Shown here in pieces: positions 1-64,000 of a stretch of DNA of 64,000 nt. Source of the DNA: Adenophora triphylla var. japonica (taxonomy: Eukaryota > Streptophyta > Magnoliopsida > Asterales > Campanulaceae); contig JAFEMH010000930.1 of assembly GCA_022495995.1 (NCBI GenBank), positions 189,001-253,000 of the forward strand, in the 5' to 3' direction. Each line of letters starts with the position of its first letter. The first letter of the stretch is position 1. The position numbers and the translations under genes were made by a program. Below the pieces are notes generated by a model, which was given only the letters and a program-made list of their open reading frames with translations, did not search any database and was not told the DNA's origin.

Positions 1-1265
1 GATGATATTGCTGTAATTGACGTTGCCAATCATCTGAACTGCTTCATCAGGTGTCACTGTGATGGGAACCATGGTCTGGGCCAGGCTTTCCTCCAACTTG
101 AGCTTGTGCGGGTAAGATGAAGTGAGTAAGGACCAGAGTGAGATGTTAGCCTGAGTGCGCTTGAGCTGTGTTAAGACAGGATCTTCAGCCTTTGGGTCCA
201 AGATTTCAGCTTCTTTGGCGTAGGGTCCCTTTTCAGTTCGTGGCTCAGGTATGGCTGGCCTTTTGTCTGTCCGCGGAGGATTCACTGGGATTTGACCGGA
301 ACGTGTCAGAACATTCACCTCTGGACTTAGGGTTTTGCTTGTCTCTCCCATTTCTGTAGTGGGAGGAGCCCGATTGGCGTAAGGCCGCATCAGCGCATTT
401 CAATTCGTTCACTGTCATAGCCTTTACTGAAGCATCAATAGTGGCTTTGAGATCTTCCCAAGACAGGGGTTGGATTATCTGGACCTTCGGGCCTTCGGTG
501 GCGGTGCGAAGTTCGTCCCAGCTGATCATGGAGCAAACATTGCCGTGGCCTTGTGCAGAACTAGGCCGGGAGATTTGCTTTGGAGTAGATGACGTAGTAG
601 TCAAACTTTCCTGAGGGTTCTCCAAGGGTTCCAACCGTGGGATTACCAGATTCGTACCTCTTTTTTCGGTTTTTGTTGAGAAGATAGCTTCTTCTTTCGT
701 CGAGGACGGCCCTCGTTCATTGCATCCTGGAATTCCATTTCCGGACAAGCACCGCAATCGCAGACGTCCCACCGAGATGTGTTCGTTGTTCGGCGGTGGT
801 ACCCGGACCTCGTGGAGGCTGGATGGGCGAGGCTTTCCTCTCGAAGGTCTTGTGGCCTTACGTCATAACCGCATGGCTCGTATGAGGGTAACGGGTTGAC
901 CTCGGGAAACAATGAGAGACGTTAGAGGCCGTAGGAGCAATCATGGCTTGGGAAGCCCCAGGTAGTTGGGTGGCTAATGTCCCGAAGTGGTGCATGGCAC
1001 CTTCGATCCAGCTTGTTGCTCACCTTGACGTTTCTCAATAGCCATGAGGACTCGCAAACTTCTTCCAATGTTGGGAAATTTCTTGGGGGTAAGGTCCCGT
1101 TCTCATCGTTGTTATCCACCGACTTGGCCACGGGATTTGACTGACCGTCCCGGTGACAGCCGGGAAGGAGGTAGGACCTTGCTTTGTTTTGACACCGGGA
1201 GACGGGTTCCGGGTACTCTCGACCACTCTACGGTTAGGCCGGAGGGGGTGACGGTCAAGGTTTAG
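1..1265 (-). pseudogene. TE-A gag/protease remnants
   Basis: Short minus-strand frames (1226-1035, 912-643, 772-245) carry pieces of a Tat gag-protease polyprotein. The 772-245 frame matches the TE-H region around 56.1 kb (a Lys-rich stretch followed by a Leu-Glu-Pro-rich linker). Bases 1-130 match the segment just before the second protease-like core of TE-H (around 52.27-52.39 kb). No gag core, zinc knuckle or protease active site can be seen. The frames are broken by shifts and no protein is expected. The parent protein would form the particle and process the polyprotein. Confidence 0.6.
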
Positions 1266-2451
1266 ACACGGGAATGGCCTTACGGGATAAAAGGGGAAAG
1301 CTCACGTGGCATGCGGTTTCCGTTTCTTTTATTTTCTGATTATTTTTTTTTTGTTGTTTTAATTTACTTAAAACGTGTTTTCTCAGAATCCTAGGTAGGT
1401 TGGAAAAGATTGCTCTTCTTTTTCGCAACTATGCTAGATCCTCGGGTCGTGGAGACCATACGTGCGGCTATAAGCCCCTCGTTTTGCACCCGTATTTCGA
1501 CATCCCAGGGTGGACAGCCTGTGCGAGGGTCCTATAGTGCAAGCGGTTTCCACCGCCTAAAGAAAAATCGAACCTAAGGACCGAGCCTGTCATGTTCGTT
1601 TTGATGCGTTAGCCATGTGAATAGTGGAACCGAGCCGGCCACCGAGTCAAGATCGGGTCAAGCAGTTCGGCATGACCTCTCTTTACCTTGCTTGCGCAAG
1701 GGATGCGTGACGTTAGGCGTTGGGTGGGTCATATTGTCATGGGCGACGTATCATAGGCGTGATGACATGGTGTCATGCGAGCATGGATGTATATCCGGAC
1801 GGAACATCGTGCAGGTGTAGCCGGAAATCAAGATCGGGTCAAGATTTTAGCATGACCTTTCATCGCTGCTTGCGCAAGGGATCTTGAGTTCCGAGCCTTG
1901 ACTCGAAAAATGGCCGGCATGGTATATGTATCCAGCCGTATGACACGGGACCGGGTAAAAACCAACCGAGTACGGGACAGAGTGTGACTCAAGACTCAAA
2001 CGTGCGGGGTTGACGCTTGGCTAGGATGGGATGTTTGGAATGATCCCGTGCGCGTCCAAGAGGCCTAGGAAGACCTAACGGATCGCAACCGAGACCACTC
2101 CGGTTGAGGGTTGTAGTGTGCAGTGTATCCGAGGCAGCATTGCGCGTAGCGTGCGGTGTAACCGAGGCAGCAGTGTGAGTAGTGTGCGGTGTAACCGAGG
2201 CAGCAATGCGAGTAGTGTGCGGTCTCTAAAATTCTTTTTCTGAGTAAAACATAAGTTTTTGAAGAATTTTAAATGTATGCACAGATGTATATTGATGCAT
2301 TTTTTTTTTGTATTTATTTTTTTTTGTAAAATAAAAAGTAAAGCACGTGCACACACACACAACAGTTAAAGAAGGGGGTAAAATGAAAGTTTGACCCTCA
2401 TCATCGTTTTAAAAATCTTTTGTTTTGTTTAAAAGTTTTTAAAACAAAATT
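1266..2451 (-). other. TE-A untranslated leader with short tandem repeats
   Basis: No gene seen. This is the 5' leader between primer site and gag, homologous to 58108-59226 of TE-H. It contains about three copies of a roughly 43-bp unit (2117-2222) built around CCGAGGCAGCA and GTAGTGTGCGGT. TE-H has about two copies at 58871-58947. Short A/T homopolymers occur at 1345-1375 and 2300-2335. Confidence 0.65.
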
Positions 2452-2469
2452 TCCCCAGCGGAGTCGCCA
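2452..2469 (-). promoter_or_regulatory. TE-A primer-binding site, tRNA-Arg type
   Basis: On the minus strand the site reads TGGCGACTCCGCTGGGGA, two bases after the LTR end. It is the complement of the CCA-ended 3' terminus of plant tRNA-Arg(ACG) as I know it (CCCCAGCGGAGTCG plus CCA). tRNA-Arg priming is usual for Tat/Ogre elements. It fixes the LTR boundary and the orientation. Confidence 0.85.
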
Positions 2470-2471
2470 AC

Positions 2472-3882
2472 TGAAATAGCCCGGATCCGAGCAGGCCTCG
2501 CGGCCCCGGCATCTGGCAGTCTTTCGCGTTGGCGGCGGTTTGTCTCGCCGTTTGTTTTTCGCATTTGTAGAGTCGCCACGCCGTTTTTATTAAGCCCAAA
2601 ACATTGAAAAGGGCATCGGTTTAAAGATAATTTTAAAGCTGTTTTTGTGTGATGAGATTTTTGAGTTCGGAGGTCGAGATGACTCCTCGGGAAGAGAATA
2701 TTAGAATATTAGAGCTCACCCGAGTAGCCTCGTAAAACGAGTCTTTCTGATACCCCTAATATCCTTTAAATGTGTGTGTGTGTGTGTGTGCTTTTAAAAA
2801 TGCATGTCAGATCGGATGTCTACATTGTATGCTATGTATGGAAATGTATTGAAATAGTAATGGAAGGAAGCCTTACCAATGTTGGTTCGTGTCTCTGTCT
2901 TCTCCGCTGGGAATAGTGTTTGAGGTCGGAGTAGCGTTCCCGCACGGACGGGATTGCTTCGGGAGATGACGGTTGTCTGCGGACGAGTTTCGGCGTGAGT
3001 TGAGGTTGCGGGATGCGTTCGGGCGTAGGTTCGGCGTGCGTGGGGATCGTCGGGATCACTCGGGCAGAGGTTCTGGCGTGCGTTGCTGGTGGCGGAGTCA
3101 CTCGGGCGCAGTTTCGCGTGGTTTGGGATCGCCGGTTTGACTCGGAAAGAGCCGGACACCGTGGAAAGACCAGGCAAGGCCTCGGAGTACCACGAGGGGC
3201 CTCGTGTAGTACCTCGAGAGTGCCTCGGCAGCGCGGGAGCGTCGCGGGAGCGCTCGGGAGGCTTCTGAGCACCACGAGGGCTCGGAAGGCCTCGGAAGGA
3301 TCCGAAAGGGGCGGGAATGCCTCGGAAGGACTTAGAGGGGAAGCCGAAGGCCTAGGGAGGAAGAGAGAAGTGGGAGGTGTGTGAAAATGAGGAGGGGGAG
3401 CCCTCTATTTATAGTGCGAGATTAGGTGCAAAGAGGTCCGTACGGACCTCCCCGGTAATCCGTGACTTTTGGTTTTCCTCGATTTGAGGGAATCTCGTGA
3501 TGATGGAGGAATATTTGCAATTATGGTGTCCCCTGAGCAATAAGGTCCGTACGGACCATCTTGCATGCAAAGAGGTCCGTACGGACCAACTCTGCAGGGG
3601 AGTAATCATTTTCCCCGGGATTTGAGGGAATATTGTGGACTTTAAGAAGATTCAGTAATTATGACAACAAAGAGGTCCGTACGGACCAATATTGCTTTCC
3701 CAATTTCCTGAAAATTCCCAAAAGGTCCTTTTGTCCCTTTTTATCCCAGAAAGGCTCCTCCCTTGGTTTGGTTGGGAGTTTAGAGAGGGTTTTGAGTGAG
3801 AGGGGTCATCAAGACTGTGTTGATGAGTCTGCGGTGTTTCCCGTGTGTTTGAAAGGGGGTGATCCAGATTGGGGTACTTACA
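2472..3882 (-). repeat. TE-A 5' LTR (1411 bp)
   Basis: Bounded by TG at 2472 and CA at 3882 (minus: TGTAAGTACCCC to TTTCA). The right end is fixed by the TE-B reading frame resuming at 3883, the left end by the primer site. It contains a (TG)n microsatellite (2773-2790), a minus-strand TATA box (3405-3414) and four copies of a GGTCCGTACGGACC palindrome. It shares a GAGTCGCCACGCCG block (2569-2582) with the LTR of TE-G and, with variation, TE-H, which marks these LTRs as relatives. Confidence 0.85.
3405..3687 (-). promoter_or_regulatory. TE-A LTR promoter: TATA box with four upstream palindromes
   Basis: The minus-strand TATA box CTATAAATAG lies at 3405-3414. Upstream of it (higher coordinates) are four GGTCCGTACGGACC palindromes: within 3433-3450 (extended to a perfect 18-bp palindrome), 3544-3557, 3574-3587 and 3674-3687. 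The first begins 18 bp from the TATA box. The dyad can be read as pentamers GTCCG and CGGAC separated by TA. Function is inferred from position only. Confidence 0.6.
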
Positions 3883-4557
3883 GCATCGGCAGTAGGAAGC
3901 CTAATGTATGCTCAAGTCTGTACTCGCCCAGATCTTGCCTTTATTGTTGGCATGCTTGGGCGATATCAAAGCAATCCGGGAAGAGAACATTGGGTCGCAG
4001 CCAAAAGAGTGATGAGATACTTACAAAACACGAAGAACTACATGCTTACATATACAAAGTCGGATCATCTTGAGATCATTGGTTTTTTCGATTCGACTTT
4101 CTTTGGATGCCAAGATAGTCGCAAATCGACATCGGGTTATGTCTTCACTTTGGCCGGTGGAGCGATATCTTGGAGAAGTGCCAAGCAAACATTAGTTACT
4201 ACTTCCACCATGGAAGCCGAATTTGTTGCTTGCTATGAGGCATCCAATCAAGCTATATGGCTGCGTAAATTCATTGAAGGACTGCGAATTGTCAAAGGTG
4301 TTGAAAGACCACTTAAGTTATATTGTGACAATCGGGCCGCGGTATTGTACTCCAACAACAACAAGAGTTCATCTAAATCTAAGCATATAGATATTAAGTT
4401 TCTTGTTGTGAGAGAAAGAGTACAAAATGAACAAATAGAAATAGAACTTATTGGTACAAACTCCATGTTAGCGGATTCATTTACTAAGGCGTTATCTCCT
4501 TTAGTATTTCACGAGCATGTTGCTCATATGGGTGTAATGACTTTTGATAATGCCTAA
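3883..4557 (+). pseudogene. TE-B Ty1/Copia RT tail and RNase H
   Basis: An open frame of 225 codons begins abruptly at the TE-A insertion point and ends with TAA at 4555-4557. It is the C-terminal end of a Copia polyprotein: the RT-RNase H connection with GSLMYAQVCTRPD, the RNase H Asp in FFDSTFFG, the STMEAEF motif with its catalytic Glu, the LYCDNRAA motif with its Asp, and the SKHIDIKF tail. RNase H removes the RNA template during reverse transcription. The remaining frame is clean, which suggests TE-B was fairly young when TE-A split it. The gag, protease, integrase and main RT lie beyond the left edge. Confidence 0.9.
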
Positions 4558-4925
4558 ATCAGTGGGAGTTTTAAATGTTTCTATTTTCTTGTGTTGTTTT
4601 CATTTAAATTGATCTCATTTGGTTAAAGTAGGACTAGTTGGAGAATATATATATGCATTCTTCATATATATTCATTAATTTTCCATGCTACATATCTATA
4701 CTTTATCTATGTCATTTAGTTGGATATATATATGTGATTAATGTGGGTTTAGTTGCGAATCAATTACAACGAATGCCCCTTTAGTCCTTATACTTATATG
4801 ACTAATGGACGGGATTGTTTTCGAATGACAACAAAGTGCACATAAGGGTTGTCATTTGTGTTATAAATATGATTGAAGAAATTTATTAAGTGAAGGTATA
4901 TGTTATAATAATCCAAGTGGGAGAT
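4558..4925 (+). other. TE-B 3' untranslated region and polypurine tract
   Basis: AT-rich 368-bp noncoding segment after the RNase H stop. The purine run AAGTGGGAGA at 4915-4924 directly before the LTR is the polypurine tract that primes plus-strand synthesis. A similar purine run at 4561-4568 may be a second tract. No gene seen. Confidence 0.75.
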
Positions 4926-5418
4926 TGTAAGAACATGGATTAATGTAACATATAAATACTTAATAATATAATGATCAATATTATAATATATGGTATAAAG
5001 TATAGAACTCTAAATAATATGTAGAATTCCATAATATAAGTATACCATTAAATGATGGGCATAATGGTAATATCTTATATATCAATAGGTGTAGTCCCTA
5101 AATGAAGTGCCCTTGGATTCCTATAAAGCGCCTATCCATCAAGCCTATGAATCACTAGTTATTTTTCATTCTCATTCAGTCAAAATTCTTCCTAAGTACT
5201 TGAAGAACAAAGAGACTAAAAAGGCACTCATCATTTAGAAGATCTACTCTTCCTAAATCAAAGACTATCTTCATATCTTCATCAAGAACAAGAACAAGAA
5301 CAAGAACAATTATGGAATCTCAAGGTATACGCTTCCGTCTTCGTCTTCTTCTTCTTCTTCTCTTCTTAATCTAGTTATGAGTCGGTTCATGGTTTGATGG
5401 ATCGTTTTTGTTCCAACA
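4926..5418 (+). repeat. TE-B 3' LTR (493 bp)
   Basis: Starts TGTAAGAACATGG right after the polypurine tract and ends GTTCCAACA, giving the TGT...ACA ends typical of Copia. A TATA-like CCTATAAAG lies near 5119-5127. Near its 3' end are short repeats of AAGAAC (5284-5308) and a CTT tract (5338-5365). The next 5 bp, AATAA (5419-5423), are the expected target duplication; the left partner is outside the window. Bases 5419-5621 beyond it are intron of the endoglucanase gene. Confidence 0.85.
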
Positions 5419-5621
5419 AATAACTCATCAACCATCATCAGCTGTTGTGACAAACAGTCTTACGTATATCTCCATTTTCAAGGCACGATGGCAAAATCCA
5501 AACAAAATACATTAAAAATGAAAGTGATCATGAAATTAAAAGGGCAAAAAGACATTCCTTGGATGATAAATGAACAACTATTTTCATGTTTGATGATCTA
5601 ACTGTGCATTGAATTATGTAG

Positions 5622-5903
5622 GAGGTACTTCATGGAAGTAAACCACAAGGAGACTTCAACGAGTACAAGAACAATGCAGATCAATTCATTTGTAACTGCG
5701 TCGGAAAGGGATATAACAATATCAAAAGGACTAATGCAGGGTTATTATGGTTCGACGAGGCATGTTGTAGTCTTCAATATGTTAACTCTGCATCATTTGT
5801 GATTTCTGCTTATGCTGATTACTTAACCAGTGCAAGATCATCTTTAAATTGCCCCGGCGGCAATGTTTCACCCGACGACCTAATCAACCTCGTCAAATCT
5901 CAG
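5622..5903 (+). pseudogene. Endoglucanase (GH9) internal exon
   Basis: A 94-codon exon, phase 0 at both ends, bounded by the acceptor TATGTAG (ends 5621) and the donor CAG|GTAAAT (5904). It encodes a late part of the glycosyl hydrolase family 9 catalytic domain: an ADQFICNCV helix, the NAGLLWF segment, SLQYVNSASFVISAYADYL and a tail ending LVKSQ. In plant GH9 enzymes this run directly precedes the VDYILGxNP segment, and that continuation is found at 19873. GH9 endo-1,4-beta-glucanases cut cellulose-type glucans in or outside the wall. The upstream exons are not in the window; the intron on this side holds TE-B and, nested in it, TE-A. The exon has no lesion, so the gene decayed recently. Confidence 0.9.
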
Positions 5904-6291
5904 GTAAATAAATATATTATTTCATCAATTTCATTATGATTTATAAGAAAGACAGGGTTTGAGTTCATATATTCACTAGAATAACACTCGTTCGATGCAT
6001 AATTTTATTAAATATTTGTCGTTAGTGACTCACTATTTATAAATAATCTCATCATCTTCCTAATAATTAAATTAAAATCTTAGGTTGCAATTTAGTCGTC
6101 TCAGCAATTAATTCATCTCAGAAAGATGTTGAATAAAATGAAATTTATATGCTCTAAATAATTTACTGAAGAAGTCAAAAAGTTAAAACGGTTTTAGGCA
6201 GAAGGCAGAATATACTGTAGGTAGATTTCATGTGTCATTGGCTGATGTCAACTGCTTTTGTTTTGGTGGAGTAGAAGTATAGATTGCATTG
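5904..6291 (+). other. Endoglucanase intron, left remnant before TE-C
   Basis: AT-rich intron sequence after the donor at 5904, ending with the target duplication CATTG (6287-6291). The intron continues after TE-C from 19821 (CATTG again) to the acceptor TTGTTAG at 19872. Without TE-C it would be about 435 bp. No other feature seen. Confidence 0.8.
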
Positions 6292-7130
6292 TGATGAGCC
6301 CGGATCTACTGGACCGGGCCCGCGCTCGGTCTAGTCCAAGGAACCAGTGACGTGGCAGTTCCTAGACCGTTGGAGGGAAGACCGCGGACAAATAGGCCCT
6401 TGTGGTCAAGACCGTGTCCCTCCTCGCATCGTCCCCATCGAGCACCATTGGGACCCTGCTCGCTGGATCCGTGCCCGCATGAGTCATGCCCGCATCAACC
6501 GTGCTCGCGTCATATATCTTTGACCTCGGGCACAACGATTGACTGCGGGCACATGCTGCTTCCCGGTTAATGTCAAGCCTTACTGAGCAAGTTAGCTTAC
6601 TGGCTCTGACAGGCCACTTGCCGTCTCCCCCATCACGCATTCAATGCGGCTCAGTCCGGCGCCTACTATTCCATTTAATGCAATAAGCCGGCTACACGGC
6701 TCATGTCCCTTTCAGCCATGTCCCTTGGACGATCAATGTTCCCTCCACGACGGGACCAATTAGCTGCGGACACGTGTAGCTGGTCAAATACCAAAGTGCC
6801 CCCTAGGGCTGATCTCATTGCTTACCTCAACAAGCACCATTGCATTGCCTATAAATAGAAGGCCTTTACCCCCTTGGGCAAGGTAAGTTCCATATACAAT
6901 TGAGTAAGCTCTTTTACTCTCTAAACCTAAACACACACACTCAAAAGGTATTCAAAGCCTTATTACTCAGTATTCTCACTCTCACACCCGAGGGCCTGAG
7001 TTGGAGTAACATCCAACTTTGAACTTAACGGTGCTTGTTTGTGTTGTGATCTAGGTACATAAAATCACCAAATATATCCTAGCCAGATATCCTTGAACCG
7101 CTCCTGACCCCAAAAGCTGTGGCGTCATCA
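6292..7130 (+). repeat. TE-C 5' LTR (839 bp)
   Basis: Begins TGATGAGCC and ends GTCATCA, so the ends form a TGATGA...TCATCA inverted repeat. The boundary is confirmed by the second copy at 18490. A TATA box, CCTATAAATAG, lies at about 6850-6860. Upstream are a G-box-containing GACACGTGTAG near 6767 and several GCCCGCA / GCGGGCA segments in both orientations (6470-6555). No CpG dyad like those of the other LTRs is seen next to the TATA box. Confidence 0.93.
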
Positions 7131-7131
7131 G

Positions 7132-7149
7132 TGGTTCCATTGCCGGGAA
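7132..7149 (+). promoter_or_regulatory. TE-C primer-binding site, possibly tRNA-Glu type
   Basis: TGGTTCCATTGCCGGGAA starts one base after the LTR end. It resembles the complement of a plant tRNA-Glu 3' terminus as I remember it, with about two mismatches, so the tRNA assignment is tentative. Its position and TGG start make a primer site very likely. Confidence 0.6.
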
Positions 7150-7356
7150 ACTCGACTTTCTTTCGTTTTCTCGTTAAAAATCTTTTGTTTTCAAGGCACC
7201 TCACGTGTCCTAAACAAATTCAGTGCCGAAAGGCTCTTCTTTTTTACATCACTAAGTTTTTCCCGTTGAAAACTTTTGTTTTCAGACACACCTTGTAGTC
7301 TAAACAACTGACTGCCAAAAGACACTTCTTTTCAGTTATTTTCGTCTTTCTGAGAC

Positions 7357-8903
7357 ATGTCTCAAATCCTGAAAAATGCTGGTCATTTGACCCTAGAGGA
7401 GGAGAACCAAGCCGAACCCTCCAACATCAATAGGGAAAGGCAAACCAACTCTGTTTTCAACAGAATGGGGGCCCATTCTCAGCCTCAAAAATCCCCGACT
7501 CAACGAGATCTACACCGGTTAACCGAGGAAGCCCGTGCTGAGAAAGCCCAAGCCCTACTAAACACTAGCCCAAAAACTCCCCAAGCTCACATGAAAAACA
7601 CCAATCTAACCACCCCACTTTCCCAGAATAAATCCACGAGAAGGAAGGAAATCCTAGCCTCCAAGTCCAAACTGGTCGCGGAGGCCATGGCCATCAAAGA
7701 CGCGGAGATGGAAATGTTTGAAATAGAGGCCAATGGAGGGCTACAGTTCCCTCAAGGGTCACAAAGGTTCTCCCAACGAGCTCCCGCTCACTCGCTTGCT
7801 AGTCAAGCTGTGGGGGCAAGCGGGTCGACCCGGCCCTTGAGCGCGGACGGCGGCAAACGGAGCGTGGTGCATGTAGAGGATAGCGAGGAAGTGGGGGAAG
7901 AGGCACGGTCAAACCGCCGTGCGAGGTCCAAAGCCGGACCCTTGGCTCCGGCCAAGGAGAAGGCCGTGGCTCCACGAGCTAAAAAGCGAAGGTTGATGAT
8001 CGGAACCCCGAGTTTGTGAAATTTATGCGAGAAGATGTGGAAAACCCATCGAAGGCTGCCCGAAGTGTGGCCGCACCATGGACGCCTTCGGCGATAAAAT
8101 TGCGCGGGCACCGATCCAAAAGGGCAAACCCCCCAGACGGACACCTATGACGGATCCAAAAATGCCAAGAGTCATATGGGAAGATTTGAGGGCCGAGATG
8201 GCTTTATTCTCCGCGGATGAGTCGGTGATGTGCAAAGCTTTGGCTGCGACCTTCACCGGCAAGGCCCTATCTTGGATGCTAGCCCTCAAGCCCCGGTGTA
8301 TCCGGTCATTCGATCGGTTCGAGTCCTCTTCCTCAATGCCTTTGCCGGAGCAGGTGTGCCCGCTAGACCAAAGACGAGATCTTGTCCGTGTCAAGCGGGC
8401 ACCAAACGAGCCTACAAAAGATTATATATCCCGGTTCGGGAAGGTGAGCGAGGAGATTGTGGACTGGACGAGGAGATATCGGACTATGTTTTGAGGGCGG
8501 CCTCGGTTCCTCCTTCCTCAAAATGAATTTTGCCTCCGGCAAACCTAAATCGATGGAGGAAATGTATGAAAGGGCCTCGGCCATTGCCTCCGCCTCGAAG
8601 AGCCTAGTGTGCCCGCTCCCGAGCTTCGCGAAAGAAAGGATAAGCCAAGTCCGGGAGACCACCCCCGAGCCTGCTCATACCAATAATCATAGCAAAAACA
8701 GTAGGGGATCGAAAGGCTCAAAAAGGCCGTGGCCGAAACGGTTTACACAGGCTCACCGACCCAAGGGTGGTGATCATGAGAGCCTCGAGACTTTCTGCTC
8801 CTCCCCCATGCTTCGAAAGCCAAATGAGAGGAGTAGACTTAAATTCTGTGAGTTTCACAACGACCACGGGCACGGAGCGAGGATTGTTTCCAGTGGCGAG
8901 TAA
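7357..8903 (+). pseudogene. TE-C gag
   Basis: The gag reading begins at ATG 7357 (MSQILKNAGHL) and runs open to 8019 as a charged, low-complexity N-terminal region rich in Lys and Glu. The gag core follows in shifted frames: 8078-8494 carries WEDLRAEMALFSADES, TFTGKALSWM and DYISRFGKV, typical of the Retrotrans_gag fold, and 8457-8903 carries the tail with a zinc-knuckle-like KFCEFHNDHGHG. Frameshifts near 8020, 8335-8345 and 8490 break the product. Gag would form the cytoplasmic particle in which the RNA is copied. Confidence 0.8.
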
Positions 8904-9200
8904 TCCAGCGAGAAAATCAATAACGGGGAGCTAACCAAGTGGGTTAAGGGAAACAATCTTGCCCCCAATAACAATGATCGGCGGCGGGCACGACACACGC
9001 GGGGACCGGACGAAATGAAAGAGATAATAATGATGACGATTTTGGGGACTATGACATTAACTTCATTGGGGAGGAACCTCCCTCTAGTAGGCGATTATCC
9101 CTCCAAATTCGGACATTAGAAAAGGTTTTCTCCATCCCCGCCCGGCCGGAGGAAGAGCAGAAATTGGGTTCAAAAGGAGTGAACTTGCCTCCACCCTTTT

Positions 9201-9800
9201 TCATTCCACACGGCCACTCACCCTCGGAATGAGAATCAACCGGGCAAACATAGGCCGTGTGTTGGTAGATCTTTGGGTGCCCGCGACATACTCTATTACC
9301 ATACTTTGATTGGAATGAGAATGACGGAGGCACATCTCACTCCATATGCGGGCATGCTCGAAGGCTTCACAAACCACGCTGTAAGGGTAAAGGGGACGAT
9401 TGTGTTTGACGTAGCTATTGGGGAAAAACCCATGCAGAAGACGGCCAAGATAACTTTCATGGTGGTCGATCTTCCTTCCCAATACAATGCCATTCTCGGC
9501 GTAACTGCTCAGGCCGAATTGGGAATAGTTGCGTCCGTCCCCCACCAAAGGGTGAAATTTAACACCCGGGCGGAGTTGCTACCATCAAGAACCGGCCGGG
9601 AGATTCCTCCGAGCCTTTGGAGGAAAAAAGGAAAGAACGAGAAAGGCCGGACATCACGCCGCGAGATAGAGGGCGAGGACAAAATAATAGAAGGAAAGGA
9701 CGAGGACAAGTCAAAAAAGGGGAAAGCTCTTGCACTCCCGCCGCCACCCGTACCAATTGGCATGCTTTCTTTCCATTCCACAAGGTGGAGCTCAAGTTGA
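9201..9800 (+). pseudogene. TE-C aspartic protease
   Basis: Frame 9273-9800 encodes the body of a retropepsin-like protease: MTEAHLTPYAGMLEGF, the flap-side VVDLPSQYNAILG and a charged linker towards RT. The expected active-site Asp-Thr/Ser-Gly just upstream is not readable: LVDL at about 9263-9274 is followed by a change of frame, so the catalytic triad is lost. The intact enzyme would cut the gag-pol precursor. The basic, Lys-rich stretch at 9617-9730 is the PR-RT linker. Confidence 0.75.
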
Positions 9801-10034
9801 GCGAGAAAATCGAAACGATTGGCTGCCCTGTTGAGGGAGGTTATATTGATCGAGGAGTAGAGGGGAAATTGACCGTGATATCATATATTCAATGGCAACA
9901 CGGCCGAAGCTCGAGTCAACCCCCCAACTATTGTCATTGACTCCTGCACAATCGTGAAATCGGCGACCTTCAACCTAACGACGAGCTCGAGGAGGTGGTA
10001 ATCAATCCCCACTTCCCCGAGCAAACGGTTAAGG

Positions 10035-11829
10035 TTGGGGCTGGAAATTCACGGCGAGGAAAGAAGGATACTTATTGAGTTCCTTAGAGCAAATTGCGAT
10101 GTGTTCGCTTGGAGGGTGGAAGATATGCAAGGCATCAGCGAGGACGTGATCCTCCATAAAATCAACGATGACCCCTCCTTCAAAAACATTCACCGTAAAT
10201 CCGAGATATTTCTCCCGGAGAAAGAGATTGCCATCAAGGAAGAGGTGGAAAAGTTGCTAAAGCGGGGATAATAAAGGAGATCTCCTACCCCAAATGGCTG
10301 GCCAATGTGGTCATGGTTAAGAAATCCAATGGCAAATGGAGGATGTGCGTTGATTTCACCGATCTCAACAAGGCATGCCCCAAAGATTGCTTCCCTCTTC
10401 CTCGCATAGACAGATTGGTGGATTCTATAGCCGGACACGAGTTCTAAGCTTCATTGATGCCTACTCCGGCTACCACCGGATCCAAATGGCTCCTGAAGAT
10501 GTCCGCTCTGTAGCCTTCATTGCTTTGCGGGCAAGACATACTTGCTACACTATGATGCCCTTTGGGCTAAAAAATGCGGGAGCCACATATCAGCGCATGG
10601 TCAATCTGGTCTTTAAAAACCAACTAGGCAGAAATCTGGAGGCTTACATTGACGACATGGTCATAAAAACTAAGGAAAACTCCCACGAGCTCGATGTGGA
10701 GGAAACCTTCAAAAACTTGCGCCATAACAGCATGAAGCTAAACCCCCTTAAGTGCGCTTTCGGGGTCAAGGCGGGCAAGTTCCTCGGATTCATGGTCAAC
10801 CAAAGAGGGATAGAGGCTAATCCAGAGAAAATCCAGGCCCTATTAGACATGAAACCTCCTGCCTGCGTGAAGGATGTGCAAAAACTCAATGGTCGCATCA
10901 CCGCACTTGGCCGCTTCATCTCGCGGTCAGCAGAGAGATGCCTCCCCTTCTTCAAAACTCTCAAAGGGGGGAAGAGAGCTGATGAATTTACATGGAGCAC
11001 TGAGTGCCATCAGGCTTTTGAAGAAGTCAAAACATACCTCGGGCAGCCACCTCTACTCAGCAGCCCGGTGCCCGGGGAAGAGCTTTTTCTGTTTCTAGCA
11101 GTTACTGATCTGGCAGTAGCTGCTGTTCTTGTAAGGGAGGAGAATAACTCCCAAAAACCAGTTTATTATGTAAGTAAGGCACTGTCCGCCGTAGAAGGGC
11201 GTTATCTTAATATAGAAAAGTTAGCTTACGCCTTGCTTGTATCTGCTCGAAAATTAAGAGCCTACTTTTCTGCACATCCTATAACTGTACTAACTGAGGC
11301 CCCGCTTAGAAAGGTTTTACATAAACCAGAGTCCTCGGGGAGAATGCTAGCTTGGTCTATAGAGCTCACCGAGTTCCAGATCACCTACTCCCCGAGAAAG
11401 ACAATCAAAGCGCAGGCCTTAGTTGATTTTGTAGTAGAATCATCATTCAAATTGGCGGACAGCGACCTCGGAAAAAGAAAGCGAGCAGAATCAGAAGATA
11501 ACCCAAAAAGCCCGAGCACAGAAATTGTTCAACCAAGGGAGCGTCCAGAAGAGGTGTGGACTTTATATGTGGACGGCTCCGCGAGCAAGTTAATCAGTGG
11601 AGCGGGCATACTTCTGATTGCACCCTGCGGGGAGAAATTCATGAGGGCCTTGAGATTCAAGTTCGAGGCATCAAACAATCAGGCTGAATATGAAGCGATT
11701 ATAGCGGGCATGGAATTGGCAAGAGACTTGGGAGTTCAGAATATTGAGATCAATAGTGACTCTCAGCTCATAGTTAATCAAATTAGGGGGGAGTATGATA
11801 CTATCAACCCAGTACTAACTCGATCGTGA
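10035..11829 (+). pseudogene. TE-C reverse transcriptase with two RNase H domains
   Basis: The RT N-terminus is at 10035-10265 (NCDVFAWRVEDM). The fingers with KWRMCVDFTDLNKACPKD follow in a shifted frame to 10446, and then a long frame runs to 11829. Visible motifs: SFIDAYSGYHRI, MPFGLKNAGATYQRM, the catalytic YIDDM at 10645-10659, a Gypsy RNase H (FLAVTDLAVAAVLV, KLAYALLVSARKL) and a second, plant-type RNase H with VDGSASK, QAEYEA and INSDSQL carrying its acidic residues. The paired RNase H domains are a Tat-lineage hallmark. Two single-step frameshifts, near 10266 and 10446, are the main damage. Confidence 0.92.
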
Positions 11830-11879
11830 CCTTGCAAAAAACCTCATCAAAAATTTAACTTACTATAAGCGGAACAAAG

Positions 11880-13255
11880 TAATGAGAGGGGACAATGGGG
11901 AAGCGGACCGCCGCTCAAGAATAACCGAGCAAGAAATTGGTGAGTTGGAGACAAATTGCCAGATTGAATTCACGGAGAGACCTGCTATAGATCGAATACA
12001 GATAAACAATATTGAGGATCAAGTAAGGGACTGGGTGGATGAAATGAAGGATTACATCGAGAAGCAATCCCTCCCCGAGGACCCAGTAAAGGCTAGAGCC
12101 ATCAGAACGGTGTCCGCGAAATACCTCGTCCTCGATGGGGTGCTTTTTCGGCGATCATTCACCAAGCCTTTACTAAGATGTGTTAAGACTCACATGGTCA
12201 CCAACTTACTCTATGAGGTTCATGAAGGAGTTTGTGGCGGACATCCAGTGCTCGCACCCTCTCAAACAAGATCAAATTCCAAGGATTCTTTTGGCCCACA
12301 ATGAGAAGGGATGCGCAGGAGTATGTTAGAAAATGTGATAAGTGCCAGAGATTTGCGGACATCCCTAGACTACCATCAACAGAGCAGACTTTGGTAGTAC
12401 CATCGTGGCCGTTTGATACGTGGGGGATAGATCTTATTGGACCATTTCCAACTGCTAGAGGGATCATCAAGTATGCCGTGGTGGCCGTGGATTATTTTAC
12501 CAAGTGGACGGAAGCAAAGGGCTTGGCCACTATTTCCGAGATAACACTATCAGTTTTGTCCACGACCACATCTATTGTCGATTTGGGGTTCCCGAGCAAT
12601 AATTTCGAGATAATGGCACCCAATTCTCCGCAAAATTCACTGCGGAATGTGTGAGAATGAAGGTGCAACACCGTAAGTCCGCAGTTGCCTATCCTCAGGG
12701 AAATGGTCAAGCTGAGGCCGCGAACAAGCTAGTCCTAACTGCCTTAAAGAAAAATTTGGAGGGGCGAGGAAGACGTTGGTTGGACGAGCTCCGGATCGCA
12801 TTATGGGTTGTCCGCACCACAATAAGAAATTCAACGGGAGAAACTCCCTTCTCGCTCACGTATGGGTCGGAAGGCAATGGCTCCGGTTGAGGTAGCCCTA
12901 CCCTCGTACGTAGTCACATACTTCGACGAGTCTCAAAGCGAGGCAAACGAAGGTGTGACACGGACGATCTCGAAGGAAAGAGAATGCGGGCACATGAAAA
13001 AATGGTGAACTACAAACGAAGCGAGGAAGCACCATGATAAAAGAGTAAATAGGAGGAGTTTTCGGTTGAGGCGGGTACTCGAAGCGTAGAGGTCCAAGGG
13101 ACCCAACACAGTTTCAACAAGCTGTCGCCGAAATGGGAAGGTCCATATGAGGTCACAAAGATAGTCAAAGAGGGTACCTATATGTTGCGACCAAAAGAGG
13201 GAGAAGAGCTTAAGCACGCCTGGAATAGCGACCACCTTAAGAGATACTTCTTTTA
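11880..13255 (+). pseudogene. TE-C integrase
   Basis: The integrase runs in three frames. 11882-12304 holds the RNase H-integrase linker. 12232-12654 holds the zinc-binding CDKCQRF and the core start TWGIDLIGPF with the first catalytic Asp. 12651-12890 holds the region with the third acidic residue (GQAEAANK). The second Asp is in RDNGTQF, read from about 12610 in another frame. The C-terminal domain ends LKRYFF and a stop at 13253-13255. Integrase inserts the cDNA and leaves the 5-bp duplication seen here. Frameshifts near 12290, 12600, 12650 and 12890 make it non-functional. Confidence 0.88.
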
Positions 13256-14461
13256 AAATCTTTGTAATTTTTTGGAAGGAGTATAGACTATATATATATG
13301 AGGGAGAAGTTATCATCATATTTTGATGCAAAAATCAATTCCCACCAGCCTCAAAAGCTAAGGTGGATGCCCGCGTGCGGATGCCAGTGAGTTCAAGAGC
13401 CAACATATGAGCTCCTACTTACTGATGCGCAAAGATCTAAGGATCCGCATGCCTATATATGTACAAAGATCCATTACGATCCGTACTATGATCGCGGGGA
13501 GGACTCTCTCCTGCTCGCGTGAAACCACCAAAAATAAGTGGATATAGATGAACGTAGGTACAAAGGCCATGATGCCCGTGCCTACGGACTCTAGTGGGGA
13601 CAATGACCTGAAGTCCGGACCCACTAATTGCGCGAAGGACCTCGTTAGGGCCGTTACTCGCATGCCTGTATGTGACAAAGGCCTACATATAAGCCCGTTC
13701 ACCAGATCGCCACGAGACCCTCACGAAAAACCCTAGGGAGTTTTGAATAAAGGGTCAAATAAGTGAGAACCTCCAATAAGGGGATACGGATGCCAGGGGG
13801 TTAAAGGGCCTCTATGCTAAAATATGCTCCTACCTTTACATTGCGCGGACAATAGCCTCACGGCCACCTTACGCATGCCCTATGAAAGTATGCTTGTCTT
13901 GGCTACTTTTGACTTACACCACAGCTCGCAAGGATGGGAATAAGTGTAAATGGATGAGAGTGATCAAACTAGTTTAACAAAGCCAAACAGGACAAACGAG
14001 GTTAAGGCCTCAAAGTTTGCCACAAGGCTAAACAAACGCGATCATAGAAGAATAAGGTCAAGCTCTCACAAAAACCTAAGGGTTTTGAATAAAGAGTTAG
14101 GAAAACTCAAAAATGCGGGCAAAGGGCCTACTAAGCTTTGCCCGCAGAAGGAGAGTATAAAGTTAATTGCAAGTCAAAAACGCTGGAAAAAGTAATAGGC
14201 AAGAATGCAAGTATTAAGGTGCTCGAAAATTGCCAAACTACTCAAAATAGCCTACGAGACAAGCAATTAAGATAAAAGTAAAGGAGCCAAGTGGAGAAAA
14301 ATGCTTCTATTGATGACTGAGAAAGTATTTACAAATTCCTACACTATTACAAGGATCCTACAAGCTATTACAGAAGGGAAAAAGTAAAAAATCCTAAACT
14401 ATAGGAGCTTGGTCCTTGGCTGCATCTGCCAGTCTCCACAGCCGCACCATCTCGTGCCCGC
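13256..14461. other. TE-C spacer between integrase and antisense gene
   Basis: About 1.2 kb with no recognisable gene. It is moderately AT-rich with repeated GCCCGC / GCGGGC words, also frequent in the LTR. The short plus-strand frame at 13950-14195 is Lys-rich and has no recognised domain. The CTACG stem-loop found at this position in TE-F and TE-H was not seen here. Confidence 0.55.
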
Positions 14462-17400
14462 TTACGAAATTGGAGTTGGGGAAGGAAGACGGGTCATCAG
14501 AATCTCTATTATAGGGTCAGAGATGGGCTCAGTAGAGGCTGGAGCTGGAGCTGCCCGCGAAGGAAAGAGATCTCCTATGGCAGGCCCATTTGGAAGAACC
14601 TGAGCCAAGGCATCCCCCAATGATATAGGGTTATCCCCGAATCGCAGTTCATCCAAATCGGCGATCAGGCTAAGAGCCGTCACTTCTGCCACAGGAGGCA
14701 AAGAGGCCGCGGCGGACAGCTCCAAACCTTTGACCTCGTCCTCGGACAAGGAAACTAATGCATGCCCGGGCAAGCATTCATCATCCGTAGCAACAAGCGA
14801 GCCAATCACGGCCAACTCCTGCACGGTGAACTTGCCCGTGGCCGCAAAATTCCTTATTTGTGTCCGGACCCCAGCCTCATACTGAGCCAGGTTTTCAGCA
14901 ACGAGCCAGTCCTTGAAAGCTTGGGAGTTCTTGTATTCCTCCACAGCTTCCTTGCGGACATCGTCGAGGGCGGACTTCCCCTCTGCCTCCATCCTTTTGT
15001 AGGGGAGCAGCTCATCGGACAGCTCGTCCACCTTCTTCCCCAAAGCCTCCCGGATCGGCCTTGGCGGCATCCGGCTGGCCATGAGCTCTTTATTCACAGG
15101 CTCCCACTCGTTCTTGTGCCCGCGGAGCTCATCCCGCTGACCCCTTATCCTCTCAAGGTCCTTCTCGAGCTGGGTCACCCTCTCCTGGAAACCCTTCAAA
15201 TCGTTCTCCTTCTGAGTGAAGGCCCTTTCCTTGTCCTCCAGCAGGGAGTTCAAGGTTCCAATTCTTGTTTGAGCCTCCTCCAGCTCCCGAAGTTTGGCCG
15301 CCAAGATGGAAGTTTTGTTCTCCACCTCAGCGGTCAGAGTGTCACAGCTTTCACGCAGCCGCAGCACCTTATTACTCACCTGCGGGCAGAAAGGTCAAAA
15401 GTTATACAGTGAAAAGCATGGTGAAGCCAAAAGATTAGATCAAGCGAGCATCTACCTCGGTCAGAGCGAGGCCTATATCCCCCACCAGGGCAGAGGCATT
15501 CTCCTCGACAACTATGCCTTTATAGAAGTCCGGAGAGTATAGGCGGTTCGCCAGCCCGATCCCAACGGAGGCATTGGCAGAGTTCCGGGCATAGATATCC
15601 ACCCCGGTGATAGGAGACACCTTGGACAACCTCTTCCTAACCGCCAGAGTCTCCTCGCGAGTGGTCAAGGAGGCCACTGGATAAGCAGCCGAGCAGATTG
15701 TGCCCCAACGGGGGAGAAGAAGGCTGAAGCCACGGCAGGCGATCATAGTCCGAGGAGGAGCATCCCCGACCTTCTGCAGCTTCCTTTGTCCCTGTCCCAG
15801 CTCTCCATCCCTCTCATTTCTCTTCCGAGAATCCGTTTGATGGCCGGAAGGAATGGTGCGGCCAGGGGGAGAGCGGGAGCCTCTAGTCTTTGGATGGAGG
15901 AGGACCCTGGGGGTGGAGCGAGATTCCCGTAGTAGGGATAGTCTTGGGAAGGCTCGGGGATCCCCGTCTTTCTGCTGACAACGGGCACCGTCTTATCCTT
16001 GGTGGGGACCCCTCCCATCTCATTCTGCCTCTTCAGGGCAGCTTCCTTGTTGGCCTTCATGTTCTTGGCCTTCAGTTGAGCAGCACTTAGAGGAGGAGCC
16101 ATCAGAAATTGTATTCTTCTGGATCTACTCTGGAGGGAAAGAGAAAAGGTTAGAATACAGTCCAAAAAATCAAAGATAAAAATAAATTGGCAAACAGTTA
16201 CATGAAAAAAAGTTAGAGACCGATAAGTTCGGGAGGATCGCACTCAGCGCCCAGCATGCAGGTCTTACAATCCGCCTCAAATTGGTAGTGCTCGTGCACC
16301 CTCCAATCAGGGTCACGAGGCAACGACTCTATTGCTACTCTGGGGGCATGTGGGGCGCCCTCCCTGCGAGGAGCCACCCCCGAGTAGATCAATAAGGGCT
16401 CATCCACTACAATTGTGCCTACATCATAAACGGGCTCCTCCCCGCTATCCAAGTAAAGGGCCAGATGCCTCTCTATGGCAGTGCGCATAGCATCGGCAGA
16501 GGAAGGGTCCGGATATTTGCTAGCGGCCACCTTCATAGGGACGGGGCTGGAAGGTTTGGAAAAGGGCCATCCGAACCTGGACTCAATGACCAAGATATCC
16601 TTCTGGTTCCATTGGTCAAACTTGTTCGAGGGGGGAGAGAAGGTCTTGGTAGAGAAATTCCTAGCCTTCAAACCCAGAATACTCCGGCTGATTTGGTTTT
16701 GGTAGTAGGCATAAAGCCCGGCCAGGGTGGGTTCATAGCCCAAGAATCTGCAAACAGCTATGAAAGAAACAATGGCCCTGATGGCATTGGGAGTCAGGTT
16801 CATGGGGAGGCAGCTGTTGAACTCCAGGAATTCATAGTAGAAAGGATCCAAGGGCAGCCTCAGGCCATTCTCAAATTGAGCACCATAAAAAACTAAGGCC
16901 CTATTATCCTCGCGGACATCAGCTACTGTCTCCTGCCTCAACTTATCCTTCCCCTTTATCGGAACGTGCCCAAGGGTGCGGACACGATAGGCCTTGCGGT
17001 CAACATTGTACACTTCATAAATATCCTCCTCCCAGTTGAGGATAGCCACTTCCTTGGCTTTCTTACTGCGGCCATGGCCAGGGTTCGCCTCAAGAGCTGG
17101 CCGTTTGCCTTTATTGCGGGCAGGGGCCTCAGCTACCTCCTCCTCGGAGTCAGGGTCAGAAAAGGCATCTACAATATTTGTGGTCTCAGCGGCCTTCTTA
17201 GAGGTCCCCGCAGCCCTCCTAAGTTCGACCTCGCGGTCATCCTCCTCGGTCTCCGTGCTCGTCGAGCCAAAGAGACCAGTGGCATCACCGCGGGCAGAGG
17301 TCACTTCATCCTCATCCTCCCCGCCTACAGTAGTCTCAAAATTCAGAGGCTCCAGCTCCTCACTACTACTCAGTTCAATGGGTTCAGCACCAGGGGCCGC

Positions 17401-17895
17401 GGGCACCACGTTGGGAAATACAGTCCTCAGGGGCAGGACATCCAAGGGGTCATTCAGGTCTGTGCCCGGTGCCCGCGCAGCATTGGTTTGATGGGGGTCC
17501 ATTAGCTCACACTTCTCCCAGTCACAAACTACTTCGGGGACGCGAATCGCTCTCCTCACTAGTTCAACGGCGTTCAGAGCCGAGCCTCTCTCGCGGGGAA
17601 ACCTGCACAAAACCCCCATCACAAAATTTCTCAGCCTACTGGTATCCCCCAACACCAAAACATCACCGTTCCTTTTTACCCTTTTATCCTTGGCCTCCCA
17701 CAACCGGGGTGGGACAAAAGGCCCCCATTGGGATTTTTCGCAGAAATACTGGAAGCACTCAAGGGATAACCTAAGCCACCCATGGCCTACCTTCCTAAAT
17801 ATCCCCCCTGTCCGTTTACAAACAGCAAACAGATCTGGAGTGCTCCCATCTCCTAACTCTATGGGACGGCGGGGTCCAAACTCTCGAGTGCTCAT
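14462..17895 (-). CDS. TE-C antisense gene, PF04195-like (putative gypsy-type transposase) protein
   Basis: A multi-exon gene on the strand opposite to pol. Exon 1 starts MSTREFGPRR at 17895 and is open for 560 codons to 16213. It has an acidic Ser/Glu-rich middle (about residues 180-260), and then LPLDPFYYEFLEF and PNAIRAIVSFIAVCRFLG, the signature I recall for Pfam PF04195. A second exon lies at about 16129-15456 with a shift near 15800. A third, 15379-14462, joins by a clean splice (GAG|GTAGATG donor at 15455, CCGCAG acceptor at 15381-15380) and encodes a long coiled coil followed by an acidic tail. The exon 1-2 junction is unclear, and exon 2 may start its own ORF (MAPPLSAAQLK). Antisense ORFs between pol and 3' LTR are known from Tat elements; their function is not known. 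Confidence 0.75.
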
Positions 17896-18473
17896 TGTTC
17901 AGAAACCAGGAAAAGAAAAATAGAGGGAGATGAAGAAGAAAAAGCACCCAACAAATTACTTACGAGAGAAAGGTTGAGAGGTGGATTCGGAAAACAGTAG
18001 CACGGAGGTCGCAGCAAAATTTCTCTCTCAAAAGCTCTCTGAAGGTTTGGAAACGGTAAAAAGGGTTTGAGGTTTAAGGGTTTGGTATTTATAAGGCCTA
18101 CCTATACGGGTTAACCCGTTAACCCGTATTAATTAGCCCACAAATCCAACCTCGGACCATGAACCGTTTCCAACGTTTGAAAATTCGAAAAATTAAATAC
18201 CTTTTGCATTTATTACCCCCCTTGGATGGCTGACACGTACCCCTGACGTACCACTAACCCGTCTTTTCATACGCGAGGGGCCCACCTGTTAACCGGGAGG
18301 CACGCCATGCAAGGGACCACGTGTCACTCACTGGTGCCTCCCGAACGTTCCCTTTGGCCCATGGGGCCAAGCAACAAACAAGGAAAAACGCTAACACTGG
18401 TGCTCGCTCGAGGAGCAATTGAGGCAGACCGAGCTTCTAGTAGCTCCTCACTCAGACCATAAATAATCACACT
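17896..18473 (-). promoter_or_regulatory. TE-C antisense-gene upstream region with TATA box and palindrome
   Basis: Upstream of the antisense ATG (higher coordinates) is a minus-strand TATA box (plus-strand TATTTATAAG at 18086-18095). Ten bp further upstream is the perfect palindrome ACGGGTTAACCCGT (18106-18119), followed by an overlapping second half-copy (TTAACCCGT to 18127). The leader of the antisense transcript would be about 170-190 bp. The arrangement resembles the TATA-plus-dyad promoters of TE-A, TE-G and TE-H, but with a different dyad. The rest of the stretch has no gene. Confidence 0.55.
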
Positions 18474-18489
18474 TGGAGCTAGGGGCCAT
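18474..18489 (+). promoter_or_regulatory. TE-C polypurine tract
   Basis: A purine-rich run, GGAGCTAGGGG, lies directly before the 3' LTR start at 18490. It is the expected plus-strand primer site. Confidence 0.65.
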
Positions 18490-19325
18490 TGATGAGCCTG
18501 GATCTACTGGACCGGGCCCGCGCTCGGTCTAGTCCAAGGAACCAGTGACGTGGCAGTTCCTAGACCGTTGGAGGGAAGACCGCGGACAAATAGGCCCTTG
18601 TGGTCAAGACCGTGTCCCTCCTCGCATCGTCCCCATCGAGCACCATTGGGACCCTGCTCGCTGGATCCGTGCCCGCATGAGTCATGCCCGCATCAACCGT
18701 GCTCGCGTCATATATCTTTGACCTCGGGCACAACGATTGGCTAACGGGCACATGCTTCCTCGGTTAATGTCAAGCCTTGCGAGCAAGTTAGCTTACCGGC
18801 TCTGACGGGCCACTTGCCGGCTCCCCATCACGCATTCAATGCGGCTCGGTCCGGCGCCTACTATTCCATTTAATGCAATAAGCCGGCTACACGGCTCATG
18901 TCCCTTTCAGCCATGTCCCTTGGACAGTCAATGTTCCCTCCCTGACAGGACCAATTAGCTGCGGACACGTGTAGCTGGTCAAATACCAAAGTGCCCCCTA
19001 GGGCTGATCTCATTGCTTACCTCAACAAGCACCATTGCATTGCCTATAAATAGAAGGCCTTTACCCCCTTGGGCAAGGTAAGTTCCATATACAATTGAGT
19101 AAGCTCTTTTACTCTCTAAACCTAAACACACACACTCAAAAGGTATTCAAAGCCTTATTACTCAGTATTCTCACTCTCACATCCGAGGGCCTGAGTTGGA
19201 GTAACATCCAACTTTGACCTTAACGGTGCTTGTTTGTGTTGTGATCTAGGTACATAAAACCACCAAATATATCCTAGCCAGATATCCTTGAACCGCTCCT
19301 GACCCCAAAAGCTGTGGCGTCATCA
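18490..19325 (+). repeat. TE-C 3' LTR (836 bp)
   Basis: Matches the 5' LTR from TGATGAGCC to GTCATCA with a few substitutions and small indels. Examples are AGCCTGG against AGCCCGG near the start and a changed stretch near 18738-18765 (TGGCTAACGGG against TGACTGCGGG). Confidence 0.93.
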
Positions 19326-19820
19326 CGCATTCAATGCGGCTCAGTCCGGCACCTACTATTCCATTTAATGCAATAAGCCGGCTACACGGCTCATGTCCCT
19401 TTCAGCCATGTCCCTTGGACAGTCAATGTTCCCTCCCTGACAGGACCAATTAGCTGCGGACACGTGTAGCTGGTCAAATACCAAAGTGCCCCCTAGGGCT
19501 GATCTCATTGCTTACCTCAACAAGCACTATTGCATTGCCTATAAATAGAAGGCCTTTACCCCCTTGGGCAAGGTAAGTTCCATATACAATTGAGTAAGCT
19601 CTTTTACTCTCTAAACCTAAACACACACACTCAAAAGGTATTCAAAGCCTTATTACTCAGTATTCTCACTCTCACACCCGAGGGCCTGAGTTGGAGTAAC
19701 ATCCAACTTTGACCTTAATGGTGCTTGTTTGTGTTGTGATCTAGGTACATAAAACCACCAAATATATCCTAGCCAGATATCCTTGAACCGCTCCTGACCC
19801 CAAAAGCTGTGGCGTCATCA
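19321..19820 (+). repeat. TE-C extra partial LTR fused to the 3' LTR
   Basis: After the 3' LTR end (GTCATCA) the sequence continues at an internal LTR position (CGCATTCAATGCGG) and runs again to GTCATCA at 19820, followed by the target duplication CATTG. So the last 500 bp or so of the LTR are present twice. The junction lies at a shared CATCACGCATTC, which fits a microhomology event or template switch. Both LTR copies lie inside a single target-duplication pair. Confidence 0.9.
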
Positions 19821-19872
19821 CATTGCTTGTTCCATTTTTTTTTCATGATTTTGTAAACGATTGCTTTGTTAG

Positions 19873-20093
19873 ATGAATTACATACTCGAAGAAAATCCAA
19901 AGGGAATGAGCTACATGGTAGGGTACGGATCAAACTATCCACGAGAAGTTCATCACAGAGGGGCTTCAATGTCGATAAAGAAGGATAAAACATTTGTTTC
20001 ATGCAAAGGAGGTTATGATCTTTGGTTCAACAAAATTGAAGCGAACCCAAATGTTTTGGAAGGAGCCATAGTTGGAGGTCCAGATAAAGGTGT
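19873..20093 (+). pseudogene. Endoglucanase (GH9) penultimate coding block, interrupted by TE-D
   Basis: The exon starts after the acceptor TTGTTAG and continues in phase from 5903: a [19 protein letters not shown] segment, then the first GH9 active-site signature with its His ([12 protein letters not shown]), then [16 protein letters not shown]. In plant GH9 enzymes the second signature with the catalytic Asp and Glu follows directly. Here TE-D enters right after it. Translation would run 24 codons into the LTR to a stop at 20161-20163, losing the Asp/Glu pair, so the allele is null unless TE-D could be spliced out cleanly. Family members usually have DYILGDNP; the changes to Asn and Glu here are mild. 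Confidence 0.92.
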
Positions 20094-20787
20094 TGTTGTG
20101 AAATTGGGGGGATCACCACATCCACTAGCCCATACTAGCAGTCATCAACATGGAGAAAAATAAATCAACACATGATAATATGAAAGAACAAGAACACCGA
20201 TAATTTGTGAACCCGGTTCACCACCACCCGTGGCTACATCCGGAGTCACCAAGCCAGGATATCACTATAATAATATATGAAGGATTACAACTTTACATAT
20301 GCACTCACACAGATCTAGCATAGTAACTCTCCATGAGCAATCTCTCATATATATTATCTAACCTCCCCGAGAACGTACAAATAACACAGTCATGGCCGGG
20401 TTGTAGGATCGCCCCCATGGCTCTCCTAGGCCCCCGACCCCCCTTCCTAGACACTATTTTGTGGCTCCCTTTGATATCCTAACTTTCTCCTCTTGGGTAC
20501 AAATATTATGGTGGTAGTCACAATGTATTTATAGAGATACAAAACCTACTCCTGATCAAAACCTAATTTACCCGGAGTCCTTGAGACGGAAGGAGTATAA
20601 TTTTAATTAGGAATGCTAATATTAATTTCATATGTGGACTCCTTTCCAGAAATCCGTCCCCGACAAACTGTTCCTTTGGGCGGTCGCCCACCTCCTCTAT
20701 GGGCGGTCGCCCACTTCAACAGTCGCTCCGATTTTCTGCTCCTCCATGGTTTTGATCCTCTCCTTGGTTTTGGCTCCAATCCCAACA
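20094..20787 (-). repeat. TE-D 3' LTR (694 bp)
   Basis: Plus-strand ends TGTTGTGAAATT and AATCCCAACA. It holds a minus-strand TATA box (plus TATTTATAG, 20526-20534) and two TGGGCGGTCGCCCA dyads upstream of it (20677-20690 and 20700-20713). Confidence 0.93.
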
Positions 20788-21884
20788 ATCTCCCACCTGG
20801 AGACATAAACCACCATTGTGACATGCTCCTATCATACTCCCACCTGAGAATGATCCACCAAATATTTTACACCACCATGTTGAGCCTCCACGCTCCTCCA
20901 CCATGAGCCTCCACGCCCAAGTAATAAGGCGAGTTGAAACCAAGCGACGCTTCAACCTCTCCGTGTTAGATCCTTCTTGCCTCCCCAAATCAACTTCTAC
21001 CTTGATTTATTTGCAAGACTAACTTCGCCTTCTCCCTCCTAGATCCACTCCCCTTGCAATGCTCCCCATGAAACTCGGACACACCTTGCTTCTTGCATTG
21101 TCTTCTTGTGGTCTTTTTTCTCGCTCTCTGTTAGGTACTTGTGACTGTCTCCTTGCTGGCCAGCTACACATTGTCACCTCTCCACCCTAACACACCGTTT
21201 ATTGATGTCTCTCCCCTTTTTACACCAACAGGCCGGTCTCCAAGCCTCTTGCTCCCACCCGGAACGAAATTGATGTTGTCGGTAGAGTACAACATCCTCC
21301 TTACCCTTCATCCGTCATTTGCGAGAAGTCCTCATCTTCCTACGTTGTCTGACCGGCTTATACCACTCACCTTTGCAAGAAGAGATTGTATCAAAATAGG
21401 AAACAAAATCTGCTGCAGAAAAAACTCTCCCGACACGTGGGCGGTCGCCCACCACCCCATGGGCGGTCGCCCATGAAGAATTTCCCACGAGCCCAACCTT
21501 CTGTCCATGTGGGCGGTCGCCCACCACCACCATGGGCGGTCGCCCAGTACTCCAGAAGCTCCTCCGACTTAGACTCCTTTTCTTTCATATTTTTCTCCAA
21601 CCACCTTGACTGCCCCATAAACCCTTGAACATCTCCAGATCTATCTTGATCTCTGCATCTCCAAAATTCCACCTCGAATTTCTGCAGATCTCAATAAGAA
21701 ACAAACGAACTCTTCAGACTTCCTGATCTTCCGCACGATCGTGGACCTATTTGGCACGTGTCTTGCTTCAACCATAAACCCTAGAAGCTCTCAAATCCCT
21801 GCACGTCTTCCACACGAAGAATCTGCACGAAAAATCTGTTGTCTCTTTTCTTCACCTTGGATCTCTCCTAGATCTCGAACCAAA
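20788..21884 (-). other. TE-D internal region
   Basis: About 1.1 kb with no gag or pol homology and no convincing ORF. It begins on the left with the polypurine tract (minus GGTGGGAGA). It contains four TGGGCGGTCGCCCA dyads in two pairs (21438-21451 with 21460-21473, and 21510-21523 with 21533-21546), the same motif as in the LTRs. Confidence 0.8.
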
Positions 21885-21896
21885 GCTCTGATACCA
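21885..21896 (-). promoter_or_regulatory. TE-D primer-binding site, initiator tRNA-Met
   Basis: Minus strand TGGTATCAGAGC, two bases after the LTR end. This is the standard tRNA-Met(i) primer site of plant LTR retrotransposons and shows that the element is oriented right to left. Confidence 0.9.
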
Positions 21897-21898
21897 GT

Positions 21899-22592
21899 TG
21901 TTGTGAAATTGGGGGGATCACCACATCCACTAGCCCATACTAGCAGTCATCAACATGGAGAAAAATAAATCAACACATGATAATATGAAAGAACAAGAAC
22001 ACCGATAATTTGTTAATCCGGTTCACCACCACCCGTGGCTACATCCGGAGGCACCAAGCCAGGATATCAATATAATAATATATGAAGGATTACAACTTTA
22101 CATATGCACTCACACAGATCTAGCATAGTAACTCTCCATGAGCAATCTCTCATATATATTATCTAACCTCCCCGAGAACGCACAAATAACACAGTCATGG
22201 CCGGGTTGTAGTATCGCCCCCATGGCTATCCTAGGCCCCCGACCCCCCTTCCTAGACACTATTTTGTGGCTCCCTTTGATATCGTAACTTTCTCCTCTTG
22301 AGTACAAATATTATGGTGGTAGTCACAATGTATTTATAGAGATACAAAACCTACTCCTGATCAAAACCTAATTTACCCGGAGTCCTTGAGATGGAAGGAG
22401 TATAACTTTAATTAGGAATTCTAATATTAATTCCATATGTGGACTCCTTTCCAGAAATCCGTCCCCGACAGACTGTTCCTTTGGGCGGTCGCCCACCTCC
22501 TCTATGGGCGGTCGCCCACTTCAACAGTCGCTCCGATTTTCTGCTCCTCCATGGTTTTGATCCTCTTCTTGATTTCGGCTCTAATCCCAACA
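21899..22592 (-). repeat. TE-D 5' LTR (694 bp)
   Basis: Same length and ends as the 20094-20787 copy. Dyads TGGGCGGTCGCCCA are at 22492-22505 and 22515-22528. Differences from the other copy include GTTAATCC against GTGAACCC near 22015 and TTGATTTCGG against TTGGTTTTGG near 22570. Confidence 0.93.
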
Positions 22593-22697
22593 GGTGACAA
22601 CTATTCAGACTCGAGGGGGAATTTCCAGCAAGCTGAACCATCCACCGGGAACAATGCACATATTGTTGGTGTTCTAGCCAGAATTGCATTAACTTAA
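22593..22697 (+). pseudogene. Endoglucanase (GH9) C-terminal coding end
   Basis: This continues the exon cut by TE-D: GDNYSD, then the second GH9 signature NFQQAEPSTGNNA with its catalytic Glu (the Asp is in NYSD), then VGVLARIALT and TAA at 22695-22697. With the target duplication counted once, the frame rejoins the block ending at 20088 exactly (216 + 105 bases). So this was one exon before TE-D arrived, not two exons split by an intron. It is now without a start and is separated by 2.5 kb from the rest. Confidence 0.93.
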
Positions 22698-23293
22698 TTA
22701 GTACTCCCCCTAGCTACATTTCGACTAGTTTGTTTTGGTTTTAGATCAAAGAAGAGTCATTTTTTTTTGAGCAAAACGTTTTTTACTCTTTGTAAAACTC
22801 ATATATATGAAAAGTTACAACAATTTTAAATTATGATATCTATAAGTTCAGTATAGTAGTGTTACCACAATTACTGCTAACACCATTTAAGTGTTACCAG
22901 ACGAAGGTGTTATCACAAGTGCTGACAGCACTTTTACAGTGTTATCAAACACTGTCTAATATGATAGTTGGACATGCCCAGCTTAGACATGGAAAATTCG
23001 ATTCTTTCACACAGGGCTCCAAATCTGAGAGGGCCCCATTTTAGATTGGCCCATTACGTATATATCTTCCATAAAAAAAAATAATAATAGCAACGTAATT
23101 GACTTAGGAGATGACGGCAAAAATCAAGCGACAATCACTCCGACTCCTCGCTTCCTCCGCCAATTGACTGAATTTGAATTGCAACGGTAAAAAAAAAAAA
23201 AAAATCTTTTATAAATTCAATTGAAAGCGAGAAAGGGAAATACCTCTAAATTTTCCATCCCAAACAAAATAAACCCGCCTGGCGCCTGAGAAG
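22698..23293. other. Region downstream of the endoglucanase with a cluster of GTGTTAYC motifs
   Basis: No gene seen. Bases 22858-22956 hold at least four AGTGTTACC / GGTGTTATC-like motifs (22858, 22890, 22906, 22938) plus inverted forms (CTAACAC at 22877, AACACTGT at 22949). The same word is spread through TE-E, so this may be a remnant of a related element. Further right are A-rich runs (23072-23082, 23189-23204). Confidence 0.5.
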
Positions 23294-23391
23294 ATGCTGT
23301 TGAGTTGTTCCGACGCCGTCGCCGGTAAAAGCTTTGGACCTTTGGTTTCACTGTTTCAGCAAACAGCGTCTTCTTCATCTTCATCCATTAA
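23294..23391 (+). other. Possible first exon of a plant gene
   Basis: ATG at 23294 opens a 33-codon frame (MLLSCSDAVAGKSFGPLVSL then a Ser-rich run) that ends at a plausible donor, AAG|GTATTTTC. It looks like an organelle-targeting or unstructured N-terminus. No downstream exon could be joined before the hAT-like remnant, so this is weak. It may be the 5' end of a gene cut by later insertions. Confidence 0.25.
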
Positions 23392-23861
23392 GGTATTTTC
23401 GATAATTTGGGGGTCCTGGTGTTTGACTGTTTGTTAAATTTGGGATTTGAGATTTATTATAGAGAGGGAAAGAGAAAGACAAAGAGAAAATGAGAAGTGA
23501 GATAGAGTGGGGATTTATTTGTTGATAAAAGGGCAAACTTACAGGTGTAAGTTTTTGTTGATAAAAGGACAAATTGTCTAAGTTTCTTGTTGACACATTG
23601 TTAATAAAATAATAGAACTTTAATTAGATTTTAGCTTTATTTTATTTTTTTAGATAAAAAAATGGAACTTTCATCTTGATTTAATTATTAATATCAACTT
23701 TTGTTTGCTGAATTGTTGTTGTTTCTTCTGCAGAGTTAATATAGATGTCATCGAGAAGATTTTTATTGAGTTAAATTGCACTTTCAGGTTTCTTCAATCC
23801 ATTGCATTTTCATTTTTTTTATTAGTAAAAGTGTTATAAGTTTTCGGTGATATTTTTAATA
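23392..23861. other. AT-rich noncoding segment
   Basis: No gene seen. Pyrimidine tracts and AG acceptor-like sites (CTTCTGCAG near 23735, GCACTTTCAG near 23788) suggest introns or 5' UTR of the following hAT-like gene. Confidence 0.4.
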
Positions 23862-24388
23862 ATGCCTCCAAAAATTAGAAAATATCTTTCTGGTCATGAA
23901 AAGCGTAAGAAACAGAAAAGAATTCAAAAATTGAATGAATCTCAAAAAGGACCATTTAATAGGTTTATCATAAAAGAACCACATATTTCACTTGAAAATC
24001 AAAATGTTGATAATGTGCTTATTGATGCGAATATGCCTAATGAAGTTAGTGTGCCCATAGAACATGATAGTAGTGATAATGTGCCTATTGAGAATGATAA
24101 TTTAGGTGATGTACCCATTGAGAATGATAATAATGATGATGCGCCTATTGAGAACAATATAGATGTTGAAGTTATTGATGATATTCTTGTTGAAAATGAT
24201 AACGTGGAACAAACAATTCTGTCCCAAACTTGCCATTTTCATGATATATATGATTCATGAATTTGGGATGGTCTTGATTCTAAAATGATTGATATATTGG
24301 TGAAAAATGGTCCTAAGAGGAATTATTCTATTGTGAAAGACCCTAAAGATAAATTTTTTAGGAGATTTACTAGTAAATTGTATACTAG
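23862..24388 (+). pseudogene. hAT/ZMYM1-like protein, N-terminal remnant
   Basis: Frame from MPPKIRKYLSGHEKRKKQKR through an acidic, Asn/Asp-rich repetitive region (four copies of PIEHD/PIEND-type) to HDIYDS and a stop (TGA, 24258-24260). In the same frame it continues with IWDGLDSKMIDILVKNGPKR and RRFTSKLYTS. This is the N-terminus of plant zinc-finger MYM-type-1-like proteins, domesticated or active hAT transposase relatives. The TGA replaces the Arg usually found before IWDGLD, a C-to-T change. The gene ends at the TE-E insertion, so the zinc finger and the hAT dimerisation domain are missing. The basic start (KRKKQKR) could be a nuclear signal. Confidence 0.75.
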
Positions 24389-25183
24389 TGTATAATTATA
24401 CTAGCAAAATATATACTTTTTTGTCTAAAATACAGGTTATAATAATATGGAGATAGCTACAAGCATGGAAGAATGATTCAAAAGAAAGTTACGCATAAAT
24501 AGAGTTTTATGCATAACTTGTGCAAATGAAAGAATCACGTGGGAAGACTTGTTCAAAGCTGAAGTTACTGAACATAAGAGAGTACAAGAACAGAAGAGCA
24601 CGTGGGTACAAGAGATTAAAGCTAATACTTGGGATTAAAGAAAAGTTGTTGCTACATTCAAGGAAGATTGACCTTTTCTTTAGCCACATGCTCAACCACT
24701 CCTCCCACTTAACCAAATTTGTTTTAAGCTGTTACAAGGAGTAGCCTACAAGCATTTGGAGGCTATAAATAGGCAAGTGTGTAGACAAGAGCAATATGTC
24801 GAGAAATCATACACAACTTGCACAAGAGAAGATCAAATACTCCTCGGCTCTATTTGATTCTTCCTCTCACAAATCTTCTTCCACATTCAATGTCATTGGA
24901 CTTGATTGTGTTGATTTTATTAGTTCCTAGTACTTCATTGTTATATAGTTTGGGAACATTCGGTCTTTTAATCATATTTTATTGTGAATAGAAGATCTCA
25001 CCTAAGCGGCACTCTCAAGTTATATATTTATATAACTTGAGCAAAAACTATATCTTGTGTTTATTTCTACTGCAAAACTTGTTCTTACAAACTGTTTTCA
25101 AACTCTGGTTGTGTGTGTTACCGTAAGTGTTATCGATTGTGTTATCAACCTTTTTTATAATGCTTACAAACAGGCCATTGACA
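24389..25183 (+). repeat. TE-E 5' LTR (about 795 bp)
   Basis: Begins TGTATAATTATAC where hAT homology stops and ends CATTGACA, 8 bp before the primer site. TATA box GGCTATAAATAGG at 24761-24773. Near the 3' end are GTGTTAYC words at 25115, 25126 and 25138. There is no second LTR in the window to confirm the boundaries. Confidence 0.7.
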
Positions 25184-25191
25184 ATTTCAAT

Positions 25192-25203
25192 TGGTATCAA
25201 AGC
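25192..25203 (+). promoter_or_regulatory. TE-E primer-binding site, initiator tRNA-Met
   Basis: TGGTATCAAAGC differs from the standard TGGTATCAGAGC by one base. Confidence 0.85.
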
Positions 25204-25240
25204 CGTGCACTTGATACACTAAGTGTTCTGTCCAGTTGTC

Positions 25241-26660
25241 ATGGCTTATGATCCAGCTAATCCTAATCAAAAGAGACTTCCTTCTCTTGATGGGTCGAAT
25301 TATGCTTATTGGAAGATTCGCCTTCGCAAGCATATCAAATTAATTGATCTTCGGGCTTGTCGATCTGTTATCAATGGCTATTCTCTTCCAATGTTACCTC
25401 CGGATGAGGATGGTGATGTTCAAATCAAACTTGAATTCAAATGGAACAATGAAGAAAATAACCTAGCTAGATTCAATGAAAAGAATGTTAATGTCATTTA
25501 TGAGTGGGTAGATATTCATGCTTTTAAACTCATTCAAAACACTCCCACGACTAAGGAAACTTGGGATATTTTGCAAAGATTTTGTGAAGGAGATGGTAGT
25601 GTGTGTGAAACTAAGCTTAGGAGGCTCACTAGCAAATTTGAAAGATTGAGGATGGGTGAAGATGAAAATATTTCTTCGTATTTTGAAAAATTGTTTGATA
25701 TTGCAAACGAATATCCAGTTTTGGGTGAACCTTTTACCAATAAAAAACTTGTTTCAAAAGCAATTAGAACCCTTCCTGAGAGCTTCAATATAAAAGTTTC
25801 ATCTATTGAAGAAGCTCACAATATTTCTACAATGGATTTCAATACCTTGATGAGTATTTTAAAAACCTTTGAATTAAATCCTGCCGAACAAAGTGAAGCC
25901 ACTAAAGGGAAAAATATTGATTTGAAAATTCAGTCCTCAGATCTACAAAAAGATGAGGAATAAGAGGTTTTTGAGGAATTGGATAAAAATGCTAGTATTG
26001 CTTTACTTGCTAAGAAATAGAACTCTATGGTTAGAAAATTTAACAAAGAGAATATGCAGGTAAAGGCAAAGGAGCAACAAACCAAGTTGTATGATTTGAT
26101 TCCTAAGAGGTCATTTCCATCTTCTCAGAAGGCAAACCCAATGAGAAGGGCATCTTCTGACCAGTCAAGGTCTGACCAAGTACATTGATTCAATTCAATG
26201 TCATGCTTGTTCAGGATGGGGTCACTATGAAAATGAGTGTGCAAATATTCTAAGGAAGATAGGAAAGAACTTGTGGGTGTCTCTCAGTGATAATGAAGAT
26301 GAGGGACCAGCAGTTGAAGAACCAGACTTGATAGCAATGTTGGTCATTGTATGTGACTCGAATATTGAAAGTGCTATCACAAGTGTCACCCAATCTCTGG
26401 TAACACCTCATACCACACTCAGCAGGTATAACAACTTCAGTTTTTCTAATGTTGTTTGTTTCATGGGTTCAACTAACCTTGATGCAGGAAACTCACAAGA
26501 GTATGAGCTAAGTAAGGATGATCTCATAAATGGGTTGAAGAATCTCTATGAAGAACTTTGTGTTGAATGGAAGAAAGAGAACAAGAAGGTTACATTCTTA
26601 GCCAAAGGAAATCATGAGCTAAAAGAAAGCTTGACTAAATTGGAGGCCCAACTTTAAATT
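25241..26660 (+). pseudogene. TE-E gag
   Basis: ATG 25241 (MAYDPANPNQKR) opens the first frame, which ends at a TAA at 25961-25963. It holds the Copia gag core: DGSNYAYWKIRLRKHIK near the start and ETKLRRLTSKFERLRM later (UBN2-type). Beyond the stop a CHACSGWGHYENEC zinc knuckle (CX2CX4HX4C, 26199-26241) and an acidic tail (26271-26657) follow, so gag continued through what is now the stop. Gag forms the particle; the knuckle binds RNA. Confidence 0.85.
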
Positions 26661-27013
26661 GGAGGCCCAACTTACCAAGAAGGATGCTATGTTGGAAAAA
26701 GTCAATCCCAGGTTGTCTCTTGTCGAGACCACCTTCAAGAAACTCAGCACACAGGATCTTCCAAACTGGATGAGATCCTCAATTTGAGTAAACCTCTCAA
26801 GGCAGGTATTGGTTTCCAAGAGTCTTTAGATAAAATTACTTCTACTTTGACAAGTGATGAATGTGAAACATGTTTTGTAAAGGAACGTGTTTTTGATAAA
26901 ATTCTGGCTTAATTTATTCTTCTGACAAAGCTAAAGTGCATAAATAATGTCACACTGCTGGACATTTTAAAAATAAGTGTCACTCTTTTTTAAGGAAACA
27001 GTCTAGTCCTACA

Positions 27014-28180
27014 GTGTTACCAGAAGTGTTGTTCACTACTTCAGATAGCACTGCATATAACAATCAAGAAGTCAAAAGTTCAAAAAAGAAATCATGGAAG
27101 GCCAAATCTAATCTAAGATGTGATGCAGTTTATACTGCTTTGAAAACAAATGTCGACGATTCATGGTATTTTGACAGTGGGTGTTCACTACATATGACGG
27201 GAACAAATTCTTTTTTAAAAGACTATGAATCAGTACATGGGGGTAGTGTTACTTATGGTGGTGGGAGTAAGTGTACAATCAATGGGAAAGGAATACTCAA
27301 TGTGTCTGGTTTCCCCACCTTAAAAAATGTTTTACATGTTGATGGTCTAGTTGCTAATTTAATTAGCATTAGTCAACTTTGTGATGATAATTTAGAGGTG
27401 AAATTCCAGAACACTTGTGAGGTCTTTGATGTTTCTAACAATTGTGTGATGTCCAAAACTAGATCTAGTGACAATTGTTATCTTGTTGAAGATAAAAAGG
27501 TGTGCCATTTGGCAAAGATTGATGTTACCACTTTGTGGCATCAAAAATTGAGACATATTCACTTCCGTAATATAGAGAAAATTCTTAAGCTTGATGCTAT
27601 GAGAGGAGTTCCTAAGTTGGAATTCAAAGATAGAGAGATTTGTAAGGATTGTATTAAAGGCAAACAAACTCATGTTGCCCACAGTGTTGCCCAATACAAT
27701 GAGCTACACTTTGGAACAACACATTGTAATCAACTACTACACATGAATTTCATGGGTCCAGTTGAGGTAGAGTGTTTTGGAGGTAAGAAATATACTTTTG
27801 TCATTGTTGATGATTTTTCTAGGTTTATTTTTTGAGTGATAAATCAGAAACCTTTGAAAATTTTAAAATCTTACACTCTAAGATCAAAAACATGTTATGT
27901 GCCTCTATTTTTTGTATTAGGTTTGATCATGGAAAGAGTTTTACAATGTCTCTTTCTCCACTTTTTGTGAAAGAAAAGGAATTCATCATGAATTTTCAGC
28001 ACCTAAAACACCCCAACAAAATGGAATTGCTGAAAGAAAAAATTGGACCTTACTTGAAATGACTAGAGTAACGTTGTTTTCTAAGAGAATCTCAAAAAGA
28101 TTTTGGGAAGAGGCACTAAACACATCCTGTCACACAGCCAATAGAGTTTTTCTAAAACCGGAACCACAATGACACCCTAT
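27014..28180 (+). pseudogene. TE-E protease and integrase
   Basis: 27014-27835 encodes the protease with active site WYFDSGCSLHMTG, the pre-integrase zinc region (LWHQKLRHIHF, CKDCIKGKQ) and the start of the integrase core. The first catalytic Asp, normally in LLHMDxMGP, is Asn here (LLHMNFMGP). A TGA at 27833-27835 ends the frame, and the core continues in 27832-28062 as broken sequence (SDKSETFENFKIL), then KRISKRFWEEAL further on. The integrase is dead by both the Asp change and the stops. Confidence 0.85.
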
Positions 28181-28185
28181 GGATC

Positions 28186-29605
28186 TTGAATGGGAGGAAA
28201 CCCAAGGTCCACTATTTTCATGTTTTTTGGTGTGTGTGCTTTATTATGAATGACTGGGATTACTTAGGAAAACTTGATTCTAAAAGTGATAGGGAAATCT
28301 TTCTTGGATATACACAAAATAGTCGTGCATATAGGGTGTATAATCTGAGATTAAAAACAATCCAAGAATCTATAAACATTGTTTTTGATGATCCTTCAAG
28401 CATTCCAGGTGAAAGTGTTCAAGAGTCACCCCTAGAGTTGTTGGAAGAGGCTCAAAAGGAAAGACAAGAAAGTGATAACACTGATGTTAACACAAATGCT
28501 AACACAGATGTTAACACTGGTGTTGACCAAAGTGCTATCAGTGATGAGATAGCATCTCAGGTAACACCTTATCCCAGAACAGCAAATGAGGAACATAATG
28601 CTAACGATGCTCATGAGGAGATGAGTAGGGATCCTCCTGCTAGAATTAGAAGGAATCACCCTACCACTCAGGTAATAGGTGAAGTGAATGAAGGAATTCA
28701 AATAAGACACAAAGAGCCAATTAGTTACCGAGACATGGTAAGGTATATGTGTATGTCTACCACATACACAAAGGTAAAACACTCTTGTTATGTTTCTTCC
28801 CTAGAACCTAAGAATTTAGTTGAAGCTTTGAAAGATAATAATTGGATTCAAGCCAAGCAAGAGGAGCTTGAAAAATTTACCCGAAATAATGTTTGGTTTT
28901 TATTACCACGTTCCCCTAATACAAATATTATTGGGAAAAAATGGATTTTTAAAATAAAACAGATGAAAAGGATAATATTCTTAGAAATAAAGCTTGTCTT
29001 GTGGCTTAAGGCTATACACAAGTCGAAGGTATTGACTATGACGAAACCTTCACACCCGTGGCTAGACTTGAGTACATAAGCCTACTATTAGCCATAGCTT
29101 GTTATCTTAAGATTACTTTATACCAAATTCATGTCAAAGCATCATTCTTAAACGGATATTTGAATGAAGAAATCTTTGTTAAACAACCGAAAGGTTTTGA
29201 AGATCCATTTCAATCACACCATGTATATAGACTTGATAAATCCCTTTATGGATTGAAACAAGCTCCACGAGCATGGTATGATCACTTAACCAATTTTCTA
29301 CTTGAATATGGATTTATAAGGGGGTGAGGCAGATAAAACTCTTTTTATATTTAGGCATGGAAAAGAACTTGTTATTGCACAAATCTATGTTGATGTCATA
29401 GTTTATGGATCTACATCTCAAACATGTTTGAAATATTTTGTAGAGGTTATGACATCAACATTTGAAATGAGCATGATAGGTGAGCTAAATTTTTTCTAAG
29501 ACTTGCAGGTGAAACAATCAAATGAAGGGATATCCATATCACAAAGCAAGTATGCAAAGAATTTGGTGAAAAGGTTCGGGTTGGAGGGTCAAAAAGTTCC
29601 AAAGT
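28186..29605 (+). pseudogene. TE-E integrase C-terminus and reverse transcriptase
   Basis: Frame 28186-29079 begins MNGRKPKVHYFHVFWC (integrase C-terminal region), passes a linker rich in Asn, Thr and Asp (28460-28620) and enters the RT fingers at NNWIQAKQEELEKF. A shift near 29040 moves to 29058-29327 (HVKASFLNGYLNEEIFVKQP, LYGLKQAPRAWYDHL). The catalytic YVDD motif then reads YVDV in IYVDVIVYGSTSQ (about 29383-29421), so the second active-site Asp is lost. Stops follow near 29326 and 29500. Confidence 0.85.
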
Positions 29606-29609
29606 TCCT

Positions 29610-30322
29610 ATGAGTTCAACTATCAAGCTTGGAAAGGATCAAGTGGGAGAGGATGTTGATCCAACTCTATACCGTTCCATGATAGGTAGTCTTCTTTATC
29701 TCACTTCTAGTCGTCCTGATATAATCTTTAGCATGTATGTATGTGTTTACGTTATCAAGCCAATCCTAAAGCCTCTCACCTTAATTCTGTTAAAAAGATA
29801 ATAAAATATGTAGCTGGAACGAGTGAATTAAGTGTTTGGTATAGTAAAGATACTAATACTAATTTAGTAGGCTTTAGTGACTCGAATTGGGCAAGGAATA
29901 TGGATGACCGTAAGAGTGCTAGTGGGTATTTTTACTTAGGAAACAATCTAATGTCATGGTACAGTCGTAAGAAAAATTGTGTCTCACTCTCGACTGCTGA
30001 ATCTAAATATATTGTAGCCGGGAGTTGTTGTTCACAACTTATTTAGTTAAAACATATGTTGGATGATTATGGTCTAGCGAGTAATATGTTAACCATGTAT
30101 TGTGATAACCTAAGTGCTATAAATATTTACAAAAACTCTGTACAACACTCTCGCACTAAACATATAGCATTCGTCACCATTTCCTTAGGAACTTAGTTGA
30201 AAAGGTTTAATAAACATAGAGCATTTTGATACAAAGCATCAACTTGCTGACATATTCACTAAGGCCCTTGACCATGAGAGATTTTTAGATTTGAAAAGCT
30301 CTCTTGGTCTATGTATCTTTTA
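29610..30322 (+). pseudogene. TE-E RNase H
   Basis: Contains the RT-RNase H connection (MIGSLLYLTSSRPDIIF) and then RNase H motifs FSDSNWARNMDDRKSASGY, LSTAESKY and MYCDNLSAINIYKN. A shift near 29740 and a stop at about 30044 break it. The end LGLCIF and a TAA at 30320-30322 is the C-terminus of the polyprotein. Confidence 0.85.
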
Positions 30323-30382
30323 AAAAATCTGTTTCATGGTGCTACCCTAAGTGTTTTCAACATTTCTGGTAACACTGTGATA

Positions 30383-30452
<70 letters not shown>

Positions 30453-31524
30453 TTTGTAGGTTGTTAAAACCCTTACGGGAGCACATGCTGATCTTTTTGT
30501 TCTAGTAGGTTAAAACTTAGATTAACATATTTGTCAAAATACCCTTCAAACTTAAAAGTGACAAAGTCACTAATCTTTTAGATAAACAAAAGGCAAAATG
30601 CACTTATATTATTCCTTTAGTAAATCGGGGCATGAAGTTCGCTGCGACAATGTTCTCTTGTCAAATGGGAATAGTTTCTAGAGAGTTTGTACTAAGTATT
30701 AGGAACATGGAGTTCGCTACTACAGTGTATCCTACTTGAAAGGTACAAATCACTAAAGTTTTTACACTCTAAAAGGACTCGGGGTACAGAGCTTGCTACT
30801 ACGAGGCTTCCTTGTTTAATTAAGTTTTAAGAACTTAAGGCTTGGTATGCCTAAACTGCTTGAAAACGAGGTTTGTTATGCCTCAAGTACTTGAAAATGA
30901 GGATTGTTATGCCTGAAGTTCTTGAAAATAAGACTTGTTTTTCCTCAAGTGTTTGAAAATGAAGATAATTTTCAAAGGATTATTTTGATACATGTGTTAA
31001 CATTAGTGCTACCATTATTGCTAGTAACACATTTGTATGTGCCATATTATTTTTTTTATTCTTTTTTTTTTGAATTATTTTAGTTAATTTTTGAAAATCT
31101 GAAAGTTTTTTTTATGTTTTTGAATTTCAAAAAGTTTCTTACAAATTCTTTTTGACTTGATAAATCAAATTAGGTAAATGATATCCCTAAAAATTTGGAG
31201 TAATATCTCTAATTCGAAATTCAAAGGAGATATTTACCTAACCTAATTTATCTTTTATTAAAAAAAAAATTAAAAAAAATTGAGTAACAGCCGGATAAGA
31301 AATTAAAAAAGGGTAGGGCTGTATTTAATGTGAAAGACTTTAGCTAAAAAATAGGGAGATAGGTATCAATTAGAGTTTATCTTTCATTCAAGATCAACCC
31401 CTAATCTGTCTAAATCTTTCTATTTATACTCTCTCTCTCACGTCTCTTTCTCTCTCTCTCTCTCTTCCCTCAATCTTTCGATATTCCTCCTTCTCCACTG
31501 TTTCACCATCTCTAAAATTCGACA
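30323..31524 (+). other. TE-E 3' noncoding region with (AT)n microsatellite
   Basis: No gene seen. It holds a long (TA)n run at about 30390-30449, imperfect repeats of GAGTTCGCTACTAC-like blocks (30650-30800) and of a CTTGAAAATGAGG-like word (30860-30960), T-rich tracts and a CT-rich stretch (31425-31463) before the next ORF. In SIRE-like elements this position separates pol from the env-like ORF. Confidence 0.65.
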
Positions 31525-31818
31525 ATGTCAACTCCTTCCAAAAATCCCTCAAAATTCATCTCCAATGGAGATTTTTCCTAGTGTTACCTCACGTGTTACC
31601 TCACCCATGAAAGTTTCTCCAGTGGTAACACCTGTGACATCACCTAGTTTGGCCATAGTTGTTGCTGGACCACCGCCTGTTCCGATAGTCCAAAAAGCTC
31701 CTGCCATGGCCCCTTCCCAACCATATGTACCTGTCACCAAAGCGAAGAAAAAGAAGAGAAAAGCCCCAATAGCTACTCAAGGACCCTCGAAAAGAACCTC
31801 AAGCATATTGAGGGCATG
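31525..31818 (+). pseudogene. TE-E extra 3' ORF (env-position), N-terminal fragment
   Basis: ATG 31525 opens MSTPSKNPSKFISNGDFS and then a stop. The frame at 31565-31819 continues as a Pro/Val/Thr-rich segment (VTSPMKVSPVVTPVTSP) and a basic stretch (KAKKKKRKA) before homology ends at 31818. Its position after RNase H matches the env-like ORF of SIRE elements. No transmembrane segment is visible in this part. GTGTTACC words at 31581 and 31593 fall within it. Confidence 0.5.
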
Positions 31819-33083
31819 ATAGGTTATTTTTATCTTTGGTAATTCCTCGGTTTTTCCGGACATTTTATAGCAATTTGGTTACGTTTTGAGCTTATTATAG
31901 TTAAATTGCTATATTTTGTATTATTTAGGAAACATTGTAATAGGAGAGATTATTATTGGTATTTTTATTGTAATATGAGGCAATGGTGTTTTGGAGAGGC
32001 TAGTCAGAAAGTCAACATTCAACGAGTCAAGTCAACTGAAGGTCCAAGGGTCAAAGTGCAAAACAGGGAAAGTTTCATGGACCAAGGAGCAGAAGGCTGG
32101 AAAGATGGAAATCAGGAAAAGGCACGGCTCGTGCTCCCTAGCACAAGTCGTGCCTCAATTCAGCATGAGCAACTATTTTAGCACGAGTCATTTCATGAGT
32201 GTAAAGGCATGGGAACGAGTCATTCCAATTAGCACGACTCGTGCCCCCAGCGTGTTTGTGACATCATCCTTGCCGCAGTTGTTGACGTTTTGGAAACTAT
32301 TTATTTTGATTTTTTTTTTCTTTCCTGGTTAATTTAGGTATAGAAAGGAAGTATAAATACTTATTTTGAGAACAGTTTTAGGGTTCGAACTTTATTTTTC
32401 TTAGAGAGATTTATTGATTTTCATGGAGAACTAAACCTTACTGCTTTGGATTTAATTATTGGAACCGTCTTGAAATTCAATTGAGGTTAATTTCTTTTCA
32501 TATCTTTTGTCATATTCATATTCTCTTCTATTCTTAATTGTTTGAATTAATTTTTAGGGTTTTTCAATTAGGCCGATTGTTAAATCTTGGTTATTGATTC
32601 ATTGCTAGAATCCCCTAAGATTGTGTCAATTTAGGGTTTCATAAGTAGCAACTTTATAGTTTATACATGTGTCATGGTAAATTGTGAAGAAGAAGAAAAT
32701 AGACAAGTATCTAATTAAAATAGCATTAGAACGTGTTATCGATCTTAATCTCTTAAATCGGAATCAATCGATATTGTGAATCTAGACTGTGTCAGTTAGG
32801 TTTAGGTATTGATTAGGTTATTAGTGAGTGTGTCACTGCTATTAACTAATATCAAAGGAAGAGATAAAGATTGAAATATATCTCGTGATCAAGTGAATAG
32901 GGTAAAAGTGAAAAGAGTTGATCGATGATATTTGAATGATAGTTGGGGAAAATAATTGATTCAAAGTGCTTTCCTTTAATTGTTTACAACTTAGTTTTAA
33001 TTCCCGTCTTAGGAATTTAATAAAAATCAAGCAGACCCCCAATCTTGTCAAGTGACAATTGTGCGAATAAATAACCGTTCTTC
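31819..33083 (+). repeat. LTR-like block (about 1265 bp)
   Basis: Starts TGATAGGTTATTTT at the TE-E breakpoint and could end CCGTTCTTCA at 33083, followed by TGGATTGACCCTGG (a possible but unmatched primer site). It has a plus-strand TATA box (GTATAAATAC, 32351-32360), and 100-230 bp upstream a series of GCACG-NNN-CGTGC dyads: 32122-32134, 32141-32153 (one arm changed), a half-copy at 32181 and 32232-32244. The leader-like sequence with an ATG-poor, AT-rich stretch follows. I infer an LTR; a second copy is not in the window. It could be the 5' LTR of TE-F after a large internal deletion. Confidence 0.5.
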
Positions 33084-33085
33084 AG

Positions 33086-34411
33086 TGGATTGACCCTGGA
33101 CTTCTCCTTGCTGCAACCAGAACCCGAGCCCATCAATAAGCCGTGGTACAACCAGATCTTCCAATACCTCAAGAACGGGGAAGCCACCATTAACGAGGAA
33201 GGCCAACTCAAAGAAGGAATCAAAGCCAAGAGCATCGTGGCCCTAAAACGCCTTGCCTCTCACTTTGTCATCCTTGGGGATATGCTATACAAAAAATGCT
33301 ACCAAGGACCGCTCCTACGCTGCATCAGCAAAGAAAAAGCAAACGAGCTCATGAATGAAGTCCACAATGGGGCTTGCGGCCCCCATATGAACGCCAGAGC
33401 CCTGATGCAGATCATTCTTCGAATGGGCTACTACTGGATCTCCATGGAGGCAGACTGCATCCACTTTGTCCAAAGCTGCGACAAGTGCCAACGGTTCTCC
33501 AACCTCAATCACCTTCCTCCTCATGATATTTACTGCATGACTACTCCCTGGCCCTTCGGCACTTGGGGAATCGACGTCATCGGGAAAATTGCTCCACCCG
33601 AAAGCAACAGCCACGAGTTCGTCTTGGTCGCCATCGACTACTTCACAAAATGGGTCGAAGCCAAGTCATACAAAGTGCTAACTTCCAAGAAGGTTGCACA
33701 TTTCCTCAAGGAAAACATCATATGCCGATACGGCATCCCGAACGAGGTCATATCAGACAACGGGTCCCACTTCGAAGGAGAATGCGACAGACTACTGGTC
33801 GAATTCAAGATCACACGCCACAAGTCTTCTCCCTACAGGCCGCAAACTAACGGCGCAGTAGAAGCAGCAAATAAGACTCTCGAAAGGATCATCCGAAAAA
33901 TGACCACACGAGGACGAGATTGGCTCGAAAGCTGAACCTGGTACTTTGGGGCTACCGAACATCAGTCAGAACAGCCACGGGAGAAACTCCATTTGCCCTA
34001 ACATACAGGATGGAAGCAATACTGCCCATTAAATTGGAAATTCCCTCACTCTGAGTGTTGCAGGAAAATGAGATCAACGAAGTCGAATGGATCCGAAGCC
34101 GACACGACAAACTGGCTCTGCTAGATGAGCACCGACTAAAGGCCATAGAGCATATCCAATCCTACCAAAGCAGAATGGCTAGATCTTTCGACAAGAAAGT
34201 CAAGTCCTGAGATATCAGAGAAGGTGATCTAGTACTCAAAGAAAAGCCTCCCACCTGAACCAACCCATTTGGAAAATGGGAACCAAGATGGATTGGCCCT
34301 TTCGTGGTTCAAAATATCTTCTCCGGAGGTGCCATGAAGCTGACAGACCTAGATGGCAATCCCTTCATGAATCCAGTCAACGGAAGCAAACTCCGCAGAT
34401 ACTTCGCCTAA
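33086..34411 (+). pseudogene. TE-F Tat-like integrase
   Basis: The 5' end is truncated at the junction with the LTR-like block. 33090-33935 is open and holds the linker (LKNGEATINEEG), the zinc region with CDKCQRF, and all three catalytic residues: Asp in TWGIDVIGK, Asp in ISDNGSHFEG and Glu in GAVEAANK. After a frameshift near 33930 the C-terminal domain continues (TATGETPFALTYRMEA, REGDLVLKEK, KWEPRWIGPFVV) with TGA codons near 34052, 34209 and 34257, and ends LRRYFA at 34411. Close to the TE-H integrase by eye, but much less damaged. Confidence 0.88.
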
Positions 34412-34869
34412 AGAAGATCAAATTTTCATCTCCCGTCACTCATTGTAACGTCGAACTACGCAGACCTGAGCCCTTCAGTCATGGGGGAACGTAGGCAGCC
34501 TTAATTAGTTCGGTCTAAAAATACACAAAGTCTAAAAATACACAAAAACTAAAAATTTGGATGCCACCAAGGCTCAGATCAATCCAAATGCAAAATCCAA
34601 AAATGGATGTCGTCAAGGCTCAGACTGCTTTAGTCCACAAATACAACAGAAAGGTCCAAAGCTGGACGCCGCCAAGGTTCAAACAAAAAGCAAACAAGAG
34701 ATCTTGTATCTCGACAAAGCTTTAAAAGTAAATCACAAATCACTAACGGTACAACATTTCTTGATGAGTACAAGCACGGTCTACTCTCAAGCTCACAACA
34801 TGCTAAAAGACAGCTTAATACATTTAACAAATAATGTGTCTGTAATGCAATGAATGGATACTTAGGAGG
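34412..34869 (+). other. TE-F post-integrase noncoding segment with conserved stem-loop
   Basis: No gene. 34449-34521 is the conserved block starting TCGAACTACG and ending CGTAGGCAGCC, then TTCGGTCTAAAAA; the same block in inverse orientation is at 46971-47045 in TE-H. It is followed by three loose repeats of GGATG(C/T)C...CAAGG(C/T)TCA (34559, 34606, 34664). Confidence 0.65.
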
Positions 34870-36348
34870 TCATTCCGCGCTACTCGCGCTTGTCCCCTCG
34901 CCGTTCTTCCCTTTCTTCCCTTGTCCCCGGCGAGTCTTCTTTTGCTCCAAGCGAGCCAACTCTGTCTCTCTCATTTCGAGATTAGGGCTCCTCCTCGTAT
35001 AGTCAAACAATCCAGCAGCTCGCAGAGCTTCATTTGTTCGTGCCTCGACGCAAATCTCCTCCCTACGAGTCTGCAAAAGGGGACCTCTCTCCGTCAGTCG
35101 ATCAAATCTGATCTCGTAGTCAAATAAAGCGTCTCCCATCACATTCTGAGGGTTAGACCAGGCTTCGGCACTTCTAAGGCTATAGCTGAGATGGAAACCT
35201 TGCCCCAGAATCGCTTCACGTCTGCTTCCCAAAACCACTTGGGACTGCCCGACATGCTGCTCGTACCAATCCAGGTACTCGGTGGTCAACACAACACTCT
35301 CCCGACGTCGAATGAGTACCACAGGAGGGAAAGTGGAATACTTCTATACCCTCAGAAAATACAGAAATACGCCTGAATCTGCCATGCAGAGAGAAGCTAC
35401 CTCCACAGTGGCAATGTCACCCAATCTCAGTAAAGGCTCCTGCCTCATCCCGAACTGTCGGGAAACATGGGACGGAATATAGAAGGAGGACCAAGACAAA
35501 CCTGTAACTTTGATAACATAGGAACCTTCCTGAAAGGCCCTCCTAGTCTCAATCCCCCAGTGAGGAACCCACCAACAAATCTGATGCGTACCAAGCCGTG
35601 CCATCCATCTCTCCCAGGTGGACTGATCCATATCCAATACAAAAGGCCGCTGAGCAAATATCCACAGACTAAAAGACGTCGGAGACTCGGGCATGGCTTG
35701 AAGCCTCTCTCGCAACCACAAGGTGAGCAAAACAGGGCTTCCCCCTCTCATGAACCTATCCTCAGTCGCCAGGCGATCAATACCGTGAAGGATTTCCCCC
35801 AGCACCAACGGAGCAATATCATCCCCGGCTCGACAGTGTCCTACCACATCTAGCAAAGCGCCGTCATATATCCCAAGGGAGCTGACCATGAAAAGCATTG
35901 CTATCACGCACAAAGCAAATGCATCCCACGAGATGTCACTCTTGTCATCACTCATAAATCGCTCAGGCGGCGCAGAAATGTCAATATGACCAGAATCAAA
36001 AGTCATACCCTGCACTTCTTCCAATGAAATCCGAAGAAAGCATGCGAACTTCACGCTCACGGCCGCACCATCGATCAAAGGAAGCGAGATGGCCTCTTCC
36101 TTCGGTCCTCCAATCAAAGCCCAAAAATCCTCAAAGGTAGGCGTGACCTCATTGTAGGAGAAGCTATACACTTGCCTCATAACATCCTAGAACCTCGCAG
36201 CAGCCCGCAACAATTCCCAATCAGGAACTAACTCATTAAGGGACCAAACCGAGCAGAGTCGAAATCTCACCTCAAAAGCCCGTTTATTGTGCCTCATATG
36301 GTGCCTCATCCAAATTTTGAGCCATTCAAGGAAGTATGCTCGCCTCTC
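34870..36348 (-). pseudogene. TE-F antisense ORF, DUF7745-like
   Basis: Minus-strand frame, open except for two in-frame TAG codons (about 36188-36190 and 35344-35346). It runs from the TE-G junction (RAYFLEWLKIWMRHH) through YNEVTPTFEDFWALIGG, a hydrophobic helical part (SLGIYDGALLDVVGHC), WMARLGTHQICWWVPHWG and SRQFGMRQEP to a basic tail (KKTRRGQGKKGK) and a stop at 34870. The pattern resembles the plant-retrotransposon family I know as DUF7745, itself reminiscent of plant mobile domains. Homologous sequence is on the plus strand of TE-H at about 45.25-46.75 kb. Function unknown. The N-terminus and promoter were removed by the TE-G LTR. Confidence 0.7.
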
Positions 36349-37737
36349 TGAATGAACGCTCGCCCGAAAGAAAAATCACTTTTGTTTTTGAATGTGATGA
36401 TAGATTTTGTAAATTTCGGTTTTGGGAGTCGCCACGCCGTTTTTAAAGGAAAACATTGAAAAACCTATTTTTAAGAGTATTTTGGGTTCGGGAGTCTGGT
36501 TACGTGTTTGGGAAGAACTAGAGAGTTCACCCAACACGCCTCTTTCGAGACTTTCAATCAACGTTGGACAATTTTGGACATTCAAAGTGTGTGTGCAATA
36601 TGTGTCGATGAGCAAAGCATGCGAATTTGGCATTTCATTGATAATATGAAGACTGGGTACAACTTGTGAGCCATGACAGGGGGACACACCCTTTATATAT
36701 TATGATTTTCATGACAAGGCAGAAGGTTTAAGACAATCTGCCCAGAGAGCTCTGATGTCGTCCGACACAGGACCTCCCAGAAAGAGGGTGTCGCATGACA
36801 TGATGTCTCATGGTCAGATTGTCTTTTACAATGACCAAGCTATTCTGGAACTGGAATGACATTTATTTGACTCATTGAAGACACTATTTGAAGGTCTAAG
36901 TTCAGTTTGGGATTGACGGGAGTGAGCAAAGTCACGATAGACTTTGAATGATACGGATGTCATATGACATAGAACATCCGAAGTTATTCATGTCATATGG
37001 CAAACCGCCTCCAATAAATTGCACCCAAACAGACCATAGGCATTCCAAATAGTGGCTTATGAGCCAAAAATACCAAGTAAGGCTTTGAGTTACAAGAGGG
37101 ATTAAATCTGGCAGATCTGAAATCCAAGAATGGCTTTATAGCCTTCTGGGAGCCCCATATCGTATGACACAGGATCTCCAGAGAGTCCTGTGTCGTCCGA
37201 CAGGAGTGGCCTGTAAAAGTGCCCTTCAGTCTGTTTGATTCCCCTTTATTTCTCAAAGCAAACCAAGCATCTTTATTGACTGTAAGCAGTATTAAAATAG
37301 TAATATGTGAGTATTATGGGAGGATCACATGGCTTTAGTGGCCAAATGTGATGAATCACATGTTTTTGGCCACTTTGAAGTAGCCATCACCTCCTAACTC
37401 AATGCAAATGCTTAAAGATTGAAACTTTATTGATGCTAATATGACCAAATGTCCAGATCTGAGGTGGGGAGAAGTGAATATTGAAGATCCACTTCTCCAC
37501 CACCTTTATCATGCAAAAATCCCGATTTTTACATAATATTGGAGCAAGTATGCATGCAAAGGTAATATGAATGTATTAAAAGGCTATTAAAAGAGAGAGG
37601 AGGGTTTAGTGGCTACCTATTGTAGTCCACAAGGTAAGATCACCAGTAGTATGGTGTCCACCCCTTCTACACACCAACAAGGAGGGCTTCTTTGGACCTT
37701 GACTTTGAAGTATGTGTGTGTGTGAGGAGGGACATGA

Positions 37738-37773
<36 letters not shown>

Positions 37774-38105
37774 CTCTTTTTGGGCAGAGTTTCCCCTCTA
37801 TTATACTGATCCTCCCAAACCTCTCTTCAAGTCCCTTTAAAATGGTCAGCCATGCCTTGTATTTATAGGCAGGCTAATGGGAAGGCCTAGGTCGTCCGAC
37901 AGGGGCAGTTAAACCGCCTTAGTGTCTTCTCATGTCGGACGACAGCGTACACCTTTTTGGCATACTGGGCCGAATGGCTGGCAGGCCCAATGGGTTGGAT
38001 GGGCTGTGGGATAATTGGACTTAATATTGCTTCTTTTGCAATTATGTAAGCCCAAAAATCAATTAAAGTGGACCCAAAACATGGGTTCGGGTCGGGGTAC
38101 TCACA
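36349..38105 (-). repeat. TE-G 3' LTR (about 1757 bp)
   Basis: The right end ACTCACA at 38105 corresponds to ACTTACA in TE-A and TE-H. The left end TGAATGAACG at 36349 is where the TE-F ORF stops. GAGTCGCCACGCCG at 36427-36440 matches the TE-A LTR. It contains TGTCGTCCGACA dyads, a (TG)n/(AG)n microsatellite (37713-37772) and a minus-strand TATA box (plus GTATTTATAG, 37859-37868). Confidence 0.75.
36756..37944 (-). promoter_or_regulatory. TE-G LTR dyads upstream of the TATA box and within the LTR
   Basis: TGTCGTCCGACA or close variants occur at 36756-36767, 36789-36800 (TGTCGCATGACA), 36957-36970 (perfect palindrome ATGTCATATGACAT), 37191-37202, 37890-37901 and, inverted, 37933-37944 (TGTCGGACGACA). 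The copy at 37890 lies 21 bp upstream of the TATA box in the element's direction. The basic form is pentamers TGTCG and CGACA with a 2-bp spacer. Confidence 0.6.
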
Positions 38106-38232
38106 GAGCCCCTCGGCGACGTCACTTCCACGGGAAGTGGGGTCGTCGATAAAAAAGAGAATCCCGAGCCGGACACGAATGGCAGGGAAAGAGATGACCA
38201 AGATGGTCTAGTAGCTGGACCTCTTATGAAGA
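38106..38232 (-). other. TE-G polypurine tract and 3' internal end
   Basis: Minus strand GAGGGGCTC directly before the LTR is the polypurine tract. The ACGTC-rich block after it (38114-38160) matches 40298-40350 of TE-H. The last 5 bp (38228-38232, GAAGA) are the TE-H target duplication. Confidence 0.75.
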
Positions 38233-40289
38233 TGAAATTACCCGGGCTCGCGCGATGCGAAGGCGGTTGTCTTTTGCGGGGTGTTGGTGTCTGAGACCTC
38301 GCTTCATGGGAAGGAACAAAATGAGGAGTCGCCACGCGATTTTTGTATTTTGAGCCCAAACGTTGAGAAACGGCTATTGTGAAAAGGTGTCGTTTTTATT
38401 GGTAGCAAAAACTTAGGAAAAGGCTTTTTTTGAAAAAGGGGATCATTTTTATTGGCAGCAAAAACGAGTAAAAAGCTTTTTAGTACCAGAGATTGTTAGG
38501 TTCGGAGGTCAAGTTACGTTTCGGGTAGAGTATGACGAGATCGCCCGAAACGCCTCGCATGACGAGTCTTTCTACCTTTCTCGAAATCGTGTGTGTGTGT
38601 GTGTGTCTTTTGAAATGGGGGCTTGAATGACAAGCTTAATCTTGGTTTGAGTGACAAACGTTGATTAGGTGACTTTTGAAAAGACGAGCGTTTGAATGAC
38701 AAATGTCGGTTTGAGATAGAAATGAGCGTTTGCGTGGCAAACGTCGATTTTGAGCTTGAAATGACCGTTTGCGTGGCAAACGTCGATTTTGAGTTTGAAA
38801 TGAGCGTTTGCGTGGCAAACGTCGATTTTGAGTTTGAAATGAGCGTTTGCGTGGCAAACGTCGATTTTGAGTTTGAAAAGGAGTTCGAAGGTCGAACTCC
38901 GGTTTTTTGAACCGAGAATGTCATTGTTAACGATTTTTACGGGAAAAATGCGTATTAAATGATTTTAAGTGTCAAATGGCGGCTTTTAGTTTAAAGATGA
39001 GCGTTTGGAGGCCAAACATCATTTCACGCGTTTTGAAAGAGAGTTCGACAGACGAACTCCGGTTTTGAACCGGGCATTACATTGTTAACGATTTTTACGA
39101 GAAAAATGCGTATTAAATGATATGCGATCAACGAATCGGGTTGCGACTCGGACTTTTGAAAAGTAAATACTATCACAATCCAAACGGATCGGACTTGTAA
39201 ATGACAGTATTTAAAGCGGTGTCAACGGAATCAAACGATCCGGATTCGTAAATGACGATCAACGAGGCCAAACGGCTCGGAATTGTAAATGACGATCAAC
39301 GAGGCCAAACGGCTCGGAATTGTAAATGACATGAAAGTAAACGGAACGGGGTCGGAACGCCGTTTTAACCCGTGATTACTTCTCTTACGGAAAGAGAAGA
39401 GGATCGAGGGGCTAAAACGTATCGGACCCCGTTAGACGGAGGCGTCTACATTTTGATAACGACGTCCGAAACAGTTATAGCGACTGGCGCGTAAACCGAG
39501 ACGGAACGGAAGATTCAGAGAGAGGGAGTTATACATATGGCTAGGGTCGACTCCTTTGGCTCGGGAGGTGTGTACGGGACACGGAAAGTGATTCGAAAGG
39601 TTGTTTCGAAGTTGTAGGGTGCGTATTTGATCGAAATACGAAGGTTTCACGCGAATCGAGACAAAACGGGAGCTCGGGAGGGGTGAAAACCAGTTTGGAC
39701 CGTGGGGTATGTGATTTTTTGGTGTTAAAATCCCTCTTGCCTTTGGCAGCAACTTCTATTTATAGGGTGAAAATTGCAGTAGGAGTCCGGCCGGACTTGG
39801 ACTGACTTTCAGGGGTTTTGGGGATTTTGGAAATCTGGGGACTTCTTTGGCAATTTCGGGAAAAGTGCACAAAGTGAGTCCGTGGGACTAGGCTTGCAAA
39901 CCAGGGGTATTTTGGTCTTTTGGCCTTGATTTGTGATTGACGAGTGACTAGAGGGAGGTGGCATGCGGGACACGTGTCCCGTGACTCACCGTAAGTGTGG
40001 GAGTTCGTTCCCCGGTCCCGGTTTTGTCCGTTTTTAAAATAACAATCAGGAAATGTCCGAAACGCCCGGAAAGTGCCGGAAAATGCATTTTTCGTGTGGA
40101 AAGCCATACTTTTACGTGAGATGTCACGTGCTAAGTACGGTTCGACGTCGGGATGCACGGGCGATCCGGACGTCTCGTTGGCACAGCAACGGGGAGTTTA
40201 ACGAGTTCCGGTTAACCTAGAGCGGGCCAGTTAACGGATTTCGGTTAACTTTCTGACGGATTTGGACGATCCGGATTTGGGTACTTACA
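38233..40289 (-). repeat. TE-H 3' LTR (2057 bp)
   Basis: TGAAATTACCCGG to GGGTACTTACA. It contains four copies of a 39-bp unit with CGTTTG-N5-CAAACG dyads (38720-38876), two copies of a 37-bp unit (about 39255-39328), a minus-strand TATA box (39756-39765) and the palindrome AGTCCGGCCGGACT (39784-39797) 18 bp upstream of it. A degenerate second dyad lies at 39877-39889. Confidence 0.95.
39756..39889 (-). promoter_or_regulatory. TE-H LTR promoter (3' copy): TATA and GTCCG dyad
   Basis: Minus CTATAAATAG at 39756-39765; AGTCCGGCCGGACT at 39784-39797; degenerate AGTCC-GTG-GGACT at 39877-39889. The same arrangement is in the 5' LTR at 60815-60824, 60843-60856 and 60932-60944. Confidence 0.6.
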
Positions 40290-40500
40290 GTTAGCCCCTC
40301 AGCGACGTCTCCTCCGAAGGAGGTGGGGTCGTTGAAAAAGATAAGGATCCAAATCGGGATGCCTTACTTTGAAGGAGACCTATGCGGTCAGCTGGCTGGA
40401 CCCTAAGCGAAAAGGATTCCTACGTATCCCGAGCGGGAATCAAGCCGATCGTAGTTCGAAAAGGGGAAAGGGCCGCGCCTGGGGACCTTGACCTGAGCGA
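40290..40500 (-). other. TE-H polypurine tract and conserved CTACG stem-loop near the 3' LTR
   Basis: Minus GAGGGGCTAA next to the LTR is the polypurine tract. 40414-40458 holds the conserved block (plus strand GGATTCCTACG ... CGTAGTTCGA). The outer stem is CTACG with CGTAG, the inner TCCC with GGGA. TE-G has the same block at 61357-61403. No gene. Confidence 0.65.
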
Positions 40501-41520
40501 GACTGTTAGGAGGCGTCTAAACCTGGATGAGACCATTCGCTAGGTACCTGTACCTGAATGGAGACTATTGGGAGGCGTCTAAACCTGGATGGAGACTGTT
40601 AGGAGGCGTCTGAACCTGGGACTTCTGAAACCTTCGAGGGCGTGTGGCGCCTCAAACCGGAGTTGCGATGTTGACGAGGGCTTTCGTGCCTCGGGTGCTG
40701 GGCTTATTGCTATTGCCGGTTTTATCCTGCTGGGGATGAGCGTTCGGGCTTACTTGGATGGCCGAAGAGGGATTGTTGCAAGGCGTTCGTACCTTGGGGT
40801 TCGGGCTTATTGCTGTTGCCGGAGATGACTATTTGCAAGGCGTTCGTACCTTGGGGTTCGGGCTTATTGCTGTTGCCGGAGATGACATATTTACAAGGCC
40901 TTCGTACCTTGGGGTTCGGGCTTATTGCTGTTGCCGGAGATGACATATTTGCAAGGCGTTCGTACCTTGGGGTTTGGGCTTATTGCTGTTGCCGGTTTTA
41001 TCCTGCTGGGGATGAGCGTTCGGGCTTACTTGGATGGCCGAAGAGGGATTGTTGCAAGGCGTTCGTACCTTGGGGTTCGGGCTTATTGCTGTTGCCGGAG
41101 ATGACTATTTGCAAGGCGTTCGTACCTTGGGGTTCGGGCTTATTGCTGTTGCCGGAGATGACTGGCGAAGGTCTCGATAAGAGAGTGGAGGTCGGACCGC
41201 GAAGGTCGGGATTAACTGTTTGAGATCGGACCGTGAAAGGTCGCGATTGAGAATTGGAATCGGACCGTGAAAGGTCGCGATTGAGAATTGGAATCGGACC
41301 GTGAAAGGTCGCGATTGAGAATTGGAATCGGACCGTGAAAGGTCGTGATTGAGGATTAGAATCGGACCGTGAAAGGTCGCGATTGAGGATTGAAATCGGA
41401 CCGTGAAAGGTCGCGATTGAGGAAATCGGACCGTGAAAGGTCGCGATTGAGGATTGAAATCGGACCGTGAAAGGCCGCGATTGAGGATTGAAATCGGACC
41501 GTGAAAGGTCGCGATTTGAG
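40501..41520. repeat. TE-H tandem-repeat zone
   Basis: Three array types follow each other. First, loose repeats around GGAGGCGTCTAAACCTGG (40509, 40571, 40601). Second, six copies of a 57-58 bp unit starting GCAAGGCGTTCGTACC (40778-40968 and 41054-41165), embedded in a higher-order repeat of about 276 bp, because the block TTTTATCCTGCTGGGGATG occurs at 40719 and 40995. Third, nine copies of a 31-36 bp unit with TCGGACCGTGAAAGGTCG (41222-41515). The ORFs crossing it are repeat translations. Hypervariable repeat zones just upstream of the 3' LTR are known from Tat/Ogre elements as sources of satellites. Confidence 0.85.
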
Positions 41521-42010
41521 AGTTTAATGGTGAGGATCATTTAAATTTTAACGTCGGGAGACGGAATTGTAACTGAAATGTCCGGAGACATGGTTGAACG
41601 TTTGAATGTCAAACGTCAACTGGACTGAATTTAACATCAGGAGACGAAGCGTTAGTGAAAACTAACTGGGAATTTAACGTCTGGAGACGAACGTTAGTGA
41701 GAACTAACTGGGTTTTATCCTCGGGGGATAGGGCGTTAGAAATGTCTAACTGGGGGAAATTTTACACTTTCGGGGGCCAAAAGTGGTAAAATTGGAATTG
41801 CCAAAAGCTGAGGGGCAAAAGGGGCAAAAATTATTCTGGTGCAGTAAGAGTCCGGTCGGACTTTTACTGTTTTTCCAGAAACTTTTTAAATGCCGAGGCT
41901 GGGGAAAAAATGGCCATTCCTTCCATTGTTGCCGGCGAGAGAGGAGAGAAAAGAGAGAGAAATCCAACCCAAATTGCAAGGTTTGCTCGAATTTGTGAGG
42001 GAAAATCGCT
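41521..42010 (+). promoter_or_regulatory. TE-H antisense-gene promoter region
   Basis: Plus-strand region upstream of the PMD gene start. Elements: a CGTTTG-AATGT-CAAACG dyad (41599-41615), a GGGGCAAAAGGGGCAAAA block (41812-41829), the near-perfect dyad AGTCCGGTCGGACT (41849-41862), whose flanks extend the inverted repeat to about 28 bp, and, 20 bp on, an AT box TTTTTAAA (41883-41890). Both dyads also occur in the TE-H LTR. The leader to ATG 42011 is about 90-120 bp and contains a GA-rich tract (41936-41961). Confidence 0.55.
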
Positions 42011-44760
42011 ATGGAGGGTGAAGGAGGACCAATGGCTCGCCACGGAAGGACCGACGACGAAAGAACTCGATTGGTTCGGACCATTCGAACCACCACTCTT
42101 CCATTGAATCCGGCGGAGTTTTATCCGGCGAGGGACCGCCACAACTCCAAGGGAGGGATCGAAAGACAAGTAAGTTCCCTACAAATTCCATTAATTTTAA
42201 GAATGTGCATTCTTTAAATGTTAGAAATTTGTTAGGAATTTACTTAGGGATTTTGGTGCCCGATTTGGGGCTTTTGACTTTGCTATGAATCGTTGTCGAA
42301 ATTGACTAGGACTTAGTTCAATTGACATCATGGGTAGATGACATAAAAATTTTGGTTGCAAAATTCCATGTCTAAATGCATTTTCCAAAATTAAAGTAGC
42401 TTTAATTCGGGACGGAGCGAAATTTTCGAAAAATTCGAGAGAGTTTGAAAGTTCCGGATTCGACGGAGTTTTCGAAAGATTTTGAAAGTTTCGGATTCGA
42501 CGGAGTTTTCGAAAGATTTTGAAAGTTCCGGATTCGACGGAGTTTTCGAAAGATTTTTGAAAGTTCCGGATTCGACGGAGTTTTCGAAAGATTTTGAAAG
42601 TTCCGGATTCGACGGAGTTTTCGAAAGATTTTGAAAGTTCCGGATTTGACGGAGTTTTCGAAAGATTTTGAAAGTACGTAGGAAATGAATGAGAACCGTA
42701 TCTGCATTGCATCCTTTTGACATGCGTTGTTGCATTTTGTTGACGTTGCTTCTGTCTTGTTTGTCTGCAGGGGACAGGGATGGTTGATACCCACAACCAG
42801 AAGAGTCGGGGTGCCTTTGAGGCGGTGCAGGCATTGTTGGGCCTTATCCCGGACGTAGCTCGAGAGGGAGAGAGGAGTCCACGACAGCTGGTGATTGACT
42901 CCGGGCTGGCTGGGTTTATCAGTGTTGTAGCTGCGTCAGCTGATACGCCGAGGGGCAGGTCCATATATGTCGCGCTGAGCGAGTACTGGTGGGATACGAC
43001 CCACACTTTCCATTTCAGATGGGGGGAGGCGACGGTGACTCCCACGGATTTTACCGCTATCACTGGGTTGCTGACTTATGGCAACGCGCTGGTGTGGGTT
43101 GATGGTTACACCCCGGAGCAGTTGTCTGGGCTGCTGGGTTTTGATATTACCGATGCCAGGGGCTTAGGCATTCGGTACAGGCCGATGGAGCGTCACTTGA
43201 GGGCGGGCGTTGCCGATTATCCGTCGGGTCTTTGAGGATGACCGCGGAGCGTCCCGGCTCGAGGGTTCCTTTGGTTTGCGCCCGTCGGCAACTTTGTTTC
43301 CGACTTCCGACACGTCTTGTCACTTCCCTCTCGCTCGGGTCGCCGATGATTGGATGCCGTTAGGGAGTTTGCGTGGGGGGAGGCTGGACTGGCCGAGCTC
43401 TACCATTCTTTGGACAGGTTCTCACGGGGAGAGGAGCACACATTTAGCCGCTTCACGCCCGTCTTGGATGTAAGTTTACGTGCTTTTTCTCTTCCTTGCC
43501 TCTTTTATGTACTCGTATGTATCCGCTTTGTAGGCGACATAACTTTCCATTCTCTTGGCGTGTGCGGTGCTACGAGGTATTCCCAGTCATGAGCTTGGGA
43601 CATAAAGGAGCCGTACCGTCCCTGTTCCCCGCCTTGCTTTGGTTTGGCGTAAGAAGGCGAAGAGGGCGGTCTCTTCGAGGGTTGGCACTCGAGTGTCGTA
43701 CGAGGAGATATCTCCGGCGCCGAACTTGGAGTTCTCTCGAGAGGATCCAGTGACACGGTGGAGCCGGTTTGATCATGTCGCGGTGCGGTGCCGGCGAGAC
43801 TACACGGCGGCGGAAGCTCTGGTGGGACTTCACCGCGATGCCATGTATCCGGGGGAGAGGGTGACTCGTCAAAGCATAGGTCGGGGTCCCTTCCTTTGGT
43901 GCCGGTGGATCCTCCTTTGTACATGCAAAGCATCCCCGGGAGATGCCGATGGATGAGCCGGGAGGGATACCTTCGGGGTGTGTACTTCATAGAGTACATC
44001 ATAGCGGGGGCCGCTTATGATGTTTTCTTGAGGATGAGGCCGAGGAGCCCACAGTGCGGCATAGGGAGTGGCGAGGTCCCCGGAGGTCCTCGACATTTTC
44101 CCGTCCCGCGAGCTAGGCTAGCGTACGAGGCTGGGACGGTTTGCGCGAGCGACTTGTGATCCCGCTCCGGCGGGCCGAGACCACGATATAGGGCGGACCC
44201 CAATGCCGGTAAGCATCTTTTCGATTTTACGCATTTGATAGTAACATTACGCACATGATGCATACGTACTTTCTGTTCGCTTTCGATGATTTTCCTGGTT
44301 CGCAGTATCCGATCGTACGTACAATGAGGCCATGAGGGTGGTGGACGGAGTGGTCCGCCTACGCCAGGAGGCTCGTGGAGTTCATGCGGTGCGGTTCCGG
44401 AGGAGCGTGGACGTCCGCGATCGGGGGCCGTCTAGGCCGAGGGGTTCGCCTCGCTCCCACAACTCCGGCGGGGAGGACTTCACACGGGGTTTGGCCGGTT
44501 CGCGGGCGGAACGGCTGGATTTGGAGCTCCTTCTTCGCGCACTCGGGCGCGAGAGGGGGAGTCCTCGAGTTCACGTACTCCGAGGAGGCCCTTTGCCTAT
44601 TCCCGACCGGGAGGAGTTCGGCGAGTTCCGTTTGCGATGCATCCGGCACGCGAGCAAGACGTCGAGTGTACGGATGACGAGCGGGACTCCGAGTAGTCCC
44701 CTTTTCTTGCTTTCTTTCTTTACTATTTTGTTTAGACAAAATGCATGTATTTGTCAGAAC
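42011..44760 (+). pseudogene. TE-H antisense PMD (plant mobile domain) gene
   Basis: Exon 1 is 42011-42169 (53 codons, donor CAA|GTAAGT). Exon 2 is 42771-43469 and starts after TGTCTGCAG. It carries the plant mobile domain (aminotransferase-like PMD): YVALSEYWWDTTHTFHF, WGEATVTPTDFTAITGL and FAWGEAGLAELYHSLD, with a stop and compensating frameshifts between about 43233 and 43350. Exon 3 (from about 43562) has CYEVF, then in other frames DAMYPGERVTRQS; more sequence follows to about 44700. PMD proteins occur in plants as nuclear silencing-related proteins (MAIN, MAIL1) and as transposon passengers. Exon structure equals that of TE-G at 62456-64000, but this copy is broken. Confidence 0.75.
42430..42675 (+). 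repeat. 37-bp tandem repeats inside the antisense-gene intron
   Basis: About six to seven copies of a unit reading GGATTCGACGGAGTTTTCG then AAAGATTTTGAAAGTTCC, within intron 1 of the PMD gene (42170-42770). Copies differ by single bases. Minus-strand ORFs here are translations of the repeat. Confidence 0.85.
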
Positions 44761-45253
44761 AAATTTTGATTTGAAATGTATTTGCAAAAAGGCGCCCGTG
44801 GGGCGAACTCCGTACTTCGCATATTTATTCTCGTGATCACCTTCGCTATTTTCGGCAAATAAGCAAATAGGTTAATCAAAAATAAATAAAAAGGAGAAAT
44901 GCATTAAAAATTGAACGGGTCAAAAATTAAGCATGTATGCACTAATTTTTAATTATTTGCACTTGTTGCACGAGCCCTGGAGGAAGGGATATTGTCATTT
45001 GTTGAATGAAATCGGGGCGAGGCACGCGAGATTTCATAAGAGTGAACAGGGCATGGTTTGGAAATGTTTCCAACTTTAAGGCAATGGCTGCAGAGTTGAC
45101 CAAGTCAATCGCAGAGGAGTCCTGGGACTAGAAATGAATTTCCGTTCTTTAAATTGCAGTTTCAAACTTTGCAATTTGTAAGAACCGCGCATTGCTTTTG
45201 CTCATTCCGCTCGAGTTCTTTTCCATTTCTTAAGGTTTTATTCATCTTCCGAC
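44761..45253. other. Spacer between the two antisense ORFs of TE-H
   Basis: AT-rich noncoding stretch; no gene or clear promoter dyad seen. Confidence 0.5.
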
Positions 45254-46755
45254 ATGGCTCCTTTTCCCAAGTTATCGTCTCGGATGCAAGAGCGATATTT
45301 GGACAACTTTCGCCGTGGGTACGGAACCACACGAGGCGTAACAAAAGGTTTTTCGAAGGTCATTACGGGATTAAATCTGTTTGGGCTTTGAAGGAGCTCA
45401 TGCCGATTGGGATCTTTTGAGAGCCGCGTCTCGGTTGCAGGACGTAAGGAGGAATGTGTACGGCTTTTCGTACAACGAAGTCACTCCTACGTTTGAAGAT
45501 TTCCGGGCCATTCTCGGGAGGACCTGAGACGGAATGCTAGTTCTTCCGTATGCTTTGGTGGCATGGCCACCGTTGAGAAGCTAGTGTCCTTGTTGGGTAT
45601 CTCATTTGGAGAAGCATACGGGATCTTGTCTGAGATACCGATTATGTTGATATTTTGGGATCGCCCGAAAGATTTGCCTGAGGCGAGGGAGCGTCTTTGC
45701 GTGGGACGCGTTTGCTCTGTGTGCGATTGCTACTCTGTTCACATTCACGTCTGCAGGTGTGTGCCATCACGTTGTGCTTGGACTGGTGAGGCGATGCGGA
45801 GTGGGGAGACATCGTGCCGCCGGTCTTGGGCGAGACGTTCCCGGGCATAGGCCGGATGGCGACCGGTAGCCGATACATGTGGGGAGGAGTCCCGCTATGC
45901 CGACCATGTGGTTGAGGGAGAGGCTGCAGATGATGCCCGAGGTGCCAATGTCCCGCGTGACGCTTGGTCTTTCTCGCGACGTCCTCTCGTGATAGGGGGT
46001 AATCGGGCCGAGCCGGAGCTCTGGATGGCGAGACTTGGCACGCATCACTTGCGATGGTGGGTTCCCCATTGGAAGTTCTGAGACTTGTAGGACCGCTCAG
46101 AGGGTGCATTGATCGTCGAGTGCCCGGGCCGTCTCGGACGTCTTTCTATATTCCATCATTGGTTCCGCGGCAAGACGGGCCGGAGCAGCATGCCACCGAT
46201 CGATCCGAGTTATGCCGCTACCTTTGAGGTGGGATCTCTCGCGGATGGAGGATCCTTCGACGCTATTGCTGGTCACCCTAAGTGGTGGCAATACACGTCC
46301 TTTCTTGCCGGGGTTCTCTTTCACCGGAGAGAGGGCACCGTTCCGTCGACGCAAAGATCTCGGACTCGGGGTACGAAGAGTGTATGGGGAGACACGAGAT
46401 GGCTATCTTGTGGAGACGGAGTGAGCCGTTGGGTGCGATCACACAAACTGGCTCGACATTGAGGAGGACAGAGGCGAGGGCTAACCACAGGAATCGTATC
46501 GGCGATGCCATGGCCGATTATGTGGCAAGTGCTGATCGGGAGGCCAATCAAAGCACTGCGATGATGGCTCGAAGCGAGGCGGCTCGAGACAGTAGCTAGA
46601 GAAAGGACTGCATTGACAGCCACGGGATTGACGGAGGCGTCGGGAAGAGTCCCCGAGACAGTAGAAGGCCTACGGAATATTTCCTGCGAAGGTGAAGAAC
46701 ACTCGCAGGGGAAAAGGGAAGGGGAAGAAGGATGAAGGACCTAGTACGAAACTAG
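45254..46755 (+). pseudogene. TE-H antisense ORF, DUF7745-like
   Basis: Starts near ATG 45254 (MAPFPKLSSRMQERYLDNF). It carries, in several frames, sequence parallel to the TE-F antisense ORF: RRNKRFFEGHYGIKSVWAL, YGFSYNEVTPTFEDFRAILG (45454-45522), a segment around 46020-46080 matching WMARLGTHQICWWVPHW, and a basic tail (GKGKGKKDEG) ending at about 46757. At least five frameshifts break it. It stands between the integrase and the PMD gene, on the strand opposite to pol. Function unknown. Confidence 0.65.
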
Positions 46756-47324
46756 GTTGACCTTGCTGTCCCAGTGTCCATCCATTGTCATTGCAGACAC
46801 ATTAATTGATTAATGTTTTATTGTAGTTTTGCTAGCGTGTAGCGAGTCAAGAGTTGACCGTGCTTGAACTCATCAAAGAATGTTTTAACCGTTATGAATT
46901 TGTAGGTTAAATGAAAAGAGTTTTTCGAAACACAAGCAATTGATGCTTATTGTATTTTTTTGTTTTTTTTTAGACCGAACCAATGATGGCTGCCTACGTT
47001 CCCCTTTTACAATTGGACTAAGGGGCTCAGGTCACCGTAGTTCGACACTTTAGGTGAATTTGAGAAAAACAAAGACAAAAGAAGTGCGACCTGCTTTTTA
47101 CCTGGATCATTAGCGGGAATGTATCCAGTTGGGTATTACTCTTTTAGCACTTTAATTTACTGAGGGGGACGGTGTATGGGGAAGGAGAGTTGACTCGTGC
47201 TCTTCCTCAAATGAAGTATCTGCGGAGCTTGCTTCCGTTCACGGGGTTAACGAAAGGGTTTCCGTCCAAGTCTGCTAGTTTGCGATGGCTCCTCCGGAGA
47301 AGATTCTTTGTACCACGAACGGTC
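46756..47324 (-). other. TE-H post-integrase noncoding segment with conserved stem-loop
   Basis: No gene. The minus strand of 46971-47045 reads TCGAACTACG ... GGGGAACGTAGGCAGCC ... GGTTCGGTCT, matching TE-F 34449-34521 in order and spacing. Outer stem CTACG/CGTAG and inner CCCC/GGGG. The two blocks of TE-H (here and 40414-40458) lie on either side of the antisense genes. Confidence 0.7.
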
Positions 47325-48560
47325 CTATCCAGTAGGCTCCCACATTCCGAGGGGATTGGCCGTAGGAGGCTTTTCCTTTAGCACCAAGTCACCTTCTCTG
47401 ATGTCTCGGATCTTGACTTTCTTGTCGAATGCTCGTGCCATTCTGCTCTGGTAGGCTCGAGTGTGTTCCATGGCTTTCAATCTGCGCTCGTCGAGTAGAG
47501 CAAGTTCGTCGTGACGGCTCTGTAGCCATTCAACTTCATTGATCCCGTTTTCCAAGAGGACTCGGAGGGATGGAATTTCTAATTCCACGGGTAACATCGC
47601 TTCCATTCCGTAGGTAAGTGCGAACGGAGTCTCCCCTGTGGCGGTTCGGCGATGTTCGGTATCCCCCAGAGGGCTAGATGTAGCTTTTCGGGCCGGTCCC
47701 GACCTGCGGTGGTCATCTTTCGATTATCATGGCGAGAGTCTTGTTGGGTGCCTCTACTGCACCATTGGTTTGTGGTACGTAAGGAGAAGACTTGTGACGT
47801 GTGACTAATTCGGTCAGTAGTTGGTCACAATCTCCTTCGAAGTGAGTCCCATTGTCGGAGATGATCTCGTTGGGCACTCCATATCGGCACATGATGTTCT
47901 CTCGGATGAACTCGGCCACCTTCCTAGAATTCAAGACCTTGTACGATGCGGCTTCTACCCATTTGGTGAAGTAGTCGATGCGACTAAAATGAACTCGTGA
48001 CCATTGCTCCCTGGAGGAGTGATCTTGCCGATGACGTCGATTCCCCATGTGGCGAAAGGCCATGGCGTAGTCATGCAGTAGAGTTCGTGAGGAGGGATGT
48101 GATTGAGGTTGGAAAACCGTTGGCATTTGTCGCAGCTTCGGACGAAACGGATGCGATGCTGTTTCCATTGATATCCAATAGTATCCCATACGGAGAATGA
48201 TGCGTGTCAATGCTCGGGCGTTCATGTGCGGACCGCGAGGTTCCGTTGTGAACTTCGTTCATTAGCTCGCTGGCTTTTCTTTGTTTACACACCGAAGGAG
48301 TGGCCCTTGGTGGCGCTTCTTGTACAACATACCCCCGTAATGACGAAATGGGATGCCGGGCGTTTTTAATGCCATCATGTTTTTGGCTTTGATCCCTTCT
48401 TTGTATTTTCCATCTTCATTTGTGAAGGAAGCTTCTCCGCTTTGGAGGTACTTGGTAAATTTGATTATACCGGGGTTCGTCGATCGTTTCTTTTCCTTTT
48501 TCAATCTCACAAAGAATAGGCGGGTGTTTCCCGTCCGCCTATTCTGAGGGGTTTCTTGCT
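47325..48560 (-). pseudogene. TE-H integrase
   Basis: 48560-48230 is the linker (LQSGEASFTNEDGKYKEG, LLRCVNKE). 48225-47713 holds the zinc region and core with ISDNGTHFEGD (second Asp) and GAVEAPNKTL (Glu). 47606-47325 holds the C-terminal domain (MEAMLPVELEIPSL, REGDLVLKEK). The part around the first Asp is in other frames near 48060-48030. Several frameshifts; non-functional. Confidence 0.82.
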
Positions 48561-50500
48561 TTCCCTTCGGGAATTTCGACAAGAGAGGCGAGGGTTGCCA
48601 GTGGCGCCTCGCGAAGCGGTTCTCGTCTCGGCAAATATTGAAAAGAGATGTCCTTGAGGCGAGCAATGAGCTCCTCCATGTACGCGTGGTACTTCGAAGG
48701 CCGGAATCTACCGTCTTCCATTTGTTGGATACTTGATTGATGATCAATGCCGAGTCTCCATATACATCCAACTCTAAGATGTTGCGCTCGAGGGCGGCTT
48801 CCAAACCTCGCGCACAAGCTTCATATTCTCGCCGCATTGTTGGTTGCTTCAAAATTCACTTGATGGCTATGGGAGTATGCTCGTCCTTGGGATCGACAAG
48901 GAGCATTCCAATGCCATTCCCCTTCTTGTTGGCTGCCCCATCGAAGAAGAGTTGCCGGCGGTTTGCGGCTGTCAAGTGAAAAGATTCCGTCGTCCGGAAA
49001 TTGCGGATCGACCCTTAGGTTCCATTGCTCGGGAAGTCGGCAAGCCGATTCGCCATTACTCTGCCCTTTGTTGATTTTCGACCATGTACTTGATGCTCGA
49101 ACTCGGCCGGGAAGAATGACCACTTGGCTAGCCGCATTGAGGGATGGCTTGTCAAAGAGATATCGGACGGGGTCCACTTTGGAGACCGGGAGCACCGAAT
49201 GCGGCCGCATGTAGTGTTTCGGTTTCCCGACTACCCATACCAAGGCGGTACGGGTTTTCTCTGATGCCGAGTAGCCGAGTTCACTTCCTTGAAGCTTTCG
49301 GCTTACGAAGTAGATTGCATGCTCAACCTTGGAATCTTTCTCTGTTCTTGTGCCAACATTGCTCCGATAGACGTGTACATTACATCGATACGGGAGTAGT
49401 GGCTTGTCTTCATGTGGCGGGCACGGGGTCGGGGGATTCACCAAGTAGGTCTTGATTTTCTCGAAAGCTTTTTGGCACTCGGAGTCCCATTTGATGTCGG
49501 CATTCTTTTTCATCGGTTTGAACATGGGCTCGCAGAGATGTCAACCTGGTTGATGAAGCGGCCGATGTGCTTGAAGTCTTCCCATGAAGCTCTTTACTTG
49601 TCAGGGGTTTGAGGCGGCTTCATGTCGATGATGGCCTTGATTTTCCTGGGATCGGCTTCGATACCTCTTTTACGTAACCATGTACCCCAGTACCTTGCCG
49701 CGCTTGACGCCGAAGGTGCACTTTGCCAGGTTTAGCCTCATGGAGTGTTTTCTCGAGTCCTGTTAAAGAACTTCCTCGGATCTCTCATGTGCTGCATGTT
49801 TGATCCCTTGGAGTGGATGATCATGTCGTTGACATATACTTCGATTTCTTTGTGAATCATGTCATGGAAGAGGGTCGGCAGCACGTGTAAGTAGCCCGCG
49901 TTCTTCGTACCGAACGGCATGGCCAGGTGCAACTTGATATGTCCCCCATGGAGTGGTGAAGGCGATCTTGGCACGATCCTCCTCGGACATCTTGATATGG
50001 TTGTATCCGGAAGAAACCCGTCCACGAAGGACTTTACTTCGAAATTCGCCGTGGTGTCGACCCGGCATGTCGATGTTAGGCGATGGGAAATCATCCTTAG
50101 GGCTGGCCTTGTTGAGATCCCGAAAATCCACGCGACATCGACCTTTCGTTGGCCTTGGTGACCGTCACGATGTTGGAGAGCCAAGTCGGGTACTCAATCA
50201 CTCGATGAAACCAACTCGGAGCATTTTCTCAATTTCTTCTTTAACTTGCAAGGACCACTCTGGCTTGATCTTGCGCGGCTTACATTTGACGAGGCTTGGA
50301 TTCGGGATCCAGGGGAATTCAGTGCTCTACGATCGAGGGATCGAGTCTGGCATGTCCTGATATGACCGGGCGAACACGTCCACATACTCCGGAGGAGGCT
50401 TATCGGGGCTTCCTTTTCTGCATCGGCGAAGAAACCGCCTACTTGTGTCTCTTTAGGCTCTTTGCACCGACCCCAGGTTCACTTTGGTCATAACCTCTTC
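48561..50500 (-). pseudogene. TE-H reverse transcriptase with two RNase H domains
   Basis: The RT begins at about 50490 (EYVDVFARSYQDMP near 50395), with VDFRDLNKASPKDDFPSP at 50130 and the catalytic motif at about 49835-49820, which reads YVNDM where YVDDM is expected, so the first Asp is Asn. The Gypsy RNase H follows from 49525 (KWDSECQKAFEKIKTYL). The second, plant-type RNase H, at about 48965-48640, shows FFDGAANKKGNGIG, MRREYEACARGLEAAL and VYGDSALIINQ. Many small frameshifts occur throughout. Confidence 0.83.
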
Positions 50501-51789
50501 GGCGGCTTGGGCCCGGTTGTCCTCTTGGTCAACTACACGCTCGAGAACTTCTCTAATGTATTGTTCGTTTAATGTGTACGCTTCTTTATCAATTGAATTA
50601 TTAACGTCTTTTAAGTTGTTTGTTAACTTATCGGTTGTTAAAGCGGCAATGAGAGGATACTCCGAAAGGTCGACTTTTCATTACACAAGAACGGGAATAC
50701 ATGATTGGCTACAACATTATAGTCCTCCTGGCGTAAGGCCGTTGGATGACTCGGAAGGGCCGGACTCGACAAGGTGACTCGAGAGGGTTTGAGACCGGGT
50801 TTAGGGAGATGTGGGTGCGGGCCCGGCTTGTCTTCCAGTCTGCACTGGCTTGCCCTTGGTCCGGTGAAAGTTACCCGATTCTTCGGTGGCATTCTTTGGA
50901 TGCTTCGAGGAGGGTGCGGGGATCGATAGGCTTGGCTCCTGCTGTCCCTATCATGGCGATCATGCTTTGTTGTCGGAGCCCCAGTCGATCAAATTGGGCA
51001 ACTCCATGACTTCTTCAAACGAGACTCAGTAGAAATTTCGGGTCCAGCCCTGAGAGCGTTTTCTATGAATTCCCGGTTCTTCGCTTTGGATTTCTTGTCT
51101 CGAATGTGGCCTCGGCGGCTGATCCGAACAATGTGTTTCCCATGGAGAGTACCTTGAGTTGCTCCTCCAAGTGCAGGATTCCCTTGAATGTGTACTCATC
51201 TTTGGACCGTGGTGGCGGTTGGTCCAGTAGAGCTGTGATGTCGAGGAACGCTCCCCTTATCGGATTAGCTTTGAGTCCTCTCGAAACGCTTGAGGTCCCG
51301 TGCTAGCCGTTCCATTACATGCTCGTAGTCTTGGTGTTTGACTATTCCTGCTTCTTTCTCATCTTCATCCAGTTCACCGTCGGTCCCCTCGGTTGTTTGT
51401 CGGTTCCCTTGTCGGTCCCCTCGGTTACGCTGTCCGGTTCCCTTGGTGAAGTAATGAGCGAGGTCAAAGCTGTAAGGTCGGAGGTGGGTGTGCCGTCGGA
51501 GGTTCCCCTTTTGCGGGGCTGCTGCCTTGGTGCGGGCGAGCCTTTTGTCTTCCTTGATGTCGGCCGGTGTTGGCACGTGGCCAAGCCCCTGGACCGTGGT
51601 GTGGTCCTTGACTTCAATAACTTGGTGCTGGCCTTGCGGCCTTTTGCCGAGCCCCGATCACGGGATGAAGTTCATGAGTTTCATCATCTTCATGGCGGGA
51701 GGAATCGATCGTGAGACAAAGTGGAAGGTCCACGTTACATATTTGGATCTTGGAGGTCTCGAGTGAATCCGGTTAATGGCATGTCATCA
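50501..51789 (-). other. TE-H protease-RT linker
   Basis: Minus-strand broken frames with no recognised domain. 51576-51265 encodes a charged Lys/Glu/Arg-rich stretch. This is the position of the linker in Tat polyproteins. Confidence 0.5.
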
Positions 51790-52300
51790 TTATGCTTGAT
51801 TTCCAATACTTGGAATGTCGTTGGTGCTGGTCCCCTCGGTGGTGACGCTCTCACCGTAGACTGTGGTTAGCTCATTGCCTTGCATGAACTTGAGGCACTG
51901 GTGAAGGGTGGATGCCACGCCATTGATCTGATGCAGCCAGGGACGCCCCAGGATGGCTGTGAAAGTGATTGGAATGTCCAACACTTGGAATTCGGTGGGG
52001 ATCACACGCTTGCCGAACCGAGATGTTAAGAGTAGCAACCCCAGGAACCGTACGGGAAGTAGAGTCATAGGCCTTGACAAAGTGTGGGTGAAGGCTTAAG
52101 ATGCAGTGGGCTTGATGTCAAGCGGGTCCATCATCTTGGCGGGCAAGACATTCATTCCGGAACCTCCGTCTACCAACACGCGGGGAAGGCGACGCTCGTC
52201 CACTGGGCTGTGATGTAAAGCGGCTCATTGTGATCAGCCCCAAATTTTGGAAGGTCCAAATCTGTGAAGGTGATAATGTTGCCATAGTGGATGTTACCAA
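51790..52300 (-). pseudogene. TE-H second protease-like core (PR-b)
   Basis: Retropepsin-like: upstream NIITFTDLDLPKFGADHN, active-site region VDGGSGMNVLP (about 52180-52148), then the body TEFQVLDIPITFTAILGRPWLH (to about 51920) in a shifted frame. Asp-Gly-Gly-Ser here replaces the usual Asp-Thr/Ser-Gly. It is related to PR-a at 54925-55518. This second core is the one whose upstream flank survives in TE-A. Confidence 0.7.
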
Positions 52301-54924
52301 TCATCCGAATGACTTCATCTGGGGTTGCGTCCACGGGGACCATGGTACGGGCCAGGCTTTCCTCTAGCTTAAGCTTGTGAGGATAAGAGGAGGTGAGCGA
52401 GACCAAAGGGAAATGTTTGCCTGAGTCCGCTTGAGCCGAGTGAGGATCGGGTCCTCTTTCAAGGAACTTGCGTCTTCGGGTGGCCGGACTGCAGTCGGCT
52501 CCGTCGGCTTTTGGTGGCCTTAGGTGGTAATGCATGGATTTGACCCGATCGGGTTAGAACGCCGACATCGGGTTTGGTCCCTTACGAACAGCCGCTCTGA
52601 GTTGAGCCATAGTTAGAGGAGGATTCCTCGTAGCATAGGGCCATATGTCTTCCCTCAACTCATTGATTGTGGATGAATTCACAGGAGCTTCGGCGGCTTG
52701 ACGGATTCTGTCCCGGATACCGGCTTAGGTGCCTCTGCGGGGAGGTAGCCTACGGTTTGACGTAGGCTGTTCGAATGTCGATGCACAACGGTGATTGCTG
52801 AGCGGGCGTGCGTTGCGACCCTCCTGGGGAGGTTGGAGAGTTCTCGGCTCAAGCGAACGGTCTCCTTGATCTCTTCACGGTATATCGCGTTCCTTTCCTT
52901 CTTGCTTGAGCATACTCGGGCGATGCAGGTTGGAGTGCAGCGATACTCGTGGTTGGCTAGTTTTCCTCCACTGGGCCCGTATCAACCTTCTTGCAGCGGA
53001 GCTGCGTCGAGAGTTAATGCCTGCGTTTCTTCCCATGTGAGAATAGCCGGTGCTTCTTTGAGCTGGCGTGCGGCAATCTAGGTAAACCTCCATTGGGGAG
53101 AGTTTTCTTCTCGCTTTATGCGAGTGGCGGGTATGTCGGAAGGTGAGTACACGGCTTCTCGAACATCCTGCCCATGTGGTAGTTCTTTGCCCAGTTGATC
53201 GTTTACGTAAATGAAAGGCCGTAGGCGTGGAATTTCCCGAGTAGTTGCTCGAGACGAATTTCCATCCTCCTCCTGTTTTTAAATAGACCTTCCTCCTTGA
53301 GTTGGCCTTTCAATTTGAGTGCGGTAATAATCCGTTCCCATCCTCCCAGGACCCTTGGGAGTCCGGTTTTGTTGACTTCATGCCCGGCTTGGAAGAGAAT
53401 CGATGCATCGTCTTCATCATCGCTTTCCTGAGAGAACTTGCTTTCCTCGGGAAGGTAAGCGGCGGGATTCGTTACCGTGTCTTTCCATCTCCTAGGTCAT
53501 CGGGACCGTTGACCACCCTCGCTGGCGAGAGGGGTTGGATGAGAACAAACGGTAGTCCGGAAAGTTGCCGTGAGCAAAACTCTTGAGGTCGAACTGGTCT
53601 AGAGTGGCCTCTAGCTTTCTGTCGAAGCCGCTGACACTTTAAGGGCTTGGTCCCCGTAGGTCTTTCGAGCTTGGTCTTCGTCCCAAAGACTGACTTTCTT
53701 GAGCGGCTAGTTCCATGAGAGCTTTCCTTGCGAGACCTAGGCGAGTCTCCGTAGGTGCGCATCGTCGGCTAGTGTCCGTAACCGTGATTACATTCAAATC
53801 GCCGAATGGTGGGAACACTTGGATTACATTGACGAAAGAAGTCGGGCCGGGACATTCCATGCGTCCTTCCTTAATCTCGATCACCAAGAAGTTTGCCCAT
53901 ATCGCTTGATTGACCCCACGGGGGTATTGAATTCCGCAATGTTGACGGTCTCGTGATCTCGCTCGATCGCCAAGTCTATCAAAGCTAGCGATCGATTGGC
54001 GGGATGTCGAATCCGGGGCCGTGACGGCGGGAGTAGAATCGAACTGAAGCATGTTGATGCTGAGGTGGTCATTTCTGTGTCGGAAGGCGACTCTGCCTTG
54101 CGGGGAAGACTTTCACGAGATGTTTTCGGGGTGGGCTGGTGGAAGCGTTCCCGAGGTTGATCTCGACTTGTAGCGGGGTGAGGAGCTTGGTCTCCTTTCT
54201 TTGTTTCCCTTGGCCTTGGCGGCGCTTGAGGGTATAAGCTTGACCGACGGCACGGGCCGCTTGTCGCTGGGCCGGTACTTGGAAGTAGTGATGAGCTCGA
54301 GCTCGCTTGGCCGGTGCCTCGTTTACCATGAGCGAGGCGATCATCGAGGGTGACCTTGGTGTTGCGGGAATCTGATAACAAGGACGGGATCCTTGGCTTC
54401 ATCAGATACTGGAATATATGATATTGACGAAGTCGTCGTCCTTTACTTGATCGAGAGGGATTCCTCGTTGCGTGAATCACATGCTTCCAATTATCGATAG
54501 CTATACATGTGGACGTTGAGCTTGACAATTTCCATGGTATTGGAACCTTGGTCGTAAGTGACCCGATCGGAAGGATTTCCGTCCTCAAAGCGAGCATGTG
54601 AATGCGGAGGTGCGCTTGCGGGTGCCGCGTCCTCGACTCCGGAGAGTCCAGATTCATCGTCATCTCCGATCGCTCAATCCAGTGTAGGGACGTATTGCGT
54701 CGGAGTTGCGTTAATTTGGAGCAGCTAGGAAAACATCATGCTCTTCGTTGGAGAAGAGGGGTGCAGCGGGTAGTTCCTCGTGGAGGACGTCCCATACGAC
54801 TTCCATGCATTCATCACGAGAATGGCGGTGCTTGTTGACCTTTATCACAAAGATCTCTTCGCCTGGCGGGGCCAGAGAGTTGGTTTGGAGAATGCTGACG
54901 AATCTCCGATTAGAGAGGCGGGGT
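52301..54924 (-). other. TE-H region between the two protease-like cores
   Basis: About 2.6 kb of degenerate minus-strand coding sequence without a recognised domain. 54941-54711 encodes an acidic segment (DECMEVVWDVLHEELP); 54052-53639 an uncharacterised frame. It may be a second gag-linker copy accompanying the duplicated protease. Confidence 0.45.
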
Positions 54925-55518
54925 TTATGTGCCCGTATCATGGCGATATTCGCCGTTTCCTTCCAATCTCGCCTCCAAGTGTTGGAAACGACAGGTTGAA
55001 CTTGATGTATCGGACCGCTTCGTGGTCCGCTTTCGCTCGAGTACGTTTACATAGTTAGCATCTCCTGACTCTGAGGGATTCTGATGAGATTTGCCCAGTA
55101 GTCCCTTGGTTGATTCGAAGGAGGTAACCCCGGTGCACGAGTGCGGACACGCTTGGCTCTTGTCTCGGCTTCGTTTCCTATGAGGAAAGCTTGTCCCTCG
55201 GATGACTTCAAGATCTCCCTGCCGGTTAATGAACTTGACGCACCGATGGAGAGTGGAAGCTATGGCTTTCATGTGGTGTAGCCAAGGGCGTCCCAAAAGG
55301 GCTGTGAACTCGGATGGAATGTCCATCACGTGGAATTTTCTTGGCACCATTTGGGTTTCGAACCAAAGTTCCAGAGTCCCCGTCCCCAGGCTGGGCCGAT
55401 CCGTGCTGTCGTATGCCTTGATAGTCCGAGTAGACGGTATCAAATGGCTTTCATGGATGCGGAGAGCTCGCATCATGCCGAGGGGGAGGACATTAACGGC
55501 TGACCCGTTATCTACCAA
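54925..55518 (-). pseudogene. TE-H first protease-like core (PR-a)
   Basis: Frame of 197 codons starting at the active site MVDNGSAVNVLPLGMM and continuing with IKAYDSTDRPSLG and RKFHVMDIPSEFTALLGRPW, then a linker. The active site Asp-Asn-Gly-Ser is a common plant variant position. The upstream part (ITFCDEDLPRDASGHN, about 55640-55590) is in another frame. It would process the gag-pol precursor. Confidence 0.75.
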
Positions 55519-56301
55519 TACTCCGGGGAGTGATATGGTGTTGAGTTTGAGAGTGATGTACGAGCTTCGTTGTGCCCCGAGGCATCTCTCGGTAGGTCTT
55601 CATCACAGAATGTGATCATGCTTTGCCATACAGCGGGAGTCATAGATCTCGTCTCTATCCGTAGAAGGAGAGTCATCCGGCCATCCGTTTCTGTCTTCCT
55701 CTTGCGAGGTAAAGCCTTTCTTTGGAACCTCGGGAGTATGTTGAGGCTGCTGTGGCGGTTGCCGCCCTTAGTTAGCACATTGATCGAGTGCGATTGCCAA
55801 GCCGACCTTGATCTTCCTTTACCGGTCCGAGCTCGGAAGCTGGACAAATTGAATCTTGGCTGATCCCGCGGAGGGTTAGGCTTACTGCGCAAGATTACCA
55901 AGATCCGAGGTATTCCGGTGTTCCGTGGTCTGAATTCTGGTTTTGGTGGGCTTTTCGGCTTTCCCACCCCTGTCTCGCTCTAGAGCCGCATGGCCCGGAG
56001 GCAAAGAGGACTGGCCGGAGTACAAGACGTAGTAGTCGAACCTCCCGGAGGGTTCTCCAAGTGTACCTACACCGGTGTCCCCAGCTTCGTATCTTTCTCT
56101 CGATTCTTTGTTGAGAGGATTTCTTCTTTGTTTTCTCGGAGGATTGCTCCGGACAGTTTCTCGGGACTCGTACTCCGAGCGAGCGGAGCGATAGCAAACA
56201 TCGTAGCCGATGTGGACATTAGAGGAGGATCCGGCGAAAGAGGCGGAGAAACTGGTTCTGTGGCACTCTTCTTGGGCACCCACTCAATGGAATTCACGCT
56301 G

Positions 56302-58107
56302 TTATTGTTCGGAAAGGGGTTTCCGGCGTATTGGGCCCACGGGGCGCTCCAACTTGCCTTCTTCTATCAAGTTACGGATTTCGTATCGTAACCCCAAACG
56401 GTTGTCGGTGGTATGGCCTTGATGCTGATGGAAGGCGCGATATTTGCTCTTGTCCGCATTGGCTACGGGAATTTTGGGTTTGTAATTGGCCACGGGCTTA
56501 AGGAGACCCTCCTTGATTAACCCTTCAAAGCATCTTGCTCGGTGGCATGTCTAACTTGTCGAAGTGTACGACAGTACGCTTCGAGTAGAATTGTTGCTTT
56601 GCGGGACTGGGTTTCGTTACCCGACGTTGTCCCTGATGGACGTAGTTGACAGACGTATCTTTCCCTTTACCGGGGGCCGGTGCATGATTGAATGAAGCTG
56701 TTGAGCGGTATCTGTATGGCTGTGCCGTAGCCAACTTTTCCTTGAGATCCTTCTCGAACTGTGAGCCGGCATTGACCATGGCCCGGAGATCTGGGAAGAA
56801 ATTGTGACTGATGAGAGTTCTGATGGACGGTCTCAAACAAGACTTGAAGATCCGCATCTGTTCGTCTTTGGAGAGTGGCTCCATGATTTCGGAGAGTTTC
56901 CAGCTCCATCTCTTGTAGAATTCCCCAACACTTTCATCCGCTTTCTGCTCAGTGGTGATTAAGTCCTCGCGACTTGTTTCCCACTCTAAGTTGGATCTGT
57001 ACCGTTCCAGGAAGATGTTACTGATCTGTTCCCAGGTGTGGCGATCCGCAGGTTGACCCTCGAAACCATCGTAACGCCTGAGCTTTTGAGCGTATCTTTG
57101 GAAGTGGTCGGCCATTTGCTGGAGGGTTGCTCCTTTTGCTCTCAGGCCGAGAACGTAAGTGTCGACGTGCGTTTGAGGACATTCGGTTCCATCGAATCGG
57201 TCCATCTCCGGCATTCTGAACATGGCGGGGAGAGGCGTGACCATTCCCGAATCAGTGGATTTGAGCGTTTCCTGCTTTGAGCTGCTCATGGTGGCTTTCA
57301 GGTCTTTCATCTGCTCGACCATCCAAGCTAAGGTTGGGTCCAGTGGTGGACTGTGAGGCTCGGCGCCGGGTGCTACCACGTGAGCGGTAGTGATTGGAGG
57401 TGGAAGGCTTGGTATATGAGAATATACGGGAGCCTTTTCTGGACTGTATCGGGGTTTGTCCCCGGTGTTTGTGTGGATTCGTGTATAGGCAACGGGACGA
57501 ACCCGGGAGGGTATTGAGGGATATTGGCATCCTGAGATGGTCCAGCCCGGTGCGCCGTGATATTGAGTGATGGGTGTAGCATGGGCTGACCAAAATTGAC
57601 GGGGTTGCCCTGAGAGGTGGCAACATGGAGCCTAGGTCATTTGTTTCCTTGGTTGGAAGGCATCTCGTAAGTTGGCGGGGAGGAACCACGATTGAAGGTT
57701 TGGTGAAACTGGTTTTGGGGAATCGTCATCCTCGACCAGGACAAAAGTACCGTCTGGCAGGGGATAGCCGCTATACCTCGCTCATTCGAAAGGCCGTACC
57801 ACGAAATTCCGCGATCTTCTTTCTGCCTCTTGTGAACCTCACAAGCCCGAATGGCTTCTTCCAATGTCATATCTGTTACCGGTGGCGGGGGTCCTTCCCC
57901 GTCACGATTTCTCGGTGAGCTGGACATGTCGAAAATTCTGGCCGAGGAACCGAGGGAACCGAAGAACCGTCCGACGCCGCCGTTACCGTGATCCCCGGCA
58001 AGGCGGCCGACCCGGAAATCGAACCACTTTACGCTCGGCAGGGAACGAAAGGAAGGGTTTAGGCTTCGGAAAAGGGTATTTGGCTCAAGGTTTTCGGGCT
58101 TGTGCAA
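56302..58107 (-). pseudogene. TE-H gag
   Basis: The N-terminal frame 58107-57637 has PPPVTDMTLEEAIRACEVHK; a Pro-rich middle (57582-57373) contains NIPQYPPGFVPLP. The core frame 57379-56525 (284 codons) holds DRFDGTECPQTHVDTYV, ISNIFLERYRSNLEWETS and SVGEFYKRWSWKLSEIM, typical Retrotrans_gag. At 56493-56302, KYRAFHQHQGHTTDNRLG is a CHHC-type knuckle in which both Cys positions are Arg, so zinc binding is lost. The gag core is the least damaged coding region of TE-H. Confidence 0.85.
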
Positions 58108-59226
58108 TGTGCAGTTACCGATTAAAGTTTACTTAAAGCGCGCTTTCTCAGAGTCCTAATTGGTTGGAAAAGAGCGTGTCTTCTTTTTCGCAACTAATCC
58201 TAGAGCTCTAATCAGTGGATCTCGTCACTACGCTTATAAGCCCCTCGTTTCCATTGTAGATCATCTTTCTCAAGACGGACTATCCCGAGCGAGGTCTGAT
58301 AAGGCAAGCGAGTTCCACCGACAAAGGAAAAAGTGAACTTAAGGCTAGCTGATCACGCAAACTTTCGACGTGTGCGGCGTACGGGCCACGGTCGAGGTCA
58401 ACGTCCTTAAGTTAAGGCGGGAGTCGTGCCAAAATTTGGGCATGACCTCTCCTGACTCGCTTGTGCGAGAGACCTTTAGATTTTAGCATTGGCCAAGTTG
58501 TGGCTGGCACGGTACATACGGCGAGGTTTGGTGAAATGGTGTCACATTGAACCTTCGGGTATATTTTTCGGCAGAGCTCCGCGTCAAAGTCAAGGCTGAA
58601 AAGCTCAAGACTTCGGGTCGGGAACGACCTTTGGTCTCAAACTCTCGAGCCTGACTCAGAGCGGGGCCCGGCGTAAAAAACATACACTTAGGCTTTATGA
58701 CACGAGCTAGGCCAAAAACCAACCGGGGTCTTGGACAAAGTGTGACACAAAGAGTGCATGGCTTACACGGGCTAGGATGGGATGTTTGGGACGACCCCGT
58801 GCGCCCCCGAAAGGTGTATGGCAGACCAATCGGAGTGCAACTGATAAGGCCATCCCGGGTTAGGGGTTGTAGTGTGCAGTGTACCGAGGCAGCAAGTGCA
58901 CGTGAAGTGCGGTGTTCCGAGGCAGCAAGTGCGCGTAGTGTGCGGTCACTAAAATTCTTTTTTTTTTCTGAGTAAAACAGAGATTTTTCAGAATGTGTCT
59001 TAAAGAATTTATGATGCACAGCTTCAAAGACAAAGATGAAAATCAAACATGAATGGGGATGCACAAACATGGTATGATTTTGGAAAGTTGACAATGTAAT
59101 GCCTTTTGAAAAAACCGTTCGAGGTTTAAAGTAACACACACACACGAGAACGAGGAAGGGTAAACGAAAGTTTGACCCACGGAAGGCTTTTTAGAAAACA
59201 TTGGCAGTTTTGAAAAAAGTATCTTT
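58108..59226 (-). other. TE-H untranslated leader
   Basis: No gene. Homologous to the TE-A leader, with about two copies of the CCGAGGCAGCA repeat at 58871-58947. Confidence 0.65.
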
Positions 59227-59244
59227 TCCCCAGCGGAGTCGCCA
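59227..59244 (-). promoter_or_regulatory. TE-H primer-binding site, tRNA-Arg type
   Basis: Same sequence as in TE-A (minus TGGCGACTCCGCTGGGGA), two bases from the LTR end at 59247. Confidence 0.9.
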
Positions 59245-59246
59245 AC

Positions 59247-61352
59247 TGAAATTACCCGGGCTCGCGCGATGCGAAGGCGGTTGTCTTTCGCGGGGTGTTG
59301 GTGTCTGAGACCTCGCTTCATGGGAAGGAACAAAATGAGGAGTCGCCACGCGGTTTTTGTATTTTGAGCCCAAACGTTGAGAAACGGCTATTGTGAAAAG
59401 GTGTCATTTTTATTGGTAGCAAAAACTTAGGAAAAGGCTTTTTTTGAAAAAGGGGATCATTTTTATTGGCAGCAAAAACGAGTAAAAAGCTTTTTAGTAC
59501 CAGAGATTGTTAGGTTCGGAGGTCAAGTTACGTTTCGGGTAGAGTATGACGAGATCGCCCGAAACGCCTCGCATGACGAGTCTTTCTACCTTTCTCGAAA
59601 TCGTGTGTGTGTGTGTCTTTTGAAATGGGGGCTTGAATGACAAGCTTAATCTTGGTTTGAGTGACAAACGTTGATTAGGTGACTTTTGAAAAGACGAGCG
59701 TTTGAATGACAAACGTCGGTTTGGGTTTGAAATGAGCGTTTGCGTGGCAAACGTCGACTTTGAGCTTGAAATGACCGTTTGCGTGGCAAACGTCGATTTT
59801 GAGTTTGAAATGAGCGTTTGCGTGGCAAACGTCGATTTTGAGTTTGAAAAGGAGTTCGAAGGTCGAACTCCGGTTTTTTGAACCGAGAATGTCATTGTTA
59901 ACGATTTTTACGGGAAAAATGCGTATTAAATGATTTTAAGTGTCACATGGCGGCTTTTAGTTTAAAGATGAGCGTTTGGAGGCCAAACGTCATTTCACGC
60001 GTTTTGAAAGAGAGTTCGACAGACGAACTCCGGTTTTGAACTGGGCATTACATTGTTAACGATTTTTACGAGAAAAATGCGTATTAAATGATATGCGATC
60101 AACGAATCGGGTTGCGACTCGGACTTTTGAAAAGTAAATACTATCACAATCCAAACGGATCGGACTTGTAAATGACAGTATTTAAAGCGGTGTCAACGGA
60201 ATCAAACGATCCGGATTCGTAAATGACGATCAACGAGGCCAAACGGCTCGGAATTGTAAATGACGATCAACGAGGCCAAACGGCTCGGAATTGTAAATGA
60301 CGATCAACGAGACCAAACGGCTCGGAATTGTAAATGACGATCAACGAGGCCAAACGGCTCGGAATTGTAAATGACATGAAAGTAAACGGAACGGGGTCGG
60401 AACGCCGTTTTAACCCGTGATTACTTCTCTTACGGAAAGAGAAGAGGATCGAGGGGATAAAACGTATCGGACCCCCAGATTAGGCAGAGAAAGGCGTCTA
60501 CATTTTGATAACGACGTCCGAAACAGTTATAGCGACTGGCGCGTAAACCGAGACGGAACGGAAGATTCAGAGAGAGGGAGTTATACCTATGGCTAGGGTC
60601 GACTCCTTTGGCTCGAGAGGTGTGCACGGGACACGGAAAGTTATTCGAAAGGTTGTTTCGAAGTTGTAGGGTGCGTATTTGATCGAAATACGAAGGTTTC
60701 ACGCGAATCGAGATAAAACGGGAGCTCGGGAGGGGTGAAAACCAGTTTGGACCTTGGGGTATGTGATTTTTTGGTGTTAAAAATCCTCCCTTTCTTTGCC
60801 TTTGACAGCAACTTCTATTTATAGGGTGAAAATTGCAGTAGGAGTCCGGCCGGACTTGACCGAATTTCGTGGGTTTTTGGGGATTTTGGAAATCTGGGAG
60901 ACTTGCGCAATTTCGGGAAAAGTGCACAGTGAGTCCGTAGGACTTGGCTTGCAAACCAGGGGCATTTTGGTCTTTTGGCCTTGATTTGTGATTGACGAGT
61001 GACTAGAGGGAGGTGGCATGCAGGACACGTGTCCTGTGACTCACCAGAAGTGTGGGAGTTCGTTCCCCGGTCCCGATTTTGTCCGTTTTTTAAAATAACA
61101 GTCCGGGAAATGTCCGAAACGCCCCCGGAAAGTGCCGGAAAATGCATTTTTCAGGGAAAGCCATACTTTTACGTGAGATATCACGTGCTAAGTACGGTTC
61201 GACGTCGAGATGCACGGGCGGTCCTGGACGTCTCGTTGGCACGGCACAAAGAACGGGAGTTTAACGAGTTTCGGTTAACCTGGAGCGGGCCAGTTAACGG
61301 ATTTCTGTTAACTTTCTGACGGATTTGGACGATCCGGATTTGGGTACTTACA
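59247..61352 (-). repeat. TE-H 5' LTR (2106 bp)
   Basis: Same ends as the 3' copy. It has three copies of the 39-bp unit (59720-59850) where the 3' LTR has four, and four copies of the 37-bp unit (about 60226-60373) where the 3' LTR has two, plus a shorter (TG)n run (59604-59617). The TATA box is at 60815-60824 and the dyad at 60843-60856. Confidence 0.95.
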
Positions 61353-62040
61353 GAAGAGGATTCCTACGTATCCCGTGGGGGAATCAAGCCGAATCGTAGT
61401 TCGTCAAGGATGGGGTGCCAATGAAAGGCTACGAGTTTTGTACCCGAAAGTGACTGTTCCAAGGGGAGTCACCCCGAAGATGTGACTTTTTCTTTGGGAG
61501 TCACCCGCGAATTTGACTGTTTTTGGTGGGGAGTTACCCCGAAGATGTGACTTTTTCTTTGGGAGTCACCCGCTAATTTGACTATTTTTGGTGGGGAGTC
61601 ACCCCGAAGATGTGACTTTTTTCTTTGGGAGTCACCCGCGAATTTGACTGTTTTTGGTGGGGAGTCACCCCGAAGATGTGACTTTTTTCTTTGGGAGTCA
61701 CCCCGAATTTGACTGTTTTTGGTGGGGGGGGGTCACCCTGAAGATGTGACTTTTTTCTTTGGGAGTCACCCGCGAACTTGACTGTTTTGATGGGGAGTCA
61801 CCCCGATGATTTGACTTTTTTCTTTGGGAGTCACCCGCGAACTTGACTGTTTCGATGGGGAGTCACCCCGATGATTTGACTTTTTTCTTTGGGAGTCACC
61901 CGCGAACTTGACTGTTTTGATGGGGAGTCACCCCGATGATTTGACTTTTTTCTTTGGGAGTCACCCGCGAACTTGACTGTTTTGATGGGGAGTCACCCCG
62001 ATGATTTGACTTTTTTCTTTGGGAAGTCACCCGCGAATTT
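61353..62040 (-). repeat. TE-G continuation: conserved stem-loop and 60-70 bp tandem repeats
   Basis: TE-G resumes with the target duplication GAAGA and the CTACG...CGTAG block (61357-61403). Then come nine to ten copies of a 60-70 bp unit (61455-62040) built from GGGGAGTCACCCCG, a TGTGACTTTTT run and GGGAGTCACCCGCG. Early copies carry GACTGTTTTTGGTG, later ones GACTGTTTTGATG. The array sits at the same place as the unrelated arrays of TE-H. Confidence 0.85.
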
Positions 62041-62455
62041 TTACTGTGTGGGAAATCTGTACGGTCTTTCCGGACCGGGTAGTTTAAAGCCATTCCGGGC
62101 TATTTTTCTGTGTTTGGAAATTGTACGGTTTTCCAGACCGGGTAGTTTATGGCCATTCCCGGCCATTTTCTGATAATCGAGAGAGGCGGTCATTTGAACC
62201 CAAATGAATTGATGAATTTTGGTAATGGACAGCCAAGATAGGCTGACAGAATTGATTAGGGGCAAAAGGGGAAAATCACCCTTCTGGACCATAGATGTCG
62301 TCCGACATGGGGAGGTTCCCATGCTGTTTTAATTAAAACAGTAGGTCATAAGACAGACCTAGAAAGAACAGAGTGCTGCCGAGACCAGAGAGAAGGAAAA
62401 GAGAGAAAATTTTGAAAATTTCTCCCTCCATTTTGATTTAAATCAAGAATTGATA
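62041..62455 (+). promoter_or_regulatory. TE-G antisense-gene promoter region
   Basis: A duplicated block of about 70 bp around GACCGGGTAGTTTA (62043-62160) comes first. Then come AGGGGCAAAAGGGG (62258-62271), the dyad ATGTCGTCCGACAT (62295-62308) and, 18 bp on, the AT-rich palindrome around TTTTAATTAAAA (62327-62338). ATG follows at 62456. The dyad is the one found repeatedly in the TE-G LTR. The order and spacing match the TE-H antisense promoter. Confidence 0.55.
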
Positions 62456-64000
62456 ATGCCTCCGCGAGCCAAATCGAGAAGGAATGTGCAACATGTTTTG
62501 TCCGAGAGAAGGAAGCTCGTAGATCGGAATAAACGAAAGAGATTCCCCGAGGGACATGGGCTTTACCCGGGTCTCGATTTTCATACTTCCACTATGGAAC
62601 AGAAGGGGGTAAGTATTTTAAAAGATTAACCCTTTCGAAATTTGATTTCTAGGGTTTGAGATTGAAATTGGGGGAAATCGCACCCAAAGATGAAATTGCA
62701 TGCTTGGCATGAAATGCATTGCTTTGAAAAGATTTTTCTTTTTTTGTTTTTCTTCTTCTGAAAGAATTTTTGGTGATTTCTTGAAAAATGCACATGAATG
62801 AATACACATATTGTGATGAGTAGGTTTTTGATACCTGTGCTGTGCTTACCTGCAGACTTTGCGGACCAAGGGATCCCCTGAGGCAATTGCGACCATTTGG
62901 GGCCTTCTTCCAGGCTCTTCTGATTTGCCAAACAGTCCTAAAGGCCTAGTCTTTGCTGCTGGTCTTGGACCATTCTTCACCGCTGTTGGAGCTTTTGGGG
63001 ACACGCCGAGGAGCGTGGAGCTGGTGCGGGCTTTTAGACAGTTTTGGTGGGACTCTACCCACATTTTCCATCTATCTTGGGGTGAGTGGACCATCACTCC
63101 CTATGACTTCATTGCCATCACCGGTCTGCAGTTTACGGATAGGCCCATCTTTTCTGAGGACCCTGGCGTGCTGAGCCCAGACGCCATTAGAGCTTTGAAT
63201 GGATTGACCCTTCACCTGAAGGGTAATGGGGTTCCTTTGGCGGACTTGCACTCGGATTTGACGCATCAGTGCCGTCTTTTTTCTGAGGGTGCCGCTACGG
63301 TTACGGCTGAGCAATTGGCGAGAGCCTTTGTCTGGGCCGGGTTTTTTGACACCCTGTTCTGTAACGCCTCTACGACGGCATTAACCCTTCTACTGGAGCC
63401 TCTTCGTGATTGGAGCCAGGTGTCCACTTTTTCATGGGGAGAGGCTGGTTTGGCCCAGGTGTATAGAGGCCTGGATGAGGTGAGCAGAGGCAGTGTGACC
63501 TCTTTGGACTTCTATCAGACTGTGCTGGAGGTATGCCCTTTGCTTTTCGCAACTTGACTACTGCATTTGACCTTTTTTGTCATCATTCTTTTACTGTTGC
63601 TGCACACTGAAAGCTTTCTGTCTTTTGATTTCAGGTGTGGGCCTACGAGGTGTTTGGCTTCTATGCCTGGACTGTGCCTGAGGGGATTGCGGCAGATTTG
63701 TTCCCTGCTATTCTCCGTTGGGCTTTTGGAGTGAGTGAGAGCCGGAAAGTGGACGGGGTGAAGCCCCGTAAGACGGCCTGCTACCATGACATCATGATTG
63801 CTTTGAGGGGTACCCCTGTTGGTTTGAGGCTGTTCCCTTGGCATGGCAGGTATGGCGAGGATTTGATTGGTGGTGCTGCCCTGGTGACCAGGACGAGGAG
63901 GCTTCTGGTTGGCCTGGAGGGAGATGCCCTGTACTTGGGGGAGAGAGTCTGCAGACAGCACGATCCTGGCGCCGCTTCTCGCGTCCCTCATGATCCTCCT
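62456..64000 (+). CDS. TE-G antisense PMD (plant mobile domain) protein, open to window end
   Basis: Three exons join without a stop. Exon 1, 62456-62608 (51 codons, basic, MPPRAKSRRNVQHVLSERRK), donor GGG|GTAAGT. Exon 2, 62856-63530 (225 codons), between TACCTGCAG and GAG|GTATGC. Exon 3, from 63635 after TTTCAG, open to the edge. Exon 2 carries the PMD signature: LVRAFRQFWWDSTHIFHL, WGEWTITPYDFIAITGL and FSWGEAGLAQVYRGLDEVS. Exon 3 continues with VWAYEVFGFYAWTVPEG and GDALYLGERVCRQ. PMD proteins are found as host nuclear proteins (MAIN/MAIL1 type) and as passengers of transposons, including antisense ORFs of Tat elements. Intact splice sites and frame suggest it is, or recently was, expressed. 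The C-terminus is outside the window. Confidence 0.82.

Follow-up and report, generated by a model that had tools for sequence, protein, structure and literature searches.

The window analyzed here is a 64,000-nt stretch of the Adenophora triphylla var. japonica genome (GCA_022495995.1, contig JAFEMH010000930.1, positions 189,001 to 253,000 of the forward strand). Short CpG-containing inverted repeats, hereafter dyads, are present in four elements (TE-A, TE-D, TE-G, and TE-H) and in a block at 31.8 to 33.1 kb, and all those named in the initial annotation were located. TE-A, TE-G, and TE-H are of the gypsy type and carry accessory genes (PMD and DUF7745-like) in antisense orientation; they may be called Tat/Retand-like on the grounds of their architecture. 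The features are as follows.

3436..3447, minus strand: TE-A dyad GTCCGTACGGAC, 22 bp from a minus-strand TATAAATA (3406-3413)
3545..3686, minus strand: TE-A LTR dyads 2 to 4 (3545, 3575, 3675), with 3545 and 3575 spaced 30 bp
20678..20712, minus strand: TE-D LTR pair of GGGCGGTCGCCC dyads spaced 23 bp, with TATA (20526-20533) at a distance of 144 bp
21439..21545, minus strand: internal dyad array of TE-D, made up of two pairs repeating every 72 bp
22483..22517, minus strand: dyad pair of the second TE-D LTR
32122..32244, plus strand: variant GCACG-N3-CGTGC (32122, 32232), a 13-mer with an odd centre, the distance to TATAAATA at 32352 being 107 bp
36613..38230, minus strand: left part of TE-G, LTR with dyads 36756, 37191, 37890, and 37933, colinear with L049 10-1600
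37860-37867, minus strand: TATA of the TE-G LTR, 22 bp from the imperfect dyad 37890
38233..61352, minus strand: TE-H, 23,120 bp, nested in TE-G, with GAAGA at either side
39785..39796, minus strand: TE-H 3' LTR dyad GTCCGGCCGGAC, 20 bp from TATA (39757-39764)
41850..41861, plus strand: TE-H dyad GTCCGGTCGGAC at the candidate promoter of an antisense PMD-type gene, followed after 21 bp by an AT run
42011..43490, plus strand: TE-H antisense PMD-type gene, exon 1 ATG (42011) placed by eye, broken exon 42801-43490
60844..60855, minus strand: TE-H 5' LTR dyad GTCCGGCCGGAC, 20 bp from TATA (60816-60823)
61348..62580, minus strand: remainder of TE-G past the nested TE-H, 61348-61772 and 62198-62580 being colinear with L049 1594-2013 and 2213-2599
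62296..62307, plus strand: TE-G dyad TGTCGTCCGACA at the candidate promoter of an antisense PMD gene, followed after 19 bp by an AT run
62456..63557, plus strand: TE-G antisense PMD gene, exon 1 ATG (62456) placed by eye, splicing predicted

The TE-A LTR carries four dyads and TE-H two in its LTRs plus one at 41850, while exact TGTCG-N2-CGACA copies of TE-G lie at 36756, 37191, 37933, and 62296, and copies with one mismatch at 36789 and 37890. TE-D has two dyads per LTR (20678/20701 and 22483/22506) and four between the LTRs (21439, 21461, 21511, and 21534), and it contains no ORF of 200 aa. The minus strand of TE-H encodes gag (56525-57379), RNase H (48821-49525), and a region with similarity to gypsy-type reverse transcriptase, and its PMD-type exon has 3 stops and is 31% identical to the TE-G PMD exon (62859-63557), which matches PF10536 (E 2.6e-13). 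Since it has a 3-bp spacer, forms a 13-mer, and lies 107 bp from TATA, the dyad of the 31.8- to 33.1-kb block falls outside the common layout.

Abundance, spacing, and conservation of the dyads

Exact NNNCG-N2-CGNNN dyads were counted in the window and in a second sample of 20 stretches (200 kb in total) picked blind to dyads, with 100 dinucleotide shuffles as the control. The window contains 23 dyads, versus 2.6 ± 1.6 (maximum 8) in shuffled sequence, and the sample contains 26, versus 4.5 ± 2.0 (maximum 10), so that the excess was seen again, together with further arm sequences. At spacers of 1, 3, and 4 bp, the counts (3, 6, and 3 in the window; 8, 7, and 7 in the sample) were within the shuffled range. 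When sites with similar flanks were linked, window and sample together gave 21 clusters at spacer 2 versus 6 to 12 at 13 other spacers.

Genome-wide, there are 75,174 GTCCG-N2-CGGAC sites, 37,097 with the TGTCG arm, and 17,225 with the AGCCG arm, amounting to 129,496 exact sites in one genome. The hybrid GTCCG-N2-CGACA occurs only 648 times, being 57-fold and 116-fold rarer than its two parent arms, and the unused symmetric arm CATCG has 408 sites. The genome-wide spacer test covered the GTCCG arm: among 84,557 GTCCG...CGGAC pairs at spacers 0 to 12, 89% have spacer 2, and the 12 other spacers share 9,383 (about 780 each). The shuffles and the hybrid and CATCG counts rule out chance or CpG content as the source. 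The dyads are thus genuine, and their number greatly exceeds the chance expectation.

Two 5-bp arms had been described, but the half-site is longer, since symmetry reaches about ±10 with an outer GC at −8. GTCCG and AGCCG share the core CCG-N2-CGG, and TGTCG has no CGG. Of 22 pairs of neighboring same-arm dyads within 60 bp of each other, a set in which family copies were kept and overlapping loci removed, 21 show a spacing of 22 to 23, 30 to 33, or 40 bp.

The CpGs of the dyads are retained among copies of one family. In five aligned TE-A LTR copies, four of which had been picked by an exact dyad, dyad CpGs were kept in 34/34 cases versus 15/36 for other LTR CpGs (Fisher p 1.7e-8); with one dyad excluded for each of these four, the dyad CpGs were still kept in 26/26 (Fisher 3e-7).

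Dyads at LTR promoters and upstream of accessory genes

The distance to TATA was taken from the end of the dyad 12-mer to the start of TATAAATA. At 9 of 10 LTR sites, a set that includes related, non-independent families (e.g., two AGCCG sets), TATA lies 18 to 23 bp from the dyad, and the tenth site (TE-G), measured separately, has 22 bp. Gaps of 18, 18, and 21 bp had been given for TE-A, TE-H, and TE-G, but we measured 22, 20, and 22 bp, the last for the imperfect copy 37890; the corresponding distances are 144 bp for the nearest TE-D dyad and 107 bp for the 31.8- to 33.1-kb block. The T3 LTR was kept outside the set of 10: its exact dyad (L049 1295) is 64 bp from TATA, with a decayed dyad in between.

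At accessory-gene sites, an AT run of at least 6 starts 18 to 26 bp from the dyad in 10/15 cases (shuffled mean 2.1, maximum 8), in a distance window fixed after the LTR distances had been seen. At the candidate DUF promoters of T2 and T3, TATA lies 47 to 48 bp from the dyad. The LTR arm recurs upstream of the antisense PMD and DUF7745-like genes of the same element, and the two arms match in all four elements readable at both places and not picked by arm (TE-G, TE-H, L010, and L014). The nested pair illustrates this: the host TE-G uses TGTCG and the guest TE-H GTCCG, each at its own LTR and its own candidate PMD promoter. In a TE-A copy (L029), an Integrase_H2C2 match is on the minus strand and the DUF gene on the plus strand, and the gene strand is also opposite to the LTR TATA strand in TE-G, L010, L014, and T2. 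In TE-A, a 55-bp stretch with 89% identity is common to the dyad pair of the LTR and that of the candidate DUF promoter; therefore, recent duplication also accounts for the arm match there.

A further case is the element on L025, presumably Athila-like, with a gypsy-type integrase and a sense Transposase_32 ORF. Its GGGCG dyads are paired 22 to 23 bp apart just as in the short TE-D, and in both (2/2) the LTR arm equals that of the internal array. The initial annotation had called the arms family specific; what stands is one arm within an element, since GTCCG occurs in both TE-A and TE-H and GGGCG in both TE-D and the L025 element. The primer-site letters of TE-D look Met-type by eye, which we take to indicate a Met tRNA.

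Within 700 bp upstream, no dyad was found for 3 of the 9 accessory genes in the window and sample (L027, W45375, and L021). Two TRP28 ORFs likewise showed no convincing upstream dyad, the sites present being an imperfect one at −518 and a decayed one at −571; the TRP28 ORF at 16213-17895 lies in another element. Pairing of the DUF gene at 35347-36357 with dyad 36756 was dropped because this dyad sits in the oppositely oriented TE-G LTR, and no arm was assigned to the gene.

Predicted operator function and related systems

We interpret the dyads as probable operators, bound by a dimeric factor that would activate all the promoters of one element jointly, a reading to which we assign a probability of roughly 0.8. 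The fixed spacer, arm symmetry, TATA distance, CpG retention, and reuse at other promoters of the same element all argue for operators read by a dimer, and the interpretation given in the initial annotation is partly supported. A promoter homologous between TE-A and L014, which has GTCCG on both arms in one element and AGCCG on both in the other, also fits. As was suggested initially, the arm CpGs may make binding sensitive to methylation. Some 20 bp ahead of the TATA or AT box, a protein dimer would sit on the dyad, each monomer occupying one half-site. The arm common to several promoters of one element suggests that one dimeric protein switches all of them on. Each element would present a single arm sequence, both in its LTR promoter and in the promoters of its accessory genes, namely, antisense PMD and DUF7745-like genes in gypsy-type families and the sense Transposase_32 ORF on L025, so expression of the genomic RNA and of the accessory genes would be driven jointly by a single trans-acting activator. 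Here, we infer activation rather than repression and promoter function of the upstream accessory sites.

Which protein would bind can be approached from two sides. A host transcription factor family with paralogous specificities, on whose sites unrelated elements converge, is a serious candidate that we place just short of even odds. The paired GGGCG dyads common to TE-D and the L025 element fit this reading, as does the use of GTCCG by both TE-A and TE-H, whose DUF7745-like proteins are only 27 to 34% identical. It is opposed by the different arms of related elements, a change that capture of a host site does not need. We also know of no plant factor whose sites have this 12-bp dyad layout, and GTAC, which we take to be the SPL core, is present in the TE-A dyad alone.

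Tentatively, the PMD and/or DUF7745-like genes could themselves encode the dyad-binding activator and form an autoregulatory circuit. This would fit dyads both in the LTR and upstream of accessory genes and the conservation of the proteins: the best 150 of 44,672 PMD candidates are at least 89% identical, 126 of these 150 best-scoring copies are stop-free (our own count, including the copy of the window), and, of the five pairs for which dN/dS was computable, two have values of 0.08 and 0.16 and the others 0.41, 0.52, and 0.70. The arm classes also follow the DUF7745-like tree, in which the gene at 35347-36357 and W45405 are unlabelled and L021 (66 residues) was left out: AGCCG and TGTCG each occupy one clade, and the three classes together require 2 changes (0/200 shuffles as low), a match for which common descent alone would suffice. 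Taken singly, the classes are less distinct (shuffles as low in 29, 7, and 54 of 500 for GTCCG, AGCCG, and TGTCG), GTCCG serves two distant DUF7745-like clades, and TE-D lacks such a gene, although it could be served in trans. Pfam revealed no DNA-binding domain in the accessory proteins, a PDB sequence search with the DUF7745-like protein gave no match up to E 1, and its AlphaFold model was unusable (pLDDT 39, 3 sequences); the protein database held two relatives of this protein and none of the PMD exon. As far as the cited texts describe, the host PMD proteins MAIN, MAIL1, and PP7L are required to express promoter-motif genes, direct binding being unproven, and the DOWN motif of MAIN/MAIL1 (CATGCAGTTT in MORC1) differs from the dyad (PMC7156037, PMC9899485).

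Alternatively, the palindromes may work as RNA, in hairpins that regulate genomic RNA or feed small-RNA silencing, a role proposed for maize Sireviruses (Bousios 2016, as described in part of PMC10760457); we regard this as improbable here. LTR stretches with several dyads do fold well as RNA, which counts against the operator reading: 7 of 8 folded stretches have z of −2.4 to −9.2, dyads pair with adjacent dyads, and the partner of the TE-H LTR dyad is a decayed copy at a distance of about 90 bp. Nevertheless, pairing between copies is expected of any repeated palindrome, the stretch with a lone dyad (62240-62389) reaches z of only −1.5, and a single dyad folded on itself would leave a loop of 2 bases, which is too short for a hairpin. 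Neither the steady distance to the TATA or AT box nor the prevalence of spacer 2 among GTCCG pairs is expected for a stem. That the dyads have no function, being copied within elements and carried along by successful families, would suit the 55-bp module of TE-A; this is very improbable given the CpG retention in TE-A LTRs and the AGCCG arm, which four elements hold (two of them with one mismatch) though their DUF7745-like proteins are 28 to 54% identical in 5 of 6 pairs and 82% in the sixth.

Returning to the predicted operators, the likeness to ONSEN noted initially is a general one, since heat-shock elements are nGAAn arrays. In the auxin response inverted repeats (TGTC, IR7/8), 7 to 8 bp separate the hexamers, whereas the TGTCG arms of the counted dyads are only 2 bp apart. 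The internal promoter of foamy viruses has the sense orientation and drives accessory genes. There, according to the portions of the sources consulted, one activator, Tas, acts on the LTR promoter and the internal promoter (PMC8670036, PMC4929722), and the proposed dyad circuit would work likewise by analogy, foamy viruses being a different group. It is a speculative and rather doubtful extension that Tat/Retand-like elements encode their own activator (PMD and/or DUF7745-like) acting on NNNCG-N2-CGNNN at all their promoters, that arm triplet and protein change together to give insulated circuits, the plant counterpart of Tas, and that the host MAIN/MAIL1 descend from such activators. If the factor is element encoded, this would help explain the domestication of a PMD protein as a regulator of gene expression.

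Retand and Grande are described as having a long region between pol and the 3' LTR, antisense accessory ORFs, and tandem repeats, with a TRP28 domain in an antisense ORF of 97% of Retand clusters and, for Grande gene23, a separate promoter and a product located in the nucleus (PMC11963269, PMC7264820, in part). The antisense ORFs of TE-H (gag and reverse transcriptase on minus, PMD on plus) and L029 resemble this, but the accessory genes here are PMD and DUF7745-like rather than the usual TRP28, and the consulted portions of these descriptions mention no operator common to LTR and accessory promoter. The role of antisense accessory genes in giant plant retrotransposons is stated there to be an open question, and a matched operator at LTR and accessory genes offers a direct test of what they do. 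The genome-wide sites are, moreover, a big stock of ready-made candidate promoter elements.

Searches of open-access literature with six dyad 12-mers gave no plant-retrotransposon match by title or start of the abstract, and palindrome, U3, and CpG combined retrieved no earlier description. From the consulted part of Bousios et al. 2010 (PMC2829016), the nearest known system is the RM boxes of Sireviruses, repeated, element-specific CpG palindromes that precede a conserved TATA box in the upper LTR and recur upstream of the accessory gene ENV. The dyads share with them the repeated palindromic form, the location ahead of a conserved TATA box in the LTR, and the presence of extra copies before an accessory gene. 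RM boxes, however, have a CGG-CCG core (12/13 elements) with varying spacers and are reported as specific to Sireviruses (Ty1/copia), in contrast to the CG-N2-CG core with spacer 2 and the gypsy-type TE-A and TE-H with antisense accessory genes. Some dyads may nevertheless belong to copia-type elements, as copia-type domains lie on the same stretch as dyads on L011 and L019.

Dyad excess, spacing and conservation

All the dyads that the initial annotation had named were found in the window, which contains 23 exact NNNCG-N2-CGNNN sites versus 2.6 ± 1.6 expected from dinucleotide shuffles of 1-kb pieces (n = 100). Besides the window, the material comprised 20 stretches of 10 kb picked blind (L009-L028), targeted pieces of contig C1 (L029-L030 and L034-L053) and small loci (L001-L008 and L031-L033). 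The presence of the plant mobile domain together with gypsy and copia domains marks the source as a plant. In the blind sample, 26 exact dyads were counted versus 4.5 ± 2.0 (100 dinucleotide shuffles), and counts at spacers 1, 3 and 4 lay within the shuffled range in both window and sample. Another spacer in the blind sample, spacer 9, gave 19 (versus 26 at spacer 2), with 10 of the 19 derived from a CGACGG repeat. When dyads with similar flanks were linked, 21 clusters were obtained at spacer 2 versus 6 to 12 at 13 other spacers. The blind sample added GCACG, AGCCG, ATCCG, GGTCG, GAGCG and TCTCG to the window's set of arms (5-bp halves), and the single-copy arms in it may be due to chance.

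The CGACGG/CCGTCG inverted repeats belong to another repeat family (L020 8134-8630, L021 5213-5540 and L026 3179-8990) and make up about half of the blind sample's spacer-8 and spacer-9 counts (16/31).

Across the 2.48 Gb of genome searched, GTCCG-N2-CGGAC occurs at 75,174 sites, TGTCG-N2-CGACA at 37,097 and AGCCG-N2-CGGCT at 17,225, versus 631, 718 and 962 sites, respectively, for the same patterns read backwards. Controls retaining both CpGs were similarly rare, namely the hybrid GTCCG-N2-CGACA (313 + 335 sites) and the one symmetric unused arm tried, CATCG (408 sites). For the GTCCG arm, to which the genome-wide spacer comparison applies, 84,557 sites were found at spacers 0 to 12, the 12 spacers other than 2 contributing 9,383 combined.

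Six TE-A LTR copies were compared with window 3370-3885; L001 gave no alignment, and L024 aligned over 119 bp. Conservation among the copies of one family, on which the initial annotation had staked its proposal, was borne out for TE-A: in the five aligned copies dyad CpGs were kept in 34/34 cases, versus 15/36 for other CpGs and 1855/2029 for other bases. Four of the five had been selected for an exact dyad, and after removal of one dyad from each such copy the count was 26/26 (Fisher 3e-7). The proximal promoters of TE-A and L014 can also be aligned (score 46 versus a best of 25 in 200 shuffles), L014 carrying AGCCG on both arms where TE-A has GTCCG, the left arm's outermost letters lying just beyond the local alignment.

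Arms at LTRs and accessory-gene promoters

The elements concerned carry accessory genes antisense to gag/pol.

TE-H and the antisense accessory genes
Window 38233-61352: TE-H, 23,120 bp, GAAGA at both flanks
Window 42801 and 62859: PMD (plant mobile domain)-type accessory genes, strand opposite to the element's gag/pol
Window 35344, L010, L012, L014, L029 and others: DUF7745-like accessory genes, strand opposite to gag/pol

The name DUF7745-like is used loosely, because the matches, with E 2.8e-4 and 0.0026, fall under the Pfam cut-off, and a weak PMD match is also present in one such protein. TE-H has minus-strand Retrotrans_gag and RT_RNaseH_2 matches, and its minus-strand segment 50037-49145 is similar to gypsy-type reverse transcriptase (28-30% identity). 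On C1, the LTR pieces of a TE-A copy (L029, L030) match each other at 97% over 862 bp and have their dyads 14.8 kb apart; the copy also contains an internal dyad pair and a minus-strand Integrase_H2C2 match. According to PMC11963269 and PMC7264820, the Retand/Tat lineage has the same antisense arrangement, a likeness of architecture alone, although its usual antisense domain is TRP28 rather than PMD or DUF7745-like.

By tblastn, nine PMD or DUF7745-like genes were found in the window and blind sample. In five, the gene start or first aligned residue is preceded by a dyad at 160-206 bp, exact at 62296, 41850 and L010 5595 and with one mismatch at L012 and L014. The gene at 36357 has a dyad at -410, but this lies inside the LTR of another element; three genes (L027, L021 and window 45375) have none within 700 bp upstream, and no convincing dyad was seen upstream of two TRP28 ORFs. 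The LTR arm equals the accessory-promoter arm in 4/4 elements readable at both (G, H, L010 and L014), LTR and gene in L010 and L014 being taken as one element from order and strand. Arms also agree between the TE-D LTR and its internal array, and at L025 between GGGCG pairs in an LTR identified by eye and those upstream of a Transposase_32 ORF.

TE-H is nested about 120 bp (by eye) inside the 3' LTR end of TE-G, and L049, where TE-H does not interrupt them, is colinear with both TE-G halves (36613-38230 and 61348-62580). The dyad at 62296 matches the LTR of its own element, TE-G, and mismatches the nearer TE-H LTR dyad (60844). The nested pair gives a natural test, in which the arm goes by element, against proximity.

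On C1, seven further element sets (A, two AGCCG, H and three TGTCG) have dyads both at the LTR and ahead of accessory genes; no accessory gene was seen in L036 and L051. Since these pieces were chosen from one-pattern lists, their arm agreement follows from selection, which leaves the positions alone as evidence. For the A and AGCCG sets, where the PMD exon lies roughly 1.1 kb away from the dyad or beyond the piece, the PMD promoter is a presumed one.

Tandem repeats lie between 3' LTR and antisense gene at window 61445-62169 (~65 bp), 41186-41553 (~34 bp) and 42407-42704 (~37 bp, within a presumed intron), as is also reported for Retand elements. The A, G and H families have a common segment just inside the 3' LTR (window 40394-40458 and 61357-61403; L010 3451; L029 1029-1075 and 1189-1249); this segment may be a structured RNA or serve in priming, and it holds a further dyad-like core, TCCCGAGCGGGA (window 40427, L010 3451). 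At L025, GGGCG-type dyad-pair arrays with a period of ~73 bp and many decayed copies (8006-8340 and 4348-4540) are placed upstream of the sense Transposase_32 ORF and in the presumed LTR.

Half-site and promoter geometry

Among 44 non-redundant sites, flank positions were complementary in 31 at ±1, 12-18 at ±2 to ±5, 16-23 at ±6 to ±10 and 8-15 farther out, and GC stood at -8 in 25/88 half-sites versus 0-10 at other offsets. Given this flank symmetry to ±10 and the GC peak, the half-site is probably ~13 bp, with one helical turn separating the inner CG from the outer GC. After removal of overlapping loci, 21 of the 22 close pairs of neighbouring same-arm dyads were spaced at 22-23, 30-33 or 40 bp (the remaining pair at 50 bp), which is only suggestive of helical phasing because many close pairs copy one arrangement. 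L034 280-461, of the T1 family (T1-T3 being TGTCG sets), has three dyads 85 bp apart, and one dyad there is lengthened to a ~30-bp palindrome, GGCTTGTTATGTCG-TG-CGACATAACAAGCC.

From dyad end to TATAAATA, the distance is 22-23 bp in A, AGCCG, T1 and T2 LTRs, 18-20 bp in H and 22 bp in TE-G. The T3 LTR, which stands outside this set, has its exact dyad (L049 1295) 64 bp from TATA with a decayed copy in between. Upstream of accessory genes, most boxes are AT-rich in place of TATA. An AT run of at least 6 starts 18-26 bp from the dyad at 10/15 accessory-gene sites (shuffled mean 2.1, maximum 8, 2000 shuffles), an interval fixed after the LTR distances were known and a set in which some families are closely related. 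At the exceptions the run is at 45 (T2 and T3 DUF), 37 (A PMD) or 17 (T3 PMD), or is absent (L042). In three genes a plausible ATG (62456, 42011 and L029 4463) follows the start of the dyad by 160, 161 and 162 bp, respectively.

Candidate reader and related motifs

If the dyads are sites for a dimeric factor acting on LTR and accessory-gene promoters, this reader could be encoded by the elements themselves. Arm class tracks the DUF7745-like tree, on which AGCCG and TGTCG form one clade each and GTCCG two lines: two changes suffice, a number reached in 0/200 shuffles (10 labelled rows of 12), while single classes are weaker (shuffles as low in 29/500 for GTCCG, 7/500 for AGCCG and 54/500 for TGTCG). 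Descent alone could produce this match. Moreover, distant clades have GTCCG in common, GGGCG occurs in unrelated elements, and no DNA-binding domain was detected in the accessory proteins. A host origin of the predicted reader is put slightly ahead. Expression of genes with a promoter motif depends on the PMD proteins MAIN and MAIL1 of the host (PMC7156037, PMC9899485), whose direct recognition of the motif is a proposal only. For the accessory genes, dN/dS was 0.08, 0.16, 0.41, 0.52 and 0.70 in the five computable pairs, one PMD pair being saturated; the best-scoring 150 of 44,672 PMD exon candidates, the window's own included, are all at least 89% identical, 126 of them without a stop.

The palindromes might instead act through small RNAs, as proposed for maize Sireviruses (Bousios 2016, as cited in PMC10760457). 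Folding was stronger than in shuffles for seven of eight dyad stretches (z -2.4 to -9.2) and scarcely so for 62240-62389, which has a single dyad (z -1.5); because repeated palindromes can always pair mutually, folding neither proves nor excludes such a role. The closest known motifs are the Sirevirus RM boxes, described in PMC2829016 as element-specific palindromes upstream of TATA and of ENV. The dyads are related to them in kind, yet are not RM boxes themselves, since core, spacer rule and host lineage differ and RM is termed Sirevirus-specific there. At window 32122-32359, the odd-centred relative GCACG-N3-CGTGC, interspersed with decayed copies, stands 107 bp ahead of a TATA box; in form it is nearer to the Sirevirus motifs with a 1-base centre.
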